From the NCBI GenBank assembly GCA_954871525.1, contig OX940872.1:11183180-11247179 (forward strand): a DNA stretch of 64,000 nt. The letters are read 5' to 3'. The notes under the pieces are model-generated. The model saw only the letters and a list, made by a program, of their open reading frames with translations. It did no database searches and was not told the DNA's origin. This document shows positions 1 to 64,000 of this stretch, one piece after another. Every line of letters starts with the position of its first letter. The stretch's first letter is position 1. Made by a program: the position numbers and the translations under genes. This stretch comes from Parietaria judaica (Eukaryota; Streptophyta; Magnoliopsida; Rosales; Urticaceae).

Positions 1-2
1 CC

Positions 3-2538
3 CTTGGGCCGCACTGGGACGCGCTTCCTACTGAGTGGGTTATTGAGGAAAATGTGCCCAGATTCAGGCCCGTCGCGAATAAAGAAGACGACGAGCGCTT
101 CGCTGGGGTTGTTCGGGCTTTGGTGGAAAATCCTCGTCGAAATTGGACGACGGACTTCTTCAGTACCCGTGTCAAGGAGTCGGGACTTTATCAACTCTGC
201 CACATCGTGGGTAAACCACCCAAAACTTTGTGGCCGGTGGGGTTCCGCCTTGAAGAGGTAAAAGATGGCCCCTCGTCCCCCGTTGTTCGTCAATCTCCCA
301 AGCCGAAGAAGAGAACTCAAAAGTCCACTCGTGGATCCTCGGAACCACGACAATGTCAAGGCCAAGATCCAGGACAAGGCCGAGATCCAGGACAAGGAAA
401 AGATCCAGGACAAGGAGGTGGATCCTCCGGTCCTCAAAGGGATCTATCGAAAGCAGGTTTCTTGGGCGTCGGTCCTCGGACCGGTGCTGATAGGTTCGTT
501 TCAAGCGATAAACCTCTGCCTCCGAAGAGCAGCTCGGAGAGGCGAACAAAACACAAGCACGACGCCGGTGCTTCTCGTCCTTCGGAGGTGTCAACTTCCT
601 CGGGGGCGAATCGCCCTCGGGACGCGCCACGTCCTTCGGAGAGCCGCCGCGAACTCGAGACTCAAACTTCTTCGCGGGAGCCTCCTCGCGAGAAGGTCGT
701 CTTGAAGAGGAAAACCGCCGAAGGGGCACGCGACGCCCCTCCTCCGAAGAAGAACAAGGTCTCCAACCCACCTAAGGAGACCGACGCGATCCCTCCGGCT
801 TCGGAGACTGTCACCGTCGCTTCTCGTGACGGGGCCGTTCTCGCCGGGACGACCGCGTCGACCGTTCTTGCTTCAACCCCCCCGATCGAGGCTAGCAAAG
901 CCGTCGACAGGACTCGGGGGACTCCACATCCTTCTCCCTCTTCTCGGGAGCTGTTCCGTTTCGACGATGACTTCATCGATCTGGTGTCGTCATTAGACCT
1001 CTCGGCCTCCGAGGTACCATCTAATTTTCCTTCTCCGTCTTTCGTGATGTTTGCAGATTTCGGGTGTCTAATATACACGTATATATATGTTTTCTTTGTG
1101 ATTTCAGGCTCCGGCTTGTGCCGATGCACCTCCTTGTTCGGAGGTTTCTCCCTTAGCACTCCCCGAATCTGTCGTGGAGGGTTCTTCGGTTGTTGTTCCT
1201 CCGGCTGACGAGGAGGGTTCGTTACCCGAAGCGGTGCTCGATACCGCCGACGCGCTCCTTGCCTTGGAGCCTGTCGGACGGCCCGGTGCTTCGTAAGGGG
1301 CTCTTCCATCTTCCGAAGAGGTTCTGATCGAGGGCCATCCCGAAGGAGCGGATGGCCTTCTTGCGGACGTCGCTCTTCTCGATGCCTCTGTTCTTCCCGA
1401 AGTGCCTCGACCGGAGGACTCTTCGGAGCCGACCGATGACGCTGGTGCTTCTAGGGCTAATGCCTCTTCCTCCGCCGATATTTCCGACGGATCTGCCGAG
1501 GCTCCTTTTTCTCCACTGTCGAACTTTCTTCCCGATTCTGGACCAGGAGGCTTTTCCCTCCCCCTTTCGGAGCGTTTTCCAGTGGTTCCCACTCCGGATT
1601 CCTCGTCGGAAGAGTGGAAAAGATACTCTCTCCGGGTTCTTCGGGACCTGTTTTGGGCTGAACCTTCTCGGGTCAGTACCGGCTTGTCCCTGAGCGATAT
1701 CCGTGGCTACGGTCAGGCCGCCGCTATGCTCTTTCAAGCCCTCGCTCGCTTCAACACCGTCATTCTTGAAGAAAACGCGAGTGCGGGTGAGAGCGCACAG
1801 GAAATCCGCGACCTCCAATCGAAGCTTGCCGATACCGAGTCGCATCTCGAGGTTTCCGTCCTTGGGGAGCAAAAATATCGGGAGGCGGCCGAGCGGACTT
1901 CCGATGAACTGGAGGTTGCGAGGGCCAAGTTGGCGAAAGAGACTTCGCTTCGTCAGGCTCAGGAGAGGGAGCTTGTCGAGTGCAAGGCTAAGGCCGAGGA
2001 AAAGGTTGAGGCGCTGAAGGTTGAGCTTGCTGGGGAGCATAGACGTCATTCCCTGATAGTGCAAAGCTACGAGAAGCATCTCGAAGCGAAGAAGTGGCGG
2101 CTGGCCAAAATCAGCGAGGCGGTGGGCGTTCCTGTCGAGCAGGAGAGCCGACTCGCCTCTCGAGTGGCCTCGTGCATGAAACGCCTCGGAAAAGAACTAG
2201 AGGTATCGCAGACGGAGGCGAATTCCGAGCGCGAGGCACGCCTACGCCTCTTCGAGAGGGCTCAAAGCAAAGCGCAGCGCGCCTCGGCGAGGTATACGGC
2301 TTAGGAGGAGTCTACCAATTTCCATCGCCGCTCCACCGCGTATGGGGCCAATGCTCGCCTTCTCGAGAAAGCTCCTCCCACGGCGACCATAGAGAGCCTT
2401 CTGCCTCGTCTTCCGAAGTATAAGAAGTTGGAGGAAGAGAACGAAGCTAAGGCCCGGGAGCTGGATGACAAGGCCATCCTCGATCCTGATTCTCCTCCGC
2501 TCACTCCTTGTGCTCCTCCTCTTGCTGGTGCCGATTGA
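3..2538 (+). pseudogene. Antisense extra ORF (aORF) of the gypsy element, two in-frame stops, 5' end outside window
   Basis: The frame is open from base 3 to 1013, then an intron (GT 1014 to AG 1107) joins it in phase to 1108 onward. The N-terminal part (WDALPTEWVIEENV and on) resembles the 'putative gypsy type transposon' proteins found antisense in Tat elements. Then follow a DPGQG(K/R) repeat encoded by an 18-bp unit x3 (355-418), a long Pro/Ser/Arg low-complexity region, and a Glu/Lys/Ala coiled coil from about 1700 to 2450. The frame carries TAA at 1294-1296 and TAG at 2302-2304 before a final TGA at 2536-2538, so this copy is broken. The role of such proteins in the element is not known. 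Confidence 0.72.
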
Positions 2539-2716
2539 GCGTCTCGCTTTGTAGGTGGGGATGCCTCTTCGGCCTCCGATGGCCTTGACGAGTACGGGAC
2601 CAACGATGGATTTTATTAATGAAGAAGACTTTCTTTTTGCTTTAACTTGTCGTTTCTGCGCTTGTCGCTTCTTTTGCGTTCCTGCTATTACTTCCTGGCT
2701 AACCTTCTTCCCTCAG

Positions 2717-3037
2717 GGTGACGAATTCTTCTATACTTCGGAACCGCTATTTTACTACGAGGATGTGCTAGCTTCTTTCCTTGTGATCGACGAAGAACAT
2801 CCCGCCATACTCGAGGAGTTTGTCCAAGACATGATAAGGCGCGTGGCTGCCACTCTTTCCGGAGCCCCGGACGATGAGGCTCCTTCTCTTAGTCCCTCTT
2901 CGGCCTATGTGCTCGAATTTATGATGCTGAGGCCCATAAATTATGCCGCCGTGGAAGATCTTCTTCGGGACGTCCTCTCCGAGAATGGGGAGTTCGTCAT
3001 AGAGCAAATTGCCGATAGGGTTGTTCGGGAGGATTGA
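2717..3037 (+). CDS. Possible terminal exon or small ORF of the aORF transcript
   Basis: An open frame of about 107 codons follows a good polypyrimidine-AG acceptor (CCCTCAG ending at 2716). It is acidic and leucine-rich with no domain I recognise, and ends in TGA. AATAAA-like signals follow near 3113. It may be the spliced 3' exon of the antisense transcript or just 3' UTR. Its upstream donor cannot be fixed because the upstream ORF has decayed. Confidence 0.35.
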   Translation, partial: GDEFFYTSEPLFYYEDVLASFLVIDEEHPAILEEFVQDMIRRVAATLSGAPDDEAPSLSPSSAYVLEFMMLRPINYAAVEDLLRDVLSENGEFVIEQIADRVVRED

Positions 3038-3186
3038 CCTTCCCTTGCTGTATCTCGATTGATTTGTAAAATACTTTGCGGCCATGTATTGTGTTTGTAA
3101 AGAAATTTTTATTAATAAAATCTATGACTTTTTTATGTATGCTATCGATGAATTATGGGAGTATATGTACTCCGCTTTTTTTTTTT

Positions 3187-3539
3187 GGCGACGAGCTTGT
3201 CGGTATGCGCCGGGCTCTGTCGCGATGAAGTGCTTGGCACTGATTCGCTGGCGATGAGCTTGTCGGTATGCACCGGGCTCTGTCGCGATGAAGTGCTTGG
3301 CACTGATTCGCTGGCGATGAGCTTGTCGGTATGCACCGGGCTCTGTCGCGATGAAGTGCTTGGCACTGATTCGATAAGTTGGCCCATTCGCCACAGTAAT
3401 TTTCTTTGCTTGGCCCATTTGCCGTAGTAGTTTTTTTTTTGCTTGGCCCATTTGCCGTAGTAGTTTTGTAATATTCGGCGATGAGCTTGTCGGTATGCAC
3501 CGGGCTCTGTCGCGATGAAGTGCTTGGCACTGACTCCTT
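3187..3539 (+). repeat. 63-bp tandem repeat array between aORF and integrase
   Basis: A 63-bp unit beginning GGCGAYGAGCTTGTCGGTAT starts at 3187, 3250, 3313 and again at about 3478. Between the third and fourth copies lie about three copies of a shorter unit containing GCTTGGCCCATTTGCCGTAG (3376-3470). Tandem repeats near the 3' untranslated part are a known feature of Tat-type elements. Confidence 0.85.
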
Positions 3540-3942
3540 TTATGAGTATGTGTTTCTGCGATAAGTGTTTATATGGAGAGGCGATAGAATATTGTCTTAA
3601 GAGACGAGCCTCGTTAAACCCTTCGAGTCCCCCAATGGGTGCGGCGCGCGAGGGAAGAGTACTCCATGTTGTATTGAATAAGGCCGGAGCCAATCATGCG
3701 GATCCCGAACAAGTAGGGTCGGGAGTCCCCTTTTGATAAACTTAAATCGAAGTAGTAAACTTAAGAATAGAAAGGATTTTTAACAAATGGTAGAGGGTAA
3801 GAAAAGGCGCCGACGAAGTTCTTTATTGGTAGAATTTCTTCAAGTGCTTGACGTTCCACCTTCTTATGACCTTGACTCCATCGGTGTTCTTGAGCTCGTA
3901 TACCCCTGGCTTGACGATGTGGGTCACCGTATACGGGCCTTC

Positions 3943-6900
3943 CTAGCTCTCTCCTAGCTTTCCCGCGTTAAGCTCGGCTGTGTTCTGGAAAACCTTTCTG
4001 AGGACCAGTTCTCTGACTCGGAACCTTCTCGGTCGCACCTTTTTATTGTAGAACCGTGCGATGGTGTTCTGATAATTTGCTATATGAACTCTAGCTCGCT
4101 CCCGTCTTTCGTCGATGTGATCGAGCTGATGAAGCAGGTCCTGGTTGTTGTCCTCTTCGTTGCTTGGTGCCCAGGATCGCCGGAAACTGGGGACTCCTAC
4201 TTCTGCCGGGATTACCGCTTCCACTCCAAATGCTAGAGCAAAAGGAGTTTCTCCGGTGGCTGAGTGTGGCGTTGTCCGATAAGCCCAAAGTACTCCCGGG
4301 AGTTCATCTGCCCACAGCCCTTTCTTTTTGTCGAGCCGCTTCTTGAGGTTGTCGGTGATCGTTCGGTTGATCGCTTTGGCGTTCCCGTTCCCCTGAGGAT
4401 ATCTTGGCGTCGAAGTGTTCAGCTTTATCTTCCAGCGTGCACAGAAGTCCTTGAATTTCTTCGAGATAAACTGGGACCCGTTGTCTGCGATGATCTCCCT
4501 GGGGAGTCCGAAGCGAGTGATTACGTTCTTCCAAACATAACTTTCGACGTCGGAATCCTTAATATTGGCGTAGGATTCGGCTTCGGTCCATTTGGTGAAG
4601 AAGTCCGTGACTACCAGCATGAACCTTTTCTGCCTTGCTCCGACCGGCATAGGACCGACGATATCCATAGACCACTTCATGAAAGGGTAGGGCACCGATA
4701 CTACTGACAGTTCTTCGGCCGGGCAGTTGATTGTTGGGGCGTGTCGCTGGCATTTTTCGCACCTCCTAGCGTGGTTGATGCAGTCCGCTCGCATTGTTTC
4801 CCAGAAGAAACCTTGTAGCTTGGCTTTCCTCAGTAGGTTGCGTCCGCCCGAGTGGTTACCGCACTCTCCGCTGTGGATTTCTTGCATGACATAATTCGCC
4901 TCGTCTTTGCCTAAGCAGCGTAGGTAGGGGCCTACGAGGCTTTTGAAGTAGAGCCGTCTGTCTATGATTGTGTACCGAGAGCTTTTAGTCTTTATTTTCC
5001 GCGCCTCTTGTCGATCTTCGGGTAGCTTTCCTTCGACCAGATATGCTCGGATGGGGGTCCGCCAATCTTCGTCTCCAGTCTCCTTTACTATTCCAGGTTC
5101 TTCGTCCTCGCCCTCTTCTTCTTCTATAAGCTGGGTTTCTTCCTCGCCTTCCTCCAAGATGTCGTCGTTGTTCCGAGCGCTGTCATCCCCGTTGGTTAAT
5201 CCTTCTTCGCTTATCTTCAGCTTCTTCTTATCGGGACCCTCGCCTCTCTTGATGCTAGGTTTCTGTAGCGTCTCTACCGTAATCGACCGGAGTTCCCCTA
5301 CCTGGGTGGTCGACCCCAGGCTTGCCAGAGCGTCTGCATGGTTGTTGTCTCCTCTGGACACCTGTGTTAGAGTAAAGAAATCGAACTTCTTCTCGAGGGA
5401 CTTGACAACTCCAGCGTGGGCCTCCATCCTCTCGTCGTTCGTTTCGTACTCTCCACTGACTTGCTTTACGACTAGCTGAGAATTCGAAAAGGCGTTCAAG
5501 TTCTTGACCCCGATGGCAATGGCTGATTGCATCCCGATGATGAGCGCCTCGTATTCCGCTTCATTATTGGTGGAACGGTAGGCGAGGCGGCAGTCCTTCT
5601 CGATTATTTCTCCCATCGGAGAGATGAGCCGGATTCCGATTCCTGATCCCGTCGAGGTCGATGATCCGTCGACGCAGAGTCTCCAGGTACCCGCCTCATC
5701 GCTCAGCTCCACGGGCTCCTTGGGCAGCTCGATGAGGAAGTCGGCTAGTACTTGTGACTTTAAGCTTGTCCGCAACTGATATTCGATGTCGTACGCTCCC
5801 AGCTTTATGTTCCACTTCGTGATTCTGCCGGATTGATTCGGGCTTTGAATGATGGAGCGAATCGGCCTGTCCGTCATAACGATGATCGTGTGGGCCTGGA
5901 AGTGGAATCGTAGTCTCTCCGATGCGTCGTAGACGGCTAGCGCCAGCTTCTCGATGGTGGGGTATCTTGTTTCGGCGTCGAGGAGCTTCCTGCTGATGTA
6001 AGAGACTGGCTTTTGCTCCCCTTTTTCCTCTCGAACAAGCACATGGCTTATTGCTTGATCGGACACGGCGATGTACAGATAAAGCGGCTCTCCGGGCTCC
6101 GGCTTTGTCATAACGGGCAGCGACGACAGATAGGCCTTCAGCGCTTGGAAAGCTTCTTCGCACTTATCGGTCCATTCGAACTTCCTGTTTTTCCTCAACA
6201 ACTCGTAGAATAGGAGAGTTCGGTCCGCCTGTCGTGAAATGAACCGTCTCAGTGCGTTGATCCTTCCTATCAGCTTCTGTACCTCTCGTCGATTTCTCGG
6301 CGACGGCATGCTCTGAATGGCCTCGACCTGCTCGGGGTTGGCTTCGATTCCTCGTCGTGTGACCATCTGACCTAAGAATTTCCCGGATGAGACGCCGAAA
6401 GTGCACTTAGTAGGGTTCAGCTTCATCTGGTGTTTGTTGAGGACGCCGAAGCATTCCTCCAAGTGCTCCACGTGCATCGCCGCTTTTAGGGATTTGACGA
6501 CCATGTCATCGATGTATACCTCCACGCTTTTCCCGATCTGCTCGTGGAACATCTTTGTCATCAATCTCTGGTAGGTCGCCCCGGCATTTTTCAACCCGAA
6601 AGGCATAACCTTATAGCAGTAGGTTCCTCTTTCGCTGATGAAAGCTGTCTTCTCCTCGTCGTCTGGATGCATTCGGATCTGATGATAGCCTGAGTAGTCA
6701 TCCATGAAGCTCAGTAGCTCGTACCCGTAAGTGGCTTCGACAAGGCGATCGATGTGCGGCATCGGAAAGCTGTCCTTCGGGCATGCTTTGTTAAGATCCG
6801 TGAAGTCGACGCACACTCTCCACTTGCCGTTCTTCTTTTTTACCACGACGGTGTTGGCTAACCACTGGGGGTATTTCACCTCCCTGATGGTCCCCATAGC

Positions 6901-7335
6901 GAGCAGCTTGTCCACTTCGTCGTTGATGATCTTGTTCCGGTCAGAGGCCATCTTTCTTCGCTTCTGTATGACAGGCTTGTGCCCGGGGTCTGTGTTGAGC
7001 CGGTGGGTGACCACCGTCGGATCGATTCCTGGCATGTCTTCGTGGGACCATGCGAAACTCTCCCGGTTCCTCTTCAGAAACTCGACCAGCTGAGCCTTGA
7101 TCTCCGGGTCGAGTCCGGCGCCTATACCGACAGTTCGAGTCGGGTCGGAGTCATCGATGCAGACTTGTTCCACTTCTTCGAGCTGTGGGCCTCCTAATCT
7201 TCCATCGGCAGCTTGGTCTTCCACGTCTTCCGCGCTGAGGATCTTGGGGATGCCCGGGGATCCTCCTTTCCCCTCTTTCCTGCGCCGCTTCCTCCTGATC
7301 GTCGATGGTGGAGGCAGAGCGGACGCGGCTAATTG
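3943..7335 (-). CDS. pol: Pol (RT-RNaseH-aRNaseH-integrase) of gypsy element, catalytically damaged
   Basis: The first ATG downstream of the UAG gives 1093 residues; the frame is open back to the UAG. In ATG numbering: RT at about 85-255 (VCVDFTDLNK, SFMDDYSGY, YIDD at 237-240), RNase H-like connection at about 376-500, archaeal-type RNase H at 513-637 (CVDG at 517-520, NNEAEYEA near 555), an acidic linker at about 676-718, and integrase with an HHCC zinc site (784-825), D854 and D914. Two catalytic positions are wrong. The integrase Glu expected in the QAEA motif is Lys950 (motif NAKA). The aRNase H Asp expected in the SDSQ motif is Asn581. A TAG at 3945-3943 cuts the C-terminus; 39 further in-frame codons follow to a TAA at 3823-3825. 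All three changes fit C-to-T (G-to-A) mutation at CG or CHG sites. Likely non-functional. Confidence 0.88.
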   Translation of the reverse strand, partial: QLAASALPPPSTIRRKRRRKEGKGGSPGIPKILSAEDVEDQAADGRLGGPQLEEVEQVCIDDSDPTRTVGIGAGLDPEIKAQLVEFLKRNRESFAWSHEDMPGIDPTVVTHRLNTDPGHKPVIQKRRKMASDRNKIINDEVDKLLAMGTIREVKYPQWLANTVVVKKKNGKWRVCVDFTDLNKACPKDSFPMPHIDRLVEATYGYELLSFMDDYSGYHQIRMHPDDEEKTAFISERGTYCYKVMPFGLKNAGATYQRLMTKMFHEQIGKSVEVYIDDMVVKSLKAAMHVEHLEECFGVLNKHQMKLNPTKCTFGVSSGKFLGQMVTRRGIEANPEQVEAIQSMPSPRNRREVQKLIGRINALRRFISRQADRTLLFYELLRKNRKFEWTDKCEEAFQALKAYLSSLPVMTKPEPGEPLYLYIAVSDQAISHVLVREEKGEQKPVSYISRKLLDAETRYPTIEKLALAVYDASERLRFHFQAHTIIVMTDRPIRSIIQSPNQSGRITKWNIKLGAYDIEYQLRTSLKSQVLADFLIELPKEPVELSDEAGTWRLCVDGSSTSTGSGIGIRLISPMGEIIEKDCRLAYRSTNNEAEYEALIIGMQSAIAIGVKNLNAFSNSQLVVKQVSGEYETNDERMEAHAGVVKSLEKKFDFFTLTQVSRGDNNHADALASLGSTTQVGELRSITVETLQKPSIKRGEGPDKKKLKISEEGLTNGDDSARNNDDILEEGEEETQLIEEEEGEDEEPGIVKETGDEDWRTPIRAYLVEGKLPEDRQEARKIKTKSSRYTIIDRRLYFKSLVGPYLRCLGKDEANYVMQEIHSGECGNHSGGRNLLRKAKLQGFFWETMRADCINHARRCEKCQRHAPTINCPAEELSVVSVPYPFMKWSMDIVGPMPVGARQKRFMLVVTDFFTKWTEAESYANIKDSDVESYVWKNVITRFGLPREIIADNGSQFISKKFKDFCARWKIKLNTSTPRYPQGNGNAKAINRTITDNLKKRLDKKKGLWADELPGVLWAYRTTPHSATGETPFALAFGVEAVIPAEVGVPSFRRSWAPSNEEDNNQDLLHQLDHIDERRERARVHIANYQNTIARFYNKKVRPRRFRVRELVLRKVFQNTAELNAGKLGES

Positions 7336-7341
7336 CTATTG
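7330..7341 (-). promoter_or_regulatory. Candidate stop-codon readthrough site between gag-pro and pol
   Basis: The minus strand reads CAA TAG CAA TTA with the stop at 7338-7336. This equals the tobamovirus-type leaky context (UAG followed by CARYYA). Downstream of the stop the same frame stays open through RT and integrase. Readthrough would give a Gag-Pol fusion at low ratio. Sequence match is direct; function is inferred. Confidence 0.65.
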
Positions 7342-9774
7342 ATCGGCTGGCTTGCTGCCGCTGCACTTGGCCTTTTCGACGTCCTTGGGCGCGCTCATCG
7401 CTCGGTAGTGCATCATGTAGCAGATGCGATAGGCTTCGCTGCTTCCTCGGACTTCGTCGATGGTCCCTTCTACTCGTCCTGGGAATTTGATGCATCGGTG
7501 ATACGTGGACGGGACGGCCCTCATCGAGTGAATCCAAGGTCTCCCGAGGATCACATTGAAGTGCGATCGTACGTCCAATACCATGAACTCGGTCATCCGA
7601 TGGACGGTTCCGGCGTAGACGGTGAGACTCAATGTTCCCAGCGAGAGAACTACGTCTCCGTTGATGCCAGACACCTTGCGCGGACATCCTCCGATGACTA
7701 GGTCTTCGATCTCCATCCGCGTCAAGCAGTCGTACGTGATGACGTCGACCGAGCTTCCATTGTCGACGAGGATGCGAGCAACGTCGCATCCTCCTATGTT
7801 GAGCTCTAAGACTAGAGCGTCGTCGTGCTCGTCTGCGCATACTTCTTCGTCGACGAACTCTATCGTCATTTTTGGACCGGTCATCCGCGCATCTTCCCGA
7901 GCGGACTCCTTCCCTCTGCGCTGGTAGGCTTTGATGCTGTTGATGGAGTCTTCGCAGAGGCGAGATCCTCCCATGATCAAGTCGATCCTTGGTCTTGCGG
8001 CTGGTCTCCCGTCGTTCGGGCGTACCGTCGAGGCTTCCTCGATTGCAAGGCTCCTTTTTGGTGCCTCTTGGCTTCCTCCCGTGCGCTGAGCGGGAGCCTC
8101 CTGCCTGTTCGGCCACGATCGGTTGTCGTTATTCCATGGCTGAGCGAGCTTCTGGGAGACATTCTGGAATTCCCCTTGTTCGATCTTCCTCTGGATCATC
8201 TTCTTCAGGCTGGCGCACTCGTCGGTCGCATGACCGTGGTATTCGTGGAAGGAACAGTACTTGCTCATGCCCCTTGGCCACGGCTTCCTCTCGTAACTGC
8301 TTCGGCCGCCGGAGTAGCCTCCTCGGCTACTCGAGAAACCTCCTCGGCCTCCGGAGTAGCCTCCTCGGTTGCCAGAGTAGCCCTTTCGACCTTCTGAAAA
8401 GCTTCCCTGGTTGCCTGGGAAGTTCTCCGGCTGTGAGTTCCCTTGCGAAAGTTCCCCTTGCTGATGACTCTCACGGTTGCCGAGCGCCTCTTTCTTTCCG
8501 TACACTTGGTAGACTCCGTGCCCAGGGGTTTCCTGGATTCTTCGCTCATCGGCCCCGTCCCTGTTTCTCCGATCTCGTCGCTCCCCTTCTCTCCTCGTTC
8601 TGGATGACGATCCCTCTCGTCCGTCTCTAGCTTCCCTCCTCTCTGGCCTTGCTCGGCCCTCAGCTTCCTCTTCTAACCTTTTCTTGATCGCCTTATTTTC
8701 TTCCATGTCCATGTAGATCGTTGCTTTGTGGAGCGCGTCCTCTATCGAGTTTGGCAGCGAGACGCACAATTCGTCGTTGAACGGGGATTGATAGTACAAG
8801 CCGTGCTTCAGAGCTTGGACCGAGACGACGTCCTCGATCTTCGGGATTCGGAACATGACGTTCTTGAATTTCTCTACGTACTGTCGAAGAGGTTCGTTCT
8901 TCCCTTGCTTGACATCGAAGAGGTTGGATATCGTCAGCTCCGTCTGTACGTAGATGGAGAAGTGTTTTAAGAAAAGGGCGACCAGCTCGTCGGAGGTGTT
9001 GATGGAGCCCGGCGTTAATCTTGCGAACCAGTCGCTGGCGCGGCCTTGCAAACTTGCGATGAAAAGTCTGCAAAGGACGGCTTCCTTCCGGACCTCCTCG
9101 CCCCCGATGTGGTCTGTCGCGATTCGGAACGACTTCACGTGTGTGTGGGGATCCGTCTCCCCTTTGTACGGCGTGAGTTTGATCTTCGGCAGTTCCTCCA
9201 GCTCTATCCCCCGAATCCTCGTCGTGAACGGGTTGATTCTGGCTTCTCGCACCATCCTGTCGATTTCTGGCGCCGAGCTAGTCGCTTGGTGCACTTGCGA
9301 CGCGACTTGCCTGAGCCTGGCTTCCATCTTTGCTGACATCAATGCCATCGCCTTGGCCACCTCCTCGGCCACTCTTGCCGCCACATCCATCGTCGCATTG
9401 CCCGGTGTGTCCCCCAGCGTGTTCTCCAGCCGATTTTCTGCGGTTGGCTGGGCTGCGTTCGTGTCGAAGAGGTTCCTGATGAGCGATGGGGTTGACATGC
9501 CTACCTGTGCGTCCGTCGTCACCGTGTCTCTGCTGGCGCTCCCTCCGGCTCCTCGTGCGGCCGATTCTGCTATCTGGTTTGTCGGACGCGGTCTCTCTGC
9601 GCGCTCTAGGAGGCTTGCGAGGCGTCTGTTCTCCGCGGCTTGCTCCTCTATCCGCCGGGCAGATTCTTCGGCTTTGTTGGTGACCTCCGTTATCTTTGCG
9701 ATGGCTTCGGCCAGCTGTTGTTGCATTCGCTGCATGGTTTCCTCCTGAGCAGAACTGGCTTCCTCGGCTGACAT
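7336..9774 (-). CDS. gag-pro: Gag-protease polyprotein of Tat-like gypsy element
   Basis: The ORF is 812 codons. It starts with a coiled-coil, Q/E-rich region (about residues 1-80). A retrotransposon Gag domain follows near residues 200-330 (signature RASDWFARL). Then come an R/E/D-rich charged stretch and a Gly/Arg/Ser RGG-like segment with repeated GGYSGGRGG-type units (about 455-510). A CHHC knuckle (CSFHEYHGHATDEC) comes next. The aspartic protease has its active-site motif LVDNGSS near residue 670 and the downstream ILGRPWIH motif. Gag packages element RNA and the protease cleaves the polyprotein. The start is the first ATG after the primer site. The ORF ends at a UAG, after which the same frame continues open into RT. 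The coding sequence looks intact. Confidence 0.9.
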   Translation of the reverse strand: MSAEEASSAQEETMQRMQQQLAEAIAKITEVTNKAEESARRIEEQAAENRRLASLLERAERPRPTNQIAESAARGAGGSASRDTVTTDAQVGMSTPSLIRNLFDTNAAQPTAENRLENTLGDTPGNATMDVAARVAEEVAKAMALMSAKMEARLRQVASQVHQATSSAPEIDRMVREARINPFTTRIRGIELEELPKIKLTPYKGETDPHTHVKSFRIATDHIGGEEVRKEAVLCRLFIASLQGRASDWFARLTPGSINTSDELVALFLKHFSIYVQTELTISNLFDVKQGKNEPLRQYVEKFKNVMFRIPKIEDVVSVQALKHGLYYQSPFNDELCVSLPNSIEDALHKATIYMDMEENKAIKKRLEEEAEGRARPERREARDGREGSSSRTRREGERRDRRNRDGADERRIQETPGHGVYQVYGKKEALGNRESHQQGELSQGNSQPENFPGNQGSFSEGRKGYSGNRGGYSGGRGGFSSSRGGYSGGRSSYERKPWPRGMSKYCSFHEYHGHATDECASLKKMIQRKIEQGEFQNVSQKLAQPWNNDNRSWPNRQEAPAQRTGGSQEAPKRSLAIEEASTVRPNDGRPAARPRIDLIMGGSRLCEDSINSIKAYQRRGKESAREDARMTGPKMTIEFVDEEVCADEHDDALVLELNIGGCDVARILVDNGSSVDVITYDCLTRMEIEDLVIGGCPRKVSGINGDVVLSLGTLSLTVYAGTVHRMTEFMVLDVRSHFNVILGRPWIHSMRAVPSTYHRCIKFPGRVEGTIDEVRGSSEAYRICYMMHYRAMSAPKDVEKAKCSGSKPADQ

Positions 9775-9823
9775 CTTCCTTCCTCTCTTCGATTTCCTGG
9801 CTGTGCGATAGAAAGAAACAAAT

Positions 9824-9841
9824 CCCCCTCGGTGGGCGCCA
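9824..9841 (-). other. Primer-binding site (gypsy)
   Basis: The minus strand reads TGGCGCCCACCGAGGGG immediately inside the LTR. TGGCGCC starts are typical of plant Tat/Athila-type primer sites. The gag ATG lies only about 50 nt downstream. Confidence 0.7.
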
Positions 9842-9844
9842 AAC

Positions 9845-10454
9845 TGTAGAGGGCAATTTTCACCACCTTGCAGTCACGAAGATAATCGAAATCACAGATA
9901 ATTATGAATAATACGAATATCCTTGATTTATTATGATTCCGAGAGGACCCGGTTTCTTCCGTTTAATAGCTCGGACAATCGAATATTACACCCTCTAATC
10001 CTTGAGAGATTGAGAATACTATGAATAAGCAAAACTCAAAAACCCAAGAATAACTCTCTCTAACTCACGATTTATTGGATACCGAATGAAATTATACTGA
10101 ATCTACATGCGTATTTATAGGTTGGAAGGTCTTCTAGATTGTTCCTTGAATCTTGCTAGGGTTTCCTTCTATTTCGCTATGATCGTTGTTGACCTCCCTT
10201 ATTTGCGTTGGATATCCCACGAAATCCTCAACTGAATGAGCCATCCTTCCTTCTTTCTCGCGATCTCGAATGACTTCCTCTTTTAATTCGATTTGGCTTT
10301 CCCGAAGAGCTTCTCTCTCGATGAACTTCTCTTGTCGCCGACAAAGTCTTGGGCCGGCTCTGTCAGATGATGACTTCTTATGGGCTTTGCTTGTTGGGCT
10401 TTAATTTCTCCTATCCTCTGATGGGCCTGGACTCTTCAAATGATCTTGCCCTCA
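9845..10454 (-). repeat. 5' LTR of the gypsy element
   Basis: On the minus strand this segment starts TGAGGGCAA and ends TTGCCCTCTACA, so it has TG..CA ends with short inverted repeats. It is followed after 3 nt by a primer-binding site. A TATAAATA box lies about 340 nt from the upstream end, a sensible U3/R layout. The upstream boundary is uncertain by about 30 bp: another TG (TGTCG on minus) occurs at 10482. The partner LTR is outside the window. Confidence 0.65.
10112..10119 (-). promoter_or_regulatory. TATA box of gypsy LTR promoter
   Basis: The minus strand reads TATAAATA in the middle of the LTR. Transcription would start about 30 nt downstream and run through U5 into gag. This is inferred from position and motif only. 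Confidence 0.5.
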
Positions 10455-11158
10455 CTTTATGTCGTTTATTTCATAAACGACATCGGATAGTGTTGAGGAG
10501 AGATTTGACAAAATCTGACCTTAACGGACACCTCTCTCAAAGATTTAGTACTAGGTTATGATGTCAGCTAGGTTTATCTAGGAAGGTTACAAAACACTGA
10601 ACTAAGTTCAAGCTAATATATATATATATAGTAACCCTAAGACTTTCTAGTAGGGCCATTAACTACAATGAGAATTGAGTCCGGCTGAGCTAATTAAGGC
10701 AAGACTCAAATAAGGAATGTAATATAATACTCAGAGCCGCGCCTGAGGGGAGGCGGAGTAGGCGCACTCCTTTAGTATAAAAAATAATCTCAAATTTAGG
10801 AACTCCCGAAAATCAAATTTGAGAACCCAATATCACATAATTTTTAAAAAAATCACTTAAATTAATTTTAGAGGCCCCCAAAAAAATTAGTTAATATTAA
10901 AATATTACTTAAATTAAATTTAAGGGCCCCAAAAAATTAATTAATATCACTTAATTTTAATAAATAGGCCCTTATCCAATTCTCAAATTAATTAGGACCT
11001 CTAATTTTTATTATACTCTACCTTTTAACATTTAGGCCTTTAATTCTCAAATTATCGTAATGATTATTTGCTCCCTTTCCTAAATTCATAATCTCAAAGT
11101 CTTTGCAAATTTGACTTCGCCATTTTTCCTAAAATCCACCATCGAGTTTCGACGCTTT
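10455..11158. other. Intergenic, AT-rich; possible hAT terminus
   Basis: No gene is seen. A palindrome GTCGTTTA-TTTCA-TAAACGAC sits at 10461-10481 and a short (TA)n at about 10617. At 10732 CAGAGCCGCGCCTGAGG resembles the terminus of nonautonomous hAT elements, followed by A/T-rich sequence with GGCCCC blocks (10870-10935). I could not find a matching inverted end. Confidence 0.35.
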
Positions 11159-11314
11159 TGTTGGACATATGTGTCCTTAAACAAGATATTTATCAATTTG
11201 TAAAAGATTATGACAAGTCATTGAATAAAGATGGTACTTATTATGATAATCTTATTATAGTTTCTGGTAGAGTAAAATAAAATGTTTGATTCCTTAACTA
11301 CAAAATGTGGCTTA

Positions 11315-11640
11315 CACGATACGGTTTAAACGAAAGGCAAAATTGTATGTCGTGTAAACTTAGAAAAAACGACAGGCATTGTCACAATGTCGTTTTATCA
11401 TAGTTTACACGACAAGAAAAAAAAGTTGTCGTTTAAAGTTGTATACACGACATGCAAACTATTGTCATGTTAAGTTGGTCGAATTTTTTTTTAATGCCTA
11501 GGCTAGATATTTAAGTGCCGCAGCTATAATCTTTTCAATGACACATTTTAAATAGATTTAAACGACAGTCTTTATATTTGTTGTCGTTTAAAACAATTTA
11601 AACGACAGTCAAGACTCTGTCGATTCAAAGCCGTGGCATT
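11315..11640. repeat. CACTA left subterminal motif cluster
   Basis: Repeated short units of the form TTTAAACGACA or its complement TGTCGTTTA occur through this stretch (for example near 11330, 11385, 11445, 11565 and 11600). Such clusters bind the TnpA-type protein in known CACTA elements. Confidence 0.6.
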
Positions 11641-12710
11641 TTTTTTAACGCCTAGGCTTTGATATCTATTACGACACTCATTCCTCATCGTGTTTCTTAA
11701 TTCCTTTTTTTTTACTGAGTTTCTTAATTAGGTCTTTTACTTTTTACAGTTTACACTTTCAACCTCCTCGCCATTGTCAAGCTTCAGTGCTTCAGGTAGG
11801 CAAATGTCGTTCGATTTGTTTCCCGTTCTTAATTAGGAAGAATAGTGTATCTACATATGAATGTATAATATTGAATCGTTTTTATGATTTTTTATTATTT
11901 CCTAAATATCTTTTTTATTGTGTGGTAGAGTTACTGTATAAAGCTTTGGTTATTGGTTGGTTTTTTTGTTTGTTCTTCGTTAGAACTAAGAATTTTCACT
12001 TTCAGACTTCTTAGCATAAAATTTAAGTGAACTTGGAGAAAATTTATAGTCAATTTTGGTGTTTCGGTGATTAAAATTTTCTTGAGGTTATAACAATGAA
12101 CTTGAAATTGTTCTTCATGTTCTAAACTGGATTGAAATTGTGATTATATTGTTACCCGATTGGGTTTTATATTAATGTTTTAAATATGAACCGAAATTAT
12201 GATTATATTATTTACATGTTTACTTACTTTAACATTTGATCTGATACGTGTATAATCATTTCAGAATTATCTTGTTTTTCATGAAAAAAAAAGTAAAACG
12301 AAACATTCTTTTTAGATAGTTTGTTTTCATTTAATTCAAGGAATGTAATCGTAAATTTATTTTCAATGGTATGTACTCGGCCCTATGAAAATCTCAATAT
12401 TCGTTGAGTTACGAAGGATCTTTTTGTCTTGGTATGGCTGATTTCATAATGTGTCAAATAACAACTTTACTAGTCAAAATGGTCGTTCAAACCAGATTTT
12501 TATATTTTGCAAATGTATCAAAAGAAGTATCCAAGCCTATATAAAGAGAGCTTTACTGTAAAAACTTAAACTTTTGTTTGGTAATAAGGAATGAATTTAT
12601 TGACGAAAACATATGTATCACTGAAATATTGTTTGGGACGAATTAAATTGTAAAGTTTGGGGGTGAGATATAATGACAACATCCTTTATACTTTGGTAAA
12701 ATTAATATAT
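11641..12710. other. CACTA interior without recognisable gene
   Basis: AT-rich sequence with a 75-codon ORF at 11787-12014 that has no recognisable domain. No convincing exon structure was found. It ends at the hAT target duplication. Confidence 0.4.
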
Positions 12711-12727
12711 CACTACTAAGAGCTGCA

Positions 12728-12845
12728 ACTCGCGACTCCAATCCCAGAATCGCGACGAGTCGCGATGGTTTGGGTGGAGTCGCGACGCATCGCGACGCGA
12801 GGCGTGGAGTCGCGACGAGTCGCGATTCCTGCGCGTCGTCGCGAT
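12728..12845. repeat. hAT left subterminal TCGCGA cluster
   Basis: GTCGCGAC or one-base variants occur about eight times in about 120 bp, a GC-rich patch in AT-rich DNA. The same motif is at the right end (16683-16775). Likely transposase-binding sites by analogy with Ac/Ds subterminal motifs. Confidence 0.7.
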
Positions 12846-13227
12846 GCGTTTGGTCGATCCGCGTGATGGGCGATCGACGGCTCTCGCTGAGCCACGTCAG
12901 CAATCCGTGGGAGGGGGAGAAAATGTGTTTCTTTGTGGCATTAATACTATGTTTTTACCCGAAATTAATTACTCAACCATAATTTTTACCCACTTTACTC
13001 GAATTCCAACCCAAAAATTTCAAATTTCAATATTTTTCACCCAACTTTATTCACCCACTTCACCCACCTCAATAATTATTCACCCACCCAACTCTCTTCT
13101 CAAATCCTATAAATACCACCTCTCCCACCCTCATTTCCTCACCAACAATCTTCCAACTCTCTCTCAAATTCTCTCAACTCTCTAAGTTTTTTCCCTCTAA
13201 AGCTCTCAAGTTCTCAAATTTCCCATT

Positions 13228-16171
13228 ATGTCTCGAAGAAGCGGTGGTAGTTCCGGGGGTCGTAGGGCGGCTAGGGATTTGTTTCCTAATTTTAATGCCG
13301 GGGAGCAATCGCAACCTACGCCCGAGGGCTACATTCCCGTTGTAGAAACACTTCCCTCCCCACCAAATCCAAATTATCCGACGCACGTTCCGGCATCAAT
13401 GGTCAACAGCAGCACGCTACGTCGATGTGGGGAGGCAGGAACCACCGATCCATTTTTTGAACTCTTGTTTCAAGGAGGACCCGCCGACGACCGTATGGAG
13501 GGCCCATCTCAACCGCCGGAGGAACCGCCTCAAAGACGCAATCTTGCCGAAGAGGAGGGCCCACACCATTCCTCTGTTGTTGGCTCGTACCACGATGGTT
13601 CTCCACTCTCGATCAACGAAACCGGCGAAGGCTCCGTCCAACGTCCTCGACGTGCTCGACGTCCGCGACCAGAAACGGGGTAATTATTTTAATTATTATT
13701 ATTTTAATATTATTTTTATTATTATTATAATTATTTTAGAATAAATAATTAATTTGCCACGTCTCTTGAAAGTCTTAGTATGCTCTGTGGTTGCGGTTCC
13801 GACTGATCTTCCACATCAGAAACGAATTTCTTGAGATTTAATAATCATTTAATCATATTAATTTAATAAAACTTTAAATGGTTACTTAAATAAGTTAAAA
13901 AAATTAAAAAGGTAATTTGTATGTGTGATAATAATTATAAAGTTCTTATTGGATTACGCGGTGTCTTAGAAAGATTGGTTTTTAAATAAGGTTTGCTTTG
14001 CAATCTCCTCCAAGCTAGCCTGGGAACCTCGGGGAGTTCTGTCTAGAAAAGCTTGGGCCTAAAGCGAGATCATAGCATCCTTTCCAGTCGATCTGGCCGT
14101 GGAACCTCGGGGAGTTCCGTCCAAAAGAGTTTGATAATTATTTTCACACATAAGAAATACCATTTTAATTTTGTTAACTTTTTTATTTAACTTTTAATTA
14201 AATCAATATGATGAATAATAAACTTTATGACATTTAAATTTTTGATTTTCCTTTTGTTTTAATAGAGTTAATCCTCATGGCTTGGCGTGGGGACGGCCAA
14301 ACACGGCCCCGGTGTGGAAATTTTTTCACGAAGATCGGCACATCAACGATCGAGGCGAGCGTGTTAAAAATGCCACATGCAAAAAGTGCGGGACAATTCT
14401 AGACGGAATGGGGGAGCGGGGAACCGGATACTTAAACCGACACGCTAATGTATGCTTCCCAACCGGGGAGCTCGATGAGGTAAACACAGCACAGGTAAGT
14501 GCTCTTTCTGCTGTGAATTTACGGAAATGGACACTCGAATGGATTCTTTCTACGGGCGTTCCGCTGAGTTTTGTCGAAAATCCCAACCACACACGATATA
14601 TGAAAAGGATTAATCCGTCGTACCAGCAGTTTTCCCGTACCACTTATACCGGGGACATGGAAACCGCTTATGATTTGCAAAAAAACCTTTTAGTCGATTT
14701 TTTCAAGATGTCTAACATAAACGTTGCTTTTACCACTGACTTGTGGAGCGGTCCAAGTTTAAATGATTACATGAGTTTGACCGCCCACTACGTCGACGAT
14801 GAGTGGAATCCATGTCAACGACTTTTAAACTTATCGCCTTTCGAGTGTCGCCATACCGGAAAAAACATAGCCGAGAAATTATTTGAATTATTTGGTGATT
14901 GGGGTTTACAAAATCGTGTTATTTCAATTACCTTAGATAATGCCTCAAGCAACAACGCCGCGATTATGATCTTGGAAACAATGTTGCCCGCTTCTCCGTT
15001 TCGAAATATTTTACATCAACGGTGTGCTTGTCACATAATTAATTTAATTGCACGAACGGGCGAGGGACATATTGCACACCATGTTGAAAAATTACGCGGC
15101 ATTGTTGATTGGATCCGGCATCCTCAGACCACCAATAGGTGGAGACGATTTTGTAAAGACCACAATCATAAAGCTAATAAGTTTGGTTTAGATAATAATA
15201 CGCGATGGAACTCTACGTATTTAATGATTTCAGTTGTGTGTAGACAGAGGCTTCCTTTGGACCATTTCCTCGGACAGGAACTCCCTCCGGAGGCGCGGAT
15301 CACGGAGGCGGAATGGGCTACCGCGAAGAAATTCCTCGCTTTCCTCAAACCTTTTTATGCTGTTACTTTAAATTTTTCTAACCAAAATAAACCTTCTTTG
15401 AATCATGGTCTTTCGGGTCTTTATCAAATTTCGTGTGCTTTCAAAGAATTCGAAAACGACCCTATTATTTCGCCGCTTATTGAGTCTATGGTTGCAAAAT
15501 TCAAGTCGTATTGGGATCCACCCCCGTTTTCGTTTTGCTTTGGTGCTATTCTAGACCCTCATGTTTCGGATGCATATGGGCCAATGATGATAGCGATCGG
15601 AGAAAACATAGGGGTGGATTATCGTAATTATGTTAATGTTGTTAACGAAGCTTTTTATGAATTGTACAGTGAATACAACAAACGGTTCCCTCAATTCAAC
15701 TCACAGGAGGAGCAAAGGGCAGTGATGGCAAGCCCAACCAAGACGGGATACGACTTCAGCCGGAGACTCAAGCAACGGGTAAGTCGCGGGGAATCCACTA
15801 CGCCGTTGGCGGGCGACACGGACGGCCAACCGACAGAATTGAAGCGCTACTACGGCCTGCTATTCGACGAAGACTCCGACGAGTTCGATGTGATAAGGTG
15901 GTGGAAGATTCAACGGGACAGATTTCCGATATTGGCGAGAATGGCGAGGGATATACTGTCCATCCCCATTTCCAGCGTTGCTTCGGAGAGCGTTTTTAGC
16001 ACGGCTCAATATCTCATCAACGACCGGCGGGCGTCAACCACCAACACACACGTCGAGCAGATTGTGGTGTTGAATGATTTGTTGTTCAACCCCCCCGTGA
16101 TTGCCGAACGCTCCGAGCCAAGCGATCTGGAGCTAATGACGGAAAGATTCAACGCAATGTTCCCCGAGTAA
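13228..16171 (+). CDS. hAT-family transposase (BED zinc finger, hATC dimerisation domain), two exons
   Basis: Exon 1 is 13228-13679 and exon 2 is 14266-16171. A phase-2 intron (GT 13680, AG 14265) joins them in frame to 785 residues. The N-terminus is Ser/Gly/Pro-rich. A BED-type zinc finger follows at about 168-216, with C189, C192, H210 and C214. The RNase H-like core shows TDLWSGPS and LDNASSNN, the usual regions of the catalytic Asps. The C-terminal hATC dimerisation domain (about 690-760) includes ISSVASESVFSTA. It would cut and paste the element using the TCGCGA-rich ends. The start is the first ATG after a CT-rich leader with a plausible TATA (CTATAAATACC near 13110). No stop or frameshift was seen. 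The 586-bp intron contains a duplicated GGAACCTCGGGGAGTT motif. Confidence 0.85.
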
Positions 16172-16682
16172 TGATGTGCTCTTTCCTCTCTTGGTTTTAT
16201 GTCCCTAAGGAGGGTTTTACAAGAGAGGTTTTAGTGAGGCATCTTGTAATATTTACACTGAATATTTACAGCTCTCTTCCACCTTATTGTAATATTCACA
16301 ATGAATAATACAACTTCTTTTTTTTAATATCTCGTCTTATCGTATTTAATTATATATTTGTTGATTAAATTTGTTCAAATTATTAATATGTTACAAATTA
16401 ATATTTATTAACATATGTTACAAATTAAAAACGAACATATAAATCAAACAAATTAATATGTTACAAAATAATAATATAACATATTTAAATATTAATTTTG
16501 AAATAAATTAATTACTATAAATAATAAAAATATGTAAATATAGTTTTGAAATTATTGATAAAGTTTGATAATAAAATTCGGGTAAAAACTAACTAAGTTT
16601 AACACTGGAAAAAACTAGATACATATGCCACAAAGTAGAAAAATCGAAGAACCCGTGCAATTTCTCGCCACTCTTCCCTTGG

Positions 16683-16775
16683 TCGCGATTTCTCGCGACG
16701 TCGCGAGTCACGACCCGTCGCGACGCCCAAACTCGCGATTTTGGCGACGTCCATCGCGACGAGTCGCGACGTCGC
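16683..16775. repeat. hAT right subterminal TCGCGA cluster
   Basis: Several GTCGCGA / TCGCGAC motifs in about 90 bp mirror the left cluster in inverted orientation and lead directly into the terminal repeat. Confidence 0.7.
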
Positions 16776-16844
16776 GTATCACAGCTCTACTACTAATGTG
16801 AGTTGTATTAATCTTATTAATATATCCATTCCTATATATATATA

Positions 16845-17781
16845 GGGTAAACTGCGGGTAATGTACTAAATATTTGATCTTTTGTGAATTATGTACCCAA
16901 TGTTTATTTTTGGTGGCGAATGTACCCAATATTTGATATGTTAGATATTTTCGTGTTTTCCGTTAGTTGACCGTTAGAAAGTTATCCTCCTCTTCATGTA
17001 CACTTTTCGTATTTTTTATATAACTCACTCATTTTTTTTTTCAAATTTTATTCACGACCTATGGTTAGGAAGATAAGAGATAGATCTACAACTTTGATGT
17101 TTTAAGTTTTGTAAAATAAGTTTCAAAAAAATACGAAATTTCAAATACAACGTAAAATTAGACATTAGTTTAATACAAAATATTTGTTTCGAGCAAATTA
17201 TAATATATTTAATGACTTTATATAGTGAAACGTAAAAATAAAAAAATTTAGATATATATTTTATCTTTCTAACGGGTATTTATTTATTAATTTTGGATAA
17301 AAATCGAGTGAGTTATGCCAAAATATGAAATATGTGATGTGAAATAATCTTTCATATTTTTTGCATAACTTACTCATATTTTATCCAAAATTTATAAATA
17401 AACATCCGCTGGAAAGATAAAATAATTATCTACAACTTTTTAATACATTTTATCATAAAAAATTCATTAAGTATAGTAAAACTTTCTCGAAACAAATATT
17501 TTGCATTAAACTTACGTCTAATTTTACGTTGTATTTGAAATTTCGTATTTTTTGAAAACTTATTTTACAAAAGTTAAAACATAAAAGTTGTAGATCTACC
17601 TCTTGTCTTTCAAATCATAGGTCATTCATAAAATTTAGACAAAACATGAGTGAATTATGTCAAAAATACAAAAAGTATGCATAGAGAGAAGGATAACTCT
17701 CTAACGGACAACCGTCAACTAACGGAAAATACGAAAATATCTAACAGATCAAACATTGGGTATATTAGCCATAGTTTACCC
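16845..17781. mobile_element. Foldback/MITE-like element with ~0.45-kb inverted arms
   Basis: It begins GGGTAAACT and ends AGTTTACCC. Almost the entire 937 bp is a long imperfect inverted repeat: for example ACGAAATTTCAAATACAACG near 17138 pairs with the complementary stretch near 17535. It lies between TA-rich runs inside the CACTA element, just right of the hAT. No ORF. A transcript would form a very long hairpin, a likely siRNA source. Confidence 0.8.
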
Positions 17782-18026
17782 ATATATATATATATATATA
17801 TATTTGGTAACTTTACTTCTTTAGCTGCCAAATCAGTTGGACTTGGAACTTGCAAGTTAATTCTCAGTTATGATATGTTGTTTTAATTCTTGAATGATCC
17901 GGTGAGATAAGCTATAATAGATAAGCAATATTACTTACTGTATCGCTCTAATATATCGAAACTCTGAATTCTTCGGGATTTTGATCGGACATTTTTTATT
18001 TTTATTTGTTTTAAATTACAGATTCA
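17782..18026. other. Spacer before transposon-protein relic
   Basis: AT-rich sequence starting with (TA)n, ending in a T-rich tract and AG before the ATG at 18027. No other feature seen. Confidence 0.3.
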
Positions 18027-19256
18027 ATGGCGCCCAATAAGCGCAAAAGGGGAGAAGGATCATTCAACCAGAAAGATTTCTCTAGCTCCAAAGCCGAAGA
18101 ACGATACCAAAATCTTAGGACTCGAAAAGTAATTCCTGAGCGTGGGTTCGATGTCGGAGATAGCTTGAAACCCATTTGCATTGATATTTGGTCATTGATT
18201 CGGAGACAAGATTGGAGGATATTTGCGCAACCGAGGCCAACTAGTGAAAACGCAGAAGATAAAAAATCGAAATTGGGTACATGAGTTCTATGCCAATTTT
18301 CCGGATCGAACTGAGGAAGGCTTGGTGTTAGTCCGGGGAAAAAAAATCAAAATTGATGCTGCAACCATCAACGAGGTATATGATCTTCCTAATCTTCCAG
18401 AGGATCAAGATGAGTACCATAGTCTTACGAACTGCGGCGAGATAAATTACGAAGATGTTGCTCGAGTGATTGCGATTCCAAGAGTTCGAATCAGGTTGGA
18501 TTCCACGGGTTCATTTAAGATGATAAAGAAGCAACTTAAGCGGTACTCCAAGGCATGGTTGTCCTTCATCTTCGCCAATCTCGAACCAAAATTGCATTTC
18601 ACGAACATTGATGGAAGGGTGATCGTTTTCTTGTATGCCATCATTCAAGGTCTTTGATTCGATGTCGGTAGGCTAATTTTGAAGCACATGTCCATAGTAC
18701 AGTTCACTGGCCGATACTTGCTTCCGTTTCCCGAGCTTATCAACTTTCTATGCAAGCGTGCAAATGTGGAAGAACGAGTGGGGGACACGTTTCGGGAGCG
18801 TGGATCAAAGTATACAGAGACCTGGATCGATTCTTTGGCGGATGGGCCTAAAGGAGGAGATCTCAGTGACCCGACCTTATTGGAGGGACCTAGCAACAAG
18901 CCGACGCCGGAGCCATCGATCCCGGTCCCGCCCACTCTAACTTGTCATTTCGTAGCTTTTTGTAAAGGAAATTGGAGAGGAAAAATCGGCACAAAAAGAT
19001 CGGTCTTAAAAATCCGGAAATATGTTGTCTTAAACGAAAACGTAAGGCCAACGATGTTGACAACCGGCATTGCAATTTATCAGAGATATTGAGAAAAGAT
19101 ACTGTACAGAAAATTTTGCCATATAATTGTAATATGCATTGGATTCTAGTCGTCTTCAAACTTTCAGAGAATTCTTTCATCGTCTATGATTTTCTAAGAA
19201 GGCCTAGAGTACCAGCATATTTAGAAGGTTTGATTACAAGGTTAGTTTTCTTATAA
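18027..19256 (+). pseudogene. Plant transposon-associated protein relic with Ulp1-like tail
   Basis: It starts MAPNKRKRGEGSF. A frameshift in an A-rich run near 18265 moves the reading to a second frame: NWVHEFYANFPD, then VRGKKIKIDAATINEVYDLP. This matches the 'putative plant transposon protein' style. An in-frame TGA at 18655-18657 (probably CGA mutated) interrupts it. The same frame goes on to 19092, and another frame continues to 19256 with HWILVVFKLSENSFIVYD, reminiscent of the His-containing core of Ulp1/C48-like proteases carried by plant CACTA and MULE elements. The domain assignment is from pattern memory only. Clearly non-functional. Confidence 0.6.
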
Positions 19257-19304
19257 ATTATTCTAAGTCTTTCAATTACAACATTATTGTTTCAAATTCA
19301 CCAA

Positions 19305-19305
<1 letters not shown>

Positions 19306-19345
<40 letters not shown>
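19306..19345. repeat. (TA)n microsatellite
   Basis: About 20 uninterrupted TA units. Confidence 0.95.
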
Positions 19346-19347
<2 letters not shown>

Positions 19348-19414
19348 CTTTATCTTATACGAAATTGATGCAAAAAGGAATGTCTCTTACCAGATCCCCA
19401 ATTCAAATCCCGAG

Positions 19415-19560
19415 CACGACTTCATTTGCGTGTCGTGTTTTACGTTTGCACGACTTCCTTTATGTCTGTCGTGTAACCAACTAAGACTTGGGCTTAAACG
19501 ACATGCTTTCTGTGTCGTGTAAAACTTTCTACGACTGGAAAATGGTGTCGTTTAAGCCTT
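19415..19560. repeat. CACTA right subterminal motif cluster
   Basis: Repeated TGTCGTG and AAACGACA-type motifs (for example near 19430, 19470, 19497, 19515 and 19548) mirror the left subterminal cluster. Confidence 0.6.
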
Positions 19561-21636
19561 GTTTTGTAGTAGTGTTAGTTAATAAAGGATGCAATTATGT
19601 TATTATTATCACAACAGAGTCAATGTGAGGAAGAATTAATAATCATAATAAATGAACTTAAAATTTCCATGACCTGATTCACTGGGTGGGAGCCCATTAA
19701 TCGTGTAAGGTCATTAATGTGACTAAGTGACAATCCTATTCTGGATTATGTGTGTGTCACACTCACTAGAAGTGCATTAAGTATGAAGTGTCTTCATACT
19801 GGACTGGACCTGACTCAAACTCCGGAAGTTATCACATAAGACCGTCACTGATAACTTGAAGTTGAGTCACAAATAGACGATCAAATGGATATTAGTTCTA
19901 AGTACTGAGTGATCTTGAGTCCGAGCTATTGGCTTGATTGTTCTTTGATTTAACCGTTAAAGAACACAAGATATTACCGTTGTTCCCAACACTATTATTT
20001 TGGGAACATGATAGTCAGTAGTAAGGGTAGCTTGATCATAGACATAGGCATCACACAGCTCTCTTCAGAGTCATAATGATTCCCTTGATTGTCATTGGTG
20101 AGAAGTGAGAGGTACCCTTGCGCAACTTATGAATCGAAACAATAAGTGGGTTGCTCATAATCTTACTGACTGATTCAAGGAGGAAAATGCATTTAAAAGG
20201 CATTACGGTAAAAACCGCCTGCTCATGTGTGAATTATCAAGTGAAAGAATAATAACCCGAATTTGATTGTATCAATGGACACCCTGCTGTAATAAAGTGA
20301 ATAATATATACCGTATCACTAAAGAGTGCAGCCTCGGGTCTATAGTGGAATCACTTCGAGGTTTGACGAACAACTAGTAGTTCGTTGGAGCTTAAGTGAT
20401 ACAGGTCCATGGTCCTCAGGATAGCTTCGTAACGGTTGATACGTACGTGATTAAAATACATTCTGGATAATGTTTAATCATTTGGCTAGACTTATAAAAC
20501 TGACAGGTCTGTGGCAGACGTCAGATAGTTTTATCGTCAGCGTGGCAAAAGTACCTTATTTTGGTACACGGAATTAACTTATAAAAAGAAAGTTAGAATT
20601 TAGATTTTCTATCAGCACCATATTGTTGTAAATTAAATTCTAAGCCACTTTTCTTTTTGAACCAAGTCATTCTGACTTACGGTTTGTGATTTATGGATTT
20701 TCTATGTTTATGACTCGGTTCGATAAACTATGGAATTAAATCACATGTCACGAATTTAAATGATGGTGTGGCACCATGACATTTAATGTGTGATATTGAG
20801 ATCAGAATTTATTGATATAATTTAATTATTTAGATTTAATTATTAATATCTTATTGATAATTAATTAATAATTAATAGATTTATATTAATAAATAATATA
20901 TATTTATATATATATATATATATAAATGTGTAAAACTCGAATTAGGGTTTGCTCATATTAAGCCCTAGCTAATTCGAATGATAAGATTTGGATATTCCAT
21001 ATTTGCGGTATAAGTACCTAATGTTATGGTATTTTAGCAAAACTCTAAAATATATTTAATCCATTGGATCGGTTATGATTTGATATTAACCGTTGGATTG
21101 AGATAATTGATTTAAACCCTAATTTTAATTCGAAATTGAAAGCTTGGTGACTAAGTTTAGGTATTTCGAATTTGCTTAATTTTTTGTGTCCGTTGGATCG
21201 GTTTTGAAATTTAATCTTTACTGTCGGATTACAAATTAATTTATATAATATATATATATATAATATTCGAATATATAAATAAGAATTCGAATTAGGGTTT
21301 TGTTGAAACCCTAGGGTATTTTATTTTATCCCTAATTGATTTGATCCATTGGATTGGTTTAAGATTCATTTTGAACCATTTGATCTAGATAATCATATAC
21401 AAAATCGAATTTTATAATTATATATATATAATTCGAATTCAATAAAAATGATGATAAGATTAAATATTTTTAATCTTATCATGTATTTATTATTTAATTA
21501 AATCCCTTATTAATTATATCCATTGGATTTATATGAGATTGAATCTGGACCATTGGATTGAAATAATTAATTAAATTTAATTAGAAGAATTCGAAAAATG
21601 GGAGGGAAAATCTCCAAATCGGTTACAGCTTGAGCC

Positions 21637-21645
21637 TATAAATAG
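21637..21645 (+). promoter_or_regulatory. TATA box of the solo LTR
   Basis: TATAAATAG inside the conserved AGCCTATAAATAGGAGGC segment shared by all three LTRs of this family. Confidence 0.6.
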
Positions 21646-21941
21646 GAGGCTCATTCTACACATTTTCACACCTTTCCCCAGAGAAAAAACCGTGTCGTCG
21701 GGCCGGTAACAAGTTTTCCGCTTTGAAATAATTTTTTTCAAAATGTTACCGGGACGCCTCGGAGGCTAAAATCTTGGTAATGAAGTTGGGAATCAAACCC
21801 CGATTTCCAACAGCTTTGTGCTTCATCACCATTCTTTTCAGCCATTATCATTCTTTTTGCTGATTATTAGTCAATAGCCATCGTTTTTTCCTTGTCGATA
21901 TTGTTTTGATACTTGGAGAAACAAAGAGGGACAAAGCCTAC

Positions 21942-22787
21942 GGCTGTGTTTGTTTGAACTTAGTTAGCCTCTTAATCTTAATGGGTAAGATCAGGGTACA
22001 TTGAATGCATTTGTTTCTTTATTTTAAAATCTCTTAATGAATCTGAATAACCGCTTATTCGGTAAGATCTATACTCAAGTCTTATCCATTAAGACTTACA
22101 ATTTGGCATCTCAGGTTCATATTTCTCTTCATTCTCTAAATTTATTTCTCTCTCTCCTCCTTAAAACTTTAAAACTCCATAACACTTAATTTTTTTTTAA
22201 GAATTTGAAATTAAATGTTATCAAATATATCAATTAGTTTATAGATAAAATATTCTATATTTTTATGTTTTTATTAACATCAATTAGTCCATAGAAAAAA
22301 TATTATATATTTTTACGTTTTAATTTACATGTTTACAAATTTATTAATATAATAAATTAAATAATCATTATAATTAATTTACATTCAGTTAATTATCATA
22401 AATAATTTTATAAATGATAGAATTTTTTTAATGTACAATTTTTCAAAGTTTTTCAAATATACTATATTTATATGTTATTATAAATTATTACGACGATAAA
22501 ATATTTTCAATTATTTTTATTTTCTTAAAAAAATATAATATTTTGATTTTATTAAATAAATTATTTTAAATTTAGATTTATATTTTTATTAAAAATTATC
22601 AGTATATATTATTAACTATATAATAAAATTTTGATTCCACAAGAAAAGTATAGTCAGATCTGCATTCAGATCTTAAAAAACTTACAAACTTAATTTTTTA
22701 TTCATTCAGACTCATATGTCACATCTTATCATTCAGTTTTGCATTCGGAATTCAAACGTCTTAATCTTAATATAAACAATCACAACC
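21942..22787. mobile_element. MITE-like element, 846 bp
   Basis: The left end GGCTGTGTTTGTTTGAACTTAG matches the inverted right end GGTTGTGATTGTTTATATTAAG at most positions. A 3-bp duplication TAC flanks it (21939-21941 and 22788-22790). No ORF; very AT-rich interior. A 3-bp duplication suggests a Harbinger/Tourist-type origin, but superfamily is not certain. Confidence 0.6.
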
Positions 22788-23063
22788 TACGTAAGTGTTT
22801 CTTAATTTGATATTTGACAAGAAAATATATAATATTAAATATATTTGTTTTTCTATCTAAATTTGGATTCAATTTTGACTAGATAAACAGTGCAAGGAAT
22901 AAGCGAAGCGAATTGGTGGCAGAATTATTACAATTTGAAGCGAAGTTATTACTCATGGAGGTATGAATTTATTAAATGTTATGTTTGTATAGATTAATTA
23001 TTGTAATGATGCAAAATTAAATAGAATTCTTTTTTTATATATTTTGTACTCATAAGATTTACA

Positions 23064-24440
23064 ATGAGTTCAAATAAAAAATACAAGTCGGGAGCAGAAA
23101 AAAGAAAAGAATTTTTGAAAAAAGAGTTTTCGCATGAATCTCAATTTGGTTCTCTTCATAAGTATTTACAGGGAAACAATTATGATCATGTTAGTGGTCG
23201 TAATGAACAAGTTGGTCAACCATCAAGTGAGAAAAGGGATGTTGATGGGAATACAGAAACTGATCAAGATAGGATTGGCAATAAGAATGAGGATATTAAT
23301 GAAAATGAAGAAATCGAAGCTAAGGAATGAAAATGTGAATAAGGATGAAGAATTTGGTGACTCTATGAATGAGAATGAAAAGGAGAACGAGATGGAGATG
23401 GAGAATGAGGATAAAATAATACAAGTCACTTTTGTTTTAAGAAAGATTACCATGCAAACTAGGATCCAATCAATCAAAAGCTTATACACATTCTGGTGGA
23501 AAGAGGTCCTCAAAGAGACGTTGATATAAAATTTCCTAAAGATGATTCTAATAGGTCTTTCTCTTCGTTTCATTATTCGCGAGCTTTACTGAACGGGGAG
23601 AAGAAAGACAAAAAATGGTTGGTTTATTCAGTTTCTCTTAATAAGATATTTTGTTTTTGTTGTAAGTTGTTTGCTAATCAGCAACAGGTGGGCCAGTAGC
23701 TGAAAATGGATTTGATGACTGTCACAATGTTTCTAAACGACTTTGCATACATGAAACGAGTAGACAACACATTAATGTGATGGCTAGTTGGCTGGATTTT
23801 GATAACCGTTTGAAAAAGAACTTAACCATTGCTTCAAGTTTTCAAGAACAAATCAACAAAGAGAAGGAACATTGGAAACAGGTTCTACAGAGTATTATTG
23901 CTATTGTGAAAAGGCTCGGGATAAATAATTTGGCATTTTGTGGGGATAATGAAAAACTATACGAAAAAAAGATTGAGAATTTTTTGCAACTAGTGGAATA
24001 ACTTGCGGAATTTGATCCCACGATGCAAGAACACGTTCGTCGGATCCGGAAAAAGGAAATTCATTATCATTATTTGCGTAACAAAATTCAGCATGAAATG
24101 ATTAAAATTATGGTTTCAAAGGTGAAAGGCGTCATTGTCTCTACAATCAAAGAAGCGAAATATTTTCCAGTTATACTTGATTGTACACCAGATTTAAGTC
24201 ATGAAGAACAAGTGTCACTTGTGGTGAGGTGCGTAAATATCTCTAGAAGCCCTATCGTTATTGAAGAACTCTTTTTAGAATTTCTATAGGTTTACGACAC
24301 CACTAGGCTTGGACTCTTTGATGAACTTCTTCGAGCATTAACGACCCTTGATCTTGATGTTAACAACATAAGAGGACAAGGTTACGATAATGGATCGAAC
24401 ATGAAAGGAAAAAAAGGGCGTGCAAAGTCGATTGCTTGAA
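23064..24440 (+). pseudogene. Decayed hAT-like protein with TTF-type zinc finger and DUF4371-like region
   Basis: Starts MSSNKKYKSGAEKRKEF. An acidic N-terminal part is followed by RGPQRDVDIKFP and a zinc-finger-like IFCFCCKLF typical of TTF-type/ZMYM hAT relatives. Next comes a DUF4371-like stretch (YLRNKIQHEMIKIM, then YFPVILDCTPDLSHEEQVSL). It is broken by frameshifts near 23325 and 23700 and stops near 23697, 23999 and 24287. It ends near GQGYDNGSNMKGK, so the C-terminal half including hATC is missing. The family call rests on motif order. Confidence 0.6.
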
Positions 24441-25900
24441 TAGAATCCTAGAGCATTGTATTCACCTTGTGCTTAGGTGATGGTATAATTTTACATATAT
24501 AAAAAAAAGCATAACCCTTTAACCCTTTATTCTATTATGATATGACAAATTATACAAATACCATGCTTGTGCGCTAGTGTTTTTTTTTCGTGCTTATCTA
24601 CATAGTAAAATATTTTTAGATTACACTAGAATGTTGTTAAATTAGTAGTCAATAAATAAATATTTTGAGTAATCAAAATATTTTTATATGATCTCGACTT
24701 CATAACATAGTTAAATTATTATTTTATAAATTAATAATTTTGATAATTTAATTGTAATCTCTATAGTAAAAAAAATTCTAAAGAAGAAAGAAAGAGAAGG
24801 AAAATCTAAACAGTCAAATCTTGAACAAACGTGTATTAAACTGGATTATTTTTATAAATGAACAAAATGCTCATTTTGGGTCAAACCTTTTTAAAAACTG
24901 CCCATTGTGTGTATTTTTTAGTCTCACAAATGGGCATTTCTTAAAAGGTTTGGCACAAAATTGGGCATTTCGTACAATTTCCTTTTTATATATTTTTTTA
25001 TCATCATGGTGCCATTTGAGAAGCTCTCACTTCAACAGAATACCATTACATATCCGTATATCTAATCAAGAATTTACACGTACTCTCTATTAAATAAATT
25101 TTTGAATAATTGCTCGTAGTACCCGTATATTGCACTTTGGGTGTTTTCCGCTAATAGCTTAAGTGCATAGCAAAAATACAAGAAAATGTTATAAGCAAAA
25201 ACAAATAAAAAAAATATTAACTTGTGCACCAACACGACTTATTTTGAAAACACGTTTTTTTTATACGTTTATATATAATCAACGTATAATGTATTAAGCA
25301 TCAATGAAAAGAGAATCTCAAATACAAACAACAAGAGTATCAATCCACTCCAACCAACCAGAAAAAAGATACACTGCTTTAGACAAGTTATGAATAACGG
25401 TATTCATAGATCTCCAAACAAAACAAAACTACACTTGAGAAAAGTGCTTTAACAACTCTAAATATTGGGTGAAACCGGGTAGGGTACTCGGTTTGTTGAG
25501 GTACCCGGTACCCGGATCTAGAAACTGGGTATCCAAAAATTGATACCCGGATTTACTACTCGGTACTCGGTTTTGGAAACTACCCGGATTTACTACCCGC
25601 TTTATTTTTTTATTTATAAAAAAGTATGTCATCTCAAAAATTAAAACATGCATTCATTGTCTTAAAATTGAAATGCATAAAAAAACATTGTCTCGCATAT
25701 CAAGCCTAAGTACATCACACGAACCCTGAGAAACAAACCCTAAAACATTAAAGAAAAATAAATCGGGTATTAAACCGGTACTTGGTTTTTAGAATTTCAA
25801 TACCCAGTACCCGTATCGGATGTGGGATTTGGTACTTGGTTATACCCTCGGCACTGTTCACATGTTTGGTTCATACCTTTCATTAAACGAAGTGGGGCCC
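24441..25900. other. AT-rich intergenic region with small repeats
   Basis: No gene recognised. It contains a short hairpin (24863-24972) and a stretch with many TACCCGG / GGTACTCGG motifs (25470-25600 and 25766-25830). The ORFs here are short and domain-free. Confidence 0.4.
24863..24972. repeat. ~50-bp inverted repeat (mini-hairpin)
   Basis: The left arm AAATGCTCATTTTGGGTCAA and the complement of the right arm AAATGCCCAATTTTGTGCCA pair, continuing through AAACCTTTTTAAAAACTGCCC. The loop is about 11 nt. Probably a small MITE. Confidence 0.6.
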
Positions 25901-26179
25901 ATGTATAGTTCGTTGGGCTCGATTTTCTCTCTCCTCTTATTTTTTTTCTCTCTCCTCCCTTTTAATATTATTTATTTCCCTCCATATTTCTCTCTCCTCT
26001 GTTATTCGTCTTCTTCTTTTTTTTCGATTCCCCAATTGTCGAGAAACCCTAAAGCTCCCATTATTTCTTCGACAATTCACTGTATTCCTTCTCTTTGTCT
26101 TCTGTACCCAGCCAACGATTAGCGAATCTTTCAATTATATTGTATATCAAGAATTGACTCCTTCGAAGGTGTGTAATCA

Positions 26180-26990
26180 AATTTTATTGTTGTTTTCAAT
26201 TTATGGATAAATAGCGGTATGTATATATTATCTAGCGGTACCGATATCTGTAGGCAGAATGTACTCTCTGGATCTTTAAAATATAAGGTAAGGTTATCCT
26301 AGTATAATAAAGTAATTTTATTATTGTTTTCAATTTGTGGACAAAATATAGCGGTATGTATGTATTATCTAACGGTACCGATATCTGTAGGCATAATGTA
26401 CTCTCTGGATCTTTAAAATATAAGGTAAGGTTATCCCAATATAATAAAGTAATTTTATTATTGTTTTCAATTTTTGGACAAAATATAGAGGTATGTATAT
26501 ATTATCTAGCGGTACCGATATCTGTAGGCAGAATGTACTCTCTGGATCTTTAAAATATAAGGTAAGGTTATCCCAGTATAATAAAGTAATTTTATTATTG
26601 TTTTCAATTTGTGGACAAAATATAGCGGTATGTATATATTATATAGAGGTACCGCTATATGTAGGCAGAATGTACTATCTAGATCATTAAAATATAATGT
26701 AAGGTTATCCCAGTATGATAACGTAATTTTATTATTATTTTCAATTTGTGGACAAAATATAGCGGTATTAATGTCTTATGTACCGGTACCGAGATCTGTA
26801 GGCCGAATGTACTATATGAATCCTTAAAATATAAACTAAGATTAGCCACTGTAACCAAGTACCAAATTGTTGTTTTCAATTTTTGATAAATTATGCTCTA
26901 TGAATATCTTATGTAGCGGTACCGTAATCTGTAGGCCGAATTTAGTTCGTACTCTATTAATTCTTAAGTATAATATAAGCCTATAGCAGT
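26180..26990. repeat. 137-bp tandem repeat array, about 6 copies, carrying TAGCGGTA
   Basis: The key motif AGCGGTATGTATATATTAT (with variants) recurs at 26213, 26350, 26487, 26624 and 26761 (spacing 137 bp), with a more diverged copy near 26895. Each unit has two AGCGGTA-like motifs and GATCTGTAGGCNGAATGTA-like sequence. Copies decay toward the right. Confidence 0.9.
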
Positions 26991-27025
26991 TTAATTTAAT
27001 ATTGAATTATTTTTCCATTTGCAGG

Positions 27026-27203
27026 ATGAATGATTACCTTTTTATTGTCAGTCTTGGCGGAGAATGGAATTTCGATAGATTTCGTTACAAGTGGTGGTGA
27101 GAGGGAATAAGTGATACTGCAACTGCTTTAACCATTAAAAAGTCTGCTTTAAACAACATATTTGATTTGAAGAAGTTGTTGTATAACAAATTTGATATTG
27201 TCC
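27026..27203 (+). pseudogene. Possible MULE transposase N-terminal fragment
   Basis: A good acceptor (TTTCCATTTGCAG) precedes an ATG-led frame: MNDYLFIVSLGGEWNFDRF, one TGA, then EGISDTATALTIKKS. The 'FIVSLGGEW' start and spacing recall the N-terminus of MuDR-type transposases, but the match is weak. It stops where a piece of copia pol begins. The leader upstream is CT-rich (25925-26020). Confidence 0.35.
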
Positions 27204-27281
27204 GAGAAAATATTCAGGAGGCATCTGGAAAGTATGGGTCTGAAAGACATGGGTCATCTTCTTTAAGTACAAGTGGGAGAT
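27204..27281 (+). pseudogene. Copia pol 3' end fragment abutting the left LTR
   Basis: Identical by eye to the end of the RNase H region at 34698-34773, including the stop and the polypurine tract AAGTGGGAGA. It sits directly upstream of the left LTR, where flanking DNA would be expected. It therefore belongs to another, now mostly deleted, element unit. Confidence 0.85.
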
Positions 27282-30027
27282 TGTTGGACATATGTGTCCT
27301 TAAACAAGATATTTTATCCATTTGTAAAAGATTATGACAAGTCGTTGAATAAAGATGATGCTTATTATGATAATCTTATTATAGTTTCTGGTAGAGTAAA
27401 ATAGAATGTTTGATTCCTTAGTTCATGAAGGATGCAATTATGTTATTATTATCACAACAGAGTCAATGTGAGGAAGAATTAATAATCATAATAAATGAAC
27501 TTAAAATGTCCGTGACCTGATCAACTGGGTGGGAGCCCATTAATCGTATAAGGTCATTAATGTGACTAAGTGATAATCCTATTCTGGATTTTGTGTGTGT
27601 CACACTCACTAGAAGTGCATTAAGTATGAAGTGTCTTCATAATGGACTGGACCTGACTCAAACTCCGGAAGTTATCATATAAGACCGTCACTGATAACTT
27701 GGAGTTGAGTCACTAGTAGATGATCAAATGGATATTCGATCTAACTCCTGAGTGATCTTGAGTCCAAGCTGCTGGCTTGATTGTTCTTTGATTTAACCGT
27801 TAAAGAATACGAAATATTACTGTTGTTCCCAACACTATTATTTTGGGAACATGATAGTTAGCAGTAAGGGTAGCTTGGTCATAGACATGGGCATCACACA
27901 GCTCTCTTCAGAGTGATGATGATTCCCTTGATTGTCGGTGGTGAGAAGTGAGAGGTACCCGTGCGCAACTTATGAATCGAAAACCATAAGTGGGTTACTC
28001 ATAATATTACTGACTGAGTCAAGGATGAAAATGCAAGAGGGGCATAACGGTAGAAACCGCCTTCTCGTTTGTGAATCATCAAGTGAAAGATCAATAACCC
28101 GAATTTGATTGTATCAATGGACACCATGCTGTTATAAAGTGAATAATATATACCGTATCACTAAAGAGTGCAGCCTCGGGTCTATAGTGGAATCACTTCG
28201 AGGTTTGACGAACAACTAGCAGTTCGTTGGAGCTTAAGTGGTACGGGTCCATGGTCCCCAGGATAGCTCCGTAACGGATGATACGTACGTGATTAAAATA
28301 CATTCTGGATAATTTTTAATCATTTGGCTTGACTTATAAAACTGAAAAGTCTGTGGCAGACGTCAGATAGTTTTATCGTTAGCGTGGCAAAAGTACCATA
28401 TTTTGGTACACAAAATTAACTGATAAAAGAAAGTTAGAATTTAGATTTTCTATCAACACCATGTTGTTGGAAAATAAATTCTAAGAAACTTTTCTTTTTG
28501 AACCAAGTCATTTCGACTTACGGTTAGTGATTTATGGATTTCCTAAGTTTATGATCGGTTCGATAAACTTTGAAATTAAATCACGTGTCACGAATTTAAA
28601 TGATGGTGTGACACCATGACATTTTAATGTGTGATATTCAGATCAGGAATTATTGATATAATTTAATTATTTAGATTTAATAATTAATATCTTATTAATA
28701 ATTAATTAATAATTAATAGATTTATATTAATAAATAAAAATATATATTTATATATATTAATATGTGTAAATTCGAATTAGGGTTTGATATATGAAACCCT
28801 AGTTAAATTCGAATGGCATGATTTGGTATTTCCATATTTGCGGCATAAGTACCAAATGTTTTGGTATTTTAGCAAATCAATCAATATTATCTATTGGATC
28901 GGTTATGATTTAATATCAACCGTTGGATTAGGATATTGATAAATTCGAAATTAATGACTTGGTGACCAAGTTTTATTTTTTGAATTTGATTAATTAATTG
29001 TATCCGTAAGATCGGTCTAAGATTTAATCTTTACCGTCGGATTGAAAATTAATTAATTATATATATCTATATATATATTCGAATTATGGTTTAAGGATAA
29101 ATTCGAAATTGTTTTTAATAAATCTTTTTATTTGATTTTTATCCTAAACTAATTTGATCCATTAGATCGGTTTATAGATTTATCTCAACCATTGGATCTA
29201 GATAATGATAATTCGAATTATATATATATATATATATATATATGATAATTCGAATTTTATACTGATAAGAAGATAAGATTGGATTTTTGATTTATCTAAA
29301 TCTTTCTTATTTAATTAAATCCCTAATTAATTATATCCATTGGATTTAGATGAGATTAAATCTGGACCATTGGATTAAGATAATTAATTATATTTAATTA
29401 ATAAAATTCGAAAATAGGGAGGAAAATTCTCCAATTCGGTTACGGTTTTGAGCCTATAAATAGGAGGCTCATTCTACACATTTTTCACACCTTTCCCCAG
29501 AGAAAAATTCGAGCTCTCCCTCTTCCTCAGGGTCTGCGAATTTTCTCTCTGATCTCTTTCTTCTGGTTCGGCTTAGGAGACTATTTCTCCGGAAGCTTAA
29601 AAAGAACCATCAGTTAAGATTTTGCGACGGAGTCCTGCCGGCGAAGCTCACGCTTCGGTACGAGGATTCCAGGAGAATATCCTGGAAGATCACGGGAGTT
29701 TCCCTCAGCACCGGCAGAGCCCTGCCCAATTCAGAGCGCACAGCCGGAAATCGTCATACGAGGTACGGCCTTATGCATTAGGTTAATAAATGCAAACATT
29801 TACTGCTTTCTATTTATTTCCTATTTTGACTAGTTTATTAATAATGATTTATGAATATTAAATTACATAATATTTATCAGATCTTGGGATATGGTCATTA
29901 TCCGATATTCGGACTGTTGAACGGATAACAAGTTTTTCCGCTTTAAAATAATTTTTAAATGTTACCCGGACGGTTCGGAGGTATAACTCGTGATAATTAT
30001 ACGGATTCCGAGTCGTGATTTCCAACA
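27282..30027 (+). repeat. Left (5') LTR of copia element
   Basis: Starts TGTTGGACATATGTG and ends TTCCAACA. About 2.75 kb, long for copia. It contains several (TA)n runs, TATA at 29455 and a GC-richer U5 portion from about 29500. Confidence 0.9.
29455..29463 (+). promoter_or_regulatory. TATA box of left copia LTR
   Basis: TATAAATAG, followed about 45 nt later by CACACCTTTCCCCAGAG, the likely start region of R. Confidence 0.6.
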
Positions 30028-30029
30028 AT

Positions 30030-30042
30030 TGGTATCAGAGCC
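30030..30042 (+). other. Primer-binding site, initiator tRNA-Met type
   Basis: TGGTATCAGAGCC lies 2 nt after the LTR. This is the standard plant copia primer site. Confidence 0.9.
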
Positions 30043-30189
30043 ATGGTTCAAGGATAAATAATTACGTAATTTAATTATTGGGTTTAAAGATTGAATTATT
30101 TGATGAATAAATTAATAATTAAAATTGAAATTAATTTCTAGATATTTTAATATTAATTTAAAATTAGATTATTTCCCGACCCAAAAAAT

Positions 30190-30525
30190 CGGACCGGAAA
30201 AGTGGTCGGGCTGCTGGGCGCAGCCCAGCCCGTGGCAAGGGTTGACCAGGGGCTGCCGCTGCAGCCCCAGGGTCAAAACCCTAGGTGCCACGGGCCAGGC
30301 CCGTGGCAAAGCCCATGCCAGGGCGAGGCCCAGGGCGAAACCCTTACGGGTTGCCCTGGCGAGCAGCCCCTGGGTCTCGCGCACTGGCCTGCGGCCCACG
30401 CTGCTAGGCAGCGGAATGGGCCTGCGGGCCCACCGCAAAGCGGGCGCTGCCCTGGCCTTCCCGAAGGGCTGGGCGAGGCTTCTCCTAGGGACGTGGGCCC
30501 GGGCTTAGGCCCGGAGGGCCCACAT
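30190..30525. other. GC-rich island in copia leader
   Basis: About 335 bp of very GC-rich sequence (repeated GGGCC, GCCCGTGG, CCAGGG) sits in otherwise AT-rich leader. ORFs occur on both strands but have no domain and are an effect of base composition. It may fold into stable RNA structure. Confidence 0.7.
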
Positions 30526-31383
30526 ACATAATTTTAATTATGGGTCGGAATTCATTCCGACCCGGTTCCCTAGGAATAATTAAATATTAATTATTATTGA
30601 AATTAAACAATTATGAATTAAATTAATTATGATTAATTAATTGAAAAATAAAATATGGATGTTATTTATCGATAAATAACATTGACTTATTTTATATAAT
30701 TCATAAAATTAAATATGGATATTATTTAGTGAATAAATAATATTGTCTTATTTAATGATAAAATATGGATGATAATTCTTAGGAATGATATCATTGACTT
30801 ATTTTTAAAATTTCATGAATAATTATGTGGAACCATTGAATGAATTAATGATTATTCTTGAATGAATGGGAATCATTAAAATCTAATTATATATATTCAT
30901 CATAGATATAATTTGTTATAAACTATTTTCATAACCCGTAAACATAGTGTCTATGTTTGGATCATTATTAATATGTCATTTTAGGATAGATATAAATAAT
31001 AAAGAGTAAATGTAAAAGTGTTTATCTTGAGTCGGAAAAATTTCAACCGTACAATCTTGCCTAAGGAAGAGGGAAACAAAAGTGAGGCCGGTTCACCATC
31101 CACTTCTGGGTGACCGGTTAGGACCCCTCCCATCGACCTGGAGAGCGTACGAATTGATCTATCACTACCGACAAAATAATAAACACAATATTGGGGCTTA
31201 TTTAAATTACGTGTCGTAATAAATAAAGCCAAAATATAAACTTTTAATGTGTCATTAATAAATAGTTTATATATTAAGTTTTTATAACTTAGTAAATAAA
31301 AAAAACGTTATTTCCTAAAAACAATGGCAAGTATATAATAACTCAAAGGTCTCCATTATTACTGACACAAGGTCTGCTGACCA

Positions 31384-31729
31384 CACCGCCTCGAGTCACC
31401 CTAGTGTGTCCATTCCCTAAGGAAGGTGTGCTTCTGGAAGGTTTGACACCGTGATAGTTCCAAAAGAATATGGGGACGGAGGAATCTTGGAAATGGACCG
31501 CGAGTCACCCTAGTGTGACCATTCCCTAAGGACGATGTTTCCAAGAGGATCGCGAGAATTTAAAATAATGGGTTAAGCTTGCACGGAAGTTGGTGCTTCC
31601 CGACCGTCTATGGTGATAGTTAATAATCATAGAGAACTTGGTGGTTCTTGTTATGAATATTAATTAAGTTTAACCAAACTACACGGTTGATACCGCGAGT
31701 CACCCTAGAGTGACCATGCCACTAAGGAC
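31384..31729 (+). repeat. Three spaced copies of a ~38-bp leader repeat
   Basis: The core CGAGTCACCCTAGTGTG, then CCATTCCCTAAGGA, occurs at about 31391, 31500 and 31695 (last copy variant). The spacing is irregular (about 110 and 195 bp). A possible RNA structural or packaging element. Confidence 0.75.
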
Positions 31730-31898
31730 GGCAACGACGTGTACAGTCGGTTAAATTATCACGAAATAGTTAAAGGGTTTATTTAACGTTTTTCCCAGAA
31801 CATGTTTGCATCATGTAACTATTTCAAATAAAATATTTTTCTAAAAATTCTACCTGTAATAAAGTTTAATAAGTTTCTTTTTCAATGCCAGTCTAAAA

Positions 31899-32775
31899 AT
31901 GTCTAAAGATATTAATGTCTCGGATGATGAAAAAGATTCGGTCAACTCTGGTCCTCCATCTGAGTTTGAGCTACCGATTTTTGAAGAAGGCAGTGCTTGG
32001 TTCAAGTATGATAATGAATACGTGTTACTCAGTTTCTTATTAGACCAGTATCCAAAAAAAAATCAATCCTTCAAAGATTCGGTACTCAAAGCCTCGATGG
32101 GTGAAATTGAGAGACTAATGAAAAAGGTGAACAAAGTAACGGCTTTTGTCACTCAAGCAATGGCAAAAGATAACAAACGAAATACTGAATCGAAAGCTGA
32201 ACCAGGAAGAAAAGAAAGAAAAGTTGGTTTATCTGCAATGTGCTTCCAATGTGGAACAAGGAAAAGAGTGCGAGGTCAGCTGCGATGCAGACTGCACATG
32301 AGTTCACAAAAGGGTAAAACCTATTCTGAATTCGAAATTAGTTTTTTATTGGAGAGATTCAAATCTCAGATCCATAGATTAAAATTATAAACATTGCAAA
32401 CGTTTTTTTTTTATGACAGAAGTTGCTTCTGCTAAAAAGAAAAACGGAGATGGAGCTTTATGCATTGAATGCTGGCTCAAACCAAGAGCAAAAGGGCACA
32501 CAATGTGTCGAGAGCATCTACGGGCTTGGAGAGGTAATGACTCTTCTGTCAACCCCGAAATTAGTTTTTATTGGAGAGATTCAAATCTCAGATCCATAGA
32601 TTAAAATACTAATGCTTGTTCATTTTCTTTTCAAGATTCAGCAGGAGCTCTGTTGATGAAAACTCAGCAGGAAACGAAAGCGGCTAGTACTCGAGTGTCT
32701 CGAAGAAGGAAGCATGCTTTAAGTTTTTTTTTATTCGATTTAAGTTTATTGTTATCATTATTTTTGCATTGTTAA
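31899..32775 (+). CDS. Unrecognised three-exon ORF with two C-x2-C-x11-C-x2-H motifs, inside copia element
   Basis: Exon 1 is 31899-32313, exon 2 is 32420-32533 and exon 3 is 32636-32775. Both introns are phase 1 with GT-AG ends and T-rich acceptors. The product is 222 residues. The N-terminus is acidic (MSKDINVSDDEKDS), the middle has a helical stretch, and the rest is Lys/Arg-rich. Exon 1 ends with CFQCGTRKRVRGQLRCRLH and exon 2 carries CIECWLKPRAKGHTMCREH, two possible zinc-binding modules of the same spacing. Exon 2 with its flanking intron looks like a tandem duplication of the end of exon 1. It occupies the place of gag/protease/integrase. I recognise no family. It could be a captured host gene or a novel element-encoded nucleic-acid-binding protein. 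Confidence 0.5.
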
Positions 32776-32994
32776 AACCTCGATTTATTTTTGGATATTG
32801 ATTGCACGAAATGATTCTTAATTAATAAAGGTTTTATATGTTTCGAATTATTTTGCAATATCCAGATAAATATAGTGACAGTTATTTTTGTTCCATCTAT
32901 AGTCTTTAATCACTCTAATTGATTTATTTAGATCAAATATCATTTTTAATCATGATGATTAATAGAGAATGAAATTAGAGGAAATTATTCACAA

Positions 32995-34758
32995 TTGGGA
33001 TTTTGTGACAAAGTCACAACAATGATACCAGTGTCTGTTATCAAAGAGAGTGCGGAAACCACGGTCCCAAATCAGAACCAAGGGGTACTCAGACGTAGTG
33101 GGAGGTTCAAAAGACCTGTTGAGCGCTACGAGCACACCCAGTTGGAATTTCACCTAGCTGTCATAGACACTAGTGTTGAAGATCCCATAGGCTACAAGCA
33201 AGCTATGGTTGATCCTAATAAGGGAGAATGACAGGAAGCCATGAACCAAGAAATAGAATCAATGGATTCTAATTAAGTCTGGGAACTTGTAGACTTACCG
33301 GATGGTTTCAAAACCATTGGCTGTAAGTGGGTATACAAGCGAAAGAGAGGAGTGGACGGGAAGGTTGAAACCTTCAAGGCTAGACTAGTGGCAAAGGGTT
33401 TTACCCAGAGGGAAGGTATTGATTTCGATGAGACCTTTGCTCCAGTCGCTAAGTACAAGTCCATCCGGATTCTCATGGCCATAGCCTGTAGTCTCAATTA
33501 CGAGATTTGGCAGATGGACGTCAAAACCGCCTTCCTGAACGGGTACATTGACGAAAACATCTATATGGACCAACCAGAAGGGTTCGTGCAACAGGGTCAA
33601 GAAGGGAAAGTTTGCAGATTACTTAAATCCATCTATGGATTGAAGCAAGCTTCCAGATCCTGGAATCTGAGGTTTGATGAAACCATCAAAACCTATGGAT
33701 TCATTCAAAATGTCACTGAGGCCTGCATCTATAAACTCAATGACGAAACCGTGGAAATTTTTCTTGCTCTGTACGTCGACGATATTCTTCTCATTGGAAA
33801 CAGTGTGAAGAAATTATCGGACGTAAAAGCGTGGCTATCTACGCAGTTCCAAATGAAGGACATGGGAGAAGCCAGTTATGTTCTTGGGATCCGTATTTTC
33901 AGGGATCGCAACAACAGGCTTCTGGCCTTATCGCAAGCAACTTACATTGATAAGGTGCTTGAACGTTTTGCAATGGCAAACTCCAAGGGAGGTAATTTAC
34001 CGACCAGACATGGAGTGTTCCTCAGAAGGAAACAATGCCCAACTTCTCCGGAAGAGCAAGATGTGATGAGGCGAATACCCTATGCTTCAGCAGTGGGAAG
34101 TTTGATGTACGCTATGCAGTGTACTAGGCCAGACATCTGTTACGCTGTGGGAATTGTTAGCAGATACCAATCCAACCCTGGTATGGCTCACTGGACAGCA
34201 GTGAAGAACATTCTCAAGTATCTTCGGAGAACGAGAAACTATATGTTAGTGTTTTCAGGATTAGAACTGAATGCACTAGGATACACTGATTCAGACTTTA
34301 AGTCTGATAGAGACGCGAGAAAATCGACGTCAGGAGCAGTGTACACCCTTGCTGGTGGAGCGATATTCTGGAGAAGCGTAAAGCAATCATGTATCGAATA
34401 TTCCACAATGGAAGCTTAATACGTGGCAGCTTGTGAGGCAGCCAAAGAATCAGTTTGGCTCAAGAATTTCTACATAGAGCTGGGAGTTGTTCCAGATGTA
34501 GATGGGCCCCAAACACTATACTGTGACAACAGTGGTGCGGTGGCAAATTCTAAAGAGCCCAGAGACCATAACAAGGCGAAACATATAGAACGCAAATACC
34601 ATCTCATTAGAGAAATAGTGCGTCGTGGCGACGTGAAGGTTGTGAAAATAGCCTCGGAAGACAATCTGGCTGATCCATTCACCAAGACATTGCCAGAGAA
34701 AATATTCAGGAGGCATCTGGAAAGTATGGGTCTGAAAGACATGGGTCATCTTCTTTAA
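32995..34758 (+). pseudogene. Copia RT-RNase H with three in-frame stops
   Basis: One frame runs throughout. A linker (GVLRRSGRFKRPVERY) leads to RT, with KARLVAKGFTQREGIDF, MDVKTAFLNGYIDE, SIYGLKQASRSW and the catalytic YVDD in LALYVDDILLIG. RNase H follows, with GYTDSDFKSDRDARKSTSG, CDNSGAVANSKEP and ADPFTK. Stops interrupt it at TGA 33229-33231, TAA 33274-33276 and TAA 34417-34419. The last two sit where Gln (CAA) is expected from the copia consensus. No integrase, protease or gag precedes it. It ends at TAA 34756-34758, just before the polypurine tract. Confidence 0.92.
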
Positions 34759-34762
34759 GTAC

Positions 34763-34772
34763 AAGTGGGAGA
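34763..34772 (+). other. Polypurine tract
   Basis: AAGTGGGAGA directly before the right LTR; it primes plus-strand DNA synthesis in this class of element. Confidence 0.75.
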
Positions 34773-34773
34773 T

Positions 34774-37532
34774 TGTTGGACATATGTGTCCTTAAACAAG
34801 ATATTTTATCCATTTGTAAAAGATTATGACAAGTCGTTGAATAAAGATGATGCTTATTATGATAATCTTATTATAGTTTCTGGTAGAGTAAAATAGAATG
34901 TTTGATTCCTTAGTTCATGAAGGATGCAATTATGTTATTATTATCACAACAGAGTCAATGTGAGGAAGAATTAATAATCATAATAAATGAACTTAAAATG
35001 TCCGTGACCTGATCAACTGGGTGGGAGCCCATTAATCGTATAAGGTCATTAATGTGACTAAGTGATAGTCCTATTCTGGATTTTGTGTGTGTCACACTCA
35101 CTAGAAGTGCATTAAGTATGAAGAGTCTTCATACTGGACTGGACCTGACTCAAACTCCGGAAGTTATCATATAAGACCGTCACTGATAACTTGGAGTTGA
35201 GTCACTAGTAGATGATCAAATGGATATTCGATCTAAGTCCTGAGTGATCTTGAGTCCAAGCTGCTGGCTTGATTGTTCTTTGATTTAACCGTTAAAGAAT
35301 ACGAAATATTACCGTTGTTCCCAACACTATTATTTTGGGAACATGATAGTCAGCAGTAAGGGTAGCTTGGTCATAGACATGGGCATCACACAGCTCTCTT
35401 CAGAGTGATGATGATTCCCTTGATTGTCGGTGGTGAGAAGTGAGAGGTACCCGTGCGCAACTTATGAATCGAAAACCATAAGTGGGTTACTCATAATATT
35501 ACTGACTGAGTCAAGGATGAAAATGCAAGAGGGGCATAACGGTAGAAACCGCCTTCTCGTTTGTGAATCATCAAGTGAAAGATCAATAACCCGAATTTGA
35601 TTGTATCAAAGGACACCGTGCTGTTATAAAGGGAATAATATATACCGTATCACTAAAGAGTGCAGCCTCGGGTCTATAGTGGAATCACTTCGAGGTTTGA
35701 CGAACAACTAGCAGTTCGTTGGAGCTTAAGTGGTACGGGTCCATGGTCCCCAGGATAGCTCCGTAACGGATGATACGTACGTGATTAAAATACATTCTGG
35801 ATAATGTTTAATCATTTGGCTTGACTTATAAAACTGAAAAGTCTGTGGCAGACGTCAGATAGTTTTATCGTTAGCGTGGCAAAAGTACCATATTTTGGTA
35901 CACAAAATTAACTGATAAAAGAAAGTTAGAATTTAGATTTTCTATCAGCACCATGTTGTTGGAAAATAAATTCTAAGCAACTTTTCTTTTTGAACCAAGT
36001 CATTTCAACTTACGGTTAGTGGTTTATGGATTTTCTAAGTTTATGATCGGTTCGATAAACTTTGAAATTAAATCACGTGTCACGAATTTAAATGATTGTG
36101 TGACACCATGACATTTTAATGTGTGATATTGAGATCAGGAATTATTGATATAATTTAATTATTTGGATTTAATTATTAATATCTTATTAATAATTAATTA
36201 ATAATTAATAGATTTATATTAATAAATAAAAATATATATTTATATATATTAATATGTGTAAATTCGAATTAGGGTTTGATATATGAAACCCTAGTTAAGT
36301 TCGAATGGCATGATTATGTATTTCTATATTTGCGGCATAAGTACCAAATGTTTTAGTATTTTAGCAAATCACTAAAATCAATATTATCCATTGGATCGGT
36401 TATGATTTAATATCAACCGTTGGATTAGGATATTGATAAATTCGAAATTAATGACTTGGTGACCAAGTTTTATTTTTCGAATTTGATTAATTAATTGTAT
36501 CCGTAAGATCGGTCTAAGATTTAATCTTTACCGTCGGATTGAAAATTAATTAATTATATATATCTATATATATATATATATATTCGAATTATGGTTTAAG
36601 GATAAATTCGAAATTGTTTTTAATAAATCTTTTTATTTGATTTTTATCCTAAACTAATTTGATCCATTAGATCGGTTTATAGATTTATCTCAACCGTTGG
36701 ATCTAGATAATGATAATTCGAATTATATATATATATATATATATATATGATAATTCGAATTTTATACTGATAAGAAGATAAGATTGGATTTTTGATTTAT
36801 CTAAATCTTTCTTATTTAATTAAATCCCTAATTAATTATATCCATTGGATTTAGATGAGATTAAATCTGGACCATTGGATTAAGATAATTAATTATATTT
36901 AATTAATAAAATTCGAAAATAGGGAGGAAAATTCTCCAATTCGGTTACGGTTTTGAGCCTATAAATAGGAGGCTCATTCTACACATTTTTCACACCTTTC
37001 CCCAGAGAAAAATTTGAGCTCTCCCTCTTCCTCAGGGTCTGCGAATTTTCTCTCTGATCTTTTTCTTCTGGTTCGGCTTAGGAGACTATTTCTCCGGAAG
37101 CTTAAAAAGAACCATCAGTTAAGATTTTGCGACGGAGTCCTGCCGGCGAAGCCCACGCTTCGGTACGAGGATTCTAGGAGAATATCCTGGAAGATCACGG
37201 GAGTTTCCCTCAGCACCGGCGGAGCCCTGCCCGATTCAGAGCGCGCAGCCGGAAATCGTCATACGAGGTACGGCCTTATGCATTAGGTTAATAAATGCAA
37301 ACATTTACTGCTTTCTATTTATTTCCTATTATGACTAGTTTATTAATAATGATTTATGAATATTAAATTACATAATATTTATCAGATCTTGGGATATGGT
37401 CATTATCCGATATTCGGACCGTTGAACGGATAACAAGTTTTTCCGCTTTAAAATAATTTTTAAATGTTACCCGGCTGGTTCGGAGGTATAACTCGTGATA
37501 ATTTTACGGAATCCGAATCGTGATTTTCAACA
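34774..37532 (+). repeat. Right (3') LTR of copia element
   Basis: Same ends and order as the left LTR with few visible differences (for example a longer (TA)n near 36560). TATAAATAG lies at 36960-36968. Confidence 0.9.
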
Positions 37533-38628
37533 GGACCGTGGTATAGCGGTATCGTATAATGTTAAGGTATTTGAATTTTGGATTTGAGTCGTTTTTATTT
37601 TCTTGTTGCATTTGTCTTGGCGAGCGTCAGTTGTGGAGGAAACTGAACGGCCGTATCTTGAACTTACATTAGTTCATTCGGGCTAGTAGTATTTTAATTC
37701 GGGTTATTAATTACACTTGTTAAATTTATTCCAGCAGCATTAATGTTATTAACACTTATACCGCTATTGTGATTTTGTAGAATATCGGGTAAATGACAAA
37801 ATGATGTAGAAATAAAAAAAATAATCAAATATCAATAGCGTTGTGTCATAATAATATAATTACCGCTATTTTACAATTTGTATAACACAAGAATATTATT
37901 TGTATCGTTGGAATACAAATAGATACATAAATACAATAATCTGAAAAAGAAGTATAGGTCTGAGATCTGGCATATTCTAATTACCGCTATTTTACAATCC
38001 GAAACACCGTTGTCACAGCTAATAATTTTGATAAAAGTAGAGGCCAGAACAACGTTCTCACAACTAATGCAATCTCTCTATGCAAAGCTTATTCTGACCA
38101 AAGTGTTTCAGAAACCTATCCAAAGTCTTGCGATTTCGGTCCTGCTCATACCATCTATTTTTTTTGGTAGCATAATGGCTCAGTTAAGTCGTTCACTAAT
38201 ATACAAGAGACAAATAAACAAGGAAGTTAGAATTAAGATAATATTTTTAAAAAAAGTGAGAATAGATAAATGGTTTAAAGAAATCTTACGACGGTGACGG
38301 AGACGGGGGCGCATCGACAAACATCCGCTTTAGGTGTTTTTTTTTTCTTTCTGATTGGAAAGCCTTAGGTGTTTGAGTTCAAACATGTTAGACCCTAGAT
38401 TTGGGTTACAGAAAAATCTAGATTTATATGAGGGTTCCCAAAGGGGTATGGAGTATGGATTAGGGTTTCACAAAGTGGTAATGTAAAATGGCGAATTGAG
38501 ATTGAACATTTAGGTTTTCCTCGTTTCCATTTTATAGTATTAGTGAGGGTATATAGGTATTTACACGAACATTGGAAGTAAGAGGAATTATTTCGCGGTA
38601 TATGAGAAACACTAACGGTTAAACGGAT
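37533..38628. other. Spacer with scattered TAGCGGTA motifs
   Basis: No recognised gene. AGCGGTA or its complement occurs near 37545, 37863 and 37981. A 95-codon ORF at 38010-38297 has a hydrophobic middle but no known domain and I do not call it a gene. The region is probably part of the element that the copia interrupted. Confidence 0.4.
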
Positions 38629-40340
38629 ACCTCTCTATAGGTGTTTAGTGACCACCTCTAGTAGGTAACATCTAGCAGTATTGCTTCGAGTGTCTAGCGG
38701 CAGATACGTAAATTAATTAGCGGTAAGTAGTTTTGATGGAGAAATTAAGGTTACGGAACCTTATTTAATAGTGTTAAAACCATTTAAGTGGAAATAAGAA
38801 AGAATTGATGGATCAAAACATGCATTGCTTCGTATACGTGCACGAGTGATATAGACTTGTTCTATGATCCAACGAACTAATCATACTCATTATCCGCCTA
38901 TTATCCATCTCACTTACCAAAAGTTGTCACGGTGAACCTAATAATGCACATTGACGGCAAAATGAATCCATATGATAGAAACACTGAACTTCCACATTCC
39001 TACTATCATCCCGATACGATACCTCTAGGTGTTTAGTGACCACCTCTAGTAGGTAACATCTAGCGGTATTGCTTCGGGTGTCTAGCGGCGGATACGTAAA
39101 TTAATTAGCAGTAAGTAGTTTTGATGGAGAAATTAAGGTTACCGAACCTTATTTAATAGTGTTAAACCCTTTTAAGTGGAAATAAGAAAGAATTGATGGA
39201 TCAACACATGCATTGCTTCGCATACGTGCACGAGTGATATATACATGTTCTATGATCCAAAACTAGCTAGTTCTTTTATCATACTCATTATCTGCCTATA
39301 TCCATCTCACTTACCAATAGTTGTCACGGTGAACCTAATAAGGCACATTGACGGCAAAATGAATCCATATGATAAAAACACTGAACTTCCACATTCCTAC
39401 TATCATCCCGCTACGATACCTCTAGGTGTTTAGTGACCACCTCTAGTAGGTAACATCTAGCGGTATTGCTTCGGGTGTCTAGCGGCGGATACGTAAATTA
39501 ATTAGCGGTAAGTAGTTTTGATGGAGAAGTTAAGGTTACCGAACCTTATTTAATAGTGTTAAACCCTTTTAAGTGGAAATAAGAAAGAATTGATGGATCA
39601 AAACATGCATTGCTTCGCATACGTGCATGAGTGATATATACATGTTCTATGATCCAAAACTAGCTAGTTCTTTTTATCATACTCATTATCCGCCTATTAT
39701 CCATCTCACTTACCAATAGTTGTCAAGGTGAACCTAATAAGGCACATTGACGGCAAAATGAATCCATATGATAGAAACACTGAACTTCCACATTCCTACT
39801 ATCATCCCGCTACGATACCTCTAGGTGTTTAGTTACCACCTCTAGTAGGTAACATCTAGCGGTATTGCTTCGGGTGTCTAGCGGCGGATACGTAAATTAA
39901 TTAGCGGTAAGTAGTTTTGATGGAGAAATTAAGGTTACCGAACCTTATTTAATAGTGTTAAACCCTTATAAGTGGAAATAAGAAAGAATTGATGGATCAA
40001 AACATGCATTGCTTCGTATACGTGCACGAGTGATATAGACTTGTTCTATGATCCAAAACTAGCTAGTTCTTTTATCATACTCATTATCCGTCTATTATCC
40101 ATCTCACTTACCAATAGTTGTCACGGTGAACCTAATAAGGCACATTGATGGCAAAATGAATCCATATGATAGAAACACTGAACTTCCCCACTCCTACTAT
40201 CATCCCGCTACGATACCTTTAGGTGTTTAGTGACCACCTCTAGTAGGTAACATCTAGCGGTATTGCTTCGGGTGTCTAGCGGCGGATGCGTAAATTAATT
40301 AGCGGTAAGTAGTTTTGATGGAGAAATTAATACAAGGGAT
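38629..40340. repeat. ~398-bp tandem repeat array, 4-5 copies, carrying TAGCGGTA
   Basis: ACCTCTAGGTGTTTAGTGAC recurs at about 38629 (variant), 39021, 39418, 39817 and 40215, a period of 392-399 bp. Each unit contains CATCTAGCGGTATTGCTTCG, CTAGCGGCGGATACG and AATTAGCGGTAAGTAG. Inner copies are highly alike by eye; the last is truncated near 40335. Confidence 0.95.
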
Positions 40341-40567
40341 ATATCGGTAATAACAATTTGACTAGAGGTAGTTATATTATAGGTAATATTTAGAACAGTA
40401 TCACGTAATACTAGCGGGAATCAAAACATACTAGTCTAAAACATACTACTACTAGTCCAAAATAAAAATATGCTAGTAAAAAAAATATGATCGAAAAGAA
40501 AAAACAGTCCAAAAAAAGCATAGATTTATCCCGATGAGGAAGTAGTTTCTTCAGTATCCGCTGGTGA

Positions 40568-42145
40568 CTATGGAGGTGGCGGTGGCGGTGGCATCGGCAA
40601 CGGCAACGGATAGTACGGTCGCTGGACGATCTTTTCACCACTTTCCAATGTCTGCACGAGCTCCTCCAACATGGGGTGTTGAGGAACAAAGGGATGATCG
40701 AGGGAGTGCGGCAACTAAGCTTCCATATCTGTAGGAATTAGTACAGTCAATTGTCCCTGAAAATTATAGAGTATTGTTATTTTCCCAAATCATAGTTGAT
40801 ATTGATAAATTTTCAATAGAGCAAACTACCCTCGGATCCGCCCCATGCAAAATAGAGTTTTTGATTGACAGGCGGTGAAGTTCGATATTCCCGACTTGAC
40901 GCGTTTTCCAATTGCACATACGAGGTGCCTCCTCGGACTCCCTTCGGTCCGCTAAGACATGCGCCACACCAGGCAAACACTTGTATGCCAAAATCTACAT
41001 GAATTTTAACATGTTAAATTCGCACATAAGATGTCGATTGTAAATAAATAACTTTGAACCATTACATATATACCACAAGCGGATGTATGAACCCCGGAAC
41101 TGTCATCATCGGGATCTCTCGTCCTTGTCTAGGGACGTTTTTTTGCAACTCCTTAACTGCTCTAATCCGGATATTCCGTACCGATCCTAGGAATGACTCT
41201 CGACCCCAAGGATATTGAGCGAATACGTCAAGGTCCTCCACCAAGCGCAAGTAGTCCACATGCAAAATAGTTTCACCAGGATGGGGTAACAACACCCCGA
41301 AGACGAAGCTGAGGCATGCCAACCTTCTCCTGTCCTCGTTGCTCACAACCGGATAAAGATGACTGTTATCTAATTTTTCTAGCACCATATCGAATGTGAC
41401 ATTTGGGCCTGCATTTGGCCACATCCGTTGCTTGAATGAGGCATTCTTTTCTGGTTGTCCAACGATAGCTTCAATGCTCGGCAGAGGTGAACAATTCAAC
41501 CCGGTGATGATGGCAAATTCTCGAACCCCGTATCGTAATGGAACATTGTTCACCAACATCCACACCTCACATGGCTCTTGATGTGTAGTGCTTCTCTAAA
41601 TCGAATTCCAAAACAGTTGGGGAGAAAATTTTTAGTGAAAATTTGTAGTGCATGGGGACATCTAATAGAGGTCCAAACTGTGTGCTCCGAAACCACTCAG
41701 TCTCTCCAACGTTCAGGTTCTCCTTAATCATATTCGTGATCGTGGAGAAGTTCGCTTCTTCGGTGACGACCTCACAGTCGTACAACTCATCCGGCGCTAG
41801 GATATTATATAGCTATTTCCGCGAAAAAACAAATCATAACTTGATTAGTTTCTAGAAATTATACATAGCGGTAATAAGGTATATATGGAGCAACGAAAAA
41901 CCGTTATCGAAAATATAAAACGCGGTGTAAATAGATATCTAGCGGTGAACTTGTAGCGGTATTATGTGAACGGAGCGTGAATATAGAGCGGTATTGCTCT
42001 AACAGGTACAGAACCAACCCTACACTCGTTCTTCTTCGTCAACCACACAGTATAGTATATTGCGTGTAAAATAAGTAAACCCTAACATCGTTACCATTCG
42101 AAACAAAGTACGGGTTTCACAAACAATAAACGATTACCTCCATTT
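40568..42145 (-). pseudogene. DUF1985-domain gene, copy 1 (decaying)
   Basis: On minus: a tiny first exon ending ATG GAG (42145-42140). Exon 2 starts near 41808 (YNILAPDELYDCEVVTEE, ENLNVGETEWFRSTQFGPLLD). Then comes the DUF1985 core, 41577-41062 (VWMLVNNVPLRYGVREFAII, LRLVEDLDVFAQYPWGRESF). A further exon near 40995-40810 reads YKCLPGVAHVLADRRESEEA, and a last exon ends in a Pro-rich tail at 40568. The link between the 41785-41600 part and the core needs a frameshift or a very short intron, and a TAG at 40717-40715 interrupts the tail. DUF1985 proteins are known from plant Mutator-like elements (with Ulp1 domains in Kaonashi). No Ulp1 domain is present here. Confidence 0.7.
41860..41995. repeat. 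TAGCGGT motif cluster upstream of DUF1985 copy 1
   Basis: TAGCGGT or close variants at about 41866, 41940, 41954 and 41985, lying in the first intron or 5' region of copy 1. Confidence 0.65.
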
Positions 42146-42329
42146 ATGTGGATTTCGGGAGGATGAAGACGATGATCGCCGGAAAAGCAAAGAAAAGAAA
42201 CCCTTGTTGCAACGAGGAGAGTACGATGGAAAGAGAAAAACGTTTCGGAGTTGGAAGAGAGAATCTTGGGAATAGAAAGCGTCGAAGTGCATTAATCACA
42301 AGAATAAGTGATATTATGTTTAAAAAAAA

Positions 42330-42849
42330 GGGTTAATCCCGAAAAAAGTATCAATACTTTCAAAAAGTGGACCAATAAATACCAATTCTTTTTATTGCCC
42401 GGACAAAGTTCCAATTCTTTAGTTTTGTGTCCCTATAGGTACCTTCGTAAAAAAAATTGTCCTCCAACGTTACTCACGCCACGTAAAAGTTTTGGTTTTG
42501 TATTCCAATAATTTTTTTACCCGAATAAAGTTCCAATTCTCTTGTTTTGTCTCCTCATATCACTTTCGTGAAATTCAAAACCATTGATTATGCCGTTTTC
42601 GGCGTTGAATTAAAAAGTAATTTTTCTCCCTTTTAAGTATATATCCACGATTATCTTTGATCGTCCAACTTTCCGATGGCTAATTTACTCCGGAAACGGT
42701 GACAATTTTAACAATGGAGGACGATTTTTTTCGGAGGTACCTATAGGGACACAAAACTAAAGAATTGGAACTTTGTCCGGGCAATAAAAAGAATTGGTAT
42801 TTATTGGTCCACTTTTTAAAAGTATTGGTACTTTTGCCGGGATTAACCC
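42330..42849. mobile_element. MITE/foldback element, 520 bp
   Basis: It begins GGGTTAATCCCG and ends with the inverse. Arms of about 150 bp pair closely: CCAATTCTTTTTATTGCCCG at about 42378 matches the complement of a stretch at about 42780. The centre is unpaired. It lies between the two DUF1985 copies. No gene. Confidence 0.8.
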
Positions 42850-42984
42850 TAAAAAACATAAAAGAAAATGAGGGTAATAAAAATAAACCGCCCACCGCTC
42901 AACTACCAAAGGGTAAACTAGTAATTTTGATAAACGAACAGCTAGCGGGAGTGATTTAAATTTACTAACGGGAACACTATTAGT

Positions 42985-43175
42985 ATAGCGCTAAGAGCGA
43001 TGTAAATAGCTTGTAGTAAGTCCAAGTTTAGTAACTAGCGGTTAGAGCAAGTTTAGTAACTAGTGGTAAGAGCAAGAATAATGGCTAGCGGTAAGAGCAA
43101 ATTTAGTAACTAGCGGTAAGAGCAAGTTTAGTAACTAGCTGGAAAAATATTAGTATAGCGGTAATCACAACTTTA
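42985..43175. repeat. Short-period array of TAGCGGTAAGAGCAAGTTTA units
   Basis: CTAGCGGTAAGAGCAAGTTTAGTAA-like units repeat about six times at roughly 30-40 bp spacing (near 43035, 43065, 43085, 43115, 43135 and 43155). It sits downstream of DUF1985 copy 2, between the two gene copies. Confidence 0.8.
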
Positions 43176-43393
43176 ATGATTAATGGGAGTGTTACATAGA
43201 GCGGAAATGTTTTCTAATACAACTAAAATCTGAGTTCCAAAATTACCATTGTTAAATTGACATAGTTGTCCAAAATATTACAACAGATAGATACAAACTC
43301 ATATATTCTTTTATCCTAGTCCAAAATATTAAAACATACTAAAACATGGCGTATCTAAACCTCATCGTCATCCTCGTTCTCTTTCTCCTCTTT

Positions 43394-44777
43394 TTAGTTT
43401 TTCATCTCCATCCTATTGTCCTCCTCCTCCTTAAAAAAATCTTCCAACTCAACTTCAGGGTACGGTACTCCTTGTGGCGGCAGCGGTATGTGATGCCAAT
43501 TTTCTACTTCCGTCCGCAGTAGTATACTCAATTGTCCCTAAAAAATTATAAAGTTAGAATTGATACATCTATTCTTTACTTCCATAAATCAAAATGGTTT
43601 CGCTATCAATATATATCAACCAACAGTCGGATCACCATCCCCTTAATCGGGATTTCCATTATCAAGGATACTTGGTTTGATATGCCCTAGATTCGTTGCC
43701 CATTTGCAGATACGCGGTCTTGAATATCCCTCACGACGGACCGCCTCGGCTCTTTGCACACCCGGCAAACACTCGTACTCTAAAACCTGCAAGAAAATAA
43801 ACATGTCATAGTTTGATATATATGAAGGCCACTGTAATACCGCTAACTAAGTAAAATATTTCACATATACCTGAAGTGGGAAGAGGAACCCCCGAATGGT
43901 TATCGTGGGAACTATAGGCACACCAGGATTATTTTGAGCCACATCAAGATTATCCTCAGGCATATTTTCTGATAGTTCCAGGGCTGTCATCTTCACGAGA
44001 TTCTTTAATGCATACGTGTATGAGCTCCGGCCCCAAGGATATTGTACGAAGGAGTTGAGGTCCTCCACGAACGCCCGAACTGGGTCGGGGATTCTGGACC
44101 CGGATAACAGAGTGAGACCGAACATTAAGCGGACCTCGAGTGCGTTGAGTGGGACTTCTCCTTCTGTAGGAAGGAAGGGACATTCGTTCTCTAACCAACG
44201 GGGTACAATGGGGGACGTATTCCCTATGTGGGTATTCATCATTGCAATTTGTAAACATATCTGGAATGTTTTCACATATGAGACCAATGATGATCTGAAA
44301 CTCGTCAATGGAGTATCGTAGTGGAACATGGTTCACCGTCATCCACATATCCCCATGCCTTTGTTTTGCCAAGATTCTGCAAAACAAGTTTCTGATCACC
44401 CTTTCAAAAAATTGAAAGAAAGTGGGGACATCCTAGAGAGGCCCAAATTGGGTAGTCCGAAACCACTGAAGCTCTTTTGCGGTCAGTCGTGACTTGATCA
44501 GATCAGTAATCGGACGGAAGTTCCCTTCATTGGTCTCCAGTCGAAAGTGGTGCAAATCATTTTCTTCGATAAAACACCTCCAAGCATTTGAAGGCTAATA
44601 AACAAATCATAATTACATCAGTGTAAACCCTACTCTCGTACAAAACAGATGGTAAACAACAGAACCAACCCTACTCTCGTTCTACTTCGTAAACAACAGT
44701 ATAAACCCTAACATCATTACGATACAAACAGTCGAAACAAAGCATAGGTTTCTCAAAAAATAAATGGGTACCTCCAT
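43394..44777 (-). pseudogene. DUF1985-domain gene, copy 2 (decaying)
   Basis: Same layout as copy 1 on minus: first exon ending ATG GAG (44777-44772), exon 2 near 44594 (SNAWRCFIEENDLHHF, LTAKELQWFRTTQFGPL). A TAG at the codon after GPL breaks it (near 44437). The core, 44399-43850, has MWMTVNHVPLRYSIDEF, FVEDLNSFVQYPWGRSSY and NNPGVPIVPTITIRGF. Frameshifts lie within the core (the frame changes near 44230). A next exon (YECLPGVQRAEAVRRE) ends in TAA near 43650, and a last exon ends MEMKN at 43394. Upstream flanks of both copies are also alike (42150-42310 versus 44785-45015), so the whole gene was duplicated in tandem. Confidence 0.7.
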
Positions 44778-45025
44778 TTGTGTGGCTCTGGTGAGGATGA
44801 AGGATGATCGGAGAAACTCGTCGCTGAAAGGATCGTCCTGTGCCAGGAAAGCAAACAGAAGAAAGCCGAGTTGCGCGAAGTCGTTCTCGAACCAAAATGA
44901 ACAGAACAGATGGACGAGGAGTATGATGGAGAAGAGAAAACGTTCGGAGTCTAAAGAGAGGATCTTGGAAATAGAAAGCGTCGAAATGAAGAAGAAAGGA
45001 GAATATGTTTGAAAAAGAAAATGTA

Positions 45026-45449
45026 AAAAATAATAAATGGATCAACTGCCAAAGGGCAAAGTAGTAATTTCACAAAATAGTGGATAAAAAATAAATGAGA
45101 ACTCGCAATTTGTATTTATCAGAGCAAAAAATAAATGTAAGAGAAATAAAATGTTATAACGAGGGTAGGGAGCGAAACGACATCTCTAATGAGATCTTTT
45201 AGCCAATTCTTTGGCAAAGTGAACACCCAAAAAATACCCGCCGGAGTTTAACAAACAAGTCCCTGCTTTTTCACTTTTGTGTTTCCGTTTTTGAAAATTG
45301 AAAAAAAGGAAAATTGAATTTCCGTTTTCAAAATTACTCACCGCTCAGATCTGTTCAACTACAGTCTTCGCCATTCTCTCTCTCTCTCTGACTGAGTGCG
45401 ACTCTCTGGAGATAAGGACCTTCCATGTCCGATTGATCTTCGCTCGACA
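45026..45449 (+). promoter_or_regulatory. Promoter and 5' leader of the ADIP-like gene
   Basis: Single-copy-looking sequence between the repeat-rich region and the first ATG at 45450. It contains a short CT microsatellite (45371-45389) typical of plant leaders. No clear TATA box was identified. Confidence 0.4.
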
Positions 45450-48400
45450 ATGCTTGCCAGTGACCCTGACTTCGACCTCCGAGTAAGTCTCCCTCTTCCA
45501 TCGCTTCCCCTTTATCAAGCTCCACTTCTGTTTCCGCGCTCATTTTCTCCTTATTTTGCTTCCTCGCAGCCTTCCTCTCAGTCCGCCATCGGAATGGGGT
45601 CAGTTTTCCCCGATTCCTCTCCATTTTCGGGTTTTCATGGTGTTTTTTGGTCTGGAAATGGGAAATGTTTGCATTTTTGAAGTATCGATTGCAATGCTTA
45701 GGGTTTCCGATTTCGTTGTGTTTTCTCAGAGAGTACGTGTTTGCCGATGTCGAGAACTTGGAGCATTGTCTCAAGTACTTGAACCAGACGCTTGTCACGT
45801 TCGGTTTCCCGGCTTCGCTCGATCTCTTCGCTACTGATCCCGTTCGTTTCGATTCGATCTGTTGATCTTTAGTGGCGTATAATTTGTTTCATGTTTACTT
45901 CTAAGAGGAGTTTATCTTATGCGCTCGGCGTTTTGTAGGTCTCGATTGCCCGTACTTGTAACTGTATACATGCGCTGATTCAGCAGAGACAACGTGATGT
46001 TGAGTCCCGGGAAGCTGCGAATGATCAGAGACAACGGTATGTTTTGGTGCTCGGTTTCAATTCTCGTCTGGTTTGAATGATCCGAGATTCATTTGGGAGA
46101 TTTTTCGTAAAGCCATTTGTTTATGTTTGTTTATACATACACTTGTTTTAGACCGGCATTGTTCATTTAGAATGTAATGGGGTGACCGTTTCTATTTTGC
46201 GTTGCAGGCTTTTATCTGACATTACAAGATTGGAAGCCAAAGTTGAGAGGCTTGATGGGCAGATACAGTCCAAAGATAGGGAGATAGCAACGATCACAAG
46301 AACGGTTAGAATATTACGTGTATCTTGTAAGACTGTATCTTTTATCGGAATTGTTAGTGTTCTGAAATTTTGATTGTTTTGGATTCTATGTTAGGCAGCA
46401 AAGGCTTCTGCAGGGTTTAAAGCTCAAATCGAGAAGCTGCAGCAGGAGAGAGACGAGTTTCAAAGAATGGTCATCGGTAATCAGGTAGGACTTGTTTATC
46501 GGTTACGTTTTTGGGTACAATGTGAGGCAAATCATAAAGACTCACAGTTACTGGCATTGTCTATGAACTGAATTCTATACATTGATGTTATTGAAGCAAG
46601 TAAGGACTCAACAAGTACACGAGATGAAGAAAAAAGAAAAGGAATACACTAAATTGCAGGTAAATAGTCTTCTATTTTTTTAAGAGAAACATTCCTTACT
46701 TTGGTTTCTACAATATTATACAGGTGTGTTAAGCTTAAAGCGGAGAAATGAGAATTCTCGAATTTTATTGCAGGAGAGGTTAAATCAGGTGTTAATGGAG
46801 AAAAAGAAAGAAACTAGATCCGGCATGGAAATAATGAATTTGCTTCAGGTATAACTTGCGTGAATATTGTATTGTATTGTATTTTATTTTCATTTTGATC
46901 AATCAATAACATCTAGATACAGAGCATACACGTGCGTCTGATGTCATCATGGAAAATTTTGACCTCGTCCTTGATATATTTGATCTTAGTGTTTTTTTTT
47001 TACGCAATAGAAAGAGGGGCGTCAACGTGGAACATGGAACGGGAAGAAGACTGACAGTGATTTTTACAAAAAAATTGTAAGTAGATTGATAATGATATTC
47101 TATTGTGTCCCGTGACGTGTGGCTAAAACTTGATGCAAGTGCAATCTGATGATAGGTGGACGCTTATGAGGCTAAAAATCAAGAATTGATACAAGAGAAT
47201 TCTAATTTGAAGGCATTATTACGGTCAATGCAGGTAACGTTGCTGTTATTTAGGCTTCCGTTTGAAATTGAACGTCAATGATATCGCTCAGTATATCAGT
47301 GTCTTCGAATATATATTCCACACTACATGTGTAAAAGAATTTGTGAAAAAACCTGTGGTTTTTCTTTTTGATCTTCTGTTTATCATATAAACATCAATTT
47401 TTTTTCCTCACATAACTTACATATTTAAATTTTAGTTAATCTATTCTTATGTCTGAGTAATTCTTGTTCAGGATGATATGCGTGATTTCATAAATGCTCC
47501 GGGTGGGATTCCCAAACAGTCGATGGCCATCAATGAGGCACTTGAGACAGATCTTACACGATCTCCATTTGGTGGGAGGACGGTAAGATTACTATAACAC
47601 CCCCCTTCAGTTCAAGTGGCGCAATTGTTATTGCTGATGTTACTGTTTATCGTGTCAGGACGTCTTTGACCTCCCTTTTCACATGGCGAGAGATCAAATA
47701 GAAGAAAGTCTCCGAACAAAGATGGCTTCCATAAAGGTAGATCTCTCACTGCAGCTTTTAAGTATTCTAATATTGGGCCCGTTTGGCACAGCTTAATTTT
47801 TACAAAAATTGTTTTTAGTTTTAGTTTAAAAAATAAACTGTTTTTGAGAAAAACCGGCAGGTGTTTGGTAAATTGTTTATAAAACAGTTGTTGTACTTGT
47901 TGGTAACAAAAACTGTTTTAGCGTTTGGTAAAAAAAATTATTTAGGCTAAAAAGACTAAAATAGACTATAACCGTATTTTTGTTTTTAGAAAAAACCAAA
48001 AGCTACGAATCCTAGCTTTTACAATTCATGTACAAAAATTCAAAATCGATTTTGTGTTTTTTGAAAAAACAATTTTGCCAAACACCTAAGTAACGGTTAA
48101 GTTTATTTTATAAACAAAAACAAGGCTAAATAAGTTGTGCCAAACGCACCCATTATATAGTTAATTAAGAGGATTAATTTTTGTATTTACTTATATCCTA
48201 TCATTGAATAATTGAAGGAGCGCATGGGTCAGTTGCAAGACGCTCAGAAAGGAGCGGAAGTTACTTCCGAAGCATCTGAGAGAGAGCTTGAACTCGAAGC
48301 CCAGCTTGTTGAAGCAAGGAGCATTATTCAAGAACAGGTCTTTATTTACTGTTTTTATTTTTCACCTGAAAAATGGACGTTTTCAAATTCATTGTCGATG

Positions 48401-48910
48401 CATTATTATTTTTTAAATTTGTTTTTACAAATAATCTGGTATGAAATTCGTGTTTCTAAATTTGATTTTTAAGTTTTACACAGCTAAAAAATAAAGTCAG
48501 TAGCAATCTTATCGACATAATTTACTGATCTAGTAAACTAAAATAAATGATATATAATTTGATATATATTTATATATAATTTTGTTTTTCAGGCATCTAT
48601 AATGTCTAAACATCTGCCGAAATCGGAGAGGCCGGCCAGGTGATTGATTGTTGTTAATGGCATTTGCGATGTAAGTAGATATTCTGCTTATTATATATCA
48701 ATGCAAGACTCTGAATGACCGTTTGGAATCTAGCAGGGACGGGATTGCCTCTTCACCTTCCGAGGTAAAACCGATCATTTTACGAACTTTTCGTGTATCG
48801 GGTCTTCATTCTAAAACATATTTAAGAATCTTAAGCACAACTTTCCTTATCTGTAGATTGCTAGACTGACATATTTTCTTAAACTTATTTTTCAGGGGGT
48901 ATGCAATTAA
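45450..48910 (+). CDS. ADIP/SSX2IP-like coiled-coil protein (afadin/alpha-actinin-binding family)
   Basis: Exons by splice sites and frame: 45450-45482, 45570-45598, 45730-45841, 45939-46036, 46208-46304, 46395-46484, 46597-46659, 46774-46848, 47011-47076, 47156-47233, 47472-47582, 47659-47736, 48218-48337, 48593-48639, 48737-48764 and 48896-48910. This gives 379 residues. The N-terminal domain (EYVFADVENLEHCLKYLNQ, LVTFGFPASLDL) matches the ADIP family signature, followed by long coiled coils (LLSDITRLEAKVERLDGQ and on). Animal ADIP/SSX2IP works at centrosomes and junctions; the plant role is less certain, probably cytoskeletal. All introns keep frame without stops. The last two exons are uncertain: no splicing after 48639 gives AGG-TGA and 366 residues, and skipping the 28-nt exon opens a different C-terminus to 49004. 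Confidence 0.82.
47775..48151. mobile_element. MITE in intron 12 of the ADIP-like gene
   Basis: The left end GGGCCCGTTTGGCACAGCTT and the inverted right end GGGTGCGTTTGGCACAACTT match at all but three positions. 377 bp. The flanking ATT on both sides may be a 3-bp duplication, which would suit a Harbinger/Tourist type. Inner GGTGTTTGG motifs also form an inverted pair. Confidence 0.75.
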
Positions 48911-51243
48911 ATCAACGAAACCGACGGAACCAAGAAAATTTGGCCCAACTGATGTGTTAAAATCGTCATCACGACGATATAGCGAGCGTGTAAGCGTCTG
49001 TTAACCTTCGGATTGTACAAGTTTAGTAGGAAATAATAACCTGAACTGTTAATGTAATTATTTAACTAGCTTCTCTTAGTATGATCATTAAATGGTTTTT
49101 CTTGTCACTTTCTTTTTCTATTTTCATTTCTGGCTAATTGTGAACTATTTATGTTCAGATGGCATCTCCACAAGCATATACTTATTTTAAACATAAAAAC
49201 AAGAAGAATACACTTATTTTGGGTATGTTATAACTTACTATATAAAAAAATGTTCTTATTTTGCTTAAAAAAACTGCAAGAAATCAAGTATTGAGTAACA
49301 TTTGCAGTATAAATGTACACTAAGTTATTTTTAATTAGAACATATTGTATAACAATCTCATACTTTGCCATGCAAGAAAAAAAAATTGTTATATTGCTGG
49401 AAAGGGCGGCCTATTCTTTTTTTTTTTTTTTTTTTTTCATGTCGTGGTGTATATTTCAAGTATTGCTCCAATACCCTAAGATTTATATTCTATGACAAAA
49501 ATTATTATATGCCATCACATCTTAGGTTTATTTTTATTTTATATATTTACCTTTGAAATAAATCGACGTGCTCAATTTGGTGTAAAGTGTAAACGGTCAG
49601 AATTTGGAAACTTGGTGTACTTCCATGAATACAATGATGAGGTAGGTATGAATTATGATTGATGATTTATCATTAACAATTATTGACCATCTAATGATAA
49701 TCAACCGCTTTAAACGCTAATAGATAATCATCTTATAGCTATACCAATTTTTTGCTCTAGGAGAAATAATTGCAGTACAAGTGCCCAAACTTGGTACGTT
49801 TCTAATTTTTTAAGCGACAATAGTACTTAAAAGGCTATAAAATAGTGTCTAATACCCCAATTCGCTCCATTTTCCATTCAAAATCATTACACAAGAGACA
49901 CGCTTACTGATCCGGATAGCGGTATTGGACTGTCGAGCCTTATCGGGCATAGCGGGATTACTTTGACTAACGGGAACGGAGTAACTAGCGGTATTGGGCT
50001 GACTAGCGGTAATGAAGCTCGTGAGCATGGCGGTAATGATCATTATACTAGACCTGGTAGTCAATGGTCCGGGTATCACTTACATCTATGATTAAGCTCG
50101 GAAAAATTAACTATTTTACGCATTTATCTGAACTTGATACAAAGATTAGGCACTTAGATGCAAATACTCTTCATAGTTGTAACAGGGTCAATAATTGAAG
50201 AAAAACACAACATTATAGCTGTGTTTGTATATCATGAGCTGGCATTGATGCTTCTAAATAGCCCCCATAGTATTTCTTTTTTCTTCTTTTTTTTTTTATA
50301 AGAAATTTCTTTTTTCTTCTGGGAATATATAGAAGAATCCACTAAAGCTTACCTAAAATAAATTAGGGGTAGGCAAGTGAGAAATGAATTATGTTTATTA
50401 ACTTGTGTTGCAAGTCACTCAACTACAATTTTCTCATCATGTAATATTGCTTTCAAGTATCTTTTCAAACACTTAGGAGGATGTTTTTCTTCCACGGGTA
50501 ACCAAACATATATTACAAATTGGAATATATCGGTGTAGAAATCGTTAGGTATACCGGTCACTCCTCACAATGAAAACCTAAATATTCAGAAGCAGAGAGC
50601 AATAGACTCTGGAGAAGACAGATCCACGAACAGTTTTATTCACAAGCCGATTTCATGTTCCGGGTTTCGAGCTACATTTGTGAATCACCAAACAAAAAAT
50701 GAAAATTTACATTTTCTGTGGAACCAATAAATCTTAAGAACTTCCCCGGAAGCTTTTTCGAACCCGGAATTCAATAATCTGTCCAAAGCTGCACGCCATA
50801 TCCCCTTCCAGCAAAATATAAACATATTTCATATTTCCTGCAAAGATTAGCATTCCGGTTTTCGTGAATTCACTCATAACGGCTCCTCTCACGAGATTCC
50901 AGTACTATGCTATGACCCAAAATGCAAAGAACCACAACGGTGAAAATCATTACCTTTTTCCTATATCGGATTTACTAGAATGTATGCCGTGGCACTTGGC
51001 CTCAACTTGAAAGAAGTAGAAATGGAACTGCACATAGAAATGCTTTGATCAGAATTCTATATAATATTTACGGCAAAAGAAAAGAAAAGAACGAAGTCTC
51101 GAGATTAATTGAAAAATCGCCTTTCTGTAAATTTAGATATAATCATTTTTGACATAGTGAAAAGCTTAAAGCAGTAATTTGATGATCTTATCGAATTGGA
51201 GTCGGAATCAAAATCAAAACTGATGAAAAACTCAATCATAACC
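48911..51243. other. Intergenic region between convergent host genes
   Basis: No gene is recognised. It holds an alternative exon of the ADIP-like gene (to 49004), a T(22)-like tract at 49418, a TAGCGGTA motif cluster (49914-50035), and presumably the 3' UTRs of both convergent genes at its ends. Confidence 0.45.
49914..50035. repeat. Outlying TAGCGGTA motif cluster
   Basis: ATAGCGGTATTGG, CTAGCGGTATTGG, CTAGCGGTAATG and ATGGCGGTAATG occur in about 120 bp, the same heptamer as the arrays near the DUF1985 genes 7-10 kb away. Confidence 0.7.
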
Positions 51244-53097
51244 TCATTTATTTAGCTTTATTTTCATTAATAACATACACGAAAGCAACAACATACCGAT
51301 CAAAAAGAGGGTTAGCATTAAGGCAAGTGTAACTCGAACAGAACGACCGTATTGCATGCGAGGAGGACTGTTAAATTGCCTTTGTGATCCACTAGACCGA
51401 AAAATCTGCACAAATAAACACAAATGCATTTTCTCAAGAATCGGATAAATATTATGTATAATCATTCACTTTACATCAAAGTTTTTTCTATTGTTCACAA
51501 TCGATATTTCTCAAGCTCATATGAAATTACCTGGTTGAACAAAATAACCGGTCCATTTGTCCGGGAAAATTCTCCATACCTTCTTTTCCAAAAACCAAAT
51601 TTTGAGGCCTTATCTTTTGGTGTACTGTCTGAAATCAAATTGTTTCTCTGCTCTTCTTCATCAGCAATTACTATCTTCAAATCCGCAAAATTTTGAGTAC
51701 TCCAAGTCCGTCTTGTATTGGTCGTTGCAGATTCCTCATTGCCAGATGTCATTTCATCACATGTTCCTCTTTTGCTCGAACCGCTAGATTGAGTACTTGC
51801 ATCTTTTCTCTTAATTTGATTTTCCTTACCAGTGCTTTTTGTGGGAGTTCGGACATCTATAACTTCATCTTTAGCACTATGGGCGGTTTGGGATGTTCCG
51901 GCAAGAAAAGCAGCTAAATCGTCACGTTCGTCTTCATCCAAGTTGACCCACCGAAGAGGCTTCTTTCCGTCATTCAGAAAAGATTCTCTTAACTCTGATT
52001 CAACTCGGGATATTTGACTTTCGATGGCTGATATGAATTGACTATGCCTAGCTGTTGAACTGTCTTCACTGCGATTTCCGTAGCTTACTCTCACAGCCCT
52101 CTCAAACTCATCTAACTGATTCATAAAAATAAAATACATAATTGTTAAGTCGTATTTTTCCTTCGCTATATATAAATCCAGTTTTATTCAAAACCTGGAA
52201 TATCGGGTTTCAAACACACCCAAACCCAAAGCTTCGGTTTTCATAAAAACAGAGCAAGGAACCGGATTTTATAGAGGGGAACCCGTTTATTGAAAAACGG
52301 ATTGAAATATTTGAGGTATAAAAAAGAAAAGAAAAAACGTTTTTGAAGCCCAAAAGGGTTGCTTTGTTTTTTATTGAATTTGAGTAACCTACTAACCAGG
52401 TGCCCGTTGTCACCCCCTAAACCAAAACCTGGAGTCCGGTTCGGCTAACCGGTTCTTCAAACATATAATCAGGGTTTTGCAATGGAGTATTTAGTTTCGG
52501 CGTATCTTCTTTCTTATCTCGGTTAACAAATCGAAATTAAATAAAATTAGTTACAGATACAAAATTATAATAACATGAAGAAGCTTACCTGCCATTTAGC
52601 AGTGCCTAAAGCAGTTTGCAGCTCTCTTCCGAGCTCGTCGAGATTCTCCAGCGACGGTCTCTCTCTCCTCTCCCTAACCCATGTCCTGTATGCCGATTCC
52701 ATTCTGGAGAAAGTAAAACCAGGCAAACAATCACATCTATTTCCTACAAATCCAAACTCTTTCGGGACCAAATCCAATCACAGGAGAAAGTACAAGAAGA
52801 AACTGACACAACCAAGTTGAAATTAAATATGACATAAAAACAATCAATCAATCAATTATAGAATTTATATACAAATCATTCCCAACATCAGTCAAACAAA
52901 ACATACCGAAATTGCAGATTTCCATCAACGTATCACACAAACAAATGATGAATTTATACTAAAATGAGACCAAAATCCAGAAAAAAAAAAAGAGGGAAAA
53001 TTCGAGTTCCATACATGTCGGCGGATTCTTGAACCTCCTCAGCGGCGGAAAAGAAGGCATCCTTTTGCCAGAGATCGAAGCTATTCGCGACCAGCAT
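51244..53097 (-). CDS. Syntaxin/t-SNARE-family protein with syntaxin-6 N-terminal domain and C-terminal membrane anchor
   Basis: Four exons on minus: 53097-53015, 52703-52589, 52115-51531 and 51405-51244, giving 314 residues. The N-terminus MLVANSFDLWQKDAFFSAAE and the following helices (ENLDELGRELQTALGTAKWQ, then HSQFISAIESQISRVESEL) match the plant syntaxin-6 N-domain proteins. Residues about 120-250 are polar and low in complexity, with acidic patches. The C-terminus has one hydrophobic segment of about 23 residues (LALMLTLFLIGMLLLSCMLL) and a short tail, as in tail-anchored proteins. I see no Q-SNARE heptad helix before the anchor. That fits a known plant subgroup annotated as t-SNARE family without a full SNARE motif. 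Likely endomembrane location. The splice choice CAG|A at 52704 gives ADIMESAYRTW, which suits the family. Confidence 0.85.
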
Positions 53098-53157
53098 CTT
53101 TTGCTTTTGCTTCGGCTAGGGATTCTGAGAGAAGCCGAACGACGATAAAACCTCCGA

Positions 53158-53372
53158 AACCTCGATAGAGAGAGAGAGTCGAGACCTCGAGAGCTCAGAA
53201 GGTAAGAGCGAGCTCGGAGAGAGAGTGGCTATGGCTTCTCACCTCCTTCGCTTCTTCTCTCTGTGAATGTTTGCGAAGAGAGAGAGAAGCGAGAGAGAGA
53301 GAGGAAGGAAGCTCCGAGAGAGACGAATATACCAACTTCTCTCTCTTCCTTCTCTCTCTCTCTCTCCCCATT
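53158..53372 (-). repeat. GA/CT-rich 5' leader microsatellites of the syntaxin-like gene
   Basis: Runs of GAGAGAGA (53166-53177, 53216-53223, 53278-53310) and CTCTCTCT (53338-53368) lie just upstream of the ATG, with both purine and pyrimidine tracts on the same strand, so they can pair. GA/CT repeats in 5' leaders are common in plants and can recruit GAGA-binding BPC proteins. Confidence 0.7.
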
Positions 53373-53399
53373 TTGCCCACATTTATATTTTATTATTTT

Positions 53400-56100
53400 T
53401 ATTAGAAAAATATTCAAAGTATTTAAAAATTGACATTAAGTCTCTATTTTTTTAGGTAGCTAAAGTTGTCAAACTCTTAATTTGTATATTATGTCGTATT
53501 TTCATCCAAAACTGCACCACGTGTCACGTTTTTAACCCATTAAATATATAATTGTTTATTATTGATGAATTATTGTTTAACTTTTTAATTAAAAATAGTA
53601 TATTTAATGAGTTTTAAAACGTTACACGTGATGCCACCCAAAATAAAGGGAGCTTATTCTCAACTTTACAAAGAATTTAATAACTTTTGCCACCCAAAAT
53701 AAAGGGAGCTTAGACTCAACTTTACAAAAAAATTAGATACTTATGCCGCCATTTTTCTTTTTATTATCTATAAATGTTTGTTGGTTATGTTATGTTAGTT
53801 ATTAGGAAATTGCTTTCAAACAAAAAAAAAAAGTTATTAGGAAATTGCTTTCCAAATATCATTAATATTCTTAAGTTTAACTTATCGCTTGCAACAAATT
53901 GTTTTTTAATATTTTAATTTATCACTCTTAATTATCATCTTATAGGTTTATTCTTTCAATTATTTTTTTTATTATCAATCTTCATTTTGACTTAATTATT
54001 TTATATCATCTTCCGTTCAAAATTTAATTATATATTAATTTACCCCCTAATTTTTAATATAAATATGTTTTTTTTTTTTGTTATAGTTAACAAATTTTTT
54101 TAATTTAACAAAGAATATTGTTTACGGATGATTTACCAAATGACAAGTTGTGAAACTTAGTGAATACCAAATACGAAGAAGAACAAAAAAAAAATGTCAA
54201 GAGAGATCATACAAAAATTTATTAATATAAGAAAAAAAAAAGACTATTTTGAAACACAATAATTTTTTAACTTATAATAGAGAAAGATTTTGAATAAAAT
54301 TTCTAAGTTTATAGAGAAAATTAACATTAACGGGTTCGGTGGCGAGATCTAAAGGGGTAAACTTAAGATAGATTAGATGTATATTAAAAGTTTCAACAAG
54401 GGATTAATTAATAAAATGTCTTTAATATAAAATAACAAAATAAAAAGTTCATCGATACTTTTTATTAATTAATTTATTTTAAATCAAGGATCAAATTTGA
54501 TTAGAAAGAGTGATTCGGAGAGTCTTTCTGATATTTACGCATAAAAATTGTATGTTATAAGATGATTTTTTCACGTCTATATTCATTTTGGAATTTCAAT
54601 TGGTTCTTTTAATTCATACTGATTTGAAGTTATTTTTTTTTATTCCTCCAAATTAGTCATAAACGGCCTAAATCGAATTAGATAATTCAGAAAAAAAAAT
54701 TGTATTGATTCTTTCTGGCTATTGTATACAATAAATACTAGCGTTAACTGTGGCAACAATAACTTATTTTTGGTCAAATTCTCTCCCGTATACCAGTTTT
54801 GATAAACGACGACAATAATACCCAAACTCAGTGTTTGGGAGTTAAGCGAGAAAAATTGTTCATGTGGTTGTTAGCCTTTGTCATGTGGCATGCCACATGG
54901 CACTTGGCGTGACATGTCATTTAATTATTATTATTATCATTTAAATAATTTTTAAAAATATTATTTTTTTCAAATAAAATTATTTTTCTATAATAATAAT
55001 GAGTATTTGAATTTAAATATTTATTATTGGTTATTATTATAAATATAATTATTCATTTTTAAAAAATGGGTCGAGCAAAATAAATAAAGAAAAGAATCAT
55101 CGTTCATGGTTCACTCAAGCTGCGCTTCCGATCCGATTCACGGGTAGAACGAAATTGCTGAATAGAGTTAATAATAATAAACAATAATAATCATATGATT
55201 ATTTAATAAAGTTAAAAAAAGAATAATATATATAAAAAAACATATATGTACGACTACGATTTGTTTTTTATTTAAAAAACATATGAATTTTTTTAAACAA
55301 ATATTATTATAAAAAATGCAAATACAAAAAAAAAATACCATGCAAGCAAATGTCGAGTTTGGGTATTTTATCGCTATTTACAGATATTGTATACACAACA
55401 AAGCATTTGACAAAAGTGTAGGCCTTTCCACCCAATTAACCCTAAATAATATTTTCGCTTTTATTCTGCTTAATATTATAATTTGGTGGATTATGATGAC
55501 GTGGCGTTTTATATTATTTGTAGAGAGTTAATTCGGCGGTGGTTTAGTTGTGTGGTGTGGAGAGTGGAGATTGGACTGGTGGCCTTTAGTTGGCTGACTG
55601 AATTGACCATTTTGCCAGTACCACCCAATCTTTGTTAGCCACCGCCACTGCCACCTCACATTTTTCTTTATTGTGGGTCCCATTGTAAACCACTCATTTT
55701 TACCACAACTATAGACAAGGGAAAATTGTGGCAAAACTTAATTTTTGGTCGACGTGCGTTTCGTGTACCCAACCTTTATAATTATCAGCAAAATACTCAA
55801 CGTTTGTTGACCGTGACTTTGGCATGTAAATGCTATTTTTTTCGTTAATATCCACTATGTGGCCGTTAATGGCAAAAATACCCATTTTGTTTTTTTTGAA
55901 AAAAATCATTTTTTTTCTTTTTTTCTTTTCTTGATTAGTGATAATTATCTGAATTCCAAATACATGGAACACCAAAAAGTTAGTCAAAACATCAGTTGAT
56001 TTCTTAATGTGCTTGTATAAACTACATTTGCTGATAAAAATCTTATTTTTATGAGAAATTTTTAACATAGCATTACATAAAAGTCGATCATGATATCAAT
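53400..56100. other. AT-rich intergenic region
   Basis: No gene found. A ~57-bp direct repeat (TGCCACCCAAAATAAAGGGA at 53631 and 53690) and many A/T runs occur. 55745-55890 (GTGTACCCAACCTTTATAAT and on) resembles one arm of a foldback element. Confidence 0.4.
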
Positions 56101-56103
56101 TAG

Positions 56104-56498
56104 CAATTGTATATTAATTTGCTTGGAGAAGCTAATTTGCCGACTAAACCTAATCATGAATAAAACAATTACATAGTTATTTTAAGGTTGACATTCAAAC
56201 TTTTAACAAAAACCTAATCAAATTGTTTTTGTTACATTTGACGATCTAAATATATAGCATGACATTTAAAAGAAGAATTATATAATATGTATTATATATA
56301 TCAGTTGTATATTAATTTGCTTGGACAAGCTAATTTGCCGACTAAACCTAATCATGAATAAAACAATTACATAGTTAATTTAAGGTTGACATTCAAACTT
56401 TTAACGAAAACCTAATCATATTATTTTTGTTACATTTGACTATCTAAATATATAGCATGACATCTAAAAGAAGAATTATATAATATGTATTATATATA
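56104..56498. repeat. ~198-bp tandem duplication
   Basis: TGTATATTAATTTGCTTGGA at about 56108 recurs at about 56306, and the two copies align through GACATTTAAAAGAAGAATTA and the (TA)-rich end with few differences. Confidence 0.85.
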
Positions 56499-56577
56499 TA
56501 TAGGAAACTCTTAGCGCATATATTCTCAAGTTATGACCATTACTTATATTTTTATGTCTTTTTTTAGTCGTAACATA

Positions 56578-56856
56578 CTTTGAAGTAATTATTTTGTTAT
56601 CGGGGATACTTTTAGAGACGTTTATTAGCCGAGTTAATGTCTTCGCATTGCTTCAAGTTCTAAGTATGAACCAAATTAACATCTTCACCATTACCCTTTT
56701 CATTGGAAATTGACCGTTTTAGATCGAAATAATGAAAATGGTAATAGTGAAGATGTTAATTCGGTTCATGCTTAGAATTTGAAGTAATGTGAAGACATTA
56801 ACTCTGCTAATTAACGTCTCTAAAAGTATCCCCGGTAACCTAATAAGACTTCAAAG
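56578..56856. mobile_element. Foldback element, ~120-bp arms
   Basis: The left arm starts CTTTGAAGT and the right arm ends ACTTCAAAG. GTTAATGTCTTC, AACATCTTCACCATTACC and GGGGATACTTTTAGAGACGT all have inverted partners on the other side. The loop is about 35 nt. No ORF. Confidence 0.8.
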
Positions 56857-57025
56857 AAATGTTAATGTGAAGACACGTCACTTTATAGAGAGAGAGGGAA
56901 TTTGTTAATGGTAAATTCATAACTCTATTAGATCAATAAAAAAATAAAAAATGAATGAAATTCAAATAAAAGTAAAATAGTAAACTTTGAGAACTTGAAT
57001 TGTAAAAAAAATGGGTTCTGTAGGG

Positions 57026-57230
57026 TAATAGCCAAATTTAAAAGTGTGTTTAGCAAAACAGCCAAACTTTGGTTAATTTTGTAAACTAGCCAATTAACCA
57101 CATAAACAAAACTCCAATTACATTGTTAATTTTGGTTAATTTTGGCTAGTTTAGGTGGTTAATTGGCTAGTTTACAAAATTAACGAAAGTTTGGTTATTT
57201 TGCAAATCTTATGTTTCAGTTTGGCTATTT
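57026..57230. mobile_element. Foldback/MITE, ~85-bp arms
   Basis: TTTTGTAAACTAGCCAATTA and its exact complement TAATTGGCTAGTTTACAAAA flank a 35-bp centre, and the pairing extends outward to AATAGCCAAA. No gene. Confidence 0.8.
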
Positions 57231-58021
57231 AGAGCAATTTCTCAAAAAAATTAAGTTTATGGTATTATAAACAATAAAATATTGACTAGTTAATGTTAGA
57301 AATATTTTTTTAGATTAAATACACGGAGACTTGAATCACGCATGAATACACTTTCTTAATAGTGCTTTGAGTACTTAAAAAACGTCATAAAGTCAAACAT
57401 GCAAGAACACCCACGATACAACAAGCCTTTTTTCAGAAAACCACAAGGCGGCGTGAACATCCGATCGTAAGAAAAAACAAGTTTCTTGGGAGCAAATTCA
57501 TAAATTTAAGTTATGATTTTTTAAATCTGCGCATGTATTTATAGAAAAACTAACCACTTCACCAAAAGTCGCGACCCTTCAGAAAGTGTCTATTACCCCC
57601 AAATAATACCACTCTTCAGTGTATCTTTTGAGATGTAAAAATAACTACTTCATCAGAAGTCGCAACTTTTCGAAAAATGCATTTTGGCCCAAAAGATACG
57701 ACTCTTCACAATTTATTTGTCATTAATAAACACTTATTGGGTACTTAATTCACATATTAAATTTCATCAACTATACAATTATTAATTTTTAATTGCTTTC
57801 TTCGGGTGATATCTTTTGAGAGAATTTTTTCTATTCTTTGACAAGAACTTACGAATAAGAATTTTATGCTCACAACTATGAACAGTTCATTAAATAAAGT
57901 TAATAATTAGTGTGCTATTATTTTGCTGGTCGATATGCTGGAATTAAATTATAATATTAATCAAATAATTGAGTCAATATGTTTAAATACTTAAAAATGT
58001 GTATGTTAATGCTATGATATG
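57231..58021. other. Intergenic, no feature recognised
   Basis: AT-rich. A weak repeat of GAAGTCGCAACTTTTCGAAA-like sequence (57567 and 57656) is the only structure noticed. Confidence 0.35.
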
Positions 58022-58695
58022 TGTTGTGAATTCCCATCGATTCTTGCACAAAGATTATCACCCGATTACGAATCAATCATATAGACGAAACTGAAATTAA
58101 ATATAAAGCGGAAAGAACACACCATTTGGAGAGTGGTTCGGCCGGAGATCGAATCGTGATCTCCGACGTACGTCCACTCCTTGCTCCGGCGAAATTCCCG
58201 GAACGATTGCACTAGATATCATCGCCGATTACACCCTCATGCTCTCTTATAAAGATTCACTCTCAAACCCTAAGCTATTTTGTACAACCTCTCTCTCGCT
58301 CACAACCGAGCTTCAACGGAGACAAATACAAGACTCAAACCCGGTCTACATGCACACGAGCTTATGACCCTTCATGAGAGCGACTTACAGAGACGAAGAA
58401 GAAGAAGAACCCTAAGACTCTAATCTCATGATCTTCTCTCTCCAACCCAAGAACCCTAGCTTACAGAGGAACCCAATCCTAATTCCATTTTCACTCTCTG
58501 TTGAGTTCTCTTCTTGAAGGAGAAGGATCTTATTTTTGGCTTTCAATCACAGCCATACGATTTTTATCAAGGGCTGGAAATGAGGCTGAGCTTTAACTTA
58601 CATACGACACGTCGTTTCCTCGGAAATGCGTCGTTTCTTCAATATCTTGTCGTTTGGGCTTATCGGGCCTTTAACATGGCTTCACAATCCCAACA
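58022..58695. mobile_element. Solo LTR, 674 bp, perfect target duplication
   Basis: Starts TGTTGTGAATTCCC and ends ATCCCAACA, with inverted TGTTG/CAACA ends. The 5-bp duplication ATATG flanks both sides (58017-58021 and 58696-58700). The inside contains the GAGAGTGGTTCGGCCG motif common in plant copia LTRs. The family differs from the 2.75-kb LTR family. Orientation is not settled. Confidence 0.85.
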
Positions 58696-58700
58696 ATATG

Positions 58701-59744
58701 ATTACGTCTAAATTAGTTATATTATAATTTGTAATTAAACGAGTGCCTTGAGTGGTAGATTTATCAAGAGATTATTGAGTAGATATCAATTGAGCAATTA
58801 GAAATTTGGATTCTCTTTTAAGGAGCAACAATTAAAATTTCAATGCCTAAATACTGAGACATCTATATAAAGGGCAAAGAGAGAGAAATTCTTGCAAGGG
58901 GCCGTAAATAATATGCCGCGGTTTTGTATTAAAATTTATGCCGCTACGTGTTACAAAAATACATTACAAGACTTCGAAATTTATTCTACCAAAATAATTT
59001 TTTAAGGTTGAGGGCTTGATCAATTATGAACAAGTCATGGATCCGAGAATGAAGCTGTTACATACTCATTATCAATCAATCGATTTTGTGATTGAAAATT
59101 TTGTATGGAAAAAAGAAGATAAAAGGACATGACAATATTTAAAAGGTGACGGGTTACTTCGCTCATTATAAATTCGTTAATCCTATTAAGATCAAACGAA
59201 CAACAGTCCAACAATAATCGGAGCAATTTATAACGCGTAATTAAAAAAGACTCACTATCTTATATAGTCATACGTTAATAATCTCACATGTAACAAATAC
59301 AAAAAACTTAATAAATATCAAGAGTTATTTTCATTTGTCAATTAATTCCACTAAATTTAAAGTACAATGAGATGATATCAATAAAATCTTGAATAAGATT
59401 AAGTATTCTAACATGATTATTTTTTTTATTTTTTTTCATATGATCCACGCTTAACGAAGACATGCCAAGCCAATTCTCGATGTGAGTGTGATGAGAATCT
59501 TGCAAGGAATTAATGCTAAGATTTTGAAATTCTTATACACGCAATATTATATTTATTAAGCCATAAATTAAACTGTATGTATAATCTGATCCTCAAAAAT
59601 AACAATCTAAGCTTCTTGACAGCTTTTGTTGATGCCGAAAAATGGATCATTGCGACCCATGTCTTGATAATGGGCCAGGTATATCGCCGTTTGTTGACTT
59701 TCATGGGTTAGAGACTTGATTCATTGCTCTTTTGGAGACTGGAA
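58701..59744. other. AT-rich intergenic region
   Basis: No gene or clear repeat recognised. Confidence 0.35.
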
Positions 59745-60840
59745 CCCCCACTTATAGGGCGGACTGAAACCGGGTGTTCCGTCTGGTCACCGCAAAGACC
59801 TGGGACCTCTGCCTAGACGATCGAACTGGGCTGACGATATGGATCAGCGACCTCTGAAAACCAGAAATTCCGTAGGGCAGGTCGACGCCTTGATGTTTAT
59901 TCTTCGATATTCTAGCGGAGTCGGAGGTGCTAATATATGATGCCGCACCTCGTCACTTATAGCAAGGCTGCCTACGTACCCATATTACTGGGATCTACTC
60001 ATCACGTTGTTCAAGGTGGAGGTTGAGAGACGGAGGTCGGTCGATGTGTGGACCTCGATCCTTCTATCTCCGGAGTGTCACAGAATCCTCTGGGGCTTCT
60101 TCTAAGTTTGCTCCTCTGCCTCTATATTTGGGCTTAGGGCTTGGGTTCTGAAATCTGGTAGATTAGACCTTCCTCAAATAGTCAGACTGGAATCGGGTCC
60201 TCCGACTTGTTACCGCAATATTCTTCGACTAGGGACATAGGTCGGTGACAGCTGAGAACTAAAACCTCCGTAGGGCAGGTCGACGATCGGACCATCCGCT
60301 TACCGTTGGACTGAAACCAGGACCTCTGACCTGTACCACAAAGTCGTAGGACTCGGGATATAGGTCAGTGACCGCTGAGAACCATAACCTTCGTAGGGTA
60401 GGTCAACGATCGGGATATAGGTCGGTGACTGCTGAGAACCATAACCCCATCTGCTTATCGTCGAACCGGAACCAGGTTGGATAAAAAGCCATGGGCTTGG
60501 GATATAGGTCCGCGACCGCAGAAAATCAGAACCTTTGTAGGGCAGGTCGCCGATCAGACCCTCCACTTACCGTCGAAGCAGAACTGCGTCCTCCGACTCG
60601 TTACCCCAAAGCCCTAGGGCTTCGGATATAGGTCGGTGACCACATAGAACCGGAACCTCCGTAAGATTGATCAACGATCAGACTCTGATCCGACCCTCAG
60701 CTTACCGTCGTCCCGGATACGGGTCCTACGACTCGTTACCAAAAAGCCTTATGGCTTAGGATATAGGTCGGCGACCATAGAGAACCAGAACCTACGTAGG
60801 GCAGTTCGGCGATCGAGCCTTAAGATATCTCCATCGCTTC
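59745..60840. repeat. Diverged ~123-bp tandem repeat array
   Basis: A unit containing TAGGTCGGTGACCGCTGAGA, AACCTCCGTAGGGCAGGTCG and ACGATCGGACC recurs at about 59848, 60242, 60365, 60507, 60630 and 60767, with a partial copy at 60424. Spacing is about 123-137 bp, with larger gaps at the left. GC-rich compared with its surroundings. Confidence 0.85.
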
Positions 60841-60935
60841 CGCTCTAGCTAGCTTCTCTGTCTGAAGAACCAGAAAGAAAAAAAAAACGTTCAGGGGAAC
60901 GGGAGGGGGTCTCTATTCACCTCCGACTCTCAACA

Positions 60936-63170
60936 TTAGTCAGGAATTTTACTCAATATATATATATATATATATATATATGTTGGCGAGCTCGTTGTGG
61001 TGAGGGCCTTGACCAGGCGAGGGACGCCTTCGTCGGCTCGTCGAACAACTCCTCTGGTGAGGCTGAAAATATTTGCTTTGATATCTTCAACAAGACGCAC
61101 ATTGAACAGACATAGAATACCGGGAATGTTCAGATCTTCTTTTCCTAGAAATTTGCTTTGTTTTCCATCCCCAAAGGTGATTGTTCCATTGATTTTATCT
61201 CTGAAATGAACAAGATGTGATCGGGAATCAGTCATGTGGAGAAGCTACTGTTGAAATACCACGAATCCAAGAACATTCTTTGATTAAGTTGTAGGAAACA
61301 TGGCAGTTGTAGTCTCTGTTCTTCACCCACAGCCAATTTATGGTCATGATTCTACCACGCTTGTCGCATAAGTCGTCGGGAATTTGGACAGAGGTTGTTC
61401 TTCCTTCAGAGAGATGTTTCCACAGATTTTGACAGGAGGATTTTCTATGACCACGAATTCTGCAAAACTCACAGATTAAACCAAGTTTAGAAGTATTAAA
61501 TTTACGAGTACCTTTACTGGAGTATTGAGTGTTGTAACCCTTTTAGAGAATATCTCATCAAATTGAGATGATGAAGCTTTCTAAAACACGCTGACATGAG
61601 GCTTGTTCCGACACGTATCTTGACTGTAGTTGTATCATATGCCTCCTTTGTGTGATGGCTTTTGTCCCATCAAGAGAATGTCATCCATCTTTGCCTTTCT
61701 AGTGTTGAGCTTCGTAATAAGAACATTGGATTTGCTAGCTATTTTTATTCAGAGATACAATCTCATTTCTAAGGCATCTGATTTTGTCTACATAATCTTC
61801 ATTCTTTACTTCCATCATCATGATCTTTTCTTTCTGAGCATTGCATCATTCTTCAAGATTTGAGATTTTCTCCATTTCTTGTGAGATGTTGAGAAAGAGC
61901 AGATTTCTTTTCTTCAATATTGTCCAATACTGTTCTTTTAAATTTTGAATTCAGACCACCAACATCCACCCATTTCTTGAACATTTTTTGATATAAAATC
62001 TGGATGTCTTGAATTTCACCATTATCTTCATCATTAGAAAACTTCTCATCCATGGACACACTTGTTGGAACATGTAACACCTCACTGTTAATAGGAATAG
62101 AATTAGAAATATTAGATAAAGAAACGTGAAAAGCAATATTCTTTTGATAATCTTTTGAGTCCTCTTCATCTTCATCACTCCATGATGCATTTTGAGCCTT
62201 CTCCTTGGAACACAAATTTCCACATTGAGAGTGAATGTGTCCATATCCTTCGCATTCATGACATTGAATTCTTTTTCCTTTCTTCTTCGTGTCAGACCTG
62301 TTATTATCACTCAAGGTAGAAGAGCTAATGGGCTTTTCAAAAATATCATTTCTTTTATGTGAAGGCCCGATATCACAAAATTTCTATTGTTCCATTTGAA
62401 TTTCTTTACGATTTTTAAAAAACTTTTTGTCAAAAGGGCAATATCATCTTCAGATTCAAATTCATCAAACTGATTGCGTATAGAGTTATTAGCAGCTTTG
62501 AAGGCTACACCCTTATCACACTCATTTTGATTCATGTTCATTTCATAAGCATGTAATTGACAAATCAAGACATCTAATCTCATTTCAGATAAATATGTGG
62601 CTACCTCAATTGCTGTTACGATGGACTTAAACCTGCCGGTATGAGATCTTAGTGTTTTTCTTACCAACTTCAATTGAGAATATGACTCGCCAAGGATATG
62701 AGATTTGTTTTCAATGTCTCAGAGTCTCCCGTTGAAGGAAGCAATCGTCTTTTCATCTTTCATGCGAAGGTTCTCAAACTCCGTGGCAAGCATTTGCAAT
62801 TTTGAGGTTCTCATAGAGCTTGTACCTTCATGAGCGTTTAGAAGAATATCCCACGCATCCTTTTCATATTCACATAAGGAGATGAGATGAAACTGATCTT
62901 CAGAGACACCAGTGAAGATTGTATATAGAGCTTATGAATTCATTTGAGAAGCAATGTTTTCTTCAGAGGTCCATTTGTCTCCAGGTTTTGAAGCTTTAAT
63001 AACACTTTCCTCCATGGCCAAATGATGCGACCAACCATTGCAAACACATATCCAAGCCTTATCATATAGAGATTTTATGAAGTAGCGCATCCTAGCCTTA
63101 CAATAGGCATAGTTTTTCTTCAAGAAGAGGAGGCATGGTCACATACGGAGCTTCTCGCATTCCAATCGTT
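60936..63170 (-). pseudogene. Copia gag-protease relic (Sirevirus-like)
   Basis: On minus: Gag UBN2-type sequence (YAYCKARMRYFIKSLYDKAW, WTSEENIASQMNS, stop, ALYTIFTGVSEDQF, then KLQMLATEFENLRMKDEKT). The CCHC knuckle is CHECEGYGHIHSQC near 62245. Then come WVKNRDYNCHVSYN and the region after the protease active site (HMTDSRSHLVHF, GTITFGDGKQSKFLG). Many stops and frameshifts break it. It is cut off near 60980 by TA-rich sequence and the tandem array, so integrase and RT are missing. Confidence 0.88.
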
Positions 63171-63229
63171 AGTATCATATTTACCCAAGATCACACTTTC
63201 CTGAAATCAAGAATAAAAGGGGTGAACTA

Positions 63230-63241
63230 GCTCTGATACCA
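63230..63241 (-). other. Primer-binding site of the minus-strand copia relic
   Basis: The minus strand reads TGGTATCAGAGC, 2 nt inside the LTR end. About 60 nt separate it from the gag region. Confidence 0.85.
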
Positions 63242-63243
63242 AT

Positions 63244-64000
63244 TGAAATCGGATACTAACGATGTTGGTGACATTTCCACGATCAGTATATCAACACACA
63301 CAATAAAAGCTCAGATTACCAAATATGCGTATAAGTAAAGAGACTAATAAATACGTGATATTTGGTAACACAGCTCGCGAACCCCTCGTGGGAACCTATT
63401 ATGTGGGACACTGAACCGAATACTTTATCCCACTGGAAAACATTCAACGATGTTGCACGGCTACATGATACTTATATGAGTTTCACAAAAGAATAGACAA
63501 CTCGCCCGAAAGACCAGGTGCGGCTGGTGATCCAACTCCTGTTAAAAAGTGTGCTTCTCTTCAAGACGATCTTGCAATTGCTCTGACTGTCTTTAGCCAG
63601 TCATCAATACATGAATGACATCTTAAGACCCTCCAACTATGAATCAAGCAGATGTGTGTTTTTTACGTTCAAATTGCTCGATGTTCATCCACATCTAGGA
63701 AAGGCTAAATAGGGTGGTCTTCTGCGTAGAACTTCCGTAACATTTCGATCCTTTTGTTGTCTCGACAAGTCTTCTAGACAACCTATTTTATTAAACATAA
63801 TGACAAAACAAAATGACTAAACAATGTTCTTACAATGTTAAGACCTTTTTCAAATCCCGATGAATCCTAATAGGATTAGGCAATTAAGAACTTTTTACAT
63901 CTTTACAAGAAGTTAGGATTAGAGGGTAGTTTTATCCCATAACTAAAATACAAATATGAGACGTAAGTATATGTGTTATTTTTTTCTATGTCTATAACAA
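63244..64000 (-). repeat. 5' LTR of the minus-strand copia relic, cut by window edge
   Basis: The LTR end on minus is CGATTTCA next to the primer site. At least 757 bp are present and the outer end is beyond the window. No ORF. Confidence 0.65.

Follow-up and report, generated by a model that had tools for sequence, protein, structure and literature searches.

A decayed VANDAL/Kaonashi-like MULE with DUF1985 genes and arrays of a candidate anti-silencing motif in Parietaria judaica

The window, a 64-kb stretch of Parietaria judaica DNA, contains a copy, now decayed, of an autonomous non-TIR MULE of the VANDAL/Kaonashi kind, and the motif of its tandem arrays, TAGCGGTA, is probably the binding site of its DUF1985 protein. 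The explanation that we favor, and consider likely, is that this protein would bind TAGCGGTA and lift the silencing of motif-bearing copies: bound to arrays often spaced by 20-22 bp (two helical turns), it would remove host silencing marks from its own element and act in trans on other copies with the motif. We infer DUF1985 binding to the motif, the resulting loss of DNA methylation and the action in trans as the most likely course of events.

Anatomy of the window element and its DUF1985 genes

Exact copies of TAGCGGTA number 29 in the window, both strands counted, where 100 dinucleotide shuffles averaged 1.02 and never exceeded 5. The motif is the top 8-mer of the chosen non-coding segments (15 vs 0.11 expected, each array counted once), in keeping with the dominance originally noted for it. 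All but three of the copies (26/29) fall in one degraded non-TIR MULE at ~25.8-45.2 kb. Arrays had been placed at 26.2, 38.6, 41.9, 43.0 and 49.9 kb, positions that TRF and exact motif counts bear out. Four copies at 37.5-38.0 kb and the Copia retrotransposon that splits the MULE had been overlooked. The features are:

25820..45222, no strand: degraded non-TIR MULE (VANDAL/Kaonashi-like) with nested Copia (alignment to E3 and siblings)
26180..26941, + strand: 137-bp tandem array with TAGCGGTA, 5' of the transposase (TRF 5.6 copies; 8 exact motifs, 26212-26921)
27026..27193, + strand: MULE transposase start with one in-frame stop, truncated by Copia (3' part by tblastn with the E3 transposase; rest read directly)
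27194..37532, + strand: nested Copia retrotransposon with 0 TAGCGGTA (RVT_2 1.3e-76; repeat identity)
37544..37989, no strand: four dispersed copies of TAGCGGTA (exact motif count)
38638..40330, + strand: 397-bp tandem array (TRF 4.3 copies; TAGCGG cores every 22-23 bp)
40570..42143, - strand: DUF1985 gene A (PF09331 1.3e-27 at 41062-41595; approximate by-eye model)
41866..41999, + strand: motif cluster in intron 1 of gene A (motif count, sequence)
42329..42850, no strand: MITE-like insertion with 126-bp inverted arms (empty site in siblings L024 and L027)
43016..43163, + strand: motif cluster of 25-bp period between genes B and A (TRF 43016-43139; motifs at 43086, 43111 and 43156)
43394..44777, - strand: DUF1985 gene B (PF09331 4.6e-8, second frame 0.0021; approximate by-eye model)
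49909..50040, + strand: motif cluster beyond the MULE, a copy of a dispersed ~132-bp repeat (genome search)

The outer parts of the element align to the two ends of a whole element, E3: 25820-27208 to its right end (72-76%) and 45127-45212 to its left end (85%). Three siblings (L024, L027 and L077) are 88-95% identical to the window element over the main aligned stretches within 38.6-45.2 kb, and the first two share its 397-bp array. The terminus at 25.8 kb is disrupted; that at 45.2 kb closes with ...CCAATTCTTTGG. The possible MULE transposase start noted earlier at 27.0 kb proved real, as a remnant of the first ~55 codons that aligns with the N-terminus of the E3 transposase (64% over 33 aa, 2.8e-7, tblastn). 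The LTR copies of the nested Copia are 98% alike, as measured between 27194-30027 and 34686-37532; a duplicate of the pol 3' end stands before the left LTR, and the element has a purine tract and the LTR start TGTTGGAC. The cluster at 49.9 kb exists as described, but its assignment to the same module was rejected, as it lies 4.7 kb beyond the MULE and belongs to a different family of dispersed repeats.

Both DUF1985 genes expected from the first inspection were recovered with the PF09331 profile. Gene A is modeled by eye as an ATGGAG exon, an intron, the DUF1985 exon and two short exons, with the frame broken near 41595. Gene B has the same first exon (ATGGAG/GT) and is likewise broken in the window; its counterpart in sibling L077 is an open frame of 216 aa (PF09331 1.3e-20). 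The DUF1985 domain of gene A is homologous to VANC21 by sequence (2.3e-13), and the only strong match of its predicted fold is again VANC21 (PDB 9lnj), an Arabidopsis anti-silencing protein whose structure was determined in complex with the DNA it targets. A protein search had no more than 2 matches among 937 candidates. The suspected relationship to VANC proteins is upheld by both comparisons, and the tentative statement that these proteins carry DUF1985 is confirmed in PMC5735166. Six-frame Pfam scans of 37.5-45.3 kb detected DUF1985 and a few sub-threshold chance matches only, with neither Ulp1 (Peptidase_C48) nor DUF287 among them. DUF287 is not taken as defining, because Sasaki 2022 is said to report that domains of this sort are gained and lost.

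Pairing of the motif with DUF1985 in relatives and across the genome

Better preserved relatives have a MULE transposase with one or two DUF1985 proteins facing it, and in E3 and F19 the transposase lies within the same element as DUF1985. The DUF1985 frame is open in F19 (locus L017) and in E3 (locus L039). E3, E1 and E6 are whole elements of 11.3-12.1 kb with 9-bp target duplications, 36-40 motifs each and no long terminal inverted repeats, and the pairing of DUF1985 with the motif, proposed for intact copies, is present in all three. A scan of E3 detected DUF1985 together with Ulp1 (Peptidase_C48, 6.8e-7), the Kaonashi type.

The pairing extends across the genome: TAGCGGTA is present at 28 of 30 DUF1985 loci (255 copies, ~83 times the genome average) vs one of 30 MULE transposase control loci, that one being itself a relative. 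The loci read for the motif were the best-scoring 30 of 150 scored (957 candidate) DUF1985 matches, and the remaining 120 scored matches were used by coordinate only. The PF03108 control set, in which several pairs have identical scores and long open frames, probably includes MULE-derived host genes. Two DUF1985 loci are without the motif and one has a single copy, and no alternative motif stood out in the loci with none or one (L009, L037 and L038). By coordinate, a motif pair stands no more than 20 kb from 10 of 20 DUF1985 matches on C1 (shifted mean 0.55) and from 10 of 17 in the first 35 Mb of C3 (shifted mean 0.49), where ten was reached in one of at least 2,000 shifts; at 2 kb, the same coordinate test on C1 gave 0/20. 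The clusters beside C1:9204834 and C3:17361011, among the nearest, show a Copia-type spacer when read by eye. TAGCGGTA had been proposed as the private motif of one new family, which does not hold because diverged clades of DUF1985 MULEs share it.

Within elements, TAGCGGTA is absent from the exons examined and present in introns, intergenic spaces and the region upstream of the transposase. In five elements (that of the window, E3, E1, E6 and F19) motifs lie directly 5' of the transposase, and the sole motif-bearing control locus was picked out by its transposase; both observations would fit arrays that serve as binding sites of the MULE transposase, like the subterminal repeats of other DNA transposons. 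Motifs, however, run throughout the introns of the DUF1985 genes and through the middle of E3, beyond the ends, and arrays in a Copia LTR would have no need for a MULE transposase, which makes this alternative very improbable.

Motif conservation and arrays outside DUF1985 elements

Measured array by array, motifs are often spaced by 20-22 bp, and spacings of 11-12, 18, 23-25 and 30-36 bp also occur; the pooled periodicity was set aside, as most of its signal comes from a single array that advances in 5-bp steps. Between families, per-column conservation of the motif was 0.88-1.00 vs a background of 0.76-0.82 from the window, close to background when measured the other way (0.77-0.80 vs 0.77-0.79), and below background between E1 and E6 (0.88 vs 0.92). 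Whole motifs were kept in 21 of 31 cases vs ~20% of other 8-mers (reverse, 11/24), and they outlasted other 8-mers in each of the family comparisons, which are non-independent. CpG retention in the motif was also considered as a sign of hypomethylation and was uninformative, with CpG observed/expected at 1.03-1.13 in every set computed.

Functionless replication slippage, with a word shared by common descent only, would account for the homology between the window's 137-bp array and a 121-bp array of E3 (72-77%), and for motif columns that in several comparisons are no better conserved than their neighbors. It is scarcely credible for a word of 8 bp that is the same in arrays with units of 63, 137, 196, 359 and 397 bp, that recurs in a different class of transposable element, often at 20-23 bp spacing, and whose whole copies survive as described above.

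That other class is represented by Copia elements with TAGCGGTA arrays filling the U3 of the LTR. In two such LTRs (L002 and L004) the array ends ~90 bp 5' of the TATA box, and the fetched surroundings contained no DUF1985 match. The 49.9-kb repeat family has 38 other places, none of them as close as 20 kb to any of the 150 listed DUF1985 matches. A reading of this repeat as a short LTR found no support: a pattern of the repeat end followed by a tRNA-Met primer site had 0 matches, and the 201 bp behind one copy held no such site. The original prediction had named arrays occurring widely apart from DUF1985 genes as evidence against it, and this is partly what was found, because arrays without an adjoining DUF1985 gene exist in the Copia LTRs and in the 49.9-kb family.

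Such carriers could also be explained if TAGCGGTA were a host transcription-factor site, collected by several kinds of transposable element as promoter or enhancer with no DUF1985 binding, as suggested by the arrays close to the Copia TATA box and by the motif in a repeat family away from the listed DUF1985 genes. The GCGGTAA part of the motif resembles what we take to be the GT-2 trihelix box, a resemblance without confirmation among the literature string matches listed. We consider a host factor rather unlikely, given that the motif is concentrated in DUF1985 MULEs, including their introns and gene-to-gene spaces, is absent at 29 of the 30 other MULE loci, and genome-wide reaches just 1.15 times its backwards control. 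It is also possible, although we lean somewhat against it, that TAGCGGTA serves as one address throughout the genome, read by DUF1985 proteins from several families of MULE, with or without Ulp1, and that the Copia LTR retrotransposon gained phased arrays of it immediately 5' of its LTR promoter and so free-rides on anti-silencing proteins encoded by DNA transposons. Overall, the anti-silencing reading first proposed for this region gains from the VANC21 homology and from the motif/DUF1985 pairing, and loses with the private motif and the broken genes of the window. The state of these genes, together with the motif in elements with no DUF1985 nearby, counts against the explanation that we prefer, as do the near-chance numbers of the known VANC21 and VANC6 motifs, the uneven per-column conservation, the spacings outside 20-22 bp and the DUF1985 loci with no motif or a single one.

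Significance and relation to known systems

Anti-silencing MULEs are already known; what looks new is a motif that clades have in common and that also sits in the promoter of a retrotransposon. Should the LTR arrays respond to a DUF1985 protein, anti-silencing would be a public good, open to exploitation by other transposons. For this question the genome offers a ready test case, with one motif, one protein family and two target classes. The motif and protein would also form a new pair with which to read recognition from the structure of VANC21 on DNA, and one of use for sequence-directed epigenome editing. Diversified VANC systems of eudicots have reportedly been described (Sasaki 2022, EMBO J 41:e110070).

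The closest likeness is to VANDAL21 and VANDAL6 (PMC5735166, PMC10398659), which share with the window element a non-TIR MULE structure, a DUF1985 protein (here homologous to VANC21) and a motif in non-coding tandem arrays. Their motifs, YAGTATTAY or AGTTGTMC, are replaced here by TAGCGGTA: the window element has one VANC21 motif vs 0.6 expected and two VANC6 motifs vs 0.5, both are near chance in five elements (1-2 copies each), and the 30 DUF1985 loci have 4 vs 2.7 and 12 vs 4.1, respectively. Since these motifs differ between VANDAL families, the mismatch separates the element from those two and not from the kind. Arabidopsis VANCs further have DUF287, a domain that the scans of the window element did not detect. 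The pair of DUF1985 genes that this element has in common with its C10 sibling is another difference from VANDAL21 and VANDAL6. According to PMC5735166, VANC21 and VANC6 read different motifs, a specificity thought to limit host damage, whereas TAGCGGTA is common to diverged families.

Kaonashi elements (KI/KIU) are MULEs with an Ulp1 domain, as stated in PMC6117577 and PMC2528002, citing Hoen 2006. E3, E1 and E6 resemble them as non-TIR MULEs with DUF1985 facing the transposase, E3 additionally having Peptidase_C48; the window element differs in its lack of a detected Ulp1, and in the motif arrays described here. The diversified VANC systems of eudicots are comparable, with DUF1985 proteins, some with Ulp1, that target particular motifs within the elements encoding them (PMC13317346). 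The Copia arrays have a parallel in AT9TSD1, a repeat outside the VANDAL group that carries VANC6 motifs and loses methylation on VANC6 expression (PMC5735166). In both cases an unrelated element carries the motif of a DUF1985 system, but the carrier here is an LTR retrotransposon of the Copia type, and its arrays lie in the U3.

The motif-bearing element of the window

As originally predicted, the arrays of the window are dominated by the 8-bp word TAGCGGTA, with 29 copies in 64 kb against 1.02 expected and three array units of 137, 397 and 25 bp; it also ranks first among 8-mers in chosen non-coding segments with each array counted once (15 versus 0.11 expected). The two DUF1985 genes proposed for the same region are both real. 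They lie on the minus strand and both have a broken frame; the first exon of each is apparently tiny (ATGGAG), with an intron after it.

Motif arrays and DUF1985 genes (window coordinates)
26.2-26.9 kb: tandem array, unit 137 bp
38.6-40.3 kb: tandem array, unit 397 bp
40570..42143, minus strand: DUF1985 gene A (approximate model)
43.0 kb: tandem array, unit 25 bp
43394..44777, minus strand: DUF1985 gene B (approximate model)

Three whole relatives (E3, E1 and E6) measure 11.3-12.1 kb and are flanked by perfect 9-bp duplications, and none has a long terminal inverted repeat. In E3, one strand holds a DUF1985 exon, followed rightwards by an acidic/basic low-complexity stretch and then by Peptidase_C48 (6.8e-7), and the opposite strand a MULE transposase (DBD_Tnp_Mut 7e-11, SWIM 3.1e-8); from order and strand, we infer a single gene for DUF1985 and Peptidase_C48. 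The Pfam scan covered E3 alone of the three, and the DUF1985 and transposase parts of E1 and E6 align with those of E3.

Because the window aligns to both ends of these elements and to their spacer and DUF1985 parts, 25.8-45.2 kb represents a single related element, into which a Copia has inserted (27194-37532) and which lacks most of its transposase. The Copia itself contains no motifs; at 27194-27281 a copy of the 3' end of pol stands before its left LTR, which suggests that the insertion is tandem or recombined. The 397-bp array is common to the window and its siblings on C10 (L024) and C21 (L027). Both DUF1985 genes are present in the C10 sibling (L024 with L077), where the frame of gene B is open. 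None of the three gene A copies (clade I) seen is free of defects: those of the window and L027 have a frame break or stop, and the translated frame of L024 diverges from the expected N-terminus. A MITE-like element with 126-bp inverted arms (42329-42850) is missing at the same place in L024 and L027.

Pairing of the motif with DUF1985 loci

Genome-wide DUF1985 matches above the cut-off numbered at least 150 (957 candidates, 150 scored). The best 30 of these 150, each with 1.5 kb either side, contain 255 copies of TAGCGGTA, against totals of 5, 0, 0, 7, 0, 3, 1 and 5 for eight control words. These loci are not independent (15 Kaonashi clade, 8 F19 clade). Leaving out the window's own locus, 249 copies remain, present in 27 of 29 loci. 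The 538.7-Mb genome, probably a plant's judging by its genes and transposons, has 16,219 copies in all (backwards word, 14,075), and the density of the motif beside these best 30 genes exceeds this average about 83-fold. The predicted pairing is borne out by its presence at 28 of the best 30 DUF1985 loci versus 1 of the best 30 MULE transposase loci by PF03108; the other 29 have no copy, and the exception (L075, 6 copies) encodes a transposase 62-83% identical to that of F19, another DUF1985 MULE. Twenty of 150 PF03108 matches have a listed DUF1985 match no more than 20 kb away, versus 2.0 in shifted controls, with convergent orientation in 19.

Four DUF1985 clades have TAGCGGT(A/T) as their most frequent core: window gene A, F19 type, Kaonashi type, and L015/L038, where exact copies number only 5, spread over 2 loci. 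Gene A and Kaonashi-type DUF1985 are about 40% identical. All 40 motifs of E3 fall outside its listed exons. Whole motifs are kept between families in 21/31 cases from the window side and 11/24 in reverse (other 8-mers, 16-26%); column identity is raised in the window-side direction only, and for E1 versus E6 it reaches 0.88 inside the motif, below 0.92 outside. A motif-to-motif distance of 20-22 bp recurs in several arrays that differ in unit, and elsewhere the spacing is different; helical periodicity has reportedly been described for VANC motifs.

One divergent DUF1985 gene (L037, C4:7960559), whose identity to the other genes read peaks at about 25%, lacks the motif. It and the adjacent match C4:7959327 have no stops in the match, and neither do three other neighbouring pairs (C1:10723786/10725024, C4:37117460/37125718, C1:50136427/50150708), presumed from coordinates and profile range only to belong to its group. 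All are possibly domesticated host genes.

Motif arrays in other repeats

Among the first 100 places matching the paired motif pattern, 32 (by-eye count) show the spacer of a 63-bp array. This array sits inside a repeat of about 700-940 bp beginning TGTTGGAATAAA (loci L002, L003, L004 and L007), which ends in AACA in the first three. The L003 copy has a 5-bp duplication (ATATG), L002 has an upstream purine-rich tract and ORFs read as Copia RNase H without a Pfam match, and L004 a downstream Copia gag (PF14223, 6.5e-36). A TATA box lies about 90 bp beyond the last motif in L002 and L004, and same-strand pairs (e.g., C3:910318-911120 and 915583-916353; first look, 40 scored of 793 candidates) delimit elements of about 6 kb. 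This Copia LTR family, found at these loci and further genome places, carries its TAGCGGTA arrays in U3, with motifs spaced 20-23 bp.

The 49909-50040 cluster is a solitary copy of a motif-rich repeat of about 132 bp, counted at 38 further places (40 of 106 candidates scored), none of which has a listed DUF1985 match closer than 20 kb; seven same-strand neighbour pairs among them lie 4.7-5.9 kb apart. At 3943-9873 the window also holds long minus-strand ORFs of 1130 and 845 aa resembling Gypsy pol and gag; 14246-16171 encodes a hAT transposase whose 641-aa frame is open (Dimer_Tnp_hAT 5.8e-22), and 18199-19092 a putative plant transposon protein (Transposase_32, 9.8e-20).

The original prediction had named arrays widespread without DUF1985 genes as evidence against it: arrays with no DUF1985 gene beside them do occur, in the Copia LTRs and the 49.9-kb repeat, but the motif is strongly biased to DUF1985 elements. 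The main rival is that many elements use the word as a host factor site; the bias argues against it, and the Copia arrays would be compatible with it.

Likeness to VANC systems

The window element is best accounted for as a VANC-type anti-silencing MULE, whose DUF1985 proteins, shown by test to belong to the VANC protein family, would work in a VANC-like manner. Of the proposed new VANDAL-like family with its own motif, the difference from both known VANC motifs stands; the exclusiveness does not, the word being common to diverged MULE families and a Copia LTR. This sharing, across diverged MULE families and with a retrotransposon promoter, is the unusual point. According to a review (PMC13317346, citing Sasaki 2022), Ulp1-bearing VANCs too act on the motifs of their own elements, so the kind is already known; among the elements here, E3 has the Ulp1 (Peptidase_C48) stretch.
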